Positions 1 to 64,000 of a stretch of 64,000 nucleotides of DNA are shown here, piece after piece. A program made the translations under genes and the position numbers. Within the stretch, counting starts at the first letter, position 1, and each line of letters starts with the position of its first letter. The stretch comes from Paramacrobiotus metropolitanus. Its lineage: Eukaryota > Tardigrada > Eutardigrada > Parachela > Macrobiotidae. Where the stretch lies: positions 372,001 to 436,000 of the forward strand of contig NW_026570289.1 in assembly GCF_019649055.1 (NCBI RefSeq), given 5' to 3'. The notes under the pieces were generated by a model, which was not told the origin of the DNA, ran no database searches, and saw nothing but the letters and a program-made list of their open reading frames with translations.

Positions 1-1263
1 AATCCTATTCACCGGCTGCACTGGCAAAAGATCTCCCTTCAGTTAATACTGTCGCATCACAGTGTGAATTTCAATGTCAACTTTGATAAGAAACCGCAGA
101 TAACGTCCGTGACCTACCGGATGCCGGGCTATAACAGTTCCAGTGAGCCAGAGAGTGTCCTCATCGAAATTCCTTACTTGCGTCTGGATGGCGGTGAGAG
201 TCTCGACGACAGCTTTTACCGCGTGACGAGCACGCTGGACCAGCACTATCGTCCCGTGGATGCGCTCGCTAAAGAACAACTGCGGACCTGCAAGCCGACT
301 GGGTTCGCACTGTGCCGTATCCGGGAGAGAAATGGAACGTATTCCAGCATCACTTGCATTAGTGAGTTCCTCAACACAATCTCATGTGAAAAGCCGGTGA
401 ACACTCTGACACCGATAGTACAATTACAGTATGTTATACAGGGGCGTGTCTGCGAGTATGTGGCTTTGACAGGAGGAAAAATTTACCGCAATTCTGTTTG
501 ACGATGCGTACGCTCACTGGCTGCATCCGCTGTAATACAGTATTGTAGGGCCACAATTGGCCCGCGCACAAGCTCTGACTCTGACTCAGACTCTGACCGC
601 TCAAACTCTGACTCTGACTACTCGAAGTCTGACTCTGACTGTCCAAACTCTGACTCTGACTGTACAAAGTCTCACTCTGACCTCAGAATAACCTAAGCAA
701 CTAAGAACTACCTAAGAATAACCTAAGAAACCTAAGAAACCTAAGAAACCTAAGAATAACCTAAGAAACCTAAGAAACCTAAGAAACCTTAAAAACCTAA
801 GGAAAAACGTAAGAAACCTAAGAAACCTTCAGAATCAGAGTCAGACTTTAAGCGGTCAGAGTCAGACTTTGAAAAGTCAGAGTCAGAGTTTGAGTGGTCA
901 GAGTCAGAGTCAGAGTTGGAGTCTGGGCCAGTATTGGCCCCAGTGCACATACAATCCACTTCAAGCGCTATTATACGCTGCCGGTCGGCTGCACGTTTTA
1001 ATACGATATCGTCAGTTCTCTTGGCGGTCAAATTATGTACTTCTAAATTTTTATGCTTACATTACACCTGTAATTCGTAGTTTCATACAAATATTGTGTT
1101 GCAACCTGTGGAGTTTTGCAGTTATGGAATAGACCATCCCGCCGACTCCCAAGTCTTGTATGAAGGTGTGAATCTCAGAGATTTCGACAACCTTCCAATT
1201 GGCAATCTTAGTCTAAGGATCCTAGTGCAAGACTATGTTTGCCCATTTGGGACGGAGGCATAA
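1..1263 (+). CDS. 3' end of an unrecognised host gene, two exons
   Basis: The reading frame is open from base 1. I place a splice donor (CA|GTATGT) at 429 and an acceptor (TTTTGCAG) ending at 1121, giving exons 1-428 and 1122-1263 with stop TAA at 1261-1263. The join is phase-consistent (two codon bases before, one after). Without splicing the first frame would stop at 499-501. The encoded stretch contains about six cysteines, including CRI, TCIS and SCEK contexts, and ends in a conserved-looking segment DSQVLYEGVNLRDFDNLP. Cysteine spacing hints at an extracellular or secreted domain, but I do not recognise the family. The 5' part lies outside the window. The intron holds the inverted minisatellite at 572-935. 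The exon calls are inference from splice signals only. Confidence 0.42.
572..935. repeat. Inverted minisatellite pair flanking an AAACCTAAG array
   Basis: Bases 572-680 are built of degenerate TCTGAC hexamers in blocks of about 25 bp. Bases 829-935 contain the same hexamer inverted (GTCAGA), so the two arms can pair. Between them, about 689-826 is a 9-10 bp tandem array with unit AAACCTAAG and variants. The structure lies in the inferred intron 429-1121. It could form a large hairpin in DNA or pre-mRNA. Confidence 0.8.
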
Positions 1264-3312
1264 TATCGCGAGAAATGTCCACACTATTTTAGGAGTGGTT
1301 TTTCTTCGCATGCGGATGTTATTTTGTTCCCTCGTGTATTTCTTGTAGTTTAATTCGCTCATCAGAAATTAGTATTTTCTTCGATACAGGGTGCGTTGAA
1401 TAAGCACGATTATCTGTACTATGTGCCACGATGTCGTAAGGTACAGGATCAGCGCCACATAAACTTACCCGGTACAGCTATACTGTCAAGCATGAAGCAT
1501 GGTAACGATAACTAACGATAACTGCAGCCTAATTAACGACGTCATTAACGATAACTGCACCATGATTACTGATTAGAGGCCATCGCCGTTTGCAGCAAAA
1601 ACCGATAAATGCAATAAGGATTACTGGAATGGTAAAAAACTGAAAAAAAATAGTTTTTTGGTGTGATCAGAATTAGGATTGGGTGGATTCCTCGAGAAAT
1701 TTTGCGACGACTCTTGGATCCATTCAGCGCAGAGGTGTGGAGTGTGGACGCTGCTCTGTGCACCTTTTAGATATCAGTGCGTTGCAAAGCGATTGTCTCT
1801 TTATTTCGTCAGAGGACAGCATCACGAACTATGCAGTTTTCCTCAAGAAAAAGAACAAAAAATTTTGAAAAGATGTTTCTTTATTATTTTATAACAATTT
1901 TTTTTTACCTAATACTTTCACTGCAACGCAAGAATTGTTAGGCATGCATATGCCAAAGCGTTCTGCGAGATTTGCATTCGCACTCGTACACCGTGTACTG
2001 CTATTTTAAATTCGTTTACATTAACAAGTGCTTCGATACCGGATCAGTAAATGCTGGATCAAAACGTCGTGCAATGATCAACAAAAATGACTGGGTTATT
2101 CTTCTTAGTTTTATACGTATGCTCAACCGTAACCGCAGAATATTTTCAGTTGCCAAGAATGACTAATTTATTTGCCAGTGAGTGCGGTCCCAAAAATGCG
2201 TACGTGATATGGATAATATTCACAATAGGCCCGATCAATCCTAGCTAAACTTCTCGAGAAAGATATCGCGAAATAAAATGTGAAAGCAGTATGCGTCATT
2301 GATGGATGACGCACAAATGAGAGTGCGTTGGACCAGTAATAAGCAGTGAATCAGCGGATGAAACGCTAGCACTGACTGCTAAGTGAATCGTTCTGCAGAA
2401 ACACAAATGAATTGTAATGCAGAGCCGCATACACATGTTAAACTGCATGCTTGATGGTAATTATTCATTAGTTTAAGAAATAATTGGTAACTTTACTGAT
2501 TAATGCAATTCCATTTCCTCAGTGTAACTCAACTAATTACCCAGCGTAATTAATTAAAGTAATTAGACTTAATTACGCAGTAACGCAACCTGAACAACAC
2601 TGTTAATAATAGTTTAATAATAATAATCGTAACATAAAACACTAATAGTATTTACTTTGATTAATAATCGTAAATCGTAATTACTAAATTAGCAATCAGT
2701 CTAGTTCTAATAGCAACCTTTAAGCTAATGGGGCTAATCACTAACACAGATTCATACTCAATCACATTCATAATTTTTATCGCGGCGAGCTGGGAAATAA
2801 GGTCGTGCTTCATTTTAGCAGTGCTCGCCGACGCACTGCAAGGGTCATAGATGCTTGACAGAAATCGACTGTTGTTATGCACCTTCCTTAGAGGAATTTG
2901 ATGGTGAACGACTATGGTTTATCACCTTAACACTACGGCCTCACTGGAATATTAAAAAAATATTAAGTGCGAGGAGAACCGTCACTGCATACGAGTTGAG
3001 CGGTATTTTTTAGCTGCTCTGCCTGAGTTTTTAACTCACTGCGATTTCAAGCACGTTCTAAACATAGAGACGTGCAGTTCAAAAGATGCCGGACATCTTC
3101 GGCAATAAAGTAAAAAATAAATATTTAATTATTTATTAAAAGCAGACACGTAGTAATTTTTGGAAGAAACTGCCCCAACTTGGCTGCCCAGGGCTGTAAT
3201 TACAGTAAAGATTTCGATTTTATTCACCTAGGCTGGTTACAAGCTGTTTTTATCTGATTCTTGTTTTGGTTTCGCTACTGTCGGTAATTCACCAAACCGT
3301 GTCGACAGACAA
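1264..3312. other. Intergenic, no gene seen
   Basis: AT-rich sequence without a supported coding exon. About 1503-1560 has short tandem copies of TAACGATAACTGCA. About 2520-2590 is rich in TAATTA and GTAATTA words. A promoter for the BTB-BACK gene should lie near its right end, but I see no clear core element. Confidence 0.5.
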
Positions 3313-5792
3313 ATGGACTTCACTGATCCCAGTGATCTAAGCACCTCAGCAGTGCCTGAATTAGAAATCAACAAGTACTTGAAGGAAGCACTTGAGAGCG
3401 GAACATACAGGGATGTGCGCTTCACTGTGGGACGGAAGTTCGGGCCCGTGAAAACGTTCGCAGTTCACAAGTAACTGAAACGCCTGCTGAGAAGACAACC
3501 AGTTGTATCCCGGTTATACTGGCGTATTTTGCAGGAATATCGTTAGCCTTCGCAGCGCGGTGTTTGCGACTATGTTTTACGGGAGTTTGCCTGAAAACTG
3601 CCAACTTCCAATCGACATACCACATTTCATTCCCGATGCTTTTGCCAATTTGCTCAGGTGTGCCAGGGATGATTTTTTACATTTTCATATATACATATAC
3701 GCGTGCAGCCAGGTATAAATGATTGACCGCATATAAATACGGTCAATCATCTCAAGAGTGTGAGCAATTTATTTATACACTATGGCGACTATGCAACTGT
3801 TATTCTATCAGTTAAATTTTCTCCGACTGGTCAAATACCGTGCTGATATTATAAAGTGGTATCATTTAATGCATATGTGTGACATTGCTTTCTGCAAAAT
3901 ATTTCAAATCTTTTACGAGTATCATGTTGCAGTTACATTTATACGGATAAAGTGGCGAATCTCAGTGCAGATAACGTCTTTCACACTATGAACTGTGCCG
4001 ACAAATACGACTTTGCCGCAACTTGTCAAGATCTGTTCGGATTTCGTGATTAACCAACTGAATGCCGAAAACTGCCTGCGGACACTGGAAGAGGTGTGAT
4101 CTCCACGGGTAACACGCTACCACGCATTCTTATTACCACGCGTGTTTTGAATTCTTATAGTATGATTATCTGGACAAGTTATTAACACAACGGAAGATGT
4201 TGTACTTTAGGCTGTCCACTGGCATGCTGATGGTATCGTGAACCAATGCTGGGATTTCGTGGATGGGAATACGGAAATGGTTTTGCAGTCGGCGCACTTT
4301 ACTTCCATTTTTCACGACACACTAAAGATAATGATGCAGCGTGATACGCTGTCTGCTGGGGAGTTTGCCATCTATTCTGCCGTGGAGAGGTGCGTTAAGA
4401 CCGTGGCAAAAACTACCGTACTACCGTTATAGCGCACCGTGTCGAATTATGCTAATTTGCATCTTTCGCGCCCACATTGCAACAATAGCGGCTACTTGCG
4501 ATTTTAAGAAATGGGCGTTGGCACAGTATGATATTTGTATTTGCTAAAGCAAGAAACACATGCCAGTTAACCAAAAACTTAGCTCTTCCAAATGAAAGAT
4601 ACAGTACATGCTTTATAAAAGTGTAACATGTTCTGTAAGGTCTATGGTAATGCCTCGGTCATAGGAACGTGCAACGTGCGCCTTGCAGGCGTGTTGTCTA
4701 GTGAATGCGTGGGTTCTTTTTGTTGTAATTTGGTGACGTTCACGGGCCTCTCACTCGCTGCTTAATGCCCGCAACTTAAGAACAAAACAGAAGAGCCTGC
4801 GCTGTCAGTGCATTGTAACAGTGCGTTCCGTTATGAACTTCTTTAATTTTTCTGTGACCTCTTGCTTGTCGTTGCAAATAAAAATGTGCATATTTTTAAT
4901 AAGCATACCAAGGAATAACTCTGCTTCCTAAGGAAGCCAGATTTTTCTGTATTTAAACCCGTATATTTAATGCCTGGTTCTGCAACATAAGAAAATCGGG
5001 CTTTGTGAATTGCCCAAACCCGAGCGTCAGAAGTGCGCAGCTAACACACGAGCGTCTTGTTGCAGATGGGCAGCGGCAGCTTGCGGTCGCAACGATATGA
5101 ATGTTTCAGCCGCTAATCGACGGCAGATGCTGGGTTTCGTTCTCTCCCTGGTCCGCTTTCCACTTCTGACCAATGCACAACTGGCCGATGGTCCTGCTAA
5201 GGTCGATACAGTGGTGATGAAGCTGCGGAGCCGGAGTGTCGATTTTGGCGTAAATTCATTGTCGTAAATTAATGTCAGATTTCAAGCGGTATTCGTATTG
5301 CGCACGCGGTTTTGATCTATGTAATCTCTCTGACAGAGCGGTCTGCTGAATGATGTGGAGCTGTTGAGCTTGTTCATGTACCGAAATGCACGGGTTAAAC
5401 CGCTTCTGGAGTTTCCTACAGAGCGCCGAACCGAGTTTCGCCCTGGACAGGAGGTGTTTGCCCACAACGTTGCCTCTGGTTGGTGGTTGCCAGCTAAGGT
5501 TATCACGGCCGATCATCGGGAGGTGACATTCAAATGGTGCAAAGAAGGCGGTGTGGAAATCGTCACGCTCGACAAGGTAGTTGGTGCTGCGGATATCCTT
5601 CAAACTGGACAGACACTGTATGAACACTATGCGGGCTGGGCGGTGTATTTGCACAAAGATGGCAATGGCCACCGGGTCGATAGCAAAGGGCAAACACGAT
5701 ATGTTTCCTTTGCGGACACGAAGCTGCGAGACGATCTTGTTTTGTCTTGGAAGAAGAGCAAAGACATGTTCATGGAACCAAGTCGATTCTAA
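3313..5792 (+). CDS. BTB-BACK domain protein (BTBD1/2/3/6-like), six exons, one frameshift
   Basis: Exons inferred from splice signals and phase: 3313-3470, 3535-3657, 3933-4093, 4211-4389, 5066-5201, 5337-5792 (stop TAA), about 403 residues. The BTB fold is clear: YRDVRFTVG, FAVHK, SAVFATMFYGSLPE, YIYTDKVANLSADNVF, ADKYDF. BACK follows with INQLNAENCLRTLEE, IVNQCWDFVDGNT, MMQRDTLSAGEF, ERWAAAACGRNDMN and LSLVRFPLLT. This matches the BTBD6 subgroup, which acts as a Cullin-3 substrate adaptor; that role is family knowledge. Beyond SGLLNDVELLSLFMYRNARV the usual PHR domain is not evident. A segment GWWLPAKVITADHREVTFKW looks Tudor/SH3-like instead. Exon 3 needs a one-base shift near 4026-4032 to join both halves, so the locus is either a young pseudogene or contains a sequence error. 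Confidence 0.8.
3719..3750. repeat. Short perfect inverted repeat in a BTB-gene intron
   Basis: ATGATTGACCG (3719-3729) is followed by a 10-base AT-rich loop and its exact complement CGGTCAATCAT (3740-3750). It lies in the intron 3658-3932 of the BTB-BACK gene. No function is evident. Confidence 0.75.
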
Positions 5793-6905
5793 GTGGAAGA
5801 GATCCTTTATGAGGCGACAACAGTCAGAATACTGGCTACAAAAGTGCAGGCGCGTAGAGACTAGCGTCTAATTAATTAAGAAGTGGGAAATGTAGTTAAA
5901 CCCTACTGTAATTTGAATAAATCTCTGTTGTCTGCTCTTACATAATTTTTGGTATCAACATTTCTGCTGAAAGTGTTTTCATTATCTTTACTACAGATTA
6001 CAGAACAATCAACTATAGAGTATGTACGAGTCTCTGCGTATCCACGGAATTATACTAATTATTATTTTATCTGCGTACTACTTATGCTTATGTCGGTCAC
6101 TTTTCAACGGTTAATTTAAGAAACTTGTAGTCTCGTACGTTTTGTTCACGGTTTTTACTTACAGGTTTTACCTATTTCGAGATCCTAGTGTTGCGCCAGA
6201 GAAGAGAAAAGCTGTGGGTAGTCATTTTCCCGCGCCTTTTCACCAGCAGATCATTATTCCTCGGTCTTTTCTCCGTACACCAGAGGCATCTGGCAAGTAA
6301 TGTATTTTGATGTATCAACCGGCTTAAAAACTACCGTCGCGCCGGTATAAAGAGGTATGTAAACCTGCCGATACAGCGTATTTGTAAATAAATCAATACA
6401 CCTATCACGCTACACCGGCCGGGTGCGCATCTGCCGAGTGGCGGAGTGTTTTCTTAGTCCGCAGACTTAATCGGCCTACCTCATCCATTCTTTCATGAAC
6501 ACACATGCAAACAGGGCATTTTATCCGACACAGCAGCAGCTGAATATTTTAATCCTCTCTTGCCGGCAAATCGCTGCTCAGTTTCAACTTTAAGTTTGAT
6601 TGAATTTTGCTACTGTAGAACTGTAATAACAATTTTTAAATTTTATAGCTTATTACGTGGGACTAAGGAATACTTCTCTCAACTCTTCAACTTAACGCAT
6701 ACTGCGTGAACCGGACCTTCAATGTTCGACCCAAATGCTGATTGCGCATTGAATGTATCCCAGCTATTTATCTTATAATTAACTCTGACAACTGCGGACC
6801 AAGCGGCTAATTTTAATTTATTTAGTCCTTCTCTGTCTCATCTATCATTTCAGCCACCGGGAAAAAAATCCTCATATGATTTTTCCGGAAATTTAAATCC
6901 CGATC
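5793..6905. other. Intergenic between the BTB-BACK and ammonium transporter genes
   Basis: An AATAAA poly(A) signal at 5916-5921 suits the BTB-BACK transcript, 124 bases after its stop. The rest is AT-rich without a coding exon I can support. It must hold the 5' UTR and promoter of the transporter, but no TATA box or initiator stands out. Confidence 0.5.
5916..5921 (+). terminator. Poly(A) signal AATAAA of the BTB-BACK gene
   Basis: Perfect AATAAA 124 bases downstream of the TAA stop, with a T/G-rich stretch following. Right strand and spacing for 3' end formation. Confidence 0.55.
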
Positions 6906-9900
6906 ATGGACCCCATCACCGCCGCTAATGCCACCAGAGTACACGACGACGGTTCCCCCTCAATCGGTTTCACCATCTGGTCGTCAGCCTCCGTCTTCCT
7001 GATGATCCCGGGATTGTCCCTTTTCTACTCCGGACTCTCCCGCTACAACAACGCTTTATCCTTAATGATGTTGTGCATGCTATCCTGCGCCATCGTCTCC
7101 ATCCAGTTCTTCCTCTTCGGCTTCTCCCTGGCCTTCTCGGAGACCGGGAGCCTCTTTATCGGGGACTTCCGCGATGGAGCCCTGGGGACCCTTGGCATCC
7201 AGCCCTTAAGCAGTACCTCGCCGAACATCCCCTCCATCGCGTTCATGCTGTACCAGATGCAGTTCGCCGCCATCACCGCCGCGCTGATTTTCGGGTCCGT
7301 ACCGGAACGGACCCGGTTCGTCCCGGCTATGCTGTTTATATTTGCGTGGACGACGCTGGTGTACGATGTGGTGGCGTACTGGTCGTGGGCCAAACGCGGG
7401 TGGATACGGAATCTGGCGTGTGTGGGACAGCTGACAGATATGAGCCGGCAGCCGTGTCTGGTGGGCGGGTATGATTTTGCCGGCGGGGGACCGGTGCACG
7501 TGGCCAGTGGGTTCGCCGGGCTGGCGTACTGTATTATGATCGGGAAGCGGAAGAAGATCCACCAGGAGCATCATAGTCTCGTTAATGTGATGTTGGGGAC
7601 GGGGTTGTTGTGGTGTGGCTGGTTTGGATTTAACGGTGGCTCCGAAGGTAAAAAGAAGTTTTTTGCCTTAGTCAAAACTCGCTATAACGCTGTCACATTT
7701 TTGAAGGATTGTACATTAAAATTTTCCCTTATCGGAGAAATTTGCATACATTTGCAAAATAAAAGCAACTGAGCAGGCAGATGTGGATATTAAAAATATC
7801 CTATACTCCATAATATCCTCTTTTAAATGTCTTCCAAATATAAAAAAAATTTAGACCATTGGAAATTTAACCAGTTCATTAATTTATTTTTTAATATCCC
7901 TAAAATCTAAATTACCGGCATAATTGGGATTAGTCCTTATATTATTGAAGCATACATCCACAGCCAAGCAGTTTTCGCCGGGTTGGTAAACAACTGCTGG
8001 TTGGAAATTAACGGTTGATTAGTCTGTTTCGTTAATAAAAATAGCGCTGTGTAATTAGCGGATGTGTTGATCACATGAGCGCAGCCAGGGGTACCAGTTT
8101 TGTCCCACTTCTGTGGTGTAATAAGGCGACCTTGAGTAACACGGTAATCAGTAATTACCGCACCGAGCGTAGAGCCGGTATCGGTAATCGTTAGTGACGC
8201 CCGGCCAAGTTAAAGGTTAAGGGGATAAGCCGGAAGTTAGGCCTCTAATTTCCCGGCGCGTATTTTTCCCGGGATTTGCTTAATACGTTGGCACGATGGG
8301 AAGATGACACAGGTCCTGTTTTCGTACTAAAATCCGTGCTTATTCTGTCCACAGTATACTTTATAATTTAAAGGAATCCGAGTAATATAAAATTCCCATT
8401 TGTTCGCGGAAACGTTTTCCCTGTAGTCGGACTGCCTGTCAAGGCCGGTTAATTCAATAATATACGAGCAACACGATGAAGTTTCCAGTAATACAATAAA
8501 CGGCCGTTGATGCGCCAGCAACGGAAATCAAAGTTGGCAAAAACCGAGTGGGGAAATGTGGCCTTACAGAAGCGAAAAAAAGAAGTGCGTGCATTATGAG
8601 GACGCGCACGTAAATGCTAATCCCGATCGGCTAATTCCCTATTGATTTTTAATATAAAGTAGTCGAATCGATGGCACGCAGAATAACCTCACTGTAAAGC
8701 ACGTCACAGAGAAACGTGTTTGGCTTAGCAAATTAATAATTTATTTTAAATAACCATTTCGATAATAATTACTTAATATAACTAATTGGGTAACGCCAAT
8801 AAATTCATATGGTATAAAAAATTTGATAAATAAATCAAGATAAACAATAAAATAAGTCTAGAAATATTAAAAAACATGAAATACTTTCTACCAAAATAAC
8901 TTTAAAAAACCAAATCTACCATAATTGGCGCGTAATAATTATTAATAGTATAAAGTCAAAAATTTAGGTGTTTGATAAGATGAACTGTAATTTTCTGAAG
9001 TTTAATAATTATTTCAGCAGTTACTCGCTTCAGGTGCAGCCGATACCCGTGCCGCCATGGCCTCGGCCGTTACGACCCTGGGGGCCGCCTCGGGCGGTCT
9101 AACGTGGGCGTGGTTCGATTACATGTGGACGCGGAAATTATCGGCGCTTTCGTTTTGCTCCGGTGTGGTAGCTGGTCTCGTGGGCGTCACCCCGGGATCC
9201 GGATTTGTCGCGCCCTGGGCGGGTGTCGTTACCGGCATCCTGACGGCCTTTTTCTGCAACATGTGGTGCCGGTTGAAGAAGCGTTTCGGATTCGATGACT
9301 CTTTTGATGCGTGGAGTGTGCACGGCAGCGGTGGATTTTTGGGGAGTTTGTTGACGGCGATTTTCGCTCAGAAATGGATTGGCGAAATGGACGGGGAGCC
9401 GTTTAATGGTGGATGGCTGGAGCAGAACTGGATACAGATGTGGTACCAGTTTGCCGGGTCCGCGGCTATCGTAAGCCAGCCAGCAAAAATTCTTTTAATT
9501 TTTCGATTACAGTATTATTAAAAATTTTCAGTTTTTAAAAAAAATAAAAGATCCTAAATCAATTAAGTATTAAAAATTGAAAACGTGTTCATAAAAATTT
9601 TTAGAAGTATATTAGTAAAACTGTAAAAATTTTTACCAAGTTAATAAAATCAGCACTCTCAAAAAAAGTTTTCCAACACTTATTTTACATTGTTCATTTT
9701 TCCGAAATATTTTTAATATACAGTATATCGTTGAACGCAGATGTGTTAACGTTTTCCCATGTTAAATTTAAAGACTGTTCATTGAAGTGTTTATAGTAAA
9801 ACTCATTAACTATGGGATTTTTGCTAACACTTCAAAAATATGTCAACACGCTGCCGGCTCTGCAGAGAATTCAGTCCGCCTTTTCTTTGTAAGGTGCTGC

Positions 9901-11160
9901 GTTGCGGTTATCTTGTTGTATATGCAGTATATCGATACGCCGCCTCAGTATTGACAGTGAAAACATTCTACCGGGTAATTGACCGGAACCATCCGCTTTT
10001 TTTACAGGCGATCTGGTCGTTTTTCGTCAGCCTATTCCTGCTCTTTATAATCAATAAGCTCCCTGGATGCCGTCTGCGCCAGAGCCAGATTGACGAGCTG
10101 GTGGGCGGGGATTTCGCTGAGATGGGCGAGGTGAGTGTCACTTGTCCCTGTCATATAAATAAATTCCAGGGGATTATCTGCGGAATCGAATCGCGAGCAG
10201 AAATTCATTGTTCATCCAGGACAGTCTCTTGTCCATTCATTATCGCAGCCGATAAACGGTGCGGTTGATGAGAAGCGTTCTTACACAAACAGTCGCTGCT
10301 TGTTGCTATTCATACAGGAGACACTGCCGGCAAATATGGTCGCGTGGCGGCAACCATGCAGTGTCTCCAAGATAAACATATCAGCTGGCAACATCAGCAC
10401 TTTGCCGATCGGCGTATACACCGCAAATATACAATGGGTATTATGGTGATGAGTGGACAGTTTGTGCTCTTTTTTTTAATCGGTTGCAGTACCGGTAATG
10501 TGATATGTTTTACGGATAGTCGTGCCGCGCAAATCGCTGCGGAATGCTTCTATAATCCTGTGTACTACGGATTAAGCCGTTAAACGGAAATACACAGTCA
10601 TAACTATTCCAGTAAACAAGCTCTGTTTGTCTCGGTACAATTTACACAAGTAAAACTTAGACTTCTCAGATTTCAAAGGTTTCTTATAATTTCTTTCATT
10701 CGAGGCTATCTGTCGCATAAAAGAACACGAGGACATAAGTTTCTGAGTAAATAAACTCAGTTTATGACTACTACGTTTATAGCACGCAGATTTGTAAGGT
10801 TTCATCGGTTTCTCAAATTTTTCTGTTAAAGCGAAACCGGTTAATTTACAGGTGGGATATTTACTGGTGATCAGCGAGCCGGAAGCCGACGACAGCCCCG
10901 GCGACACACGGTCAGTGGGCGTGTTAAAAGACGGACGGCGTGTGTCGGTGATTGGAACCGGCGATAAAATGCGCTCTAATTCCGTACGCTCGCATCACAG
11001 TCACGGCAATCATATCCATCTCGACTCCTTTCGGATTTCCAAAAGCGCTGCAAAGAAATCAAACGGGACGCTGGAAATGAATGGCACCTTGCCGCGAAGA
11101 GATTCCGAGAATTTATCGACAATAACCGAAGTGCATCCGTCGGTTTACAGTAACCATTAA
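6906..11160 (+). CDS. Ammonium transporter (AMT/Mep/Rh superfamily, AMT type), four exons
   Basis: Exons: 6906-7647, 9034-9470, 10008-10130, 10852-11160, all with GT-AG borders and consistent phases, giving 536 residues. AMT proteins form trimers that move ammonium across the plasma membrane. The sequence shows the hydrophobic segments expected for 11 helices. The pore histidine pair appears as GGGPVHVASG (His198) and SVHGSGGFLGS (His344), spaced 146 apart as in the family. Other signatures are LFYSGLSRYNNAL, VAYWSWAKRGW, WFGFNGGSEG at the exon 1/2 join, RAAMASAVTTLGAASGG and VVAGLVGVTPGSGFVAPW. The cytosolic tail carries GGDFAEMGE, then a Ser/His-rich end in exon 4. The start is the first ATG, ahead of a short N-terminus without a signal peptide, typical for extracellular N-termini. 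Nothing is broken. Intron 1 is 1,386 bp. Confidence 0.92.
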
Positions 11161-11216
11161 GTTCTCTGCATAGCACTGAAAAATTCATTTTTGTTCCGTA
11201 AATGCCTTGTTACCTA

Positions 11217-11222
11217 AATAAA
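11217..11222 (+). terminator. Poly(A) signal AATAAA of the ammonium transporter gene
   Basis: AATAAA 57 bases after the stop codon, on the coding strand, followed by A/T- and T/G-rich sequence. Confidence 0.55.
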
Positions 11223-13984
11223 AAGCACTAGTGCAAGCGTTGAGCAAAATACTGCAAAAGTAACTATTTTGGGATCAGGGAACGGAATGTGCGCAAATTT
11301 CTACAATCTGTTACGTGCAGACGGTGCAGTTAATAGAAAACAAAATATAAATCCTGTAAAACGAACTGACAAGTTTGAAAAGTGAACTGGTATACCGTTA
11401 GCCGATGAATGCACATTCGCACCAATACACCACAAAATAAATACCAAACTGTGCTAATTCCTAATTGTGTAAATTATTATTCCTAATTGTTATTCCTAAT
11501 TATGTAAACTAAAATTAATGCCGCGCGTCGTGATGCACCATTTATTACTGCAACTGTGCTCTCCTGTGGGCTATTCACTCGTACTTTTTGAAAAAATGGC
11601 GCATACAACCCAGATACAATAGGTCATATAACAAAGACCACGTAAGATTGTTAACGTCGGTACACCAGAACTATGGTCAATCCTTATTCCTCCATAACTA
11701 ATCTAAAATTTTACACATGCTGACATGCACAATTTCTGACGAATCAATACAGCAAAATATGTTACATGTTCCGCCAAACGTTCTTTTTCGAAATTATATT
11801 AAACATGTAGAATATGTGGTTAGCTGGTTATCTGGAATAATATAATATCTGGTTATCTGGAATAATACAATATCTGAATTCCGGGCTTTTTTACGGCCGT
11901 ACGATGCCGGACGATAATCAAGCATCACCCATAAAGAAAAACCGCTGGGGACTACAAACTGAATCTTTTTCCGTTGCTTTGAGAAGCAGCTGTATCCAAA
12001 TCAAAGTTTTACAACGTCAAATTTGAAATTGACTCTGGTCATAGTGGTTTCAAAAGTTCAGCAATGGTCAACGAAATAACTCTCCCACCGAAAACGTTGA
12101 AACTGCACTGGGAGAAAAATTAACAGGTGAAACAAATCTGTGCAGTCTCAAATTTGATAACTCTTAATACATTTTGAGCAAGTATTTCACATTGTTTTCA
12201 AGCCAAATAATCGATGCAGTTGCTTGAGGTATAGTTTTCAAAACTGTTTTTGAAATGAAACTTCAAATTTGGGGCAACGAAGAGAGATGCAAATATAAGA
12301 GATACGGGAGATGCAAATATTAAGTGAGGTAAGTGAGAACAAGTAAGTGCGGCACACTTCAAAATCAGTATTGTTACGCTCATATTCCTTCCAGGTAGCT
12401 GAACACAAGTGCGGCCCGCATCTGAACACATATAGAACTGGAAGCGTATCTGCTAATTTTTTTGTACAGAAGAGCGGATTTAAAATTGGGATTGAGTCCG
12501 CGTAGAAGCAGACGTGAGCTCACAAAATGAACAACATGAATTGTAGTAGTACTCCGTCAGGAGTACAGCGGATATGTAGTGTAAATGTGTCGCTACTACC
12601 AGAAGTTTAAAAGTCAGCTGCAGCTTAGACATGAGCGTGTTGCTACTCAGAACATGGTAATTACAGATAGGCGATCTGAAATCCCACAAGAAAAGTCTAC
12701 ATTCAAAGTACAATTTGCGTGTGCGATTTTGTTATGGGTCAGCCGCTAGGGTCACTGTAAACTGAGGCGGATGGCATCGGTCGCTTCATTAGATGGCTTG
12801 TCGTCGCCCTCTAGTTTGCCCATCCTGTTATTTTTTAATTTCTTTTCACAAATGCCTTCGCTGCAGCAGTTCGGCGGGAAAAACGCCATTTAAAATGTTG
12901 GTTTTTAACTGCTGCCCAATCTTCCGTATTTCGTCTTTGTACAAGCTTGGGAAGTAATTTTTGTGGCATAAACAGCCGCAAATGCAAATTTCCAAGCGGC
13001 TGACATCTCATTACAATTCTTTCAGAGTCGGTACCGGTGTAAAGTGTACACACAAGCTGTCATGTGAGATAATTATTAAGGAAATTCGCTTTCTTGAAAC
13101 TAGCCCAGCCAATCCAGGGGAATGATCGTACGGTAAATGTACAAGCGGACGTATGTGTACTATAAAAGCATACTTACTGCCTCAGGTGAAACTGCAACAC
13201 AAAGGATCAGAAAAAAATACAGAAATTCCTGCTCGAAGTGGATGTTTCAAAATTGTTCGCTTTATTAATACAGTCTCTTAAAGGTGAATGAATTGGCAGC
13301 GACTAATTAATACAAGCGTTGGTATACCGAAGGCTGTCGCACGACTGATACAATCAAAAGAATTGGGTTGTCCAGTAAAGTTTTGTGATATCCTAAACGG
13401 ATTGACCTTTTTGCTTAAAAAGAATGTATCACTTCTAATTAAAAGTTGCCCAAGGGAATGGAGTCAGTATCCACTGCGAGCACGCTTTGAGTTGTTTGTA
13501 TGTACATGTAATTCAGTGCCTGGTAGACCATTCGGGTAAATCTTCCTTTCCGACGTAAGAAACTTTTACCAATTCATATCAAAACGAATTTGTCCGACTC
13601 TAGCAAAGCGATAAATTCTCCCAGTCTGCGCTTTAGCGCTATTTTTGAACCTTTTGATTCACCGAAGCAGTAAGATGTTGGTTAATACGTACACTAATCG
13701 AAATCATTTGGAAGAACCGACCGTAGAGTGCAGACTATAATAAACACAGAGGCGAAGCCGAAGATCTTTTTGGTAAACTTTCAATACAAGTTATAAAATA
13801 TTAACTTTTCTTCTTTATACTTTATTATCTTGAACCTTGAGGGTGGTGAATTTGTCATAAGGGTAGTTTTATTATTGTAGAGGCCATCGTTCACAGTGCA
13901 GCTTTCACGCTGAATATCTCTTATCCGTACCTTTATGATTGAAATTACGGGAAAACTTGGATGCGTAAACGTAACTTTATTATC
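11223..13984. other. Intergenic, repeat remnants
   Basis: No supported coding exon. It includes a 25-bp direct tandem duplication at 11824-11873 (unit begins CTGGTTATCTGGAATAATA), copies differing by one base, and a purine-rich stretch near 12280-12350 with repeated GAGATGCAAATAT words. Short open frames on both strands lack splice context and family motifs. Confidence 0.45.
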
Positions 13985-15085
13985 TTCTCGCATTATCTGA
14001 ATAAATAGAGAAATGCAGCGGTTGCTGGCGGGAAAGGATAGATGGCTGCTTTTCTGTTTACTTGACGGCGCCGCTTTTAATAATATGATTACACTGCTGT
14101 GTGCGCTGCTTTCCACTTCACACGTACAACTTGTACATACGTGTCAAGTGATAAGTAGCACCTTGTACGGTACAAGGTGCTACAAACTATTCTATGCAGC
14201 AACGGCTGAATTACGCATACAAGTATTGTTAGAATTCTGAAATAGCTTATGTTAACTGGAACGGAAAGCACAGGTTTAGTTTGACTGATAAAATTATTTA
14301 CGCAGCAGAGTGGCATGATAGTCTGTCCAGATTGCAGTTCCTGCAAAAGCCGATCCTCATTGTCACGTATCAGTGCAGCTTAATTGGACGCGATAAAATT
14401 GTGAATACACTATAATCTTTTCTCATCTTCCGGGAACTATAATTATATTTTCTTGTGTAGCTCACCTGTCACTGACACCCTTCCCCCATCTAGCGCGCTG
14501 ATACATGAATAAATGCTGATTATATGAATTACTTTTCTGTTTTGCTTTTCACTGCTCTTTGCACAGGCATCAAACAAAAAGAAATTTTTGTTAACTGTGC
14601 ACGTGTAAAATCGATTCTTCTGCAGTGTACACGCTCCAGTTCCTGGTACTCATTCTATCTTTTTTGAAATTATGTTTATGAATTACTAAATCACGTTTCC
14701 ACATAAAAAAATAAATAGTTCTGCAAATTTCGTTTTATTAGAAATGATAGCACTTAAGGAGAAAAGGGGAGCAGAATTATAATAACGCAGATGCCGTGTG
14801 CACGGTTGTGGCCACATCAGCAAAAAACAGCGTTCTTACTGAATTAACAGAATTACGTAAAACGTTATACGTACAGTGTTTTGCTACAGTAAGTGTTAGC
14901 GTGCTGAACCGTGCAACAAGATCAGCGGTAACTGCACTACCAGTCTGCAGTTTAAATTATAGAATACTTCGGCCCACTGTGCTCGCATTACTTGGTTATT
15001 TACAGTAATGTTCGTACGTTTCGCTGTTTACCAAGCATTATCTTGTGGATAAGGCTAACTGCACGCGATAGAACTCTACAGAGCA
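13985..15085. repeat. Copy A of a diverged tandem duplication
   Basis: Shared landmarks with 16683-17222 occur in the same order: TGAATAAATAG, GGAAAGGATAG, GGCGCCGCTT, GATTACNCTGTGTGC, a TTTTGCTNCAGTAA element, TCAGCGGTAA, TGTGCTCGCATT and TTTACCAAGCA. Spacing differs because copy A holds extra sequence between the halves, including the palindrome at 14155. A third partial match to the first half lies at about 16545-16620. The identity of the ancestral sequence is unknown. Confidence 0.6.
14155..14183. repeat. Perfect 14-bp palindrome with one-base centre
   Basis: GTAGCACCTTGTAC (14155-14168), a single G, then its exact complement (14170-14183). A similar but imperfect GTACAACTTGTAC lies just upstream (14124-14136). 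This could be the end of a small foldback element. Confidence 0.8.
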
Positions 15086-15539
15086 GCCCCACAAATATGG
15101 GCCGCAGCGACATTTAAAAACAGTATTTAACGAGATGCCTCCCATCATGGGTTTAAACTGAACTAGCTTTGCGTTAATAGAGAGTACTGCATACACCAAC
15201 CTTCCAGCTAAACCGACAGATATTATTCGTTTTGTTTTTTCAAGAAAATTTCTTGATGTTTATGCTTCGGAAGTCATACACGGCTACGAAATAACCATTT
15301 CTTTAAACTTTGTTTTGGTGAGAACTTTTAACACCTGCTTAGCATTATACGAAAACTTCCGCTTGAAGCGCCTTCTACCGTATTCGTGCAGATGGGAAAG
15401 AAAAATTAACGACGCAGCAGAGACTTCTTCCTAGTGACACGAAGACCGGATTTCCGTAGTCTAGTCGAAGCTGCCTTTTCATGGCTCCGTCCTTCCCGGA
15501 AGTAGCCGATAAGACGTCCCGTGGCTTTAACAGACGCTT

Positions 15540-16399
15540 TCAGCTTGGTGGATCCTCATTGTAGAGTTGCACACACGGGTTCAGAATGATTTCTGTGTGC
15601 ACTCCACAATGAAGTTCCACAGTGCCACCCGGGAACGCCTCGGCAGCTCTTAGATGACGTGTAAATGTGCTTCCTTGACGAGAGTTGGTTCGTCCAGGAA
15701 GCATATCGGCACGCCATTGAACAAAACCGTCATCGATATTAAACGACTGAGCAGTGACCTTGAAAATGTTTTAGCTGCCAAAGTTAATACGAAATCGTCA
15801 TTGTCGCGAAAGAGTTAACTGCGACATTGATGATTTCTTAATAAACTGATGGTAGCGTAAAACTAAGACAGCAAAATTCAATCGTTGAGAAGGAACTGGC
15901 ACGTAAAAAACATCAATAGAAGAGGCGAAACCAGAGGCATTCCACCGTTCTCATTTACTGCTGCTGTCAGCCGGCTGGAGTGTGACATTATGGCTGAAAG
16001 TGGCACATATGTACCGCGCCAAATTTAAACATTTGTACTGTCGCACCGTCGCACTCCAGGCGGGTGACGGCAGCAGTATTGGGGATAGGTGAATGGTGTC
16101 CAGTTCCGCCCTTATGTGCTGTACATTAGCGGTGGATGCTTGGAATTAGCAAAAGGCCATTGGAGGTGACACTGTTTCGGTCTGACTTTCATGTGCTGCC
16201 CTCTTGGGTGGCTCACCGTGTTGCACCTAAACGGACAAGTAATTTCTTTTCCAGTTAATGTTCTGTCCATCCTTTTTTTTACAATTTCAAAAGCAAACGT
16301 TTCAGATTTATGCTCGAGTTTCCTTTCAGCTCCAGCAATTTTTGTGACGTACTTCGTGCCGAAACTGTCTTTTAGGCTTTTGGTAAATATTTTCGGCAT
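15540..16399 (-). CDS. Possible two-exon small gene, unknown function
   Basis: Exon 1 is 16399 down to 16217, starting at ATG and ending at a strong donor (ACG|GTGAGC). Exon 2 is 15758 down to 15540, after acceptor TTTTCAAG, ending in TGA. Both lengths are multiples of three and the phase is 0 on both sides, giving 133 residues. Exon 1 is basic (MPKIFTKSLKDSFGTKYV) and ends near CPFRC. Exon 2 reads like real protein: FNIDDGFVQWRADMLPGR, then AFPGGTVELHCGVHTEIILN. Four cysteines suggest a small disulfide or metal-binding fold. I do not recognise the family. A chance open frame remains possible for exon 1. Confidence 0.35.
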
Positions 16400-16682
16400 A
16401 CTCTTTCATTTGTCGTGTTAGTACACATAACCTTTTAATCGGATGGATTTTCGGTATCTAAACCAATAGTGATATACAATGGTCGCTTGCAAGCAACAAA
16501 GAACTGAAGATCTGCTTTCAGCTTGCTGGACTGTGAAATGGTGAGTATATTTTTACTGCATTAAGATTATTAATGGCGCCGCTTATACGATTGCGCTGTG
16601 TACACTGCTTCTCACTTCATATAAGTACCTAGTGCTGCAAAGTGTTTTGTACGATAACGCTTACGTAAACCGACAATTTTTG

Positions 16683-17222
16683 TCTTATCACAGCACCTGA
16701 ATAAATAGTGAGGTACTCGTTTGCGAGAAAGGATAGGTCAATGATTTCCTTTCAACTGGCTGGCGGTGAAATGCACCATATGCTTACTGCGTTAAGATTA
16801 ACTATGGCGCCGCTTATTATGATTACGCTGTGTGCAGGGCTTCTCGCATTAGACTAGTTTAATAAAGTTTGTTTCTAGCTTGGGAGACGCATTGTAAAAC
16901 AAATTTGAAAATAAAAGTATTTAAATAACTGGCTCATCTCAATGAACAGGCGAAAATGTGGTCTTACTGAAGAAACGGAATTACAGTAGAGGGGTTTTGC
17001 TGCAGTAACTGGAAAATGCACTTAAAGGAATTGTAGCAGATATTGTTAGTAATGACTTCAGCGGTAATTCGTTATCTGCTAGCAATTTAAATACACGGGC
17101 CTTGTGCTCGCATTCCTTTTGAATTTACCTGGTAAATAACGATCGTGAATTTCTACAGTTCACCAAGCACTATCTGCAAATAGTGTAAGGCGACCTGGCA
17201 CGATAAGCTACATCAGAACAGC
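16683..17222. repeat. Copy B of the diverged tandem duplication
   Basis: A shorter version of 13985-15085, starting at CACCTGAATAAATAG and ending near the CACTATCTG and ACAGCTAC words. Same landmarks in the same order and orientation. No coding content is evident. Confidence 0.6.
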
Positions 17223-17850
17223 TACATAAAGAAAATCTACAGCAACCGTGACAAAAACGTATTCGACCGAAGCAAAGCGAAGGTCCTCAATGTTCAAGAA
17301 AACAGGAGTTTTTGCCCTTCGGTCACACACGTCGGTCACGCTTTAAGTTGTCGGTCATCCAGTACATAGTAACGATAGCACTTAAGCCGCTGTAGGTGCT
17401 ATGGCAATACGCGCCTAAACTCTCTAATTTAGCGATCTAACGTTTCTACTCGTAATTAGCGGATTAATTACGCGGGCTGAATCAACCAGTATTTGAATAC
17501 CTGTACTTTCAAAAGCGTAACTGTTTATATCCACCGTTAACGCTTTACCACCAACCAGGGCAAAATAACCCCCAGCAGGAACCTCAAAAATCATCTATCA
17601 GATCTTGTTATCCTTGTTGAGCAATTCGAGCACCTCGTCCCACTCAGACTCAGATCCGAAGCCGATTTCCAGCATTTTCTTTTCTCGGATTTCCAGTTCG
17701 ATGTGAAACTTCGGTATTTGAAAAATGCATTAAATTTCTTTCCGGTTGTAATCTGCAGATGCATCCTGTAAACTTTGGGAAGGATTTAAAGTCGGCTCAC
17801 CATCGTTGATAGAAGTATCATATGCAGATCCTACTGCTGTTGCAAAACTG
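17223..17850. other. Intergenic, no gene seen
   Basis: No open frame with codon structure or splice context. Between 17270 and 17350 there are GGTCA-type words (CGGTCACACACGTCGGTCACG). The 17630-17860 stretch may be 3' flank of the transposon-like ORF at 17851-18459. Confidence 0.4.
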
Positions 17851-18459
17851 TCAAAGCTGCGCTGTTTCGTGAATCTGAAAAACAGATCGAGAATTTAAAA
17901 GTTTAAGGTAATTTCGTTGCAACCTGAAGGTATCCCTGTTTAACCGTGACAAAACTTCACAGGTCACGCGGCGTCTGCTGTCGCTTATACTGTGCATGTC
18001 CTGCGTTCTGAGCCAACACAACCGCCTTGTAAACACCGCCTCACGTGTCACAACAACATATTCGTCCTCCGAAGCCTGATCTGATTCCCCCTTAGGATAC
18101 AAATAGGGTCGTCGTGTCTGGGGAATGCTGTAGGTTTGGTAGCCATACTTTACACCACATTTTTTGCAACGTAGGGAAAAACGCCAGGAGGGACGATGCG
18201 TTCCATCGAACTTTGATCGGTATCGATGCCGCCGCCGAACCAACCCGTCGGTGTCGATTGATCTGACAATGGCGCCATTGAGTGCATTCAGGTCCATTGT
18301 GAGATCAGTGTATGCGTACACTGCTCCGGCAGAAAGGTGGATGCAGTTACTGCACTCGGATATTTCTATCACTCTGTCTGAATATGCCATCCTACTCGTC
18401 TGCGTTCTCCGGAGCGATTTGCTTTTATTTCTAAAATTTAAATAAAACCCTAGAAGCAT
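17851..18459 (-). CDS. Transposon-like ORF, 202 aa, function unknown
   Basis: An uninterrupted ATG-to-stop frame. Its first 75 codons lie inside the left arm of the palindrome array, while the last 127 are unique in the window. The N-terminal part has SECSNCIHLSAG. The middle has RCKKCGVKYGYQTYS, a pair of CxxC-type motifs that could bind zinc. The C-terminal part is basic (RRRVTCEVLSRLNRDTFRL). Zinc-ribbon N-termini occur in several eukaryotic transposases, but no catalytic DDE or HUH motif is visible, so I do not assign a family. Truncated versions of the first 75 codons recur at 18921-19146 (plus), 22331-22558 (minus) and 23018-23245 (plus). There the frame runs into the minisatellite instead of the CxxC segment, so this copy may preserve the ancestral junction. 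Confidence 0.35.
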   Translation of the reverse strand: MLLGFYLNFRNKSKSLRRTQTSRMAYSDRVIEISECSNCIHLSAGAVYAYTDLTMDLNALNGAIVRSIDTDGLVRRRHRYRSKFDGTHRPSWRFSLRCKKCGVKYGYQTYSIPQTRRPYLYPKGESDQASEDEYVVVTREAVFTRRLCWLRTQDMHSISDSRRRVTCEVLSRLNRDTFRLQRNYLKLLNSRSVFQIHETAQL

Positions 18460-19140
18460 ACCAGGAGAGCACGGTAGTCACGTCGTCGATAAGCTGGTCA
18501 GCTGGCTGTCTCCGCAGACGCAAAAGTGAAGACTAAATCCTTTCAGCTCGTTCAGTTCTGGGTAAAGCCACCCAGTCAACTTTCCAAACATTCGCAAGAA
18601 CACATGAAGACATTCGGAAGTTTTTCACACCGAGTAAGTTGCTGTTTATTACAAATATTGTAAATTAAAGCAATATAAGTTTGCCGTAAACTTGGGACAA
18701 CCAGCACAATGGGTTCTCGCAGAGAAGCAAACCTAATTTTCGTTATTCGCCACAAACAGCATACCAAATAACTTCTAAAAGCTTTTCATGCCTTTTGGAA
18801 TGTTGGCTGGGTAGATTTACCCAAAACAGAACGAGAGGAAAGGATTTAGTCTTCACTTTTGCGTCTGCGGAGACAGCCAGCTGACCAGCTTATCGACGAC
18901 GTGACTACCGTGCTCCTGGTATGCTTCTAGGGTTTTATTCAAATTTTAGAAATAAAAGCAAATCACTCCGGAGAACGCAAACGAGTAGGATGGCATATTC
19001 AGACAGAGTGATAGAAATATCCGAGTGCAGTAACTGCATCCACCTTTCTGCCGGAGCAGTGTACGCATACACTGATCTTACAATGGACCTGAATGCACTC
19101 AATGGCGCCATTGTCAGATCAATCGACACCGACGGGTTGG

Positions 19141-19353
19141 TTCGGCAGAAAGGTGGATGGCCTTTAAAAAAGGTGGATGTGTTCCGGCAGAAAGGTGGAT
19201 AGCTCATCCACCAATCTGCCGACCTTCGGCAGAAAGGTGGATGCAATCCGGCAGAAAGGTGGACGGCTCATCCACCAATCTGCCGATGGTCGGCAGATTG
19301 GTGGATGCGATTTCATTGAACATCCACCATCCACCGTCCACCTTTCTGCCGGC
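19141..19353. repeat. Hairpin minisatellite, copy 1
   Basis: Built of alternating direct and inverted copies of a 17-mer, CGGCAGAAAGGTGGATG and its complement, plus a variant with AGATT in place of AGAAA. Adjacent opposite copies form several local hairpins. Copies 2 and 3 lie at 22125-22336 (inverted) and 23238-23451. Confidence 0.85.
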
Positions 19354-19368
19354 TACAAGCGCCCGGAT

Positions 19369-20158
19369 CTAAAAGTGGTGCAAACTTATCGCGCGGCTAC
19401 AGTAGTCTGGTAGTATTTCCCCTGCGCACAAGTCGAAAAACTTTGGGGTGCGCGTGATTAGGTAAAGCAGTGCGTTGCTCAGCAGGATCAAGTTAATTCC
19501 ATTTTGGGATAAGGATTTGTTGGCAGAAGTTGACGCGGATACCACATTGTCAGCTTGCTGCCGGTGGCTCAGAAAGACAATCAGGATTATAACGGGAAGA
19601 AGGATCAGTAAAAATGTATGAATTTTCACCGAAATCTGGGAATAAAAACAACATGGCTTGACTGTTGTTAATAAATTGATCACTGGTAAGAATTTTTACA
19701 TTTACGCCTTCACCCTAACCTTGTATGCTCTCTAGTCTCTACCGTTTGACGTTTTCTCATGACCTTTACTCTGCAACCATTACTCTGCAGTCTGGGCAAG
19801 TTCAAACGTACCGGCGCCATTCGGTTCATTCTATACCATGCAGATGACCATTCCGTGATTGGAAAACTTCTTATTCCGTAAACCAAGGGTGCCGCGACAA
19901 TTTCGAGTACGTCGCAGGGAATCGACAACATGACAAGAAAGAAAGTATGGCGAGGGCAATAACAGCGCGTGCTGCTACAACTCGCTGCAGAAATCCAAAC
20001 CATGAGGGGTTCACAATCACAAGTAGCCGTTCCCAAGAGAACACCACCAGAATCCTGGTAATAAAAACAGCACGCAGAGTAAACAGCTTGCTGTTCTTCG
20101 ATGCAAACCTTGTAGAAGCCAAGGTGCCTACTTGCCTTCCTTGAACAGCATTTTCCAA
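19369..20158 (-). pseudogene. GPCR-like (rhodopsin family) fragment, copy 1
   Basis: Read 20158 to 19369, the first exon gives a helix, then FSWERLLVIVNP, then a second helix ending LSCCRFPATYSKL. This resembles the end of TM3, intracellular loop 2 and TM4 of peptide-type GPCRs. After an apparent frame change (the first frame stops in the 20158-19871 segment; continuation SFPITEWSSAWYRMNRMAP is in another frame) there is a donor-like GTACGT. An acceptor TTTATTCCCAG then opens the last exon: KIHTFLLILLPVIILIVFL (TM5-like), then NLILLSNALLYLITRTPKF (TM6-like). TM1, TM2 and the TM7 NPxxY are not seen. Identical breaks in all three copies mean the damage predates amplification. Confidence 0.4.
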
Positions 20159-21319
20159 AAAAAATTAAAAAGCAGCGAACCTAATTTCAAAAATTGGCTT
20201 TTACAAATCGTCGTCAGTTCAGCAGGAAAGGCAATCGCGCCCGCCCGTTAAGGCACTTTACGGTATAGTTACGGGAAAATCACCGCGGGGGTCAGGTACT
20301 TGAAAACAGAGTTGCGAAGCGTCCCACAGTCGCAGAATCTTCTCGGCCATGTTTGTCCAGTTTTATTTTCTTTTTCAAGTACGAGGAGGGGGCAAATGGG
20401 CTCGATGCACCCGAGCAAGGGGTAACAGAGCTCGTTATCTGTGACCGTGCCTGTGCAAGACGGCCAGCCACCAAGAGACGGCAGCCCGTGCTATCACGCA
20501 GAACACCTGAAGCAGTCACTGAGCCCGATAGATTTTTGTTTCCATAGACTTGTATGCTAAACTGAATCACTTCTGTTTTGCACATTCGGGAACAAATCCA
20601 AGCAAATAACATTCCAAAAGAATCAGAAAAAATTCACGAGATTTTTTATACTAAACAAGTTATGATTCATGGTGCAGGACACAAGTTATGGCCATTTATG
20701 TTTCTCGTAGACACAGCATAGAGTTTGTGCGTGGAACCCAACCGTTGATTCGAATTCTATGCTATGTCTACGAGAAACGCAAATGGCTATAACTTGTGTC
20801 CTGCACCATGAATCATTACTTGTTTAGTATCAAAAATCTCGTGAATTTTTTCTGATTCTTTTGGAATGTTATTTGCTTGGATTTGTTCCCGAATGTGCAA
20901 AACAGAAGTGATTCAGTTTAGCATACAAGTCTATGGAAACAAAAATCTATCGGGCTCAGTGACTGCTTCAAGTGTTCTGCATGATAGCACGGGCTGCCGT
21001 CTCTAGGTGGCTGGCCGTCTTGCACAGGCACGGTCACAGATAACGAGCTCTGTTACCCCTTGCTCGGGTGCATCGAGCCCATTTGCCCCCTCCTCGTACT
21101 TGAAAAAGAAAATAAAACTGGACAAACATGGCCGAGAAGATTCTGCGACTGTGGGACGCTTCGCAACTCTGTTTTCAAGTACCTGACCCCCGCGGTGATT
21201 TTCCCGTAACTATACCGTAAAGTGCCTTAACGGGCGGGCGCGATTGCCTTTCCTGCTGAACTGACGACGATTTGTAAAAGCCAATTTTTGAAATTAGGTT
21301 CGCTGCTTTTTAATTTTTT

Positions 21320-22109
21320 TTGGAAAATGCTGTTCAAGGAAGGCAAGTAGGCACCTTGGCTTCTACAAGGTTTGCATCGAAGAACAGCAAGCTGTTTACT
21401 CTGCGTGCTGTTTTTATTACCAGGATTCTGGTGGTGTTCTCTTGGGAACGGCTACTTGTGATTGTGAACCCCTCATGGTTTGGATTTCTGCAGCGAGTTG
21501 TAGCAGCACGCGCTGTTATTGCCCTCGCCATACTTTCTTTCTTGTCATGTTGTCGATTCCCTGCGACGTACTCGAAATTGTCGCGGCACCCTTGGTTTAC
21601 GGAATAAGAAGTTTTCCAATCACGGAATGGTCATCTGCATGGTATAGAATGAACCGAATGGCGCCGGTACGTTTGAACTTGCCCAGACTGCAGAGTAATG
21701 GTTGCAGAGTAAAGGTCATGAGAAAACGTCAAACGGTAGAGACTAGAGAGCATACAAGGTTAGGGTGAAGGCGTAAATGTAAAAATTCTTACCAGTGATC
21801 AATTTATTAACAACAGTCAAGCCATGTTGTTTTTATTCCCAGATTTCGGTGAAAATTCATACATTTTTACTGATCCTTCTTCCCGTTATAATCCTGATTG
21901 TCTTTCTGAGCCACCGGCAGCAAGCTGACAATGTGGTATCCGCGTCAACTTCTGCCAACAAATCCTTATCCCAAAATGGAATTAACTTGATCCTGCTGAG
22001 CAACGCACTGCTTTACCTAATCACGCGCACCCCAAAGTTTTTCGACTTGTGCGCAGGGGAAATACTACCAGACTACTGTAGCCGCGCGATAAGTTTGCAC
22101 CACTTTTAG
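21320..22109 (+). pseudogene. GPCR-like fragment, copy 2 (inverted)
   Basis: Reverse-complement copy of 19369-20158 in the right arm of palindrome P2, with the same helices, frame change and splice-like sites. Opposite transcription from copy 1 would give perfectly complementary RNAs. Confidence 0.4.
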
Positions 22110-22124
22110 ATCCGGGCGCTTGTA

Positions 22125-22336
22125 GCCGGCAGAAAGGTGGACGGGTGGATGGTGGATGTTCAATGAAATCGCATCCACCAATCTGCCGACCTTCGGCAGA
22201 CTGGTGGATGAGCCATCCACGTTTCTGCCGGATTGCATCCACCTTTCTGCCGAAGGTCGGCAGATTGGTGGATGAGCTATCCACCTTTCTGCCGGAACAC
22301 ATCCACCTTTTTTAAAGGCCATCCACCTTTCTGCCG
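22125..22336. repeat. Hairpin minisatellite, copy 2
   Basis: Inverted copy of the 19141-19353 minisatellite. It differs by small unit changes, for example a missing block in the CATCCACC-rich edge and AAACG in place of AAAGG in one unit. Confidence 0.85.
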
Positions 22337-23237
22337 AACCAACCCGTCGGTGTCGATTGATCTGACAATGGCGCCATTGAGTGCATTCAGGTCCATTGTG
22401 AGATCAGTGTATGCGTACACTGCTCCGGCAGAAAGGTGGATGCAGTTACTGCACTCGGATATTTCTATCACTCTGTCTGAATATGCCATCCTACTCGTCT
22501 GCGTTCTCCGGAGCGATTTGCTTTTATTTCTAAAATTTAAATAAAACCCTAGAAGCATACCAGGAGCACGGTAGTCACGTCGTCGATAAGCTGGTCAGCT
22601 GGCTGTCTCCGCAGACGCAAAAGTGAAGACTAAATCCTTTCAGCTCGTTCAGTTCTGGGTAAAGCCACCCAGTCAACTTTCCAAACATTCGCAAGAACAC
22701 ATGAAGACATTCGGAAGTTTTTCACACCGAGTAAGTTGCTGTTTATTACAAATATTGTAAATTAAAGCAATATAAGTTTGCCGTAAACTTGGGACAACCA
22801 GCACAATGGGTTCTCGCAGAGAAGCAAACCTAATTTTCGTTATTCGCCACAAACAGCATACCAAATAACTTCTAAAAGCTTTTCATGCCTTTTGGAATGT
22901 TGGCTGGGTAGATTTACCCAAAACAGAACGAGAGGAAAGGATTTAGTCTTCACTTTTGCGTCTGCGGAGACAGCCAGCTGACCAGCTTATCGACGACGTG
23001 ACTACCGTGCTCCTGGTATGCTTCTAGGGTTTTATTTAAATTTTAGAAATAAAAGCAAATCGCTCCGGAGAACGCAGACGAGTAGGATGGCATATTCAGA
23101 CAGAGTGATAGAAATATCCGAGTGCAGTAACTGCATCCACCTTTCTGCCGGAGCAGTGTACGCATACACTGATCTTACAATGGACCTGAATGCACTCAAT
23201 GGCGCCATTGTCAGATCAATCGACACCGACGGGTTGG

Positions 23238-23451
23238 TTCGGCAGAAAGGTGGATGGCCTTTAAAAAAAAGGTGGATGTGTTCCGGCAGAAAGGTGGATA
23301 GCTCATCCACCAATCTGCCGACCTTCGGCAGAAAGGTGGATGCAATCCGGCAGAAAGGTGGACGGCTCATCCACCAATCTGCCGATGGTCGGCAGATTGG
23401 TGGATGCGATTTCATTGAACATCCACCATCCACCGTCCACCTTTCTGCCGG
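23238..23451. repeat. Hairpin minisatellite, copy 3
   Basis: Direct copy of 19141-19353 with two extra A residues in the poly(A) tract, which shifts the local reading frame. Confidence 0.85.
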
Positions 23452-23467
23452 CTACAAGCGCCCGGAT

Positions 23468-24257
23468 CTAAAAGTGGTGCAAACTTATCGCGCGGCTACA
23501 GTAGTCTGGTAGTATTTCCCCTGCGCACAAGTCGAAAAACTTTGGGGTGCGCGTGATTAGGTAAAGCAGTGCGTTGCTCAGCAGGATCAAGTTAATTCCA
23601 TTTTGGGATAAGGATTTGTTGGCAGAAGTTGACGCGGATACCACATTGTCAGCTTGCTGCCGGTGGCTCAGAAAGACAATCAGGATTATAACGGGAAGAA
23701 GGATCAGTAAAAATGTATGAATTTTCACCGAAATCTGGGAATAAAAACAACATGGCTTGACTGTTGTTAATAAATTGATCACTGGTAAGAATTTTTACAT
23801 TTACGCCTTCACCCTAACCTTGTATGCTCTCTAGTCTCTACCGTTTGACGTTTTCTCATGACCTTTACTCTGCAACCATTACTCTGCAGTCTGGGCAAGT
23901 TCAAACGTACCGGCGCCATTCGGTTCATTCTATACCATGCAGATGACCATTCCGTGATTGGAAAACTTCTTATTCCGTAAACCAAGGGTGCCGCGACAAT
24001 TTCGAGTACGTCGCAGGGAATCGACAACATGACAAGAAAGAAAGTATGGCGAGGGCAATAACAGCGCGTGCTGCTACAACTCGCTGCAGAAATCCAAACC
24101 ATGAGGGGTTCACAATCACAAGTAGCCGTTCCCAAGAGAACACCACCAGAATCCTGGTAATAAAAACAGCACGCAGAGTAAACAGCTTGCTGTTCTTCGA
24201 TGCAAACCTTGTAGAAGCCAAGGTGCCTACTTGCCTTCCTTGAACAGCATTTTCCAA
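23468..24257 (-). pseudogene. GPCR-like fragment, copy 3
   Basis: Direct copy of 19369-20158 at an offset of 4,099 bp, with no differences I noticed in the protein-like parts. See copy 1 for motifs and breaks. Confidence 0.4.
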
Positions 24258-25200
24258 AAAAAATTAAAAAGCAGCGAACCTAATTTCAAAAATTGGCTTT
24301 TACAAATCGTCGTCAGTTCAGCAGGAAAGGCAATCGCGCCCGCCCGTTAAGGCACTTTACGGTATAGTTACGGGAAAATCACCGCGGGGGTCAGGTACTT
24401 GAAAACAGAGTTGCGAAGCGTCCCACAGTCGCAGAATCTTCTCGGCCATGTTTGTCCAGTTTTATTTTCTTTTTCAAGTACGAGGAGGGGGCAAATGGGC
24501 TCGATGCACCCGAGCAAGGGGTAACAGAGCTCGTTATCTGTGACCGTGCCTGTGCAAGACGGCCAGCCACCTAGAGACGGCAGCCCGTGCTATCATGCAG
24601 AACACTTGAAGCAGTCACTGAGCCCGATAGATTTTTGTTTCCATAGACTTGTATGCTAAACTGAATCACTTCTGTTTTGCACATTCGGGAACAAATCCAA
24701 GCAAATAACATTCCAAAAGAATCAGAAAAAATTCACGAGATTTTTGATACTACTAAACAAGTAATGATTCATGGTGCAGGACACAAGTTATAGCCATTTG
24801 CGTTTCTCGTAGACATAGCATAGAATTCGAATCAACGGTTGGGTTCCACGCACAAACTCTATGCTGTGTCTACGAGAAACATAAATGGCCATAACTTGTG
24901 TCCTGCACCATGAATCATAACTTGTTTAGTATAAAAAATCTCGTGAATTTTTTCTGATTCTTTTGGAATGTTATTTGCTTGGATTTGTTCCCGAATGTGC
25001 AAAACAGAAGTGATTCAGTTCAGCATACAAGTCTATGGAAACAAAAATCTATCGGGCTCAGTGACTGCTTCAGGTGTTCTGCGTGATAGCACGGGCTGCC
25101 GTCTCTTTGGTGGCTGGCCGTGTTGCACAGGCATGGTCACAGATAACGAGCTCTGTTACCCCTTGCTCGGGTGCATCGAGCTCATTTACCCCATCCTCGT

Positions 25201-25833
25201 ACCAAATTTTAGTAAGAAATGTCCAACAGCAAGAACGGCGACGGAAAATTTCTTTTGAACGCAAAGTTCCATCTAACTGCAGCGGAATGGTCAAAAAAGG
25301 TTTTAGCTTTTCAGACAGTGGTGGGATGGTCAGTTTAGCAGTGGTGGATACCTAGCTTTTCCCAATGACTTTGTATGTTGAAGGTTTAGAAATTTTTCTT
25401 TCAAACGTGTCTTTTTCTCCAAAAACTGATTTGTGGCGGCAAATCTACACTTTAAGGGCTATCGAATGATACATAGTCATGGCAGTTTGGTTCAGTGCGT
25501 CGAGCTCCCGGACTCAACAAAGATTAAGGCTTACGCGATTATTATATAGAGATATCAGTATGATGTAACCTATGTACTGATTATCATAACCCGAAGAAAT
25601 ACACACCTAAAGGAATTTTATGCGCGACAGTACCTAGGCGGGATCGCGCCGGTATGTTGCAGCCTGGTTCATTGTTGCCGAGCAGGAAAATGGCAAAATT
25701 ACTAAAGGGTGCTGGGCCGTAAAAAGGCTTCCAATTAAAACCGGTTAATACTCTGTAGTCTGCAGGTTATGCGCCATTTTTTTACAGACCTCTGCCCTCT
25801 TTAGTAACATCAAAATTATTTTTCTCACTCTGT
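25201..25833. other. Unique sequence between the palindrome array and the 5' LTR
   Basis: No complete gene. On the minus strand just before the LTR (25833 down to 25745) a short frame is open, but it shows no M13 peptidase motif. It is therefore not clear that this flank is the missing continuation of the gene at 56131-58268. Confidence 0.4.
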
Positions 25834-26269
25834 TGTCAGAGGCACATGACTGCGCCTGGTGCATACGGCCCACCATGGACGTACTTGCACTCATGCTTGC
25901 CATATCGCCTCTCTCGCTGTACGTACGTGTGCTGCTGCACTGCACTCATATCCGCTGAAGCGGGTATACGCGGCGCACACACTGAGCATACTTGCTCTCT
26001 CGTCCCTCTCTCGCTGTATGACTCAGCGCTCGTACGCTCGCGTTGGATCGAGTCCAGTCTGCGCATCATCACACAGCTGATGGCACACAGCACGTGCTTG
26101 CCGCCAGTTGCTTCTTTCACGCCTTGACGAACGCTCAAGAGCTCTTCTAGCATTCACTTGCTTGCTTAGCCATCAGTGCTTTGTTTTGCTTTCCCTGCTA
26201 TTACGCAGCATTGTTCCTTTATTTGTACAATAAAGCACACTCGTGATCTCCTCGCGCTTGCCTGTTACA
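25834..26269 (+). repeat. 5' LTR (436 bp)
   Basis: Near-identical to 55694-56130. Poly(A) signal AATAAA at 26229-26234 lies 35 bases from the right end, consistent with a short R-U5. It is rich in TCTCGCTGTA-type words. No convincing TATA box is seen. Confidence 0.95.
26229..26234 (+). terminator. LTR poly(A) signal
   Basis: AATAAA followed by GCACACTCGTGATCTCC. The same signal in the 3' LTR (56090-56095) would end the genomic RNA. Confidence 0.6.
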
Positions 26270-26287
26270 TGGTAAGCAGAATCGTTT
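26270..26287 (+). other. Primer-binding site candidate overlapping a splice donor
   Basis: TGGTAAGCAGAATCG starts directly after the LTR. TGG pairs with the tRNA CCA end. The following bases resemble initiator-Met tRNA 3' complement with an insertion and mismatches, so tRNA identity is uncertain. The same bases contain ATG|GTAAGC, a strong consensus 5' splice site with GT at 26272-26273. Confidence 0.5.
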
Positions 26288-27579
26288 GGTTTTCTTTCAA
26301 CGGACCCTTTGAGGAGACGGTGAAGGCTCAATTCACGGAGAACTTGTGAGGAACCTGAAAGTCACTGTCAGATAGATTGCTGAAGCAATCTCTGCCCTTG
26401 ACTTTGATCAGAACGGTCGCATCGTCTTACAGCTGAGGAAAACGAGGATCACTGAAGTGATTCTTGCCCAGCTGGTGAGCACAGTTCCTTGGTCTCTTCC
26501 ACATTGAAGAGCGGAATCTCATTTCCCAACAGCACGGACTTTTCTTCTCCCAACTGACGGATCAGACTCGAACGAGAGTCTGCAGCGCGATAGGATTACT
26601 CCAATCATACGGGGACCTTCGCTTTGAACAGCGACCCGCAACTTTACTCGCGGATTTCAGCACGGAAACGACGGATTTCCGACCTCGGACGGAGGAAATC
26701 GACCGGAACCGACACCGACACCGACACTGGTAAAGTCACGGTTATAGGTCGATTTTAGCCGAAACTAGGTCGGCTTTTCACTTTCTAGCGGTAGAAAACA
26801 ATTTCTATCCGTAAATTTAAAATTTCTAACGGTGAAAAAGTAATTTTCGACGGAGAAACCGACTCGGAATTTTGCTTTTGGTCGAGAACCGACCTGCTAG
26901 GTCAACGAACCTGTCTAGACAGTTAGACAAAGGCTAACCGGCAACAGGTCGGAAATTCTCTTATTTTTGATTTCTAACGGTGTTTCGACCACCAGAAAAT
27001 TTTCTTAATTAATAAAATTAATTTCTAACGGTTAAAAACTTCAAAATCCGAGCTAGATCGACCTTCTAGCCGAGCAAAAATAATTTGTTTTTCTAACGGG
27101 AAATAGCGCGAAAATTCTCGAACTTCCTTGTGACGTCATAACGACCGCTTATCAGTACTTAAGAGGCAGCCAATCAGCGTGCAGGGGAAAGTTCCCATAG
27201 CTTAACATAGGCGTGATTCATCGTTTTTTGCAAATTTTGCACGCGGCTCGCATTCTGTGACGTAGGCAGAAGTGCAAGACCACTTAACCTGTTACGTCAC
27301 ACTGGTCAGCACAGTAACATAGGACGTACTACACCGTACTACTATTACGTACTGTACTGTACCATAGTACTGTATACTAATACCCTGTGTACTGAGTCAC
27401 CAACAGACACATCAACAACAACAACAACATTTCACCGGACGTTCCTGACCCTTGGAAGTTCCTGAACAAAAAGACATTTCTGATTTTGCCGAACATCTTC
27501 ACACAGAAGATTGTTCGACTTTCTCTTCTAACGGATTAAACTTTTAAGGCTCCACCAGAGCCGACCTGACTTGACAACA
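26288..27579 (+). other. Retrotransposon leader with TTCTAACGG repeats
   Basis: A 1.3 kb untranslated leader. TTCTAACGG or close variants recur near 26824, 26972, 27024, 27091 and 27527. Each contains CTAAC, the metazoan branch-point consensus. Inverted CCGAC/GTCGG words also occur (26690-26780). No long ORF is present. Its end (27480-27579) holds a pyrimidine-rich stretch and an AG ahead of the gag ATG. Confidence 0.55.
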
Positions 27580-30500
27580 ATGTCGAATCCCCGAGAAGAT
27601 CAGTACGCGAGAAAGTTCAACACGGACTATTCTCGGCGTGCGAACATGACCGGGAAGTACTCACTCGGTACGCCGGTCAAGATAAAAGTCAGCCGTCCTC
27701 AACCGACTCGACTAAGTCGGCCGAAGCAAGGGAGAAGCGCAACGAGCGGATCCTCCTTGCCGACTCGAATCCAACCTCGGATGACAGTTTTGAGGACGCC
27801 CGGGATAAAACATTCCTGGAAGCCCCAGCTGACACAGCAGCCCCGTCCCACCCGACCAAGGGGGATGCGGAACAGCCGCAAGCTGAGACCACATTGTCTC
27901 ATACCGACCTGGATTCGAGCTCACACAGAGCTCAAGGCTCGGTAGTCACAAAGACAACCGAGCTCGGACGGCATTCACCCAACAGGACGGAAGAGGTGCC
28001 GAAGCCGACTTCGCCCAACATGGACGCTCCGACTAACCAAGTCGGAAGGAAATCGCCGACCACACAGGCCGAGCGAAAATCTCCGACTAAGCAAGTCGGT
28101 GAACAACAACCTACGGTGGCCGACCAACAAATGGTCGACCAGCCGCCGGCAAAAGAAGTCGGTCAACAGCAGGCCGACCTGCCACAAACTCACGGGACCG
28201 AACAACCGACTTCGACCGGAATGGATAAGCCGACAACAGAAGTCGGCAATGTCCAACCGACCACACAGGTCGGAAGGATTTCACCGACCTCGAAAGTCGG
28301 AGAAAAGGAAGTCGGCAACAAGCAACCGACTTCCCTGGAACGGCAACCAACCGACACAAAGTCGGATGCGGCCGTCCAGCCGACTAAAATACCAACGAAC
28401 GAGGTACCGACCGCCAGAAGCTCGCCCAGCTGGACCACCAATACCGGCGTCCACCGGGATCATTTCACCGTTGAGCCGACTTTCGCCAACCGGAAGCGAG
28501 TCGACTCGAGTAACTGAAGCTCAACAAACGGCGAAGCCGACTAAGGCGACACAAAGTCGACCAGTCGACCTGAAGATCCGACCATCACCGTTAATGTTCG
28601 AACCTGGTGAACTTGGTAGCGAAAGAACCCCGACACCGAACGACGAAGTCTTTGACACAACAAAGGTGTCAAGACCGAACAGTGCGGACGGATTCTTCAC
28701 AACACCGGTGAAGTCCAACCAGGACGACCTCACCTACCAGGCCAGTACACTCGAATATACGGCCGAGAAGTGGATAGCGGCAACACCGCCCGAAAGGATC
28801 GTAGACGTTGACCTACTCCGCTCGAGATGCCGTAGACTGATCACTCAGATCGCTTTGGCAGACAGAATTATCGACTCGGCGGGAAAATCGCTCCGAAACT
28901 CGGAAGATACCCATCGGCTCGAACGAAGCAAATGGGAACGCGAAATGGCCGACGCCAACAAAGGCATCGCCATCCAACAACGGGAAATTGACCGGCTGAA
29001 TGCCATATTGAAGCGTACCGACCAACCGTGTCGGCATGACATCGACGAAGCTACTACACTCAAGGGCATGTTGGATCGATCCATGGATGCGGTTCACGAG
29101 CTGAACCGAGAACTCGCCGAAGCGAACAAAGCGCTCGAAGAAGCCCAAAAAGACCTGGCCGATGTGCAGACCGCACTGGTCGAGTCGGAGCAGGCAGCTG
29201 GAGCGTTCCACCAGCAACTTAACACGGCCAACGAAGAAGCCGAGGTCTATCGAAACGAAGTCGATAGATATGTGGTGGAACTGAAGAAGGCCGACGACGA
29301 GATCGACCGCCTAACACACAGAGTCGACGAGCTCGAGGCGGAAATCGAACTTGTCTTCACCAGAATGGGACGACGGTTCATCGACGAGAACGCTCGGGAC
29401 ATGGGCTTTCCTAACCAAAGGACAGCCGATGTCGACCTGGTGGAAGCAAACGCCCAGCTGGCTGACCAGGTCCATGGACTGAACCAAGTCCTTAAGGAGG
29501 AACAGAAACTCCGAGCTCAACTTGAGTACAACTTGAACGAGGCCCAAAAGGTAAACGAGGCGCAACACAGTCGCATCCTTTACCTGGAGGCCCGTGAAGT
29601 CGAACTGTACGACTTCGGCGAACAGGCTGCCCGTAATCTCACAGATATGATGCGGCAAATGGACGAAATGGACATCGAAACAAGATGTCTGAGGGAAGAA
29701 AAGAAACACCTGGAACAAAGCCAGGTCGAACTTCCCCCATACCAAGAACATAGTCGGGTTGAACCTCCCTCATACCGGACGTCCATGGCACAGGATCAAC
29801 AGTCGTCACGAACAATAAGTGACATCCTGTGGGGAATTAACCCGACCCAGGAAATGGTGAAGAAGGAGAACAACACCTCCTACTTCGTCGGAGTCGTAAC
29901 AACCGACCCGAGTGTGGGAACAATCCCACAACCACCAGCAGTACCGAGTGCTCCGGAACCGGAACACAACACGTCGACCGCGGCACCACGAGTGCCAACG
30001 ACGAACGTGGCGACAACGATGTCGGCTGGTGCGTATACCAGCACCTCGTACGCGACGCGCACAACAATGTACGCGCCGGTACCTAATGCCAGAGGAGACC
30101 GGACGACGAACGCCGAACGTCTCCCAATCCAGCCACCAAGACCTGGCATGGAGGCATACCGGCCACCACGGACGAATTCCAACCCGAACTTGCTCCGCCA
30201 GAACCCGCAGTTCGACCTTGAACGCGGGCGAGCTCGGTCATTCAACACGACTGACCAGCAGCAGGACGGACGAAACGGAGAAGACAGCTCCGACCAACAA
30301 GGTCGGAGGCCCCCAAACCGACCTACACAAAGTCGGATGCCGGCTCAGGGAACACAGCCCGACCGGTACGGAAGAGTCTACGACCAGCCAAGTGGATTCT
30401 ACCCGCAGGCGCCGAGACAAAATCGAGCGCCTCCACCACAACAGTATGAAGGACAGCCCCAACAGCCTCGTCACACAGACCAGGCTCAGGCTCGACATCC

Positions 30501-32211
30501 GCAACAGGACGGATACGAAGGCCATGACGACGATGCCTACCAACAGGAGGCGTACGAAGACCAACAAGGTCACATGCCATACGTCAATCCACCACCCGCC
30601 CCGGCTGCACAACAAGCTGCGCCGGCGGCACACCCAAATCCCTTGGAACAAAATCCAGCACACGTTGCTTTGGTACGAGCAATAGCCCACGGACGTCGGC
30701 AACCCTTACCACCGTTCGACGGGGACCACACCAAACTTCATGGGTGGCTCAAGCAAATCCGAAGCCTGTATCGTCAAGCCCAACGATGGTATGAAGACGA
30801 TCAGACCTTCATGTCCGACTTGATAGCCGAACTGGACGGCCAAGCGAAAGAATGGCATACCCTCGAAGCCGCCGGAGAACCACTCGGCGGATGGCCAGTC
30901 AACTTATGGCTGACCAAATTCGAGCAGAGATTTGCGGACAAAAACAAAGAAGTGAACATGATATCCAGGATTAACAAACGGATATTCCGTTTCGGCGAAG
31001 AAACGCCGGAACAATACTACGACGCAATGATGTTCATGAAGTCCCAAGTCCCGACGGTCACAGACCAAATCATACTGTACCACCTTAAGGAGAACGTTCA
31101 TGAGCCCCAACTGCGGGCGGCCCTGGAAATCAGGATGCCGTCAACGCCGATCGAGTTCCGTGACTACCTGCGGGACTTCGTTAACGGCAAGGAAATGTAC
31201 GAGGTACGCAAGTCGCGTGACAGCGACTACGCTAGAGTTCGGGCAGCAACACCTGCACCTGTCCCGACTCCACCTCCGGCGATACCGCAACAGACCGGAT
31301 ATCAGCCCCACATGATGCCGGGATACCAAACTCCAACGGCACAGTACGGACAACTAAGTCCGGCCCCGACGCCACCGGTGCAACAAGCACCAGTCCAGCA
31401 ACAGACGTGGGCAGGCGCGGTAGCAGCGAACCTGAATCCCCCGGCACCTGGAGTTGGAGCCCCCGTTAACAACTACGGCGGCCCACCTGGTTTTGGTTAC
31501 GGACAGAACCCCAGTTAACGGAACCTACGGCGGCCCAGGTTATAGCTCGGGCGGTAACCAAAACAACACAGGTTTTGGTTACGGACAGAACTCGAACCAG
31601 GGTACTCCGCATACGGACAGTATCCTCCACAAGGATACGGCGGCGGAGGTTATGGTCGCGGAAAAGGACGCGGCGGGAATCGCGGCCGTGGGAACTTCCC
31701 TAACCGCGGCGGAGGCGGCGGCCCACAAGGCAACCGACCTCCCCAGGCACAACAAAGTGCTCGGCAAGGAACATCGTACGTCGATAAGATGGAGGCGGCC
31801 TTCTTCCAGTGGACGAAGGACAAGACCTTCCGATGCAGGCACTGCATGTTCAACAACCATGACGAGTCGCGCTGCATCTATGGCTCGGATAACAATCCGA
31901 ACCTTCGGTGGTACGACGACTGGTACCGCCGATACTCGACGAATGGCCCGGTAGGCTCGGTGAATCCCTTCTGGAAGGACATCGTGCCGCCGCCACGCCA
32001 ACGCCAACAGGCAGGAGGCTCGGGTAGCCCCGGTAACAGAAACCGGTCGCCCGGCCAGGGGAATGGCGGAAACCGCAACAATAGCGGTGGGAACCAACAA
32101 GGTTCCCCGGCATACAGAGAACCGTTGCCGCCCCGCCAGTCGCTAAACTCGACGCCACCCAACAATGGGCCGGCTCGGAGTAACTCCCCGGGAAACGCCC
32201 AAGGTCGATGA
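27580..32211 (+). CDS. gag: gag: coiled-coil extension, capsid, RGG box, CCHC zinc knuckle; several frame breaks
   Basis: Starts at ATG 27580 (MSNPREDQYARKF). From the 5' end: low-complexity PT..VG repeats (27700-28480), a long coiled coil (28800-29740, e.g. ELNRELAEANKALEEAQKDL), a Pro/Gln-rich linker, then a Retrotrans_gag-type capsid (30710-31230: PPFDGDHTKLHGWLKQI, EWHTLEA, FEQRFADKN). Next come a GFGYGQN repeat and RGG box (31450-31760), and a CX2CX4HX4C knuckle (31834-31875). Capsid assembles the particle and the knuckle binds RNA. The frame changes near 27675, about 28480, at 31512 (CCCC run; in-frame TAA at 31516) and near 31597 (GGG run). These returns to the original frame suggest one-base homopolymer errors or decay. 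The longest single open part is 28099-31518. Gag here is several times the usual Ty3 size. Confidence 0.85.
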
Positions 32212-33218
32212 GCTCCGGTGACTCATTCGACCTCCAACATCCGACCGAACCACCGGACAAGGATAACCCCACTAATCAGCCGCTAACTTCCCGGAACGAA
32301 CCGAACTTCCCAACGACGATTGAGGAAGGCTACCAACAGGTAGCCACTATCCTCCAACTACTCGGACTGAACGAAAACAGCTCCGAAGAGGACTTCGCAA
32401 AGGCGATATCGGCCTCCACAAAGGAGGCGGAGACGGCTCGGAAGTTAGCCGCTCAGTTCGGCGTGTACGCCAACGACGGCACCGTCGAAGCGTGGCCCGG
32501 GATGCAACAAGCACTCGAGGCGACCGACCCAGCCCCTCGATTTGAAGCTGGAACGTCGGAGGTCGGAACGCAGAAATTGCCCGACCTAAGCAGTGCGAAC
32601 AAAGCGACTGCGCCGTCCGTCACACAAAGTGACGTAGTACGGCCCGGCCACGGAAGTTGGACCGGATTGCCGGTGAGGATAAACTCAACCGAGCAGGCCA
32701 GACGATGCCCAAGACGCGGAGGACCGGGACGCCGATTCACGCACCGGGGCAACAGAAACTTCCCCAATGTATCATCCGGACGCGCAACGGATAGATACGC
32801 TGCGACAATGGCAGCCATCGACCTCACCGAAGAATCGGAAGGAGAAGTCGAAGAATGGGAAACGGTCCCATTGGGAGCACAGGTACCCGTTTACTCTCGG
32901 CCGGGAGAAGCGGACCTCTTCCAGCCAAAAGAGCGACCAGCTAGAACGATAGCCAGTTCTCGAACATTCCTGAACCTCGACTATATGTGGTCGAAATTGA
33001 GGCCAACAGACACCTCAATAGAGGAACGGATACTGGCTCAGGCACAACGGTTCCGAACCGCCAAATTACCGGAGGACGGAGTAGCTAACCGACCTGAGGT
33101 ACAGGAAGCGGGTGAAGTCGGAGTCGAACTTACACAAAGTTCAACTCAACAGCCAGCCGACCACGGACCGGTGTCACTAATTCCCATCAAACCAACGATA
33201 CGGGAAGTAACCTTTTGA
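32208..33218 (+). CDS. ORF2, 336 aa, between gag and pol, unknown function
   Basis: The ATG (32208-32210) overlaps the gag TGA (32209-32211) as ATGA, so termination-reinitiation or a -1 shift could supply it. The N-terminal third has a helical region (EEGYQQVATILQLLGLNE, then DFAKAISASTKEAETARKLA). The middle is Arg/Gly-rich (RRCPRRGGPGRRFTHRG), likely nucleic-acid binding. Then an acidic stretch (DLTEESEGEVEEWETVP) and a C-terminal region with RTFLNLDYMWSKLRPTD. No known family is recognised. It ends ACC-TTT-TGA at 33210-33218. A +1 slip of the Phe tRNA on TTTT would enter the pol frame, so it may be the N-terminal part of a fusion with pol. If TTTT were really TTT, ORF2 and pol would be one frame. 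Confidence 0.75.
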   Translation: MSSGDSFDLQHPTEPPDKDNPTNQPLTSRNEPNFPTTIEEGYQQVATILQLLGLNENSSEEDFAKAISASTKEAETARKLAAQFGVYANDGTVEAWPGMQQALEATDPAPRFEAGTSEVGTQKLPDLSSANKATAPSVTQSDVVRPGHGSWTGLPVRINSTEQARRCPRRGGPGRRFTHRGNRNFPNVSSGRATDRYAATMAAIDLTEESEGEVEEWETVPLGAQVPVYSRPGEADLFQPKERPARTIASSRTFLNLDYMWSKLRPTDTSIEERILAQAQRFRTAKLPEDGVANRPEVQEAGEVGVELTQSSTQQPADHGPVSLIPIKPTIREVTF

Positions 33219-36200
33219 GAAGGGAACGCATAAGAAACCGAAAACAGTTCGAGCTTGGACACACGAAATCCAAGTCGGATCCACGCCCACAATGGCGATG
33301 TTAGATACCGGAGCGGAGACTTCGCTCATCGAACAACGGTTTTGCGAGAGGAACGGTTTAACGATGCAACCCCTCGGACATTACACCAAAATACTTGGAG
33401 TGGGCGGACAAGTCGCCTTTGTAGTGTCACACTGCTGTACGGCACCTGTAACAATGCAGGGCTTTACTAGCCATCACACATTCCATGTCCAGCCGACCGA
33501 AGCGGATATCCCAGTGCTACTCGGATGCGACTACCTGCATTCGAAGTTCACTTTTATTCTTACACCAATTCCAATTCCGGAACAACCGGAAGGAAAGACG
33601 GTAGTGCAGTCTATCCCGATACCAGAGGCATCGGACACGGTAGGAAACGAAGCTCGGATTAGTCGGCTTGATCACCCGGCGAACTCCACACGTAAAATCT
33701 GCCGCGATTGCCGGGATACGAACCGCACTCTGTTGGAGGAACTAGCACTCCACAACGTGATAGAGCACTATCAGAAACGGATACGCAACGGTACACTACG
33801 AACGGCAAGGACGGTACTGAAGTCTATCCCGATACCAGAGGCACCCGCTGAAGCGGATGCCCAGAACCTAGAACGAGTACGACAAAAGTACCGAACTTGG
33901 TTCTCGGGAGCTCGACACTTTCTCGACCAACGGACGTTGGAGATGGTGACCACTCTGCGACAGAACGGAGCGGTAACTTACGAGCAAATACGGGACGCAC
34001 AACAAATGTGTGAACCTGTAATCGCCCTCATGAATGACATAGAGGACGAAGCATGGGAATGGGAAGATGAACGAATTCCGATCCATCGACAGTACATGGA
34101 ATACGGACTCCCCGTCCCACGACCTTTGGAAATGCCCTGCCAAGAACTAGGCTTTCAACTTTTTGCCTATATGCAGCGAGTTCAGTTGCACGGAGAATCG
34201 TCAACGACCGCATTCTGGCAACGGTATGGCGAAGACACCGCTATAACGCGACATGTTCCCGACCCATTGCCGCCAATTGAGGAGCATACTCCGACCACAG
34301 TGCAATTCGTGAGTAGCCCGGCGAAACCCCAGGATGACGTAATCCTGGAGGAAACTGATAAACCTTATCAGTGTACCATCTGTAAGGACAACATTGACGG
34401 AGTGGTACGGGCCATAAAGGCTCATCACGACTTAACTTGGTCGGACGACAGACCGTCGTCACCGTCACCTCCGCAACAGGAACGGAAGGTAGACCGCTTT
34501 CGGAAGCCCCAACAGACGCGCATCCAATGGCTGAGCGACATAGGCTCACAACCAACCGACCTTGAGAACCAGGACGGAGCAAGTCGACCTACCCAACCGA
34601 CGGAGCAAGTCGACCAAGCCGAAACGACCACACAGGTCGAAGTCGGCAATATACCGCAAGTTGGACAGGAAGACGGAACAACCGTCGAAAACGAAGATTA
34701 CCAGTCGGACGACTCGGATATACAGAGTACGAGTGATTCGGCGGACACAGACTCCGATAACCGACCTTCGGAAGAATCCGAGGAAGAAGACGACGAAGAA
34801 TTCGATCTGTCAGTCCGACACTGTAAGACGGATAAACCGAGCATAAACGACTCGGATGATTCGTCATCGGAGGATGAAGAACCGACCTACGATGTCCGAC
34901 TAACTACGGCATTGCGGACTATAGTTCACACAGAATTTATAGTCGAGCAACCGGAACAAACCGAACAACCGAAGCCGGTCGACTCCGAACAACAGGAAGA
35001 ACTTGACCAACTTAAGGCTTTGCGGGAATTCGGAGGAGGTAAACCGGAGGAAGACGATCTCCAACCTCCAACTTTATTCGTCCAGCAGTTGTCAACCGAA
35101 CAACCGACCTTGGCTAACTTAACCGACCAACAGAAGTCGGAGCATTTCAACACATGGAAAGCACGAGTCGCCAAAGTAACGACGATCGAGGAGTTGGACC
35201 TGGACAACAAATGCCCAGAAGTCCACCACCTAAAGCTGGATCCCCACGTAGAGACGAAAGCGCTAGACCGACAAGTCGTCTTCAACAGCGAGCGAGTCTC
35301 TCTCCCAGCATGGTCAACATGTTCGATAAAGGTACGGACGGCCAAACCAATGGACCCGAGAAGACCAATTTACTTCTCTACCCTACAACGGGTAGTCCGA
35401 CCTATCCGGCCAATCGAAGCCAAGATCGACATCCGACCGACAAACGACACGGCCTGGATAAACATTCAGAACACGACTCACCAAACAAAGGTGCTGAAGA
35501 AAGGTGTTCGACTCGGACATATGCAATACGCCGATGTCTATGAACCGGAAATCAACAATGCATTCGTCGAATGGGAACTCCCACACAGAGTGGCGAAGAC
35601 TTGGCCCCCGACTCGGGAAGCAAAGCCAAAACCCCAATTCGAAGTTTTCGAGGCAACAGGAGTTCGAGCCCAACGGAAGGTCAAACTCATCCCTCGAGCC
35701 GTAACTATGGTAGAAGTCGTCCTGGACGTACCGGTATCCAAGGACCAGAAATTGATGTACCTCGGTGAATCCGACCCCAAACGAGACGGAGTCGAATTCA
35801 TGGACGGCGTAACCAAGCATGACGGGAAACGATTCACCGTCATGGTGGCAAACCACACTCATCGCGAGGTGACCTTACGCAAAGGTGCCCCGATGGGTCG
35901 AGCCGAAGCATTTACAATGATGACGGACGACCAAAAAGTCGAAGAAGCACGAGTCAACACGGCTGAAGTCGAGCAGGAAGACGCGGAATCCCAAGAGGAG
36001 CGACGAAGAATCATCGACTCCATGAACTTCGGTAAAAACTTAACCGACGAGCAACTAGCCAAACTGAAGGCAGTTGCATGGGATTACCGGACCGTATTTC
36101 CGACCTCGAAGAAACCTTACGGAGACGTCAAAGGGGTAACACATACCATTGATGTCCAAGGGGCGCAGCCGATTAAGATGAACCCCACCAGGACAAGCTG

Positions 36201-39200
36201 GAAGGGACGTGAATTCATCCAAAAACACGTGCAAGAGATGCTCGACCAAGGAGTTATCGAACCGTCATCGGCTGCATGGAGCTTCCCCGTCGTCTTAGCC
36301 GCGAAACGGAACGGAGACGGCACGGTAGGAACACGCTTCTGCATCAACTATATCAAGTTGAATGCAGTTACGAAGAAGAACAACTACCCACTACCAAACC
36401 CGGACGAGCTACTGGACCGATGTGCCGGAATGGAATACTACGGCAAGGTAGACTGTCAGTCCGGCTTTTGGCAAATCCCCATGGATGAACAGTCCAAGGA
36501 CTACACGACCTTCGTAACACCCGAAGGCATGTGGCGATTTAACCGTATGCCGTTTGGAGTCTGCAACGGACCAGCAACTTTCCAAATGCATATGGACAAG
36601 ATCACGGCATCAGCTCGGAAGAAGGGTGTGTTCGCCTACATTGACGATATCATCTTCTTCGGCAAAACGTTCGAAGACTTCCTTGAGGCTTTCCGAGCAA
36701 CCCTCGAATGCCTCCGTGATGCTGGATTTACGGTCAAACCCTCCAAATGCGAGGTCGGAACGGACAGACTGCTGTTCCTGGGACATGTTCTTAGTAAAAA
36801 CGGAGTCCAGACCGATGACGAGAAAGTGGCCTGTATCGCAGAACAAAGCTGCCCGAGAACTGAACGGCAACTTAGGTCGTTCCTCGGACTGGCCAACTAC
36901 TACCGGAAATTCATCCGAGGATACGCTCAGAAAACTTCAAAAATGTACGAGCTCCTCCGGAAGGATAAGAACATCAAGCTCGATTGGACGGAAGCCCACA
37001 CGGCTGAGTTCAACGACATCAAGAAGGCGCTAACCGAAGCACCTGTACTGGCGAAGTTCGACCCGACCAAGAAGACCGTCATCGAATGTGACGCAAGCGG
37101 AGCCGGACTTGGCGCGGTGATCTCACAAGACGATCACCCAATCGCCTACGCCAGTCGAGTCCTACGTGGACCGGAACTCAACTATGGAGTTACCGAATGG
37201 GAATGTTTGGCCGTGGTATGGGCGGTGCAGAAATTTAAACACTTCATCGACCACGGACCATTCACCGTAAGAACGGATCACCGAGCACTGCAGAACCTGC
37301 TCCGATGCGAGTCAAACCGACCTGGCATCAACCCTCGACTAACGAGATGGGCACTGGCTTTACAAGGACGGGACATAACCATCGAGTATAAGCCAGGAGT
37401 TTTCTGCGACAATGCGGACGCCCTGTCGAGATGGCCACTCGAACGTAGTGACGACAAAGATCCACACGAAGAGTTGGACCAAGTCCCCAACTTCGAGGAC
37501 TTCAAGGACGAAATCAAGGTCTGCACAATACGGACTCTTAGACGTCTGAAGGCAAATGCCTCAAAGAAAAGGAAGAAGGATCTGAAGGAACCACCGAAAA
37601 TCCCCCTTCCACCGGTTCTCCCCGGATGCAATGTCATAACCGACTGGGACGACTTGAGTACCACAGAGGTCCGAGTCATTAACATCCCAGCATCGGAGAC
37701 ACCTGAACCGACCATTCGGACCGTCAACACGGCGGAAGATGACGAGTTGGAAGTCGAAAAGACACTCCCACCTCCACCCGAACCGAACGTAGAACTTCGG
37801 AAAGCGCAGTTGCGAGACCCACAACTACGCAAAATCATTGATGAACTGGAACACCCAGAGAACCTTGACCATAAGTCGCAACATCTGGAACATTACCAGA
37901 TGGCGCAAGGAGTCTTGTACAGACTGAAGACCATCAACACAAAGTTGGAACGGTGCTTCGTCGTACCACTCTTTATGCGTAATCAAATCATCCGATCACT
38001 CCACGATGGAAAAACCGGAAACCATTTCGGACGGGAGAAGACGATCGAAGCGCTGAAGCTGCGTTACTATTGGCCACGGATGAATACTGACGCCATTGCC
38101 TACATCGAGAAGTGCCGACAGTGCATCATGACTAATAAGCAACGACGCCCACCACCCGGTAAACTCCAAAAGATGGAAGTCGGTGAAGCCTGGTATCGCA
38201 TCTATGCGGACTTCAAAGGTCCTCTTCCTCGAACGGAGACGAAGGGATACCAGTATATCGCAGTGGTAACCGACCAGCTGACGAAGTTCACCGTAGCTCG
38301 GGCAACAAAGACGAACACCGCGAGGGAATTCGAACGGTTCTTCGTCAAGGACGTCCTCCTAAAGTACGGAATGCCGACCTTCATCCACTCGGACAGAGGG
38401 ACACACTTCACAGCGAAGACGTTCGCTAAGGTCGCAAGGATCTTCGGCATCCAACATACGCTCGGAACTGCCCATCATCCGGAAGGACAAGGACAAGTCG
38501 AACGGCAAATGCAAACGATTTGGGACGGAATAAGGAAGTTCTGCGATGTAAAAGACGGACACCGATGGCACAGAGCCTTGGATTATGTCGTCTGCGGAAT
38601 GAACCGAGCCGTCCATGCCGCGACTAAGTTCTCACCGTTCTACATGATGTACCGTCGACAAATGACCATGCCACAGGACATAGTGGCCGGAACGAATACA
38701 CCGGAAACCTTTACGGATAAGGAACAGTATATCCGACGGATAAAGGAACGACTTCAACGCTCGCACGAGATTGCTCGCATCAACATTGATGAAGCATTCG
38801 AACGGAACGCCGAGCACTACAACAAGAAGAAGTCGAATCCGACCTTCAAACCGAGGGACAAGGTAACGGTGGAATTCCCGACCAAGGACCCAGCTCGGAA
38901 GGAACGCTACGACGGAGTTTGGACGGTCATCAACTATGTTGGCCCAAACAACTTGCTCCTCCGATGCGAAGACGGACGTGAAGACACGGTAGCCGTCGAC
39001 CGAGTTAAACATTGCCGAGTCGAGACAAGTCGACCAGCAACTCGGTCAACTGGCCCGGTAGCCGACCCGACAGAAGGGAAAGCTACTCGGAAGCCGAAAA
39101 AGAAAACGGAAGAAACCGTCGAAAATCCTTCGAATCCGACCAACGATGCGGATAAAACCGAACCGAAGGTGAAGAACAAGCGAGGTCGACCTCGGAAGAA

Positions 39201-39803
39201 ACCTCCGACCGACTTCGAGACACCTGCACTGAAGGAACTTCAGAAGCAAGATGTGATAGCTGCCGACCCAGCACCGACCTCGGAGGAAGTCGACGAGCAC
39301 AAAGCTCAGCCGACCACCGAGCAGCCGAAGAAGTCGGATGATAAGTCGGAAACGCCGGTCCAGCCAGCCAACCAACTAACAGAGGAACCGAAGTCGGCAA
39401 CAAAGCCAGCTCGGAAAGAAGAGGACGGTAAAGCAAACCGACCCGTCGGCACCGACCACAGAGGCCGTTGTAGCCGACTCGGCAGTCCAACCGACCAAGC
39501 CAAAGCGCAAGTATACGAAGCGGAAGGTCGACTTACCTAGTACATCGGCGCCGACCACGGAAGTCGTAGCAGCCGACCAGGCAGTCGAACCGACTAAGCC
39601 GAAGCGGAAGTACGGTACAGCTCAAGAAACCGAAGCTAACGGCACAACAGATGCTGGAGGAAACAGAAGTCGCTGAAGATGAAGCCCATAAGGAAATCCT
39701 CGAACGAATTACCGAAGGACGGGCGGACTCGGAGAAACCAGTCAAAACAGCAAAACCTAAGACACCCAAAACAGCAGTCACAACAGAACAGACTCAGTCA
39801 TAG
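33211..39803 (+). CDS. pol: pol polyprotein: protease, reverse transcriptase, RNase H, integrase, AT-hook tail
   Basis: The frame is open from 33211; the first ATG is 33292 (2,082 codons to TAG 39540). Counting from that ATG: aspartic protease LDTGAETSLI (residue 4 on; its first strand lies upstream of the ATG, supporting entry by frameshift). A long spacer follows with two C-x2-C-x13-H modules (residues 137 and 361) and acidic stretches. RT spans about 965-1150 with FAYIDD at 1114-1119. RNase H has DASGAGLGAV (1267) and TDHRALQNLL. Integrase has an H2C2 zinc finger (near 1576-1615), then D..D..E in YADFKG, HSDRGTHF (1697) and PEGQGQVERQ. A GPY-like module follows (YDGVWTVINYVGPNNLLLRC), then AT-hook KRGRPRKKP (about 1963). 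Coding continues past 39540 in another frame after a CCC run near 39441, with a tandem TKPKRKY repeat, to TAG at 39801-39803. This makes DNA copies and inserts them. Confidence 0.95.
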
Positions 39804-39946
39804 GGCCATAGGCGTAAAACTTAGAATAAGTTTTAGGTAGCTTAACAGTAGCTAGATATAGATGGACCTTTGGTGTCGAAATGGAACCTCTTCAGTTGAC
39901 CGGAACATCTTCAGTTGAATGTACGGGAGTTGGTAGAATTCTAACG

Positions 39947-39970
39947 CGCCGTATTTCCTTTCCTTGACAG
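39947..39970 (+). promoter_or_regulatory. Splice acceptor and branch site before ORF4
   Basis: TTCTAAC (39938-39944) is a branch-point match. The pyrimidine run CGTATTTCCTTTCCTTGACAG ends with AG at 39969-39970. The ORF4 ATG follows 9 bases later (39980), in a frame open from the acceptor. Confidence 0.6.
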
Positions 39971-39979
39971 CAAGCGACA

Positions 39980-42900
39980 ATGTCAGGCCGTCACCGACAC
40001 GACCCACCTTCCAGCGGATCAAATAGCGGACGTAGTGGCAGCGGATCGAACCGATCACAGCCCTACCCGACTTCTTACACGAGTCATCGCTCGACATCGC
40101 GATCGGATAATTCGCGGTCGGCCACACAGACGCCCTTACCGCAGGTAGATAACCCTAGTGCTAACTTAACAGCTAATGTGTTAGCAGGTCTTACGGTCGG
40201 GTCCCAACGTGGAGCGATACCGCCGCAGGTTTTGCCGCCGAACACAGCAGTCGATACCACAGGCTGTCTGTGGAACCTCGGTACTGGAACGAGTCAAACG
40301 ACTCCGGTAACGGCAGCGGACCTACATGGTCAAATGCCACCGTATCGGTGGTCGGCACCGACAACAATAGTCGGACCGACCAGCTCGGCATCAACAATGA
40401 TGACCGGAGCAGCTTACCCGTCACCGACAATGGTGTCAGGGATGGCGAATACGCCTGCAACGGTCTACATGGTGCCCACAATGGCGCCAGGGATGGCCAA
40501 CATAGCCGGTCCGATCTACACGACGCCCACATTGGCGCCGAGTAGTTTCCCATACACTCCACCGGCGATGCGATTTGCATCAATTCCGCCAACGTCGGGA
40601 ATGCCACCCCCACAAATCGCAACGATCAGTATGGTCAACCCGGATGGCACACTTTCGCCACCAAGGCCAATATTGCTCACGCCACCGACTTCGCCGACCC
40701 ATTTCCGACCACCCGGACAACAAAGTTCCTGGATGGATCCGAATGCGACGACCCACTTAATGAACCGGCTGAATCAGCACAGAAGTCAGGTCGGAGGACA
40801 GAGCCAACAAGTGCCTGTTTCGACGACGGCCACACAGGTCGTAACGTCGATGCCTCCACCTTTGGTGGTCGTCCAAGAAATTAACACCAACGGAAGGACG
40901 GACGAAGAACTCCGCCAACAAGCGAAATTGGCTCGTGCTCACATAGACACGATTAGCCACGCGTTGACGCAGACTTCGCAGATGGATCCAAGCCACGCCG
41001 ACTATCGAGCGGCACTATTAAATCAGCTCTCTTATAATGAGACACGGCTGAACGAGGCTACCAAGACGCTCTATCAAAGGGAACAGCAATCCCTCCGAAT
41101 CTGCCAGCAGGCAGTAGCTCGAAATGTGGCCCAGAGACTGGGAGACCCAGAACCAGACCCTTCCTCGATAACCACACAGGTTGTCGTACCGACGTCCCAG
41201 CCAACTCCGTCGACTTCGGAAGGCCAACAAGTGCCTGGCCGAACACCGTCGTTGGAGATCGGAAAACTCCGCGTCCAGAAGGAGGAGGCCATGAAGGAGG
41301 CAATTAAACTCAGAATGAGTTACTCAAAAATCCCCCATACATCGGAGAACTACTCGGCCGAGATGGGAAGGATAGGCCGAGAGGAACAACAATGTACCGA
41401 TCAGGCCGCTCACCTGGAAAGGAAGATACGAGCCGAGGAACGGAACTTGCGCTCGTCCGGAGTCTCAGCACCGACCACACAGGCGGTGATTGATGAGGAA
41501 ATCCGGTTAGCTCGGCTGGACGCTTTAGCGCAAAAACGCGACGAATACCTCCACAGGATCGACGAGGCGAAGCAACGCCTGCCCACACTCGATCCGACCA
41601 AGGAACATCATCATCGAATTTTCCAGAGCAATCTCGAACTGATTGACCACTGGACAAAGAAATACATGGAGCAGGAGAATGAAATCCGAGCACTCCAACC
41701 GGTGACGACCCAACCAGCGGCCGTACCGACGAGCCAACCCCAACCGATGATGACGGTGAACGTAGGCCAAGGATTGTTACCAATCCAGATCCCGGCTTTC
41801 CAACAGCCGACACAGCAGGTCCCACAAGAACTACCGGTATCCCCGCTCCCAACACTGCAGGAGCTACGGGCATTCTTAAGAATGGCTGGAATAGTTGTGG
41901 AACGAATGGGCGCGGTCATGGAAGATACACAGGCCGGAACTCCTGAATGGCAAGCCCTTGAACACAACGGGAAAGTCATTCGCGATTATATGGCAGGACT
42001 TCAGTCATACTTGACTACCGGACTGCCAACAACGATGGCAGAATTGACCGTCATCCGAACAAGGATGCAGAATGCGCAAAACCGCATCGATCGTCATCAC
42101 CACCTGACCCAGAACTTGGAAGCAGCGGAACGGAGGTCGTCAGCCGTACCAACCCCTCAGATAACGGATGTACGGGCCGCCATCGAGGTCGGAAATCGAA
42201 TCCTCGACGGCATAAGGATGACGCAAGGTGGAGATTTACCAGCTATCGCCAACAGAGCTCAGATAGTCAACGACCTCCACCGAAGCTTGCGCATCGCCCG
42301 CCAATTACTTGAACTACGTGACGGGATAACGACAGATGACCAAGCCGTCCGACTGAACATGCATTACCGTAGGATTCAACAGATAATCCAGAGCCAGACG
42401 GGTGGAACCGAACAACAGGTCCCCCAGCTCAGGTATCATGCAATGGCACTTCAGATTGGACAGGATGACCAGACGACAGAAGTCTGGAAAACCATCCTCG
42501 ACGGCAAAGAAGCCCTCCAAGCCATCTATGGACGGATAGCCAATGGAATCCAGAATCCCACCGACTTAGATCCAGTTCGGAAAATTAACGATCTCATAGC
42601 TCACATAGGGCTAACTGAAGATCTTACTCGGTACGGCTTGCCCACCACAGAGGTGGACAAGCACCGACTCCGAACAGCCATGGATCAGGTAAAAACGGCT
42701 ATCCTGGCGGAGAAGGAGAAACCTCCGACCTCACTGACGGATGGCGCCCAACCGACGACGCTACCCTCGATAGCCATGGTGACTTCACCAATATCGTCGC
42801 CTCCACCACTACCGACCACACAGGTCGATAGTGGAGCTCACCCGCCGAATACACAAGTGTTCGACCCGGCACGTCTGCGGACGCTCGAAACACTGAAACG

Positions 42901-45900
42901 GAGACGGGACGAAGCGGTTAAACAGTCCAACACAATTAGGGAACGGATGCAGAACCTCCCAACAAGCGGAGCCGACCATCCCCAGAAGTTCCAAGTTCTG
43001 CTGAATCAGTACAAACAAGTGTCTGACAGCCTTACGGAACTCGATAAACTAATTCAGGTTGAACAACACATGATTCAACTAACCGCTACACCGCGATCGG
43101 CGAAGACCACACAGGCCTTAGCCACACCAGCTGTAGACGGCGAAAAGACATTCGCTGACGCAAAAGCCGCCGTGGAGGAGGCCAAGCAAATTCTGACAAA
43201 GGTATACGAACGTTCCCGACAAGGCTTGGAACGCTTCGCCTTGCAGAAGATAAACGACTTCACAACTCACATAGAGTTAGTCGAAAATTTGATCCGAAGC
43301 GGGATGCCACAGACGTTGGCGCATCAACAGCTAGTACAGCCAGGAGTCGAACTATTGTCGAAACTTAATGCCGACAACCGGAGCATTCTAACCTTACCGT
43401 CGACGACGACCACACAGGCCGCAACGTCGACATTACCAGCCAAACGAAGCCAATGCCGACCAGCCGACTCCGATACGGAGACTTCGGATGCATTACCGTC
43501 GACCTCATCAGCCATGGAAATGCACTCGGCAATGCGGAAAAGCCGCAGGGAAAAGATGGCTGGAATAATAACCGACGGGTGGAATCTACTGGAACACCTC
43601 CAGCGATCCTTTGTCAACGAGACACCGTCCGATCCCGAAACTCTTAAAGTGGCGAGACAGAAAATGAACGACCTGATGGCCTACCTGAAAAAGGCGGACA
43701 TCCTCATGGGTAAAAGTGAACCAACCGAGGCCGACGAACGGCAACTCAGGTCGGTAGTCGAACGGATCACAGAGATCCTCGACGCGGAACCGGCATACTC
43801 TAAGCGGATTCCGACTCCATCGCCACCTCGCCGAGCAGCACCGACTACGACAGCGGTGATGACTCTAGTCGGCACGACACCGATGGAAAACCCAATCGCC
43901 AACATGGACATAATCACCCAAGCGGGACAGGATTTAGCCGATATCTTCTTTCACCGACTCAGTGGAACCTTAACGGAACAAGAGGAAACCGACCTCACCC
44001 GAATCGACCGAGCATTACGACTCGAGTTGGATTGGGCCGACACTCTAGGCTCATGGGAGATTCCACCGCCGGGTCCGAACCGAGACCGGCTTATCGAAGC
44101 ACTTCAGTCGGTGATCGACTACGTCAAACAGTACTTGGCAAACCCGAACAAAGCGGGAGCACCAGTACCAGCTCGGGAGAGAACACCTTCCCCAGTCCCA
44201 TCAGTTGGACTCGACGTCGAACTTCCATTCACCGAAGTAGTTGAACAAAAAGAAGTCAACATCGGTGAAGTCGAAGATCAGTATCGAGAAGCGGTCGAAG
44301 TTATGGAGAAGCTCGGAAAACAACTCCGGGAGCTCGACCCTAACAACGCTACGGAGAAACAGATGCGTGACGCCTTGGACCAGCAGTATACTATCTGCTC
44401 AAGGCGGGTCGAAGATTTGTGGAAGGTCCTAGAAGCTAACCCACAAAGGGTTCAGCCGACCTCCATTCAGCCACAGCCGACTACTTCACAGCAACCGCCC
44501 GAGCCCACAATGGCCGAACAGCGGGCAGAGCTTGATCAGAGGTTGGCTCGTGCTAAGAAGATTGCTGCCGACTTACAACGACAAGTCGACAGTATGGACG
44601 GAACAGATCCGACCATCTGCAACATACGGACAGCAATCGGAGATCAACTTAAGATTTCCCAAATGCACGTCCAAGACATAGAGGCGGAGTATGACATGCT
44701 CCGACGCAAATGGATGACGGATAAGACACGTCACGAACGACTTGAGAGATACCGGAAGGAAACGCAACAAGACGCATCCGGTTCACAACAGCCGAACACT
44801 TCGAGTCAGCCGACCTCAACAATGAGTTTGGCTCAATCGAAGCCGATGGAAATGGCCGACCGGCCCATGTCTCCGGCTACAGAAGCTCGGATCATGGAAG
44901 CCATACCGGACACGGATGAGTTGCCGAGTACGGTCGCGCCACATATAGCCAAATTGTTGACCCGAGTAGCGGAACTCATCACAGAGATGAGAGCCCGCAG
45001 AAATTTTTGCGTCGACAACAGTCAGGAAGCAAACGACTTGGATCGAGACATCCTGGCCTGGGGAAATAACGCTCGGTTCATACGACGACTTTGTCATCCG
45101 GACGCCCCCCAAACGACCAGGACTCGACAACACCTGATTCGTACTACATCATGGTTGGAAACCAGGGTAAACGAGTACGAGGAAGAGAAGGAACGGGACA
45201 AGGAACAGGAGTCAACCAGCGTGGCAACAAACGCCATGGCTGAAGGTCGGTCGTCTCGGATCACAAAGATCCAGACGGCTCGGAAACCGACTTTCGACTC
45301 CGTCCGACTTCCACCTCCAGCCCCACCAGCCAAACCCGACCTTGAATGGATAAAAGCAGTTAACACACAGTTACTGCGAGCGGACGCTGTTATCCTCGAA
45401 CTCCGAAAAATGATGGACGAAACCGACCAGCGGAGTCCACAGTATTGTCAGATCGACATTAATCTCGGACACTTGGAGAATAACACCAAGGAAGCCCGAT
45501 TCATCCTCCGACCAACAACAGTGTGGTCGGCTAAGAATCAGGAACGGCTACAAACATTAGTAGCCATGATTCAGTCTTTCGTAGACGACTTCTACAAGCG
45601 GAAGGAAGCGGAAGAGCAACGTAAGCTGAAGAGGCCGCCCTCTGCCAAAAAGCCAAAGGTACAATCGGTCAAACCGACACAGGTAGTCCCACCGGTGAGT
45701 CACCAAGACGAGCCGATGGACGAAGTACCAGTACCACCACTTGAAGGCGACGATGAACCGATGGATACTTCGGAGGAAGTCGGAACAACAGAAGTAATCC
45801 GACCTAAGCCCCTGGAACGACCTACAACGTTACCTGGGCTCTCACAAAGAGAACCACAGAGTGAACGAACACCTGATGGTCGACTTATCCTCCAACCAGG

Positions 45901-48900
45901 CGGATCGAACTCACCAAAGTTTGCACGGAAGCCAAAAACGACGGATAACGTCGAAGAGCATGGACCACGCAGGCGGCTCTTCCCGTCGAAGTCGCCATCA
46001 CCAGTCCCAGTCAGGACCAAGGAACAACTCTTGGAAATCCTGAAGGCGACTCCGTCTACCCTACCACCGGCCGAAGAGAAGCCGAGCCCGTCGCGGAAAG
46101 TGATGGGAGCAAAAGCCTTGTTTACTCCGGCCGTCCATAAGAAGCTAGTCGGCCAAGCCAAAACGCTGGACCTTCAACGGATACTCTACGAAGCACAACT
46201 TCAAGGAGGTATCCGAGATCGGACCATGACAGAAGAGCAACAGACTCAAATGGCCCAAAAGATCCATGCTACCATCCAGGATAGAGACAAAGTCCTGAGA
46301 AGGCTGGTTACTCTGAGATGCGGGAAGCAGGAGTTACGACAACTCCCGCTGGACACGAACATGATCCAGACAATTCAACGTCTCCGCAATCCGAGCATCA
46401 ACCCGGGTGCCTATACACTGGAAATCCAACCTCGGCCTGGAGAAGAAGTTACCGAGAAGATTCCGATAACAATGTCGGATAGCAGCGAAGATGAGGAGAA
46501 CGCGGACAACATCGACTCCGACGACTCCATGCACCAAAAGGCAGCGGCACCTACGAAGGGATCTATACCGAAACGAGGTAGATCGCCGGTAAAGCAGATT
46601 TCGCCGACTCGATCAGCATCCCAGCCGACTAAGCTGCCAAGTCAACCGACGACTGAGAAACCACCTAGGTTCTCACCTCGGAACACCCCAACGAAACCAA
46701 AGAAAACCGAAGAAGCGATGGATACAACATCCCCTTCGGAAGCGCGAGTCGGAATTACGGTCGAAACGTCACCACAAAGGGACGAACCGACCTCCGTTCA
46801 CTCTGGTCCACGTCTAACAATAGACGAGTCTCGAACGAACGAGTCGACGACCGAGTCGGGTAACATACCGACCAAACGGAGTACGGCCAAGGAGAAACCA
46901 CCTCAAGACTCGTCGCGGGAATTTCATGACGACCTAGCCTTACAACACGTAAAGGACTTGACGAGGTTGGAACAGGACGTCTGCATCGACATGGCGTACC
47001 CAGAGGATAGGGAACTCTGGCATTCGCTGAGAATCCGACGTGCCAGTATAGTCGGAAACACCACGGAAGCTCGGCGTGACCACGACCGACTTACCGAGAA
47101 GATGGCCGACGTGATGAAACGAATGGGAGAACACTACCGAGCGGAAAGGAGTCGACCTAAAGCCCTACAAGAGGCTACGTCGACTCAGCGTAAACTCACC
47201 GCCCCGGAACCCAAGTCAACCAAGAAGACGGTACAACCACCCGTCGTCAAAATGAAAGTTCCCCCTCCGATTAGACAACCTTCTGTCCAAATTGACGATG
47301 ATCTCGACGCAAGGGTCATCAACTCGGCTAATTCCGCGAAATCCCACAAGGATAAACGGAAGGCTAAGAAGGAAGCAGCAAAACAGTCTGCCAAGCCGCA
47401 GCCGACGGAAACCCAAAAGAAACCAGTCAAGTCGGAAACCAAGGAGCCGGCCAAACCGAAGTCGGACTCCACGGTTAAGACGCCGAAGCCCAATCCGGCC
47501 AAACGGCATAAGTCATCCGACGACTTGGATATTTCGGATGCCGGCCCACAAAGGACCGAGCAGAAGGAGAAGGCTCAAGAACCGCACGACAAGGAGGCGG
47601 TCGAACGGAAATTTAAGGAAGTCATGGAACGAACCGGCACAAAGCCGGCTAAGACTTCAGGAGGTCGGCTACGAAACCCACCAAAACCACCGACTCCGCC
47701 TGAACAATCTCAGCCTTCAACATCCAAGCAACAGTCCGATGTAGAATCCGACCAGGCCTCGGACATTGAAGATAAGGATTCAATCTCCGACCACGGAGAT
47801 GGGGATCCCTATGAAGGATTTAAAGGCGACATGAAAGAAATGTTTAACCATGGAGCGGACACCGACGAATCCCAGTGGCCAGCTCCAGACGATGTACGCG
47901 AGCGTCTTCCGGACGAACAGCCGGAGGACCCGGTCGACACATTAATCCGCACAGTCCGCGTACATGTCGAAGTCGTCCGTAGTATTCGGAGTGCCAAGGA
48001 AAACGGCAGGGACATCTACCAATCCATGGTACAAGACTTGTCGAATAACATACAAGTCGAAGGCGAAACCGGAACGTGGTTAACGCATCAACTCATGATG
48101 CAAATCGTCGCCTGGACCCTCGATTACGGATTAGCAGTCGCCGTCCACCGACAATGGGGACGGATGGCCGAAATTATCCAACCGGACCTCATCAAATCAC
48201 TTAAAAGTGCAGCAGCAAGAAATGCAGACGACACACCGACTAGAATTGCGCGGTGTATCGGATACATCCGGAACCCCCGCGGATCGACTCTGGTCCAAAT
48301 TGCCCGTGTATACAACGTGATGTACATGGACAAGAAGGGGAACATCGATGAAATTATCACGTATAGGATAGGCGAACGAATCGCGCTCCTGGTTGAGCAA
48401 CATACTCTTCAGACGACTAACGCAGAACGCGACGTGCCAGTTCGGTATACCGTGCCAAACTTCATACCGGAACAACATCGGCGTGAATTTAACCTCCGGA
48501 TGTCTTACGTCAACACAGACAAGCCTCCGGCGGGCACGGAACCGACCGAAGAATACAGTGAATCCAACGAACAACCGTCGGCTGATGCAGCCACTTTGCT
48601 GCATATAGCTCGTACGGCTGCACAGTCGTCACAAAAACGAGTACAAGCCTTAACCCGACCTCGAGCACCGCACGAACCGACAACATATGTCGGCACGGCA
48701 TCGGCTCCGGCGGGACGAGCAAGCACAGCCAAACCAACTAGGAGTGCGAAGGGACGGTTCATACCGAAGGACGTACAGTCACTTCCACCGTCCTCGCCTA
48801 TGGAAATTTCGCCGGAACCAGAAGATACCCAACAGAAGGGAAAGTCGAAGTCGACTAAAACGAAGCCGACTAAGCCGGCTAAGAAAAAGGAACCGAAGTC

Positions 48901-49876
48901 ATCCGAGCTGATCTCGTCATCCGAGGAAGAAACCGAAGACGAAGACGATGACGACGACGAAGATTTCCGAACACCTGGAAATGGATCGCCAAAGGATGAC
49001 GATGACGATGATGACGACGGAGATGGTAAGCCTCCACCACCGTCGAACTCGGGACCTCAACAGCAGGCCGAGCCGGAAATACCGGATAAACAACCTGAAG
49101 AGAAGGATAGCGGCGACAAGGCCGACGACTCCAAGAGTAACGAAGACGATGGCGGAGTATACGTTCCTCGTCAGTACGGTAAACGAGTACCACTGACGCC
49201 CGACTCCGACCACCAGCCACTTCGTTCGGACTTTCATGAGGATATGATAGAAGTCCTACCAGACGATATTCCCCCACTGGTCAACGTTAGGTTGAAGTAT
49301 ACCGGCATTAAATCGGCTTCGAAACCCAAGCCGAGTGTCTCGGAATATGACGCCGGATGGATGTACACATTCGCCGCTCTGAAGGCCTTGGCCACACGTG
49401 GACCAAAGTTCGCCACACCAAGAATCGCCTTCAAACTCCTCCAACACTGGAAGGTAGATGAAACGGGCGATTGGCGACAACTTAGTCAGAACAACGTACG
49501 ACATTACTGCGACCTCGGATACCATGCCGGGAAGCTGATACGTACATACACCAGCGGAAAGCGGATGTATTACGAGTTCCCACCGGCTAAGAAAGACCCG
49601 GCTCCTTCAACATATGAAGGATGGATACACGCTATTGAAGCGTGCATGGAAATGTCCTGGCACCCTGACGGACTTACCCGCGGAGAAATACTCCACCAAC
49701 TTATAGCGCGGTTTGAGTTCCAGTGGACATCAACGGAACCACAGCTGGTCGATCCCAAATACAAGGCCAAACCGGACACGATTGCCGGACGGAAAAAGTA
49801 CTCCCTGGACGACGAACTAGAATTCGTCATATCGAAGGCACTCTACCAACAACGATTCGCCACTAAACACCGATAA
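39980..49876 (+). CDS. ORF4, 3,298-aa modular helical accessory protein
   Basis: One uninterrupted frame of 9.9 kb, not recognised. Residues 1-290 are Ser/Pro/Thr-rich with PTMAPGMAN-type repeats. Residues 307-1880 hold at least 14 diverged helical modules. Type A (about 60-70 aa helical hairpins) starts near 307, 429, 510, 965, 1434 and 1511. Type B (about 75-90 aa, with core KINDLIAHIGLTEDLTRYGL at 858) starts near 625, 731, 834, 1058, 1195, 1311, 1652 and 1787. TTQV/TTQA linkers separate many. Then a charged, disordered region with SDSSEDEE-type acidic runs, a globular segment at about 2650-2845 (WLTHQLMMQIVAWTLDYGLA), an Asp/Lys-rich region with poly-Asp, and a C-terminal domain (3090-3298) possibly winged-helix. 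No signal peptide, membrane helix or Env motif. Likely structural or nucleic-acid-associated; function is inference. Confidence 0.85.
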   Translation: MSGRHRHDPPSSGSNSGRSGSGSNRSQPYPTSYTSHRSTSRSDNSRSATQTPLPQVDNPSANLTANVLAGLTVGSQRGAIPPQVLPPNTAVDTTGCLWNLGTGTSQTTPVTAADLHGQMPPYRWSAPTTIVGPTSSASTMMTGAAYPSPTMVSGMANTPATVYMVPTMAPGMANIAGPIYTTPTLAPSSFPYTPPAMRFASIPPTSGMPPPQIATISMVNPDGTLSPPRPILLTPPTSPTHFRPPGQQSSWMDPNATTHLMNRLNQHRSQVGGQSQQVPVSTTATQVVTSMPPPLVVVQEINTNGRTDEELRQQAKLARAHIDTISHALTQTSQMDPSHADYRAALLNQLSYNETRLNEATKTLYQREQQSLRICQQAVARNVAQRLGDPEPDPSSITTQVVVPTSQPTPSTSEGQQVPGRTPSLEIGKLRVQKEEAMKEAIKLRMSYSKIPHTSENYSAEMGRIGREEQQCTDQAAHLERKIRAEERNLRSSGVSAPTTQAVIDEEIRLARLDALAQKRDEYLHRIDEAKQRLPTLDPTKEHHHRIFQSNLELIDHWTKKYMEQENEIRALQPVTTQPAAVPTSQPQPMMTVNVGQGLLPIQIPAFQQPTQQVPQELPVSPLPTLQELRAFLRMAGIVVERMGAVMEDTQAGTPEWQALEHNGKVIRDYMAGLQSYLTTGLPTTMAELTVIRTRMQNAQNRIDRHHHLTQNLEAAERRSSAVPTPQITDVRAAIEVGNRILDGIRMTQGGDLPAIANRAQIVNDLHRSLRIARQLLELRDGITTDDQAVRLNMHYRRIQQIIQSQTGGTEQQVPQLRYHAMALQIGQDDQTTEVWKTILDGKEALQAIYGRIANGIQNPTDLDPVRKINDLIAHIGLTEDLTRYGLPTTEVDKHRLRTAMDQVKTAILAEKEKPPTSLTDGAQPTTLPSIAMVTSPISSPPPLPTTQVDSGAHPPNTQVFDPARLRTLETLKRRRDEAVKQSNTIRERMQNLPTSGADHPQKFQVLLNQYKQVSDSLTELDKLIQVEQHMIQLTATPRSAKTTQALATPAVDGEKTFADAKAAVEEAKQILTKVYERSRQGLERFALQKINDFTTHIELVENLIRSGMPQTLAHQQLVQPGVELLSKLNADNRSILTLPSTTTTQAATSTLPAKRSQCRPADSDTETSDALPSTSSAMEMHSAMRKSRREKMAGIITDGWNLLEHLQRSFVNETPSDPETLKVARQKMNDLMAYLKKADILMGKSEPTEADERQLRSVVERITEILDAEPAYSKRIPTPSPPRRAAPTTTAVMTLVGTTPMENPIANMDIITQAGQDLADIFFHRLSGTLTEQEETDLTRIDRALRLELDWADTLGSWEIPPPGPNRDRLIEALQSVIDYVKQYLANPNKAGAPVPARERTPSPVPSVGLDVELPFTEVVEQKEVNIGEVEDQYREAVEVMEKLGKQLRELDPNNATEKQMRDALDQQYTICSRRVEDLWKVLEANPQRVQPTSIQPQPTTSQQPPEPTMAEQRAELDQRLARAKKIAADLQRQVDSMDGTDPTICNIRTAIGDQLKISQMHVQDIEAEYDMLRRKWMTDKTRHERLERYRKETQQDASGSQQPNTSSQPTSTMSLAQSKPMEMADRPMSPATEARIMEAIPDTDELPSTVAPHIAKLLTRVAELITEMRARRNFCVDNSQEANDLDRDILAWGNNARFIRRLCHPDAPQTTRTRQHLIRTTSWLETRVNEYEEEKERDKEQESTSVATNAMAEGRSSRITKIQTARKPTFDSVRLPPPAPPAKPDLEWIKAVNTQLLRADAVILELRKMMDETDQRSPQYCQIDINLGHLENNTKEARFILRPTTVWSAKNQERLQTLVAMIQSFVDDFYKRKEAEEQRKLKRPPSAKKPKVQSVKPTQVVPPVSHQDEPMDEVPVPPLEGDDEPMDTSEEVGTTEVIRPKPLERPTTLPGLSQREPQSERTPDGRLILQPGGSNSPKFARKPKTTDNVEEHGPRRRLFPSKSPSPVPVRTKEQLLEILKATPSTLPPAEEKPSPSRKVMGAKALFTPAVHKKLVGQAKTLDLQRILYEAQLQGGIRDRTMTEEQQTQMAQKIHATIQDRDKVLRRLVTLRCGKQELRQLPLDTNMIQTIQRLRNPSINPGAYTLEIQPRPGEEVTEKIPITMSDSSEDEENADNIDSDDSMHQKAAAPTKGSIPKRGRSPVKQISPTRSASQPTKLPSQPTTEKPPRFSPRNTPTKPKKTEEAMDTTSPSEARVGITVETSPQRDEPTSVHSGPRLTIDESRTNESTTESGNIPTKRSTAKEKPPQDSSREFHDDLALQHVKDLTRLEQDVCIDMAYPEDRELWHSLRIRRASIVGNTTEARRDHDRLTEKMADVMKRMGEHYRAERSRPKALQEATSTQRKLTAPEPKSTKKTVQPPVVKMKVPPPIRQPSVQIDDDLDARVINSANSAKSHKDKRKAKKEAAKQSAKPQPTETQKKPVKSETKEPAKPKSDSTVKTPKPNPAKRHKSSDDLDISDAGPQRTEQKEKAQEPHDKEAVERKFKEVMERTGTKPAKTSGGRLRNPPKPPTPPEQSQPSTSKQQSDVESDQASDIEDKDSISDHGDGDPYEGFKGDMKEMFNHGADTDESQWPAPDDVRERLPDEQPEDPVDTLIRTVRVHVEVVRSIRSAKENGRDIYQSMVQDLSNNIQVEGETGTWLTHQLMMQIVAWTLDYGLAVAVHRQWGRMAEIIQPDLIKSLKSAAARNADDTPTRIARCIGYIRNPRGSTLVQIARVYNVMYMDKKGNIDEIITYRIGERIALLVEQHTLQTTNAERDVPVRYTVPNFIPEQHRREFNLRMSYVNTDKPPAGTEPTEEYSESNEQPSADAATLLHIARTAAQSSQKRVQALTRPRAPHEPTTYVGTASAPAGRASTAKPTRSAKGRFIPKDVQSLPPSSPMEISPEPEDTQQKGKSKSTKTKPTKPAKKKEPKSSELISSSEEETEDEDDDDDEDFRTPGNGSPKDDDDDDDDGDGKPPPPSNSGPQQQAEPEIPDKQPEEKDSGDKADDSKSNEDDGGVYVPRQYGKRVPLTPDSDHQPLRSDFHEDMIEVLPDDIPPLVNVRLKYTGIKSASKPKPSVSEYDAGWMYTFAALKALATRGPKFATPRIAFKLLQHWKVDETGDWRQLSQNNVRHYCDLGYHAGKLIRTYTSGKRMYYEFPPAKKDPAPSTYEGWIHAIEACMEMSWHPDGLTRGEILHQLIARFEFQWTSTEPQLVDPKYKAKPDTIAGRKKYSLDDELEFVISKALYQQRFATKHR

Positions 49877-49926
49877 AACCCAAGGCGGTCAACGGTTTAT
49901 CGCCTTAAATCCATCAAATCACCGAC

Positions 49927-50208
49927 ATGGACATTTACCGAAGGAACGACCGACCTCGGCACAATCGACCGAGTTGGCCGACTCGCACCAAGCAAGTCGG
50001 CTTGGGTCGCCAGAAGCACCTACACGGGAATGAGGAAACGCAGAACGCGTTGGGAGAGAGGCATAACCGACCTCCTCCCAGTGACACCACACAGGCGTCA
50101 CCGACCAACAGAAGTCGATTTACCTCATTGGACGACCACAAAGGCGTCCTGGACCAGTTCGAGAACCGACCTGGCCCGACCGTAGTAATTATAGGGTGTA
50201 AATTATAG
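49927..50208 (+). CDS. Small ORF between ORF4 and ORF5, 93 aa
   Basis: ATG to TAG, encoding a basic, Arg/Pro-rich peptide (MDIYRRNDRPRHNRPSWP) that contains two micro-hairpins (50081-50101 and about 50129-50146). It has no recognised domain. It sits in what would be the intron upstream of the ORF5 acceptor. It may be a decayed or minor product. Confidence 0.3.
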   Translation: MDIYRRNDRPRHNRPSWPTRTKQVGLGRQKHLHGNEETQNALGERHNRPPPSDTTQASPTNRSRFTSLDDHKGVLDQFENRPGPTVVIIGCKL

Positions 50209-50227
50209 GATGCAACCGAGAAACGGT

Positions 50228-50249
50228 TTGCTGACTTTTGTTTTGACAG
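50228..50249 (+). promoter_or_regulatory. Splice acceptor and branch site before ORF5
   Basis: GCTGAC (50230-50235) fits a branch point, followed by TTTTGTTTTGACAG with AG at 50248-50249. The ORF5 frame is open from the first base after the AG, and its first ATG is 54 bases further on. Confidence 0.6.
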
Positions 50250-52439
50250 ACTCGTACGGAAGAGCCCCGAACGGAAGCCTTTACGGTGGACTGCCAACAG
50301 TGCATGGATAATGCGACGAGGGACAACAACAGAATGCCCTGCGCGCTGTGCATCGTATCCTTCACGAACGAACGAATTTCCGGCACCGGAGCGCAACACC
50401 GTGCTCAGGCGGCGGCACTTTACCTAAATGTTGTCGCTGGCAATTTGAGCGCATACCGGTACTTGGCCGGCAGAGAATACCTGATTAATCAACTGGAGTC
50501 ATATGAACAGGACAATCTGGCTACAATTCAGCGACAACGAGCTCGCGACCCGAGATGGGAAGAAACTCGACCACCAGTCCTAACAAATAGGCTGTTCGAG
50601 TACCGTCAGATGTTGGACCTGCAACGTCAACTTGACGACCAGAAGAAGATAAAGGAGGTCGATAGGAAGATCGCCACAATGCGAGTCCATCCACCACCGA
50701 CCGATTTCGAACCGGAAATAAAGATTCGGGTACAGACACCCACACAGGGTCTCCCGACAGTCGGAGAATTAACTCCTACAATACGTGATGTCTTCGTCGG
50801 AGATTCGAACCGACCGATGACCGGCGCATCTATAACGATGATGATGAATATGCCGGACGGAACTCAACAGCCAGTCACCTTCACACCGGCAACTCAGGAA
50901 CAGTTGATGGCAATCCCACACAGGGCAATGCCAGTGGTCACACAGGCCCGTCCAACTGTTTCTCAGCAGATTCCTCAATCCGGAATCCCTGGAAATCGCG
51001 CTCAACAGCAGCGCCGACCGAGCAAAAACCTTGCGGGACATGATCTTAGACACCGGATCGGCCCAGTTGACCTTCGAGACAGAATCGAAGCGCAACGAGC
51101 CGTTATCCATGAAGCAGGAAAGGAGCCAACCAGAGCTCCACCAGGGAAACGTACTGGATCTGGAGAAACAGGGATCGGACTTACGGTCGACTTAACAAAT
51201 AAGTCGAAACGTAACGTCATCCCACCTGAACAACGGCCGGAAGCTCAACAAGCAGAACCACCGGCCGAAGTCCAAGCTGAACTGGCAGCTCAACAGGAGC
51301 AGATGGACGTCGACGTAGCCGACCAGATGGCACAACTGCCACAAGTGGAAGTGCCGATCCGAGAAGACCCTCGCTATGACCGAGCTCGACAACAAGGAAT
51401 CGAGGTCGTCATGCCACACCCTACCGAAAGGACGAACCACATTATGAACGTCATGAATTACGAGGAACGGTACCGACCACAAATCTGGCGGATGGTAGAA
51501 AACCTTCGTCAATTCCTCGTCCGATCCGGATATCAGGCGCTGTTCGAACAACATCAGTGGCGGTCTGACTTCAACATGAACGCGCACACAGCGCCGAATG
51601 TTGAACACCCGTACACCAGATCGAATGCGTTGCCGTCGATGACCGACCCGGTCTTGCTGAATGTACCATTGTACAGCCCGGACGGAACACGTGCGAGCCA
51701 ACTAGGAGCTCGGGAATACTCCCATGACGAGTTGGAGAGTGTTGCCCAGTTCGTCATTACGGACGCACACCCAGCCTTTGTAATCACCGCGGCTCGGGCA
51801 GCACTGGATTTAACCCAGTACCTTCCGGAAGGAGAAGTCGACATGGCCCAGGACGGAGCCACGGCATTCCTGCGATTCATCTTCGCAGCTCGACTCGGCA
51901 ATTACTTTTGCCATTACACCCTGTACGGACTGTACCACAATGAAGCGATACCAGCAGCTGTGGAAACCCTCGTAGCCCAACTCGGCACACCGATGAGAAG
52001 TGTTATCCTAGCTGTCTGGATGCGTGACTTGCTGTACACCCACGAACGGTATGCGACAAAGTATGCCTTTCGTGAGGATCACGTAGATCCCAGCGACGAT
52101 GCAACCCGATTCATCAGCTGGTACCGCGAAAAGAAAACTTTGCCTAGCGGATTCAACTCGTCGCCCTACGAACCTTGGATGTCGGATGACATAGCACCCG
52201 GCGCACGACCGTTCGCGCTGCGGCTCCGCAAACAAGCGGCCAAGGAATCGAGGAAGAGCAGAGCGGAGCGCCCAGGCCAAGAAACAGATGAGACCGACGA
52301 GATGTCTCAACGGAGTGGCCCGGCGACTTGCAAACCAAGGGACCCCAATATACGGCCACATAACCGACCTGGCCCGGACGACGATGAAGAAGAAGATTAC
52401 TTCGGCGGCGACAAACCCGTCGAAGTTCCACTCAGTTAA
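50250..52439 (+). CDS. ORF5, about 730 aa, zinc-ribbon N-terminus, unknown function
   Basis: The frame is open from the acceptor at 50249 to TAA 52437-52439; the first ATG is at 50304 (711 codons). A CxxC-x14-CxxC pair (CQQC and CALC) straddles that ATG, with the first CxxC upstream. A spliced transcript that supplies an upstream start would keep the whole zinc site. Residues after it are helical (EYLINQLESYEQDNLATIQR; FEYRQMLDLQRQLDDQKKIK). A Gln/Pro-rich middle follows, then a well-ordered C-terminal half (MVENLRQFLVRSGYQALFEQ, ATAFLRFIFAARLGNYFCHY, LVAQLGTPMRSVILAVWMRD) and an acidic tail DDDEEEDYFGGDKP. No Env, protease or known retroelement domain is seen, and no membrane helix. The C-terminal half could be a capsid-like or packaging helical domain, but this is a guess. 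Confidence 0.8.
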   Translation, partial: TRTEEPRTEAFTVDCQQCMDNATRDNNRMPCALCIVSFTNERISGTGAQHRAQAAALYLNVVAGNLSAYRYLAGREYLINQLESYEQDNLATIQRQRARDPRWEETRPPVLTNRLFEYRQMLDLQRQLDDQKKIKEVDRKIATMRVHPPPTDFEPEIKIRVQTPTQGLPTVGELTPTIRDVFVGDSNRPMTGASITMMMNMPDGTQQPVTFTPATQEQLMAIPHRAMPVVTQARPTVSQQIPQSGIPGNRAQQQRRPSKNLAGHDLRHRIGPVDLRDRIEAQRAVIHEAGKEPTRAPPGKRTGSGETGIGLTVDLTNKSKRNVIPPEQRPEAQQAEPPAEVQAELAAQQEQMDVDVADQMAQLPQVEVPIREDPRYDRARQQGIEVVMPHPTERTNHIMNVMNYEERYRPQIWRMVENLRQFLVRSGYQALFEQHQWRSDFNMNAHTAPNVEHPYTRSNALPSMTDPVLLNVPLYSPDGTRASQLGAREYSHDELESVAQFVITDAHPAFVITAARAALDLTQYLPEGEVDMAQDGATAFLRFIFAARLGNYFCHYTLYGLYHNEAIPAAVETLVAQLGTPMRSVILAVWMRDLLYTHERYATKYAFREDHVDPSDDATRFISWYREKKTLPSGFNSSPYEPWMSDDIAPGARPFALRLRKQAAKESRKSRAERPGQETDETDEMSQRSGPATCKPRDPNIRPHNRPGPDDDEEEDYFGGDKPVEVPLS

Positions 52440-52467
52440 GATCGAGTTCCCACACTGGAACTCGATC
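52440..52467 (+). other. 11-bp perfect hairpin right after the ORF5 stop
   Basis: GATCGAGTTCC (52440-52450), loop CACACT, then the exact complement (52457-52467), beginning at the base after the TAA. It is the longest perfect stem of the ACAxA-like hairpins. Two further small hairpins follow: 52531-52545 (GACTG/CAGTC, loop AGAAA) and 52548-52560. Confidence 0.8.
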
Positions 52468-52626
52468 CCCCATTGGAATAATTTCAAGGAGGCATTGCCG
52501 AGAAACGGCACGGTCGAGAACCGACCTTCCGACTGAGAAACAGTCTAGCTGAGAAACAGCGCCGTCGAGAACCGACTTCGGAATGGACACTTCTCTTTAG
52601 TTCTTTTTTTGGGAAAATGACCAACC

Positions 52627-53039
52627 ATGTACGCGGCGGACGTCAACGACGATTTTGCCAGAAAAGCCGACTACACAAGTCGGCCGGATTCTTTGGTCGA
52701 ACCCGGAAACGCGTGGTTAGACCCGGGTATTTCGGCTCTTTCACCGTACCGGTACGTCCCCCAAGGAATCCCCTGGAACGAACTGGGCAACCGACCCCAG
52801 TTCCCCAGCTTGGCAAAAAACAGATCGTAACCACATCTGCTAACAAAGCAGATCGTCAACCACGTTCTGCGACCATCGGAGCCAACAGAAGCCCCAATCC
52901 GCGTTACATGAAGATTACTCCGGCCAACCGACTCCGGAGAAGAAACCGAGAGGATTACGCTAACATGGTGTGGAACACATCGCTGCGTGCTCAACACCAC
53001 GTTTGCCAAGCACCCGTGGCCAACTTCGGAACCGGGTAG
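52627..53039 (+). CDS. ORF6, about 137 aa across a -1 frame change
   Basis: ATG 52627 opens MYAADVNDDFARKADYTS and runs to TAA at 52828-52830. The -1 frame continues open to TAG 53037-53039 with similar codon use (ending HVCQAPVANFGTG). The overlap contains A-AAA-AAC at 52815-52821, in the right phase for canonical -1 slippage, followed by a hairpin (52835-52840 ATCTGC with 52848-52853). The shifted part is basic (RLRRRNREDYANMVW). No family is recognised. An error in the A6 run is the alternative. Confidence 0.45.
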
Positions 53040-55693
53040 CCGAGCAGTCTTCACCATTGTAAATAGCGGAAATCCCTCGGCCGAGCCGCCAACGGCGCAG
53101 GAAGACTCGGATTTGACTAGGTACAAGAGCCGACCACAAAGGTCGACTTCGTACTTTGCCCATAACTTGGAGACATAATGGATACTGCTGCGCAAGTCGA
53201 CCACAAAGGTCGGTTGTGCAAGCCGATCACAAAGATCGGTTTTGGAAACCCAAACTGTTCGACCCGCATTGATGCAGATCGTTAAAACCATGATTCGCTA
53301 CCTTTAAGACGACCACAAAGATCGACTGAGTACATGGTAGCCGACCGACAGAAGTCAACTATAGACAACGGATGGAAGCCGGCAGTAGTTACGTGGCAAT
53401 TCAACCGGATTCTCCGTTTGAATCCAGACCTACAGGCTCTGTACCTGGAGATCAACCGCAGTCTCCTCCGGACGACATCGGGTAAACCAGCCGATTCACC
53501 GGTGACCACGACTACGCGCGTCTTTGAACGTGCTGCCATTCCCTGAAGAGGAACAGCGACGGTGATTTGGATACTGGTGTACCAACGACTCCGCCGCGAC
53601 CTGCTTCCCCATGTCTCCGATGGAACATCCTAGGCAGACCAAGTTAGAATACTTGATCTGCACCCTCTTAACGAACCCCGATGACGATGACCACCTGCCC
53701 GCAACAGTACCGGCCAGTCGGTCTTCGTCAGCGGCAAAGAAAATTTCCCCGCGGACGTGAGTCGTCTACCCCCAACAGAAGCGGCTAGGCGTCACAGGTT
53801 CGCGACAAAACAGAATGGAAGAATCGGATCTGACGACCTCAGGGACTTGCATGTGCATGAAGTTTAAACCAAAGAGCTCGGCTCGGCAACCGGGGCCACA
53901 AAGACCCTTAGCGTTGTGAGCGAGCGCAGTGCATGATGAAACGCCAGTCAATCGGCCAACAGATGCCGGAGGAAAACCTTACCTCGCAGGACTTGGCGGC
54001 CCAGAAGCAAGTGATTCGGATTAACCGACCTCAACAGTAGCTCGGATCCGACCTGGAGTTCACGTCAGAAATCACAGAAGGAACGGAGTTGTGTTGCCGA
54101 ACATCCCTCTGCCAGTCCGAACTGACCGAAGGATGTCCTGACACCAAGGACCCGGCCAACTGTAGCCGAACGCACAGAACTCCTAAAATGAAGTCGACAA
54201 CCATCAGATGGAGGTCGGAAGTAAGCGACAACAAGTCGGAAAATCAACCAGAAGTATGAAATCGACCTCCTAGTGGAAGAATTTAGCCTTTCGTCGGATA
54301 AAACACAAAGTTTTTCCGACCTGGGGAAGTCGGAAAATAGCCGACCTCCGAACTTGGACATGGATATCCGACCTCAAGCCGAGGTCGGAAGTGACCGTAT
54401 AGAAGTCGGCAGGGTACGACAACAAGTCGGCAAAGGCATTCAGAAGTCGAGAACCGACCTCCTAACGCAAAGATCCGACCTTCGGACGGATGGAAACATA
54501 GTTCATCCGACCTTCCGAAGTCATCTATAACCGACCATAAGTCGGAAGTCGGAACTCCCTTTCAACAAGACGGAAAAAGATCAACAGCTGTCTGCGGTGG
54601 ACGAATTCGACTTGAAGGAACTTGTTTAGCCCCACATGGGCATGTTATTGCAGGTTAACCCTAGTCGACCACTGACGGATAGGATAACCGACCTCGACAG
54701 AAGGTCGGATAACAACGGAACACATTGGATGGAAGTCGACTGGACACTTCCATCGATGAAACTCATGAATTCCGACCGGACCTTCGAGCCAGTTCGACTC
54801 GGATTACTACAAACCAGGCTCGTGGTAGCAGATTGAACGGTTGTAACCGACCACTTTTGAACGGAACTGCTGTACATGACGACCACACAGGCCGCATGAC
54901 TCACTTACAGCTTTCTCCGACCTGGACTTTAGCAATTCGGAACATAGCCGAATTCCCCTAGCCGCCGGTCGACTTACCGGTAGGCCGACCTTGGTCAAAC
55001 CGACCTCGGTTCTATTCCCCATTCAGAGAGGATGCCTCGGCATTTGCAACCGCAACAGTGCCTCTCTATCCCGAACGGACGGATACGAGTCGGAAGTAAG
55101 TGTTTAACCGTGCTTACCCGACCTCGGTGAATGTAACCGGTTACGACGGGTAACCCGGGAACCGATGCCCCGGACCCAACTTACCGGATGAAAGTGGACA
55201 GGAGACCCCGTGGACGTCATCCTAGTCGGAATAGGACCCCCGGACAGATTTTTGCATTTTTTTAGCATTTTTCCTAACAAACGGAATTGTATTTTTCTAG
55301 TTCGATCTCTTTGACAGATCTGTTTTGTAACCCCTTTGCTCACTGGAATTGTGATTAAACTTTATTTCATACTTTCTTTCGCGCTGTATACAACTTTCAT
55401 TACACTTTTCTTTCACATTGTTCTCCGTTGCCAACAGAAGCAAGAAGCCAGCCAACAGAAGCACCACCGGTCCAACGAAACGCCCGAGCGGCTTCCGGAT
55501 TTTTCGGCCGTGAGTGGCTTCCACTCATGGGTCTGGAAGTGAAGAAGGGACGGTCAACCAGACACCGGACTCCCACTGCTAGAGGACGCGTACCAGCGAC
55601 CCCACATTGGGTCCGACTGGAGAGTTGTGCGGTACTGGTGCGGTACCGAGTCGGAGCATCCTTCGCAGGAGCTCGGATTCCCGCCCAGAGGCA
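53040..55693 (+). other. 3' non-coding tract of the element
   Basis: 2.6 kb with no long ORF. Inverted CCGACC...GGTCGG words are dense (53131-53239, 54310-54560, 54685-54710), including perfect ACAAA-loop hairpins at 53131-53145, 53198-53212, 53223-53239 and 54300-54314. Short open pieces look like decayed coding sequence. No polypurine tract abuts the LTR; the nearest purine run (GGAAGTGAAGAAGGGA, about 55535-55550) is some 143 bases upstream. Confidence 0.6.
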
Positions 55694-56130
55694 TGTCAGA
55701 GGCACATGACTGCGCCTGGTGCATACGGCCCACCATGGACGTACTTGCACTCATGCTTGCCATATCGCCTCTCTCGCTGTACGTACGTGTGCTGCTGCAC
55801 TACACTCATATCCGCTGAAGCGGATATACGCGGCGCACACACTGAGCATACTTGCTCTCTCGTCCCTCTCTCGCAGTATGACTCAGCGTTCATACGCTCG
55901 CGTTGGATTGAGTCCAGTCTGCGCATCATCACACAGCTGATGGCACACAGCACGTGCTTGCCGCCAGTTGCTTCTTTCACGCCTTGACGAACGCTCAAGA
56001 GCTTTTCTAGCATTCACTTGCTTGCTTAGCCATCAGTGCTTTGTTCTGGCATTCCCTGCTATTACGCAGCATTGTTCCCTTTATTTGTCAATAAAGCACA
56101 CTCGTGATCTCCTCGCGCTTGCCTGTTACA
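55694..56130 (+). repeat. 3' LTR (437 bp)
   Basis: Matches 25834-26269 with roughly a dozen substitutions and small indels, e.g. TGCACTACAC for TGCACTGCAC and a changed TTCTGGCATT segment. AATAAA lies at 56090-56095. It ends GTTACA at 56130, directly against coding sequence of the minus-strand gene. Confidence 0.95.
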
Positions 56131-58268
56131 AATGAGTCAATATATTTTTGGAACATAACTCTCACCTTCGCCAACATGACATCCAACATAATAGCTTTCT
56201 CCAATCGCTTTTCGACAGTTGACCATAAAACACTTGCATTGGCCGTTATAAGTAAACGCAGCACTGCCGGCGTCCATTTTTTCATTAGCTGTGCAGTTGC
56301 ATTGTGAACGGGTGGGTCTAGTTCCCACCTCCCAAAGAGGCGACCTGGCATCGAAAAATACAGGATGTTCTCGTTCCTGGAAAATTCGTTTCTGAATGTG
56401 GTAAGATCGCTGAAGGTCCGAATGCCGTTCTGCTGCAGGCGGACAAGAGTGTCGTCCAGACGAAAAGCGGACACGTTGTCGTTGTCTCTCAATAGCGACC
56501 ATCCGCCTAACAGGTCGTCTACAGTTCGCACAAGATTGCCGTCGTTGAATGGCTGTTCTGTTAACGAAATTATGTAATGGTCAACATTCTGAGTTTCTCG
56601 CACTGGATGCGTTTCCGCTCAAATGATGTGCGCAGAAGTTTTTGTACGAATTTTGCCATACGGATGCGTTTCTAAACAGTTGCGGAAAATACGGTGAATA
56701 TCCTAGGCAAATTACCACGAGGTTACTGTAAAGTAACCGTGCAGCTGAAAAGTTATTTCTTTCAAGCTCAGACAAATCTTAATTGTATGAGCATCTTCAC
56801 AATCAACATACGCTGGTTGGAACTATGTTTGCACCACAGCGTGCAGTCGGTTTTGCGATAAAACTGTTTTCCCTTAACTGTAGAAGTAGTGTACACAGCT
56901 CCGGTTTGAAAGGCTTTTAAGTGCAGGGTCGCTTTACAGGAAATTAGTTTACCATGCGTCCGGATGCACTGGTTGTATATATCGACTGCTTTTTTCTCCG
57001 TCGGATTGGTGTAATATCCACTGTCGAGCAGCTCTAAATAAAGCATATTCCAACAAGACACCGAGTGCAATCCCAGCAAAGTGCAGCCCTGCTTGCAAGT
57101 GATTTCAAAGCATGTGACGCGGCTTTTGCAAAGCAATGTTAGTTCGTACCTTTAATATAGTAACATAATATAATGCTTAGCAATATTCACAACCCAATTA
57201 ATTGGTGTAAAGCTTAGCTTTATGCAAATTCGTAAGTTATGAATAATTCTAAAATTATGCAAACTAGCCGCTTATGAACAATGCTGATCACCTTACGAAT
57301 TAGCGATTTTGGGATAATGATATAACATATTTCCAAACACCATTATTTTAATTTGCTTAAATCATATCTGAAGAATTTAAAAACAGATTTTCAAATAAAG
57401 GTCGATGAAAAAAATTTGATCGGCTTTTCACTACGGAGTTTGGTACATCAGTAGAACATTTTCTAGCGTTTTGGCAATGAAATAAAATTTGAAGTTAGCG
57501 GAAATCCGCCAGTGTTTTGAAATCTGTCTTTATATACACAGTCGAATCTTAAGTACTCTAATGTCAATTTATGTACACCAGGGGTTTTAGTCTCGCAGTT
57601 ACCGGCATTATTTTTACAAATATCATAAACGTCTCAGTGTACTAGAATATTTGGAACATTGTCGTATCTCGGTGCAGCATAGATGTGCGAACTGAAAAAA
57701 TTAAAATGATTGGCTGTAAAGGGAAATTAATAATACAACAGTTAAAAAAGGCAACAAACATAAGACACGAAGTATTCACCGTAGTTTTATCGAACACCGC
57801 TCAACAAACACATTCTCGCACGCACCTTGGAGTTGTTTGGAAATTTTCGGAAGGAGCACTTCGTATACCATACCGCTGCTTTTGTTCCAACGGTTACAAG
57901 CGTAAGCGTAGAAATCCACACAGGGATCAACAGTTTTATCCATGCTGGAGAAGATTTAACGTGCTGTGAAAATCAGAAACTACTAAACTACCTAACGTCA
58001 TCGTAGCGACTGACAGCGGCATTGGACAAGATGTAATTATAATTACAAGTTCCTTGCAAAGCATACCAATGACAGGAAATTGTTCCCGAGCATTTTTTTC
58101 CTACAGCTACTTTACTTCTGAAGTACTGCTTTGCAACTGATAGCTGCTCCACATACCAATTTGTTGGCAAAGATCTGACGTGCAAACGGTGGTTGATAAC
58201 TGACGCCTCCCTTTAGCTTGTACAGCAGCAGCAGTGAGCAGAAATCCAATCACATCTAGACGCAACAT
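56131..58268 (-). CDS. 5' half of a secreted M13 (neprilysin)-like peptidase gene, cut by the 3' LTR
   Basis: Exons, in transcript order: 58268-58157 (ATG, signal peptide MLRLDVIGFLLTAAAVQA, then VCTSDLCQQI); 58106-57997 (SGTISCHWYALQGTC); 57088-56953 (LDSGYYTNPTEKKAVDIYNQ); 56557-56131. Donors and acceptors are GT/AG with matching phases. The last exon has VRTVDDLLGGWSLLRDND, FRNEFSRNENILYFSMPG and EKAIMLDVMLAKV. These match the order of M13 N-terminal landmarks: Cys pair, Y..C, LGGW, N..H/Y..QPG, E..LA. M13 enzymes cleave extracellular peptides, but their zinc motifs HExxH and ExxxD are C-terminal and not found here. The cysteine-bearing DFY.ACG.W segment is poorly kept. The reading frame enters the LTR and stops after 13 foreign codons, so this allele cannot make an active peptidase. 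Confidence 0.55.
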
Positions 58269-60904
58269 CGCGCGCTTTCTTCCGTTATTTGTTAAAAAGC
58301 TTACAAAAACAGATTTCAGTTACAGTGCCTAAAATTAACCCGCACACAACAGAAAACAAAACAAGCTTTGAAAGATTAAAAAACTTTTATAAATATCTGT
58401 CGCGCTCTCGAAAGCAGCACTGTCTTTAGAGACGGATTTTTGGGAAAATATAACACTAACACTCTAAGAGGGCCTAAGAGGCAGGAGGTAATGGAGCTTT
58501 TTAAGCACTTAATTTGCTGCCTGAAGCAATTATAACTCAGCCGAGTAAAGATATTAATCTGTAGTCAAATACGCCGTTTGAAAATATGGCTAGCGGCATA
58601 TCCGGAAAATTAGTGGTTATATGCTTTCGCTTCCTTCAAACTTTAAAGATAGCCGAGCGTGGTACAACTAGTTTAAATTGAGTAGCCCGAATTTTAAAGA
58701 TCCAAGTCCAGAATCTACGCACCTGAAGTTACAATTGCTGTTGTTCAGTAACCAAATTTAGGACTGGTTGCAAACTAAATGAGTAATGTTTCGTTGTAAC
58801 AATAAGTGGTCAGTACTGTCGAGCATCCACTGAACAGAAACATTCAGCGACTTATATGGGTCATCCACTGACAAGCTTACGAAATATAGGAACAGTGACC
58901 CCATCCGGTGTGGCTGGGATTGTTCTGACGTTTCCAAGTACATTGCGCGGCTGCACGCGGAAACAATGCAGAAACATTCCTAGTTCCTGAGCAGAAACGC
59001 TCATTCAAAGTCAAATCTTAAAGAACACAGCGCTTAAAAAATTGGCGATTATGCGATCGTCCGGTAAATTATCTTCTCCACAAAAGAATTAATTTACTAA
59101 TAGCAGTGTGATCTCAGCTTTGATCTTGAGTGAAAAGAACTTTTTTTAAGCGAGCAAATCACTTTTTGCGGCCTTGCAGCGTTTGAAGTTGTGAAGTTAG
59201 AGCGTACATAGAGCTCTTAGGGATAAAATTACCAGTAGTGTGAAATACTGAGAGCAAGTATCTGTTACAGTCTTATACAGTATTTCAAATTGACGTAACC
59301 CTGGATACCTGGAATACCCTTAATATCTTTAAAAGTTGATTTTGATTGACTGACTTTCGATTAAAAAATTTACTGTTTTTTTTTGAAAAATTAGCCGGAT
59401 TGCTTGCTTCGAATATTTGCCTTTTGAACAGCGACCGTCAACAACAAGAAACTCCGAAGTCGAAGCTGTTTCTAGTACGTATGTACAAGCCGGTCCGGAT
59501 AAAGAGCACGTAAAGGTACAGATAATGCATATTGAGCGCGATATTAGCGCTTAGCACGATGGCCACTACACTATCTGTACGTCTACCACAACGTGTAAAT
59601 CCGCACCGCAGTTAGATTGTCCTTTACTGTACCGACCGTTTTCTAGCCACCTTCCGTCTTACAGTTACGATTGTACTCATTACAATAAATGGCGTGTGCC
59701 AAGCCACCAGCCAGCGAAACGCATGTTACGTGTTTGAACAGTGTATGCGTGGCGTAGTATGTTGTTTGGCGTAACCCATGAATTTACATTTTCCGCTGTT
59801 TTCTATCGTGCTCATCATCCGTTCCGGCTTGTAAATGTACGAGTTTATACCGCAAGTGTAAGTTTATAAACGTTTGCCGTCAAATTGTTGTGTAAACGGT
59901 ATTAGCACGTTTGTGGATAAAGCAGCGTATATATAATATGGGACCTTTATATATTATACTGTCAGAAAATTTCCATATATTTAACCTACCTTATATTTGT
60001 CTAAAATCAGTAGCAGTTTTCTTTAACCAAGTATTGTCCGTGCATGAGAATGTTTTACTAAATTATTAAACGATCTGCTTGCGAATTCTCACAAATTTTA
60101 TTTACTACACGAAAAGCAAGCGGGAGAACCATGGGGTACATTGCCTCACGGGGAAAACCCACATAATACAGCAAAAGCATAAAAATACATGTTCAAAAAC
60201 TTTATAACGGACGACGAACCAAGCAAACATTCTTTCCAGCTTTGCACGTATGTGGAATCTTCTGAAAAATTTATCTCAAGGCTTTTCCACGGCGGGTGCC
60301 TACATTGAACAAGTATTAATAATGGCGAACAATGGTACAAGTCGAGATACGACAAAAGCCGCACAGTTTAATTAACTGTTCTATTATTGGAACTATACGA
60401 TCGAAATAAAATGATTTCATTCTGATTATAATGCAGTTCGTACCGGTAGCGTGGCAATTACGCCTGAAACTGCGTGGTCGTGCGGTTTAAACATTTGGCA
60501 GGAAGTGGTAAAGTAGCTGGTTGCTCACATTCCACTGAAAGTGGCTAAAAAAGAAGCACTCAACGCTTACGCCAAAAGTCAAACTGGACGATAAAAGTAA
60601 TTTAATTAAAGTGATTTGCTCTTGTATCTCATCGCATAAGTTTTTTCAGCGTACCTATGGGTAAAGCACCAAAATTGCTACAAAAGGCTGAATCGACTTA
60701 CGTCGTTAGTAACACCTGGGTGCGGGTTGGGGGGAACGTCGAAACCGTCATGACCTGACTCTTGAGCGAACACGCTGTTCTGAAAAACGCAGAGAATTAT
60801 GTAGGATACACAAATTATGGCGTTCTTGTTGAATTAAGCGGTTGAACACTTTCAAAACGTACCGTATTTATCGAATTAGAAGCCCAGGGTTACAAATATT
60901 ACAA

Positions 60905-61135
60905 ATGACCCACGGGGTGGGCTCCAATTACGGGCATGGGCTTGTATTTAGGGGGGGGGGGCTTCAATTTTTCAAACCAGCTTTTTGGCATTTTTTAATA
61001 TGGGGTTTACGGTATTTAATCAAGCCCATGGGCCTCTATTTCGGGGGGGGGGGCTTATAACTTTCAAACGACCTTAGGGGTGGGCTCTAATTACGGGGGG
61101 GCTTGTATTTTTGGGGGGGGCTTCAAATTCGATAA
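60905..61135 (+). repeat. G-run minisatellite
   Basis: About three diverged units of roughly 80-110 bp containing GTGGGCTCNAATTACGGG, GGGCTTGTATTT and runs of 7-11 G, then CTTCAA. Four or more G-runs lie close together on the plus strand, so G-quadruplex formation is possible. Confidence 0.7.
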
Positions 61136-63659
61136 TTACGGTATTCCGAATTTGGAACTTAAAAGCAGCAGTGGATTAACGAAATTTAAACCTGCGCTTC
61201 AAATTCTTATATACCAAAGGCACCTACCGAGTCATTCAAGTGCAACACGTCTTCTGCCGACTCAGCTTACGATTTGGAGAATCTTGAAGTAATTATGGTC
61301 GGAAAAATTGCGCTGGTTGGTTATAAATCTCCGCAAATTGAGAACACTAGAATAATACGGGCTATTCTGTCTGGTGGGGCAAGTAAATTACAGCGTCTGG
61401 AAATTTTGCAGACCTAGCAACCAGAAACACTGGAAACTGCAGTCAGCTTTCAACAAAACAAACTAAAAAGCACTTGTGGCAGCACCAGTACCGCGAGTTG
61501 CCGACCACGTTTCGCTTTTTCAGCAGATTCAAACTCAGGGTCTATGGAATGCAGCATAGCTATCGGAAAATCGGCTGTGTCCAGCTGCCGAACTTATCAT
61601 ACACAAAAACGTTTAAGGTCTAAATGTTGTAATACATAAATAGTGTTTAAAACCTTTCTCAGCAAACGATCACTTTTATAAAAAGTGTTTAACATTGAGA
61701 TGATCGGTCGCTCCCATATCCGAATTTTCCGAAGGGATAAAAATTTTAAAATTAACGCGTAGGGTCGATTGAACACGTGTATTCCGAAATGCGAATAAAT
61801 AATTCCTTTCAAATGGTCATGCATTTTAGCAAATATGCATATCTAACAAAGAGCTGAACATTAAACGCTTTAACGGAAAAATTTCTGGACTTCCGGCGCG
61901 TGACGCAGGAGGAACCTTGAACTGGCCAGCATTTTAGAAATCGTTGGAATCTGCCGTTCTTTTAATTTTTTTCGTCCGACAAGGTGGCTTTTTTTTGCCC
62001 TGCTTTTGGTGAAAAGTAACGAATCAGTTACGGAATCCGTTTTGATAGTTTAGTTTGCGGTTTTCAACTACTTCTGTGCAAACCATAAAATTCTGCTTTC
62101 GCGACGCACAGAATGCAGTGCCAATCGAAAAGGCGGTTATTCTAGCGTACTCTTAGTAACACTTTTAATTTGACGCTTTACACATAAATATGCAAATTGC
62201 AAATAACGAGCTCACATGCGGTTGGATGTGGGATTGCTGATCGGTCACAGACTGCTTTGTTGTAAATAATCTGAGAACATTTACCCCTGAGATTTAGAAA
62301 TCAGCATTTGTGACTGCGCTATTAAGTGAAAATTCGGTTGCGTGAATGTGCATGTACATTGTACATGAGTACGGTCACTTAATTAACGGTGTACCGTTTT
62401 TATGCATGTAGTGCTTTGTACAGCTGACTGTGTCATAATTTCAGCGGCAAGTTTGTCCCCAGATAATCGTCAATTTACAGAATTAACAGAGCTAGCGTAA
62501 CTGCAAATGTGACACTTGTGCAATAGTAGGGCACTTAAAATATGCAGACAGTAATTTTCGAATGCCGCGCTGCGCAGAAGTTGGCCCGAAAGGTGGATAG
62601 TATGAGCAAAATTCCATCAGCCACTTTAAACGGGTAACCATACTCCGTTTCAGCGTAATGCCCATTATGTCGAATAACAGGAAGACTAGCCGCGATTTGT
62701 TTTGCTGTTTGCTGAATCGCTTTTCCAACTAACAATCTTACACGATGACTAACGGTTAGGCCGAACTCTCATTATTATAGATGGAAGCCGCAGTTTTCAT
62801 GGCTACTACGTTTTTTGCTACAAACAAAATACTGTTGTAAACATTATCGAAATTTTAGTTGTGTTGTTTAGCAGTAACGCTGTAGTCGGAGAATTTAAAG
62901 TTCTAACTGGTGTTATACAGCCCTACTCGTGGCTTAAAAAGGCTTTAATAACGTTTCGTAACCTGGCAGAATAGTAGATGTCGCTTTGAATTGTTGGAAC
63001 TACTCTGTACCATAAAAAATTAAAATATTATCATAAAATTGAAATCCCATATAAATTATAAGTTAGTAATGCAGATGCACTTACTTATGCTTTGCATTAG
63101 ACGGTTTAAACTCTAAAGACAGAAACACTTCAAATTATCTCTTCAGTAAGAGGAAATATCAGTTACAAGTTCAGCTACAACAAAACCACTTCCTAAATGT
63201 CATCCGAGTTCGGTAAGGTATCCTTAAACAGCCTTACACCGAATTCGAAAACCACAAGAAACATGTCTACGATTGTAGCCACCAGAAAGGTTTACGTGTT
63301 AGTGGGTTACAAATCAAAAATTTAGAAAGCCGTGTCAGACATTCTGCCGGAACCCGACAGAGAGGTTCATACTATCTGTACATAAACCTTCAAATCGGAC
63401 TGCACAACGCTTTCTGCCAGCTGCATCTTTGGTGCATTAGCCTTTCTTTCGGACTGCTGGCGGCATCCCCAATGGCTTTTACGGGCTACTGTGCGCAGTT
63501 GCCTACATTTGAGCAGTAAGATCCACGCGCAGTGTTGCAGATCACGCATTTTACGTCAATGATAAACGACGGCCATGCCCATCGCGAAGCGTCAAAGGCT
63601 GATGCACAAGCTTGATTGACTAACAGCTGTTGGTTAAATTTGTTTCACCGGACTCCGGC

Positions 63660-63780
63660 AGGGTGTAAAACCTGGCAGTGGCACCTGCCAATGGCAGTGC
63701 CAGCGGCATGGCATGCGATAAAAACTGGAGACTCTGGCAACTGGCAAGCAATAAAAGCTGGCAGATGCCAGAAACAATAT
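63660..63780. repeat. TGGCA/TGCCA cluster
   Basis: About ten copies of TGGCA or TGCCA in both orientations within 120 bp (ACCTGGCAGTGGCACCTGCC and onward). Pairs form inverted repeats of the nuclear factor I half-site type, but a simple degenerate tandem repeat is the plainer reading. Confidence 0.55.
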
Positions 63781-64000
63781 GGCTGCAGATACAGCCAGGT
63801 GCGGATGTCGTACCTGCACATACCTAACAGCGTGAAAGTGGGGAGAAAAGTAAATGGCGTCGTGCAAATTGTTTGATAACAAAGATCATCGCGCCAAGTC
63901 TTATCCAAAAGCCGAGCACGGGATGCCGGTCGTGAGCTGCGATGATCGGATTTCGGGGCACCAAGACAACGGCAATGTAAGCTTTAGCGGAGTAACCTAG

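Follow-up and report, generated by a model that had tools for sequence, protein, structure and literature searches.

A single long retrotransposon in the genome of the tardigrade Paramacrobiotus metropolitanus carries dozens of short hairpins that share a loop but differ in their stems, raising the question of what generates or maintains them. The window analyzed here is a 64,000-nt stretch (GCF_019649055.1, NW_026570289.1, positions 372,001 to 436,000, forward strand), and all coordinates below are window positions. A first-pass annotation had reported at least 23 perfect or near-perfect hairpins between 28257 and 54314, and had proposed either snap-back synthesis of inverted duplications around an ACAxA core or selection of RNA structure at many sites. 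The reading that we favor, with a probability of roughly 0.6, is that the hairpins are selected, dispersed, family-specific recognition stem-loops for an RNA-binding protein encoded by the element, probably serving in the packaging of its RNA.

The window holds a giant Ty3-like retrotransposon

The element occupies approximately 30.3 kb (25834 to 56130), with all features on the plus strand. Two LTRs that are 97.3% identical bound it, the 5' LTR (25834 to 26269; 436 bp, with TG...CA ends) and the 3' LTR (55694 to 56130), and Pfam matches place protease-like, RT, RNase H, and integrase domains in that order in pol (33292 to 39540), the protease match lying just under Pfam's cut-off. The order PR-RT-RNase H-integrase marks Ty3/gypsy elements. 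No target-site duplication is present at the ends of the window copy, where TCTGT and AATGA stand beside the two LTRs; rearrangement of this copy may be the cause.

Upstream of pol lies a gag-like open frame of 1190 aa, stop to stop (27946 to 31515), which has no Pfam family above the cut-off and matches a frame of the related stretch L031 at 38% over 104 aa. The nucleocapsid-like frame that follows (31558 to 32208) contains a CCHC zinc knuckle (CX2CX4HX4C) and an RGG-rich stretch and is a candidate reader of the hairpins; it has no Pfam match, and a search for homologues yielded none among 223 candidates at E<=0.001. ORF2 (32208 to 33218; 336 aa) and ORF5 (50286 to 52439; 717 aa) have no assigned function, and the very long ORF4 (39980 to 49876; 3298 aa) has no Pfam family above the cut-off. 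Against PDB sequences, ORF2 gave no match and gag a single one at E=0.88, and Rfam at its gathering threshold gave no match within 25834 to 56130.

Hairpins with ACANA and AACAA loops greatly exceed chance

We found 47 perfect hairpins (stem of at least 4 bp) with ACANA or AACAA pentaloops in the element, compared with about 1 in shuffled sequence, so that the first-pass count proved conservative; all 12 of the stems named there were recovered with the loops given for them. The hairpins span 27495 to 54429, somewhat beyond the extent first reported, and are spread over coding and noncoding parts of the element alike. Those with AACAA loops lie at 30288 to 30308, 30559 to 30571, 31377 to 31391, 32089 to 32107, 33575 to 33591, 34672 to 34686, 52835 to 52853, 54226 to 54238, and 54417 to 54429. 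Hairpins with ACAAA loops include those at 28351 to 28365, 37935 to 37947, 39295 to 39307, 44438 to 44452, 45840 to 45852, 47634 to 47648, 50579 to 50591, and 53223 to 53239, and ACACA loops are found at 27917 to 27933, 28257 to 28273, 41170 to 41182, 45361 to 45373, and 52666 to 52684. ACAGA is presented at 35581 to 35593, 44599 to 44611, and 44975 to 44991, and ACATA at 48677 to 48693 and 49603 to 49621. The remaining hairpins are given below with their lower stems, predicted folding, or changes among copies.

The element is A-rich, with an AT skew of about +0.3, and the excess might in principle be an artefact of its composition or codon usage. Three kinds of shuffle, all of which fall far short of the observed counts, effectively rule this out. 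Within 27101 to 55300, a perfect stem of at least 4 bp flanks 38 of 232 ACANA 5-mers (dinucleotide shuffles, 0.7; maximum, 3 of 60) and 9 of 107 AACAA 5-mers (0.3; maximum, 3); for ACAAA alone the figure is 18 of 68, against 0.0073 over all 5-mers. In the five ORFs, 31 ACANA hairpins with stems of at least 4 bp compare with a mean of 1.1 (maximum, 4) in 100 synonymous-codon shuffles and 2.1 (maximum, 6) in 100 codon-plus-dinucleotide shuffles, the codon-preserving control that the first-pass annotation had proposed, and the remaining pentaloops number 94 against 66 to 69 in codon shuffles. Nor is an equal density seen outside the element: in the 32 kb of window flank, which is not representative of host mRNAs, stems flank 1 of 177 ACANA and 0 of 55 AACAA 5-mers. 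When one imperfect pair among five is tolerated, the element contains 87 sites, against about 4 expected.

The enriched set is fuller than the four loops first listed (ACAAA, ACACA, ACAGA, and AACAA), comprising ACANA and AACAA together with RACANNR heptaloops (19 versus 0.8). UAC and [AC]AACC loops are slightly raised, and AGAAN loops (12 in the element) lie mostly outside the ORFs (2 within them, versus 0.6). GNRA tetraloops are not enriched (1 versus 4.3 expected), and the hairpin excess is therefore not a matter of generic loop stability; we rejected generic stable loops as a class because neither GNRA nor UNCG is enriched. Kissing loops were likewise rejected, as loops of the ACANA type have no self-complementary run. 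The stems, first described as unrelated, are indeed varied, but CGAC occurs in 14 of 47 (counted by eye), and 34 of 47 close with a C-G pair. Similarly, the loop does occur in all three codon phases, but phase 0 dominates (19, 5, and 7 of the 31 ACANA hairpins in ORFs).

Most hairpins are predicted to form, and a third have lower stems

The mean predicted pairing probability was 0.89 for the motif hairpins versus 0.41 for other pentaloops, and it exceeded 0.5 in 44 of 47. The other three are not expected to fold as drawn: the ACACA hairpin at 50738 to 50750 is rarely formed (0.16), and the ACAAA hairpins at 53131 to 53145 (0.01) and 53198 to 53212 (0.02; possible lower stem) have arms that pair otherwise in the local fold. 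Additional pairing below the hairpin reached a lower-stem score of at least 5 in 16 of 47, about a third, whereas with re-paired flanks the mean was 5% and the maximum 13%. Lower stems accompany the ACAAA hairpins at 28121 to 28137, 28547 to 28559, 32618 to 32634, 33998 to 34010, 45258 to 45272, 51187 to 51207, and 54300 to 54314; the ACACA hairpins at 27495 to 27511, 34625 to 34639, 36135 to 36147 (8-bp lower stem; pairing 0.56), 42813 to 42827, and 51582 to 51594 (8-bp lower stem); the ACAGA hairpins at 42642 to 42656 and 43764 to 43778; and the ACATA hairpin at 43264 to 43278. In a second family (fam2, described below), lower stems exceeded permutations at a score of at least 4 (14 of 43) and not at 5 or more.

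These results do not prove which strand is the functional one, because antisense folding gives complementary loops equally well, one-sided stem changes show no G-U excess (0.47 versus 0.46), and standing imperfect stems prefer G-U in fam2 and a third family (fam3) but not in the window element's family (fam1), where tests of G-U against A-C gave no signal for the sense strand.

Copies differ by substitution rather than by gain of whole hairpins

To follow individual sites, we compared 79 motif hairpins, which are not independent, in six stretches (five copies) with the window, having dropped L025, a contig end. Forty-seven were the same hairpin; 24 differed in the stem, 5 in the loop, and 2 in both, and 1 was partial or carried an indel. 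Five of the 24 stem differences involved a 1- or 2-base gap at the stem edge, and in none of the 79 was the whole hairpin absent from the window. The abundance of perfect stems of differing sequence is what snap-back synthesis, or another process inserting inverted duplications around ACAxA, would produce. Such a process is nevertheless highly improbable here, given that copies differ through substitutions or gaps of 1 or 2 bases, that loops are family specific, and that lower stems extend beyond bulges. Thus, the proposed copy alignment revealed no gain of hairpins as whole units, and the stem covariation also sought there is weak in fam1.

Paired changes do occur in fam1, as at the ACAAA hairpin at 32412 to 32428 (G-C to A-T in 5 copies) and the ACACA hairpin at 33126 to 33142 (T-A to C-G in 3 copies). 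Overall, with hairpins lacking an alignment or containing indels set aside and counted separately here and in the retention counts, motif hairpins showed 6 distinct two-sided Watson-Crick events, 2 two-sided broken events, and 38 one-sided broken ones; non-motif hairpins in this count gave 57 and 45. Counting cells with 4- to 8-nt loops makes covariation look better (33 to 2 versus 32 to 24). Motif stems diverged by 4.4% and other stems by 6.0% (P = 0.11), with no difference at stems of 6 bp or more. Beyond the fam1 copies, 1 of 6 aligned motif hairpins was kept between fam1 and the related fam1b (others, 41 of 136), and 16 of 31 between the fam2 stretches L027 and L028 (others, 76 of 185). 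Compensatory change is supported from fam3 to fam3b, where the perfect inner stem was kept in 5 of 6 motif hairpins versus 54 of 150 others (one-sided P = 0.03) and two paired A-T to G-C changes left the loop unchanged.

Related families in the same genome prefer other loops

In fam2, from which 1500 bases at the start of L031 and 2000 at the end of L030 were removed because A-richness falls off there, YANC tetraloop hairpins number 43 against 2.5 expected (38 versus 3.1 to 3.8 in the ORFs under codon-preserving controls), 34 of the 43 having a C-G closing pair. In fam3, CAAUA and CAAUWA each occur 6 times against 0.1 expected, and under the same controls its ORFs contain 6 CAAUWA (0.0 to 0.1) and 8 CAANA (0.7 to 1.1) hairpins. 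Each preference is largely confined to its own family: YANC is near background in fam1 (4 versus 3.4) and fam3 (4 versus 2.6), ACANA sits on stems at 2 of 102 sites in fam2 and 1 of 65 in fam3, and CAAUWA does so at 0 of 5 in fam1 and 0 of 4 in fam2. The loop patterns of fam1b, fam2, and fam3 were picked after inspecting those same stretches; only the excesses of YANC in L028 (13 versus 1.4) and CAAUWA in L034 (5 versus 0.0) are repeats in other copies, which are homologous and so not independent, and CACRNAA has no such repeat. The families are not clean-cut, as fam1b keeps AACAA (3 versus 0.1) and RACANNR (7 versus 0.3), and single ACANA hairpins are present in L036 and L037. In pol, the hairpin sites of the three families lie mostly at different places; among 41 placed hairpins, two pairs fall within 3 alignment columns (499/500 and 1659/1662).

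These preferences bear on two further explanations. Selection might favor many local hairpins as such, for compaction or to avoid long double strands and kissing loops, with no specific reader and with A/C-rich loops simply staying unpaired. In its favor, the element is A-rich, each family enriches for loops rich in A and C, and in fam2 small-loop hairpins are in excess overall (tetraloops of any kind, 109 versus 69 to 72; pentaloops of any kind, 125 versus 73). Yet similarity in composition does not make loops interchangeable, since YANC does not rise above background in fam1 and ACANA scarcely does so in the other two families, and fam3 has no general tetraloop excess (79 versus 77 to 82), which leaves this explanation doubtful. 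Slightly better placed, though still unlikely, is a host RNA-binding protein that reads the loop on a variable stem and acts in export, translation, or stability rather than in packaging. Host proteins are known to recognize a loop irrespective of its stem, as the SAM domains of Smaug and Vts1 do; the sites are found in both coding and noncoding parts, and AGAAN hairpins are raised in several families. A single host reader would, however, be expected to keep one main loop, and related families in this one host prefer different ones. Because each related family has a loop of its own, the hairpins are most likely read by a protein that has diverged along with the element. A CCHC knuckle is present in fam1, fam1b, fam2, and fam3 and differs between families; the pattern was absent from the L021 piece, one among the six pieces and the window examined.

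Comparison with known systems

Overall, the first-pass suggestion that RNA structure is selected at many sites gains support from the enrichment under codon control, the predicted folding, the lower stems, and the family specificity of the loops. In the packaging-signal model for single-stranded RNA viruses, described for MS2, picornaviruses, and HBV, multiple dispersed sites share a common recognition motif; in the text consulted, the model concerns viruses, and Gag-like proteins are mentioned only as a possible wider case (PMC6281560). The tardigrade element resembles this arrangement in having many hairpins with a common loop beyond chance and in keeping the loop while the stem varies across the 47 hairpins. 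The closest likeness is to satellite tobacco necrosis virus, in which, according to the portion consulted, about 30 stem-loops per genome carry a degenerate AXXA motif in 4- to 6-nt loops and are indifferent to stem sequence, the aptamer loop ACAA resembling ACANA (PMC3593212). That virus has a 1239-nt genome and a coat protein shown to prefer the loop (PMC3593212), whereas the tardigrade element is a roughly 30-kb LTR retrotransposon with a CCHC Gag as the putative reader and with a loop that differs between related families. In MMTV, Gag reads an unpaired purine loop and the PBS, two sites within structured packaging-signal RNA, as described in the part of that work consulted (PMC8096270); the tardigrade element has dozens along its whole RNA. 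Burro and Ogre, compared by description only, are likewise Ty3/gypsy-like, 25 to 30 kb or more, with extra ORFs; their hosts are planarians and plants, and such hairpins go unmentioned in the portion of text consulted (PMC6431247). Text searches, with hits judged by title and opening of the abstract and with subscription papers mostly outside their reach, returned no description of such hairpins in a retrotransposon.

Conclusions

On the preferred reading, recognition by an element-encoded protein, the sense transcript most likely carries the selected stem-loops, each presenting a short A/C-rich loop (C-[ACANA]-G in fam1) on a stem whose sequence would hardly matter, at about 50 perfect and 80 to 90 near-perfect sites along the ORFs and noncoding parts. 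The best candidate reader is the zinc-knuckle nucleocapsid at the Gag C terminus, which, bound at many sites, would select and compact the roughly 30-kb RNA into particles. A more specific and more tentative version is that each family bears its own loop label on roughly 50 to 100 hairpins per RNA of about 30 kb, that its own nucleocapsid reads this label, distinguishes self from related RNAs, and folds the RNA into the particle, and that a change of reader might lead to the dispersed set being rewritten site by site.

It is difficult to demonstrate dispersed packaging signals, since the individual sites are short and degenerate. In this case the length of the sequence, the dozens of sites in each element, the many copies, and the existence of related families with different loops make the question testable by comparison and simple binding assays. 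The answer would also be relevant to the way in which an element of three times the usual size, traditionally about 10 kb, packages its RNA, and to the means by which related elements that share a genome keep their RNAs separate.

The Ty3-like element and its copies

The Ty3-like LTR retrotransposon at 25834-56130 measures 30.3 kb between its outer LTR ends. Its 5' LTR (25834-26269) and 3' LTR (55694-56130) are 436-437 bp long and 97.3% identical. Primer-binding sites typically begin with TGG directly after the 5' LTR, and the sequence just 3' of the 5' LTR starts with TGG, as such a site would; no target-site duplication was seen at the ends of this copy. pol (33292-39540, forward strand) follows the Ty3 order, with a protease-like stretch, then reverse transcriptase (RT), RNase H, and integrase, and a protein search placed its closest relatives among Paramacrobiotus metropolitanus proteins. 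The other frames are a gag-like frame, a zinc-knuckle frame, ORF2 (336 aa), and, after pol, ORF4 (39980-49876; 3298 aa) and ORF5 (50286-52439; 717 aa). Neither ORF4 nor ORF5 has a Pfam family above the cut-off; both give local matches to related families (~26-52% identity), and ORF5 has one database relative at E<=0.001, from the same tardigrade. An AT skew of about +0.3 reflects a sense strand rich in A and poor in T. Copies are numerous in the 169.8-Mb assembly, with at least 40 scored matches (131 candidates) to a 501-base probe and at least 91 (1751 candidates) to an RT probe. Outside the element, inverted and direct repeats that are nested and almost perfect lie at 20000-25202, arms of 1320 nt (20825-22144 and 23433-24752) among them; they may represent a further mobile element, a feature of the assembly, or a palindrome.

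Hairpins with a common loop are enriched in the element

The first-pass annotation had described at least 23 dispersed hairpins in which an ACAxA-type loop is closed by unrelated stems, a pattern that our counts bear out and enlarge. With perfect stems of at least 4 bp, 38 of the 232 ACANA and 9 of the 107 AACAA sequences in the element are hairpin loops, and shuffles yield 0.7 and 0.3. The 5-mers most significantly found inside such stems are ACAAA (18/68), ACACA (12/60), AACAA (9/107), and ACAGA (5/75), followed by AGAAC, AGAAA, and ACATA (3/29), against a background fraction of 0.0073 over all 5-mers. The five ORFs contain 31 ACANA hairpins, a count that shuffles do not reach, whether they preserve protein and codon use (1.1; maximum, 4) or dinucleotides too (2.1; maximum, 6). 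Flanking DNA within the window does not share this density (ACANA, 1/177; AACAA, 0/55). If one of five pairs may be imperfect, the count rises to 87 sites, with ~4 expected. Seven regions have 1.2-2.5 hairpins per kb, two short gaps (427 and 370 bp) have none, and each of 17 fetched copies (~10 kb each) carries 7-15 ACANA and 3-6 AACAA hairpins. Selection on hairpins with a common loop is strongly supported by this enrichment.

Predicted structure

In predictions made in a 165-nt context, pairing probability averages 0.89 over the 47 motif stems, 44 of which exceed 0.5, and 0.41 over 123 other pentaloop hairpins, 50 of which exceed 0.5; for three motif hairpins (50742, 53136, and 53203), the prediction is that the drawn structure does not form. 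Below a bulge or a small internal loop, many motif hairpins continue into a second, lower stem (8 bp at 36139 and 51586, for example). In fam1, the window element and its copies, 16/47 reach a lower-stem score of >=5; when the 5' and 3' flanks were re-paired 300 times, the share averaged 5% and peaked at 13%, and it is 7% for 129 other pentaloops. In the related fam2, 14/43 score >=4 (re-paired mean, 11%; maximum, 23%) and 5/43 score >=5 (re-paired maximum, 16%), so the lower-stem signal is weaker than in fam1. The fam1 closing pair is C-G in 34/47 hairpins and G-C in 2/47. A partition-function count, which does not require perfect stems, returned the same loop kinds as the perfect-stem counts, often closed by C-G; because the fam1 antisense likewise returns those loop kinds, this count does not settle the strand. 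GNRA tetraloop hairpins are rarer than expected in fam1 between 27101 and 55300 (1 versus 4.3).

Related families favor other loops

We compared stretches of related elements whose RT proteins are 85-95% identical, following fam2 and fam3 for ~20 kb and fam1b and fam3b for 10 kb. fam2 (L031, L027, and L030) favors YANC tetraloops (43/936 versus 2.5; maximum, 9), together with UAC triloops (13 versus 0.7) and [AC]AACC pentaloops (9 versus 0.3), and has 2/102 ACANA hairpins. fam3 (L029 and L032) favors CAAUA (6/25) and CAAUWA (6/10), each versus 0.1, with ACANA at 1/65. In fam3b (L034; 82% DNA identity to L029), CAAUWA accounts for 5/12 versus 0.0 and CAAUA for 1/16. fam1b (L035; 78% to the window) favors CACRNAA heptaloops (6/13 versus 0.1); AACAA (3), RACANNR (7), and ACGNA (5) are also raised, and ACANA stands at 2/54. 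Under codon-preserving shuffles (60 per kind), fam2 has 38 YANC versus 3.1-3.8, and fam3 has 6 CAAUWA versus 0.0-0.1 and 8 CAANA versus 0.7-1.1. Across a pol alignment of three families, 41 hairpins lie mostly at different places, two pairs being <=3 columns apart.

There are exceptions to this family specificity. AGAAN is raised in fam1, fam2, L028 (a relative of fam2), and fam3 (12, 6, 6, and 7 versus 0.9, 0.5, 0.3, and 0.7) and may be a second loop class common to the families. UAC (4 versus 1.0) and [AC]AACC (3 versus 0.5) are slightly raised in fam1, and L036 (fam3) and L037 (fam1b) each have a single ACANA hairpin. AGAAN hairpins cluster in non-coding DNA beside ORF5 (50042, 50219, 52501, 52517, and 52536). 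L036 carries an identical CAACA-loop hairpin at 1034 and 1079, 45 bases apart, probably a tandem copy.

Hairpins change by substitution

Snap-back synthesis, proposed in the first-pass annotation as one origin of the hairpins, is not supported, since fam1 copies differ by substitution and not by gain of whole units. Among 79 motif hairpins compared, 47 are the same, 24 have stem changes (5 of them including a gap of 1-2 bases at the stem edge), 5 have loop changes, 2 have both, and 1 is partial or an indel.

Stem retention and paired changes from fam3 to fam3b support the other proposal, selected RNA structure, and covariation among fam1 copies is weak. A perfect inner stem is kept from fam3 to fam3b in 5/6 motif hairpins versus 54/150 others (one-sided Fisher P = 0.03); the reverse direction, which is not independent, gives 5/6 aligned (of 7) versus 58/179. 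In two of these hairpins, A-T pairs have been replaced by G-C pairs and the loop stays the same. Against stem selection, fam1 copies show 6 distinct two-sided Watson-Crick events, 2 broken, and 38 one-sided broken (other fam1 hairpins, 57 two-sided Watson-Crick and 45 broken), and motif stems diverge only slightly less than the stems of other hairpins (4.4% versus 6.0%, P = 0.11). Stem changes among fam1 copies show no G-U preference, and 1/6 fam1 motif hairpins is kept in fam1b. Decay of many copies may dilute such signals. Divergence of the four fixed loop bases, taken over the first 10 kb, is 2.0% at 12 perfect ACANA hairpins versus 6.5% at 71 non-hairpin ACANA sites (P = 0.02), a comparison biased toward sites selected because they are intact in the window.

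At the window positions of the six fam1b CACRNAA hairpins, four read CACRNAG (a closing G where fam1b has A), one matches fam1b as CACGGAA, and one lies outside the coverage. From the fam1 side, 3/13 CACRNAG sites changed this way (34629, 37662, and 39457), and those at 34927 and 38569 (3-bp stem) kept the G. On a small number of sites, these differences hint at a concerted shift.

A candidate reader of the loops

A CX2CX4HX4C zinc knuckle after gag is the sole recognized RNA-binding motif found. It reads CRHCMFNNHDESRC in fam1, CHFCKFGNHPQARC in fam1b, CNHCLWGNHPTEGC and CNFCLWGNHNPSEC in fam2, and CGHCLWGNHNQASC in fam3. The knuckle is present in 6/7 pieces examined, with none in the examined piece of copy L021, and the zinc-knuckle frames of fam1 and fam2 share 39% identity across 90 aa. 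In the window copy, gag and the zinc-knuckle frame are separated by stops at 31516-31557; the knuckles of L036 and L037 belong to longer open frames (566 and 499 aa).

Retroviral Gag is known to read loops of structured RNA. Such reading is outlined for MMTV (PMC8096270), and a general model of dispersed packaging signals is sketched in PMC6281560. The hairpins may work like the dispersed packaging signals of STNV, the nearest known system and a case of that general model, summarized as AXXA in 4-6-nt loops, ~30 per genome, with indifferent stem sequence (PMC3593212). The literature searched, represented largely by titles and the start of abstracts, yielded no description of such hairpins in tardigrades or retrotransposons.

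The favored loop differs among related elements of one host, so the odds favor a reader that evolves along with the element over a host factor. The best explanation, to which we give a probability of a little under 0.6 and which is testable, is a family-specific, element-encoded reader of the loops, with the zinc-knuckle protein as the candidate that would bind them. Upper limits on retrotransposon length are traditionally placed at ~10 kb, with particle capacity among the factors (PMC6431247), which makes it plausible that many cooperative sites would serve to select and compact the 30-kb RNA.
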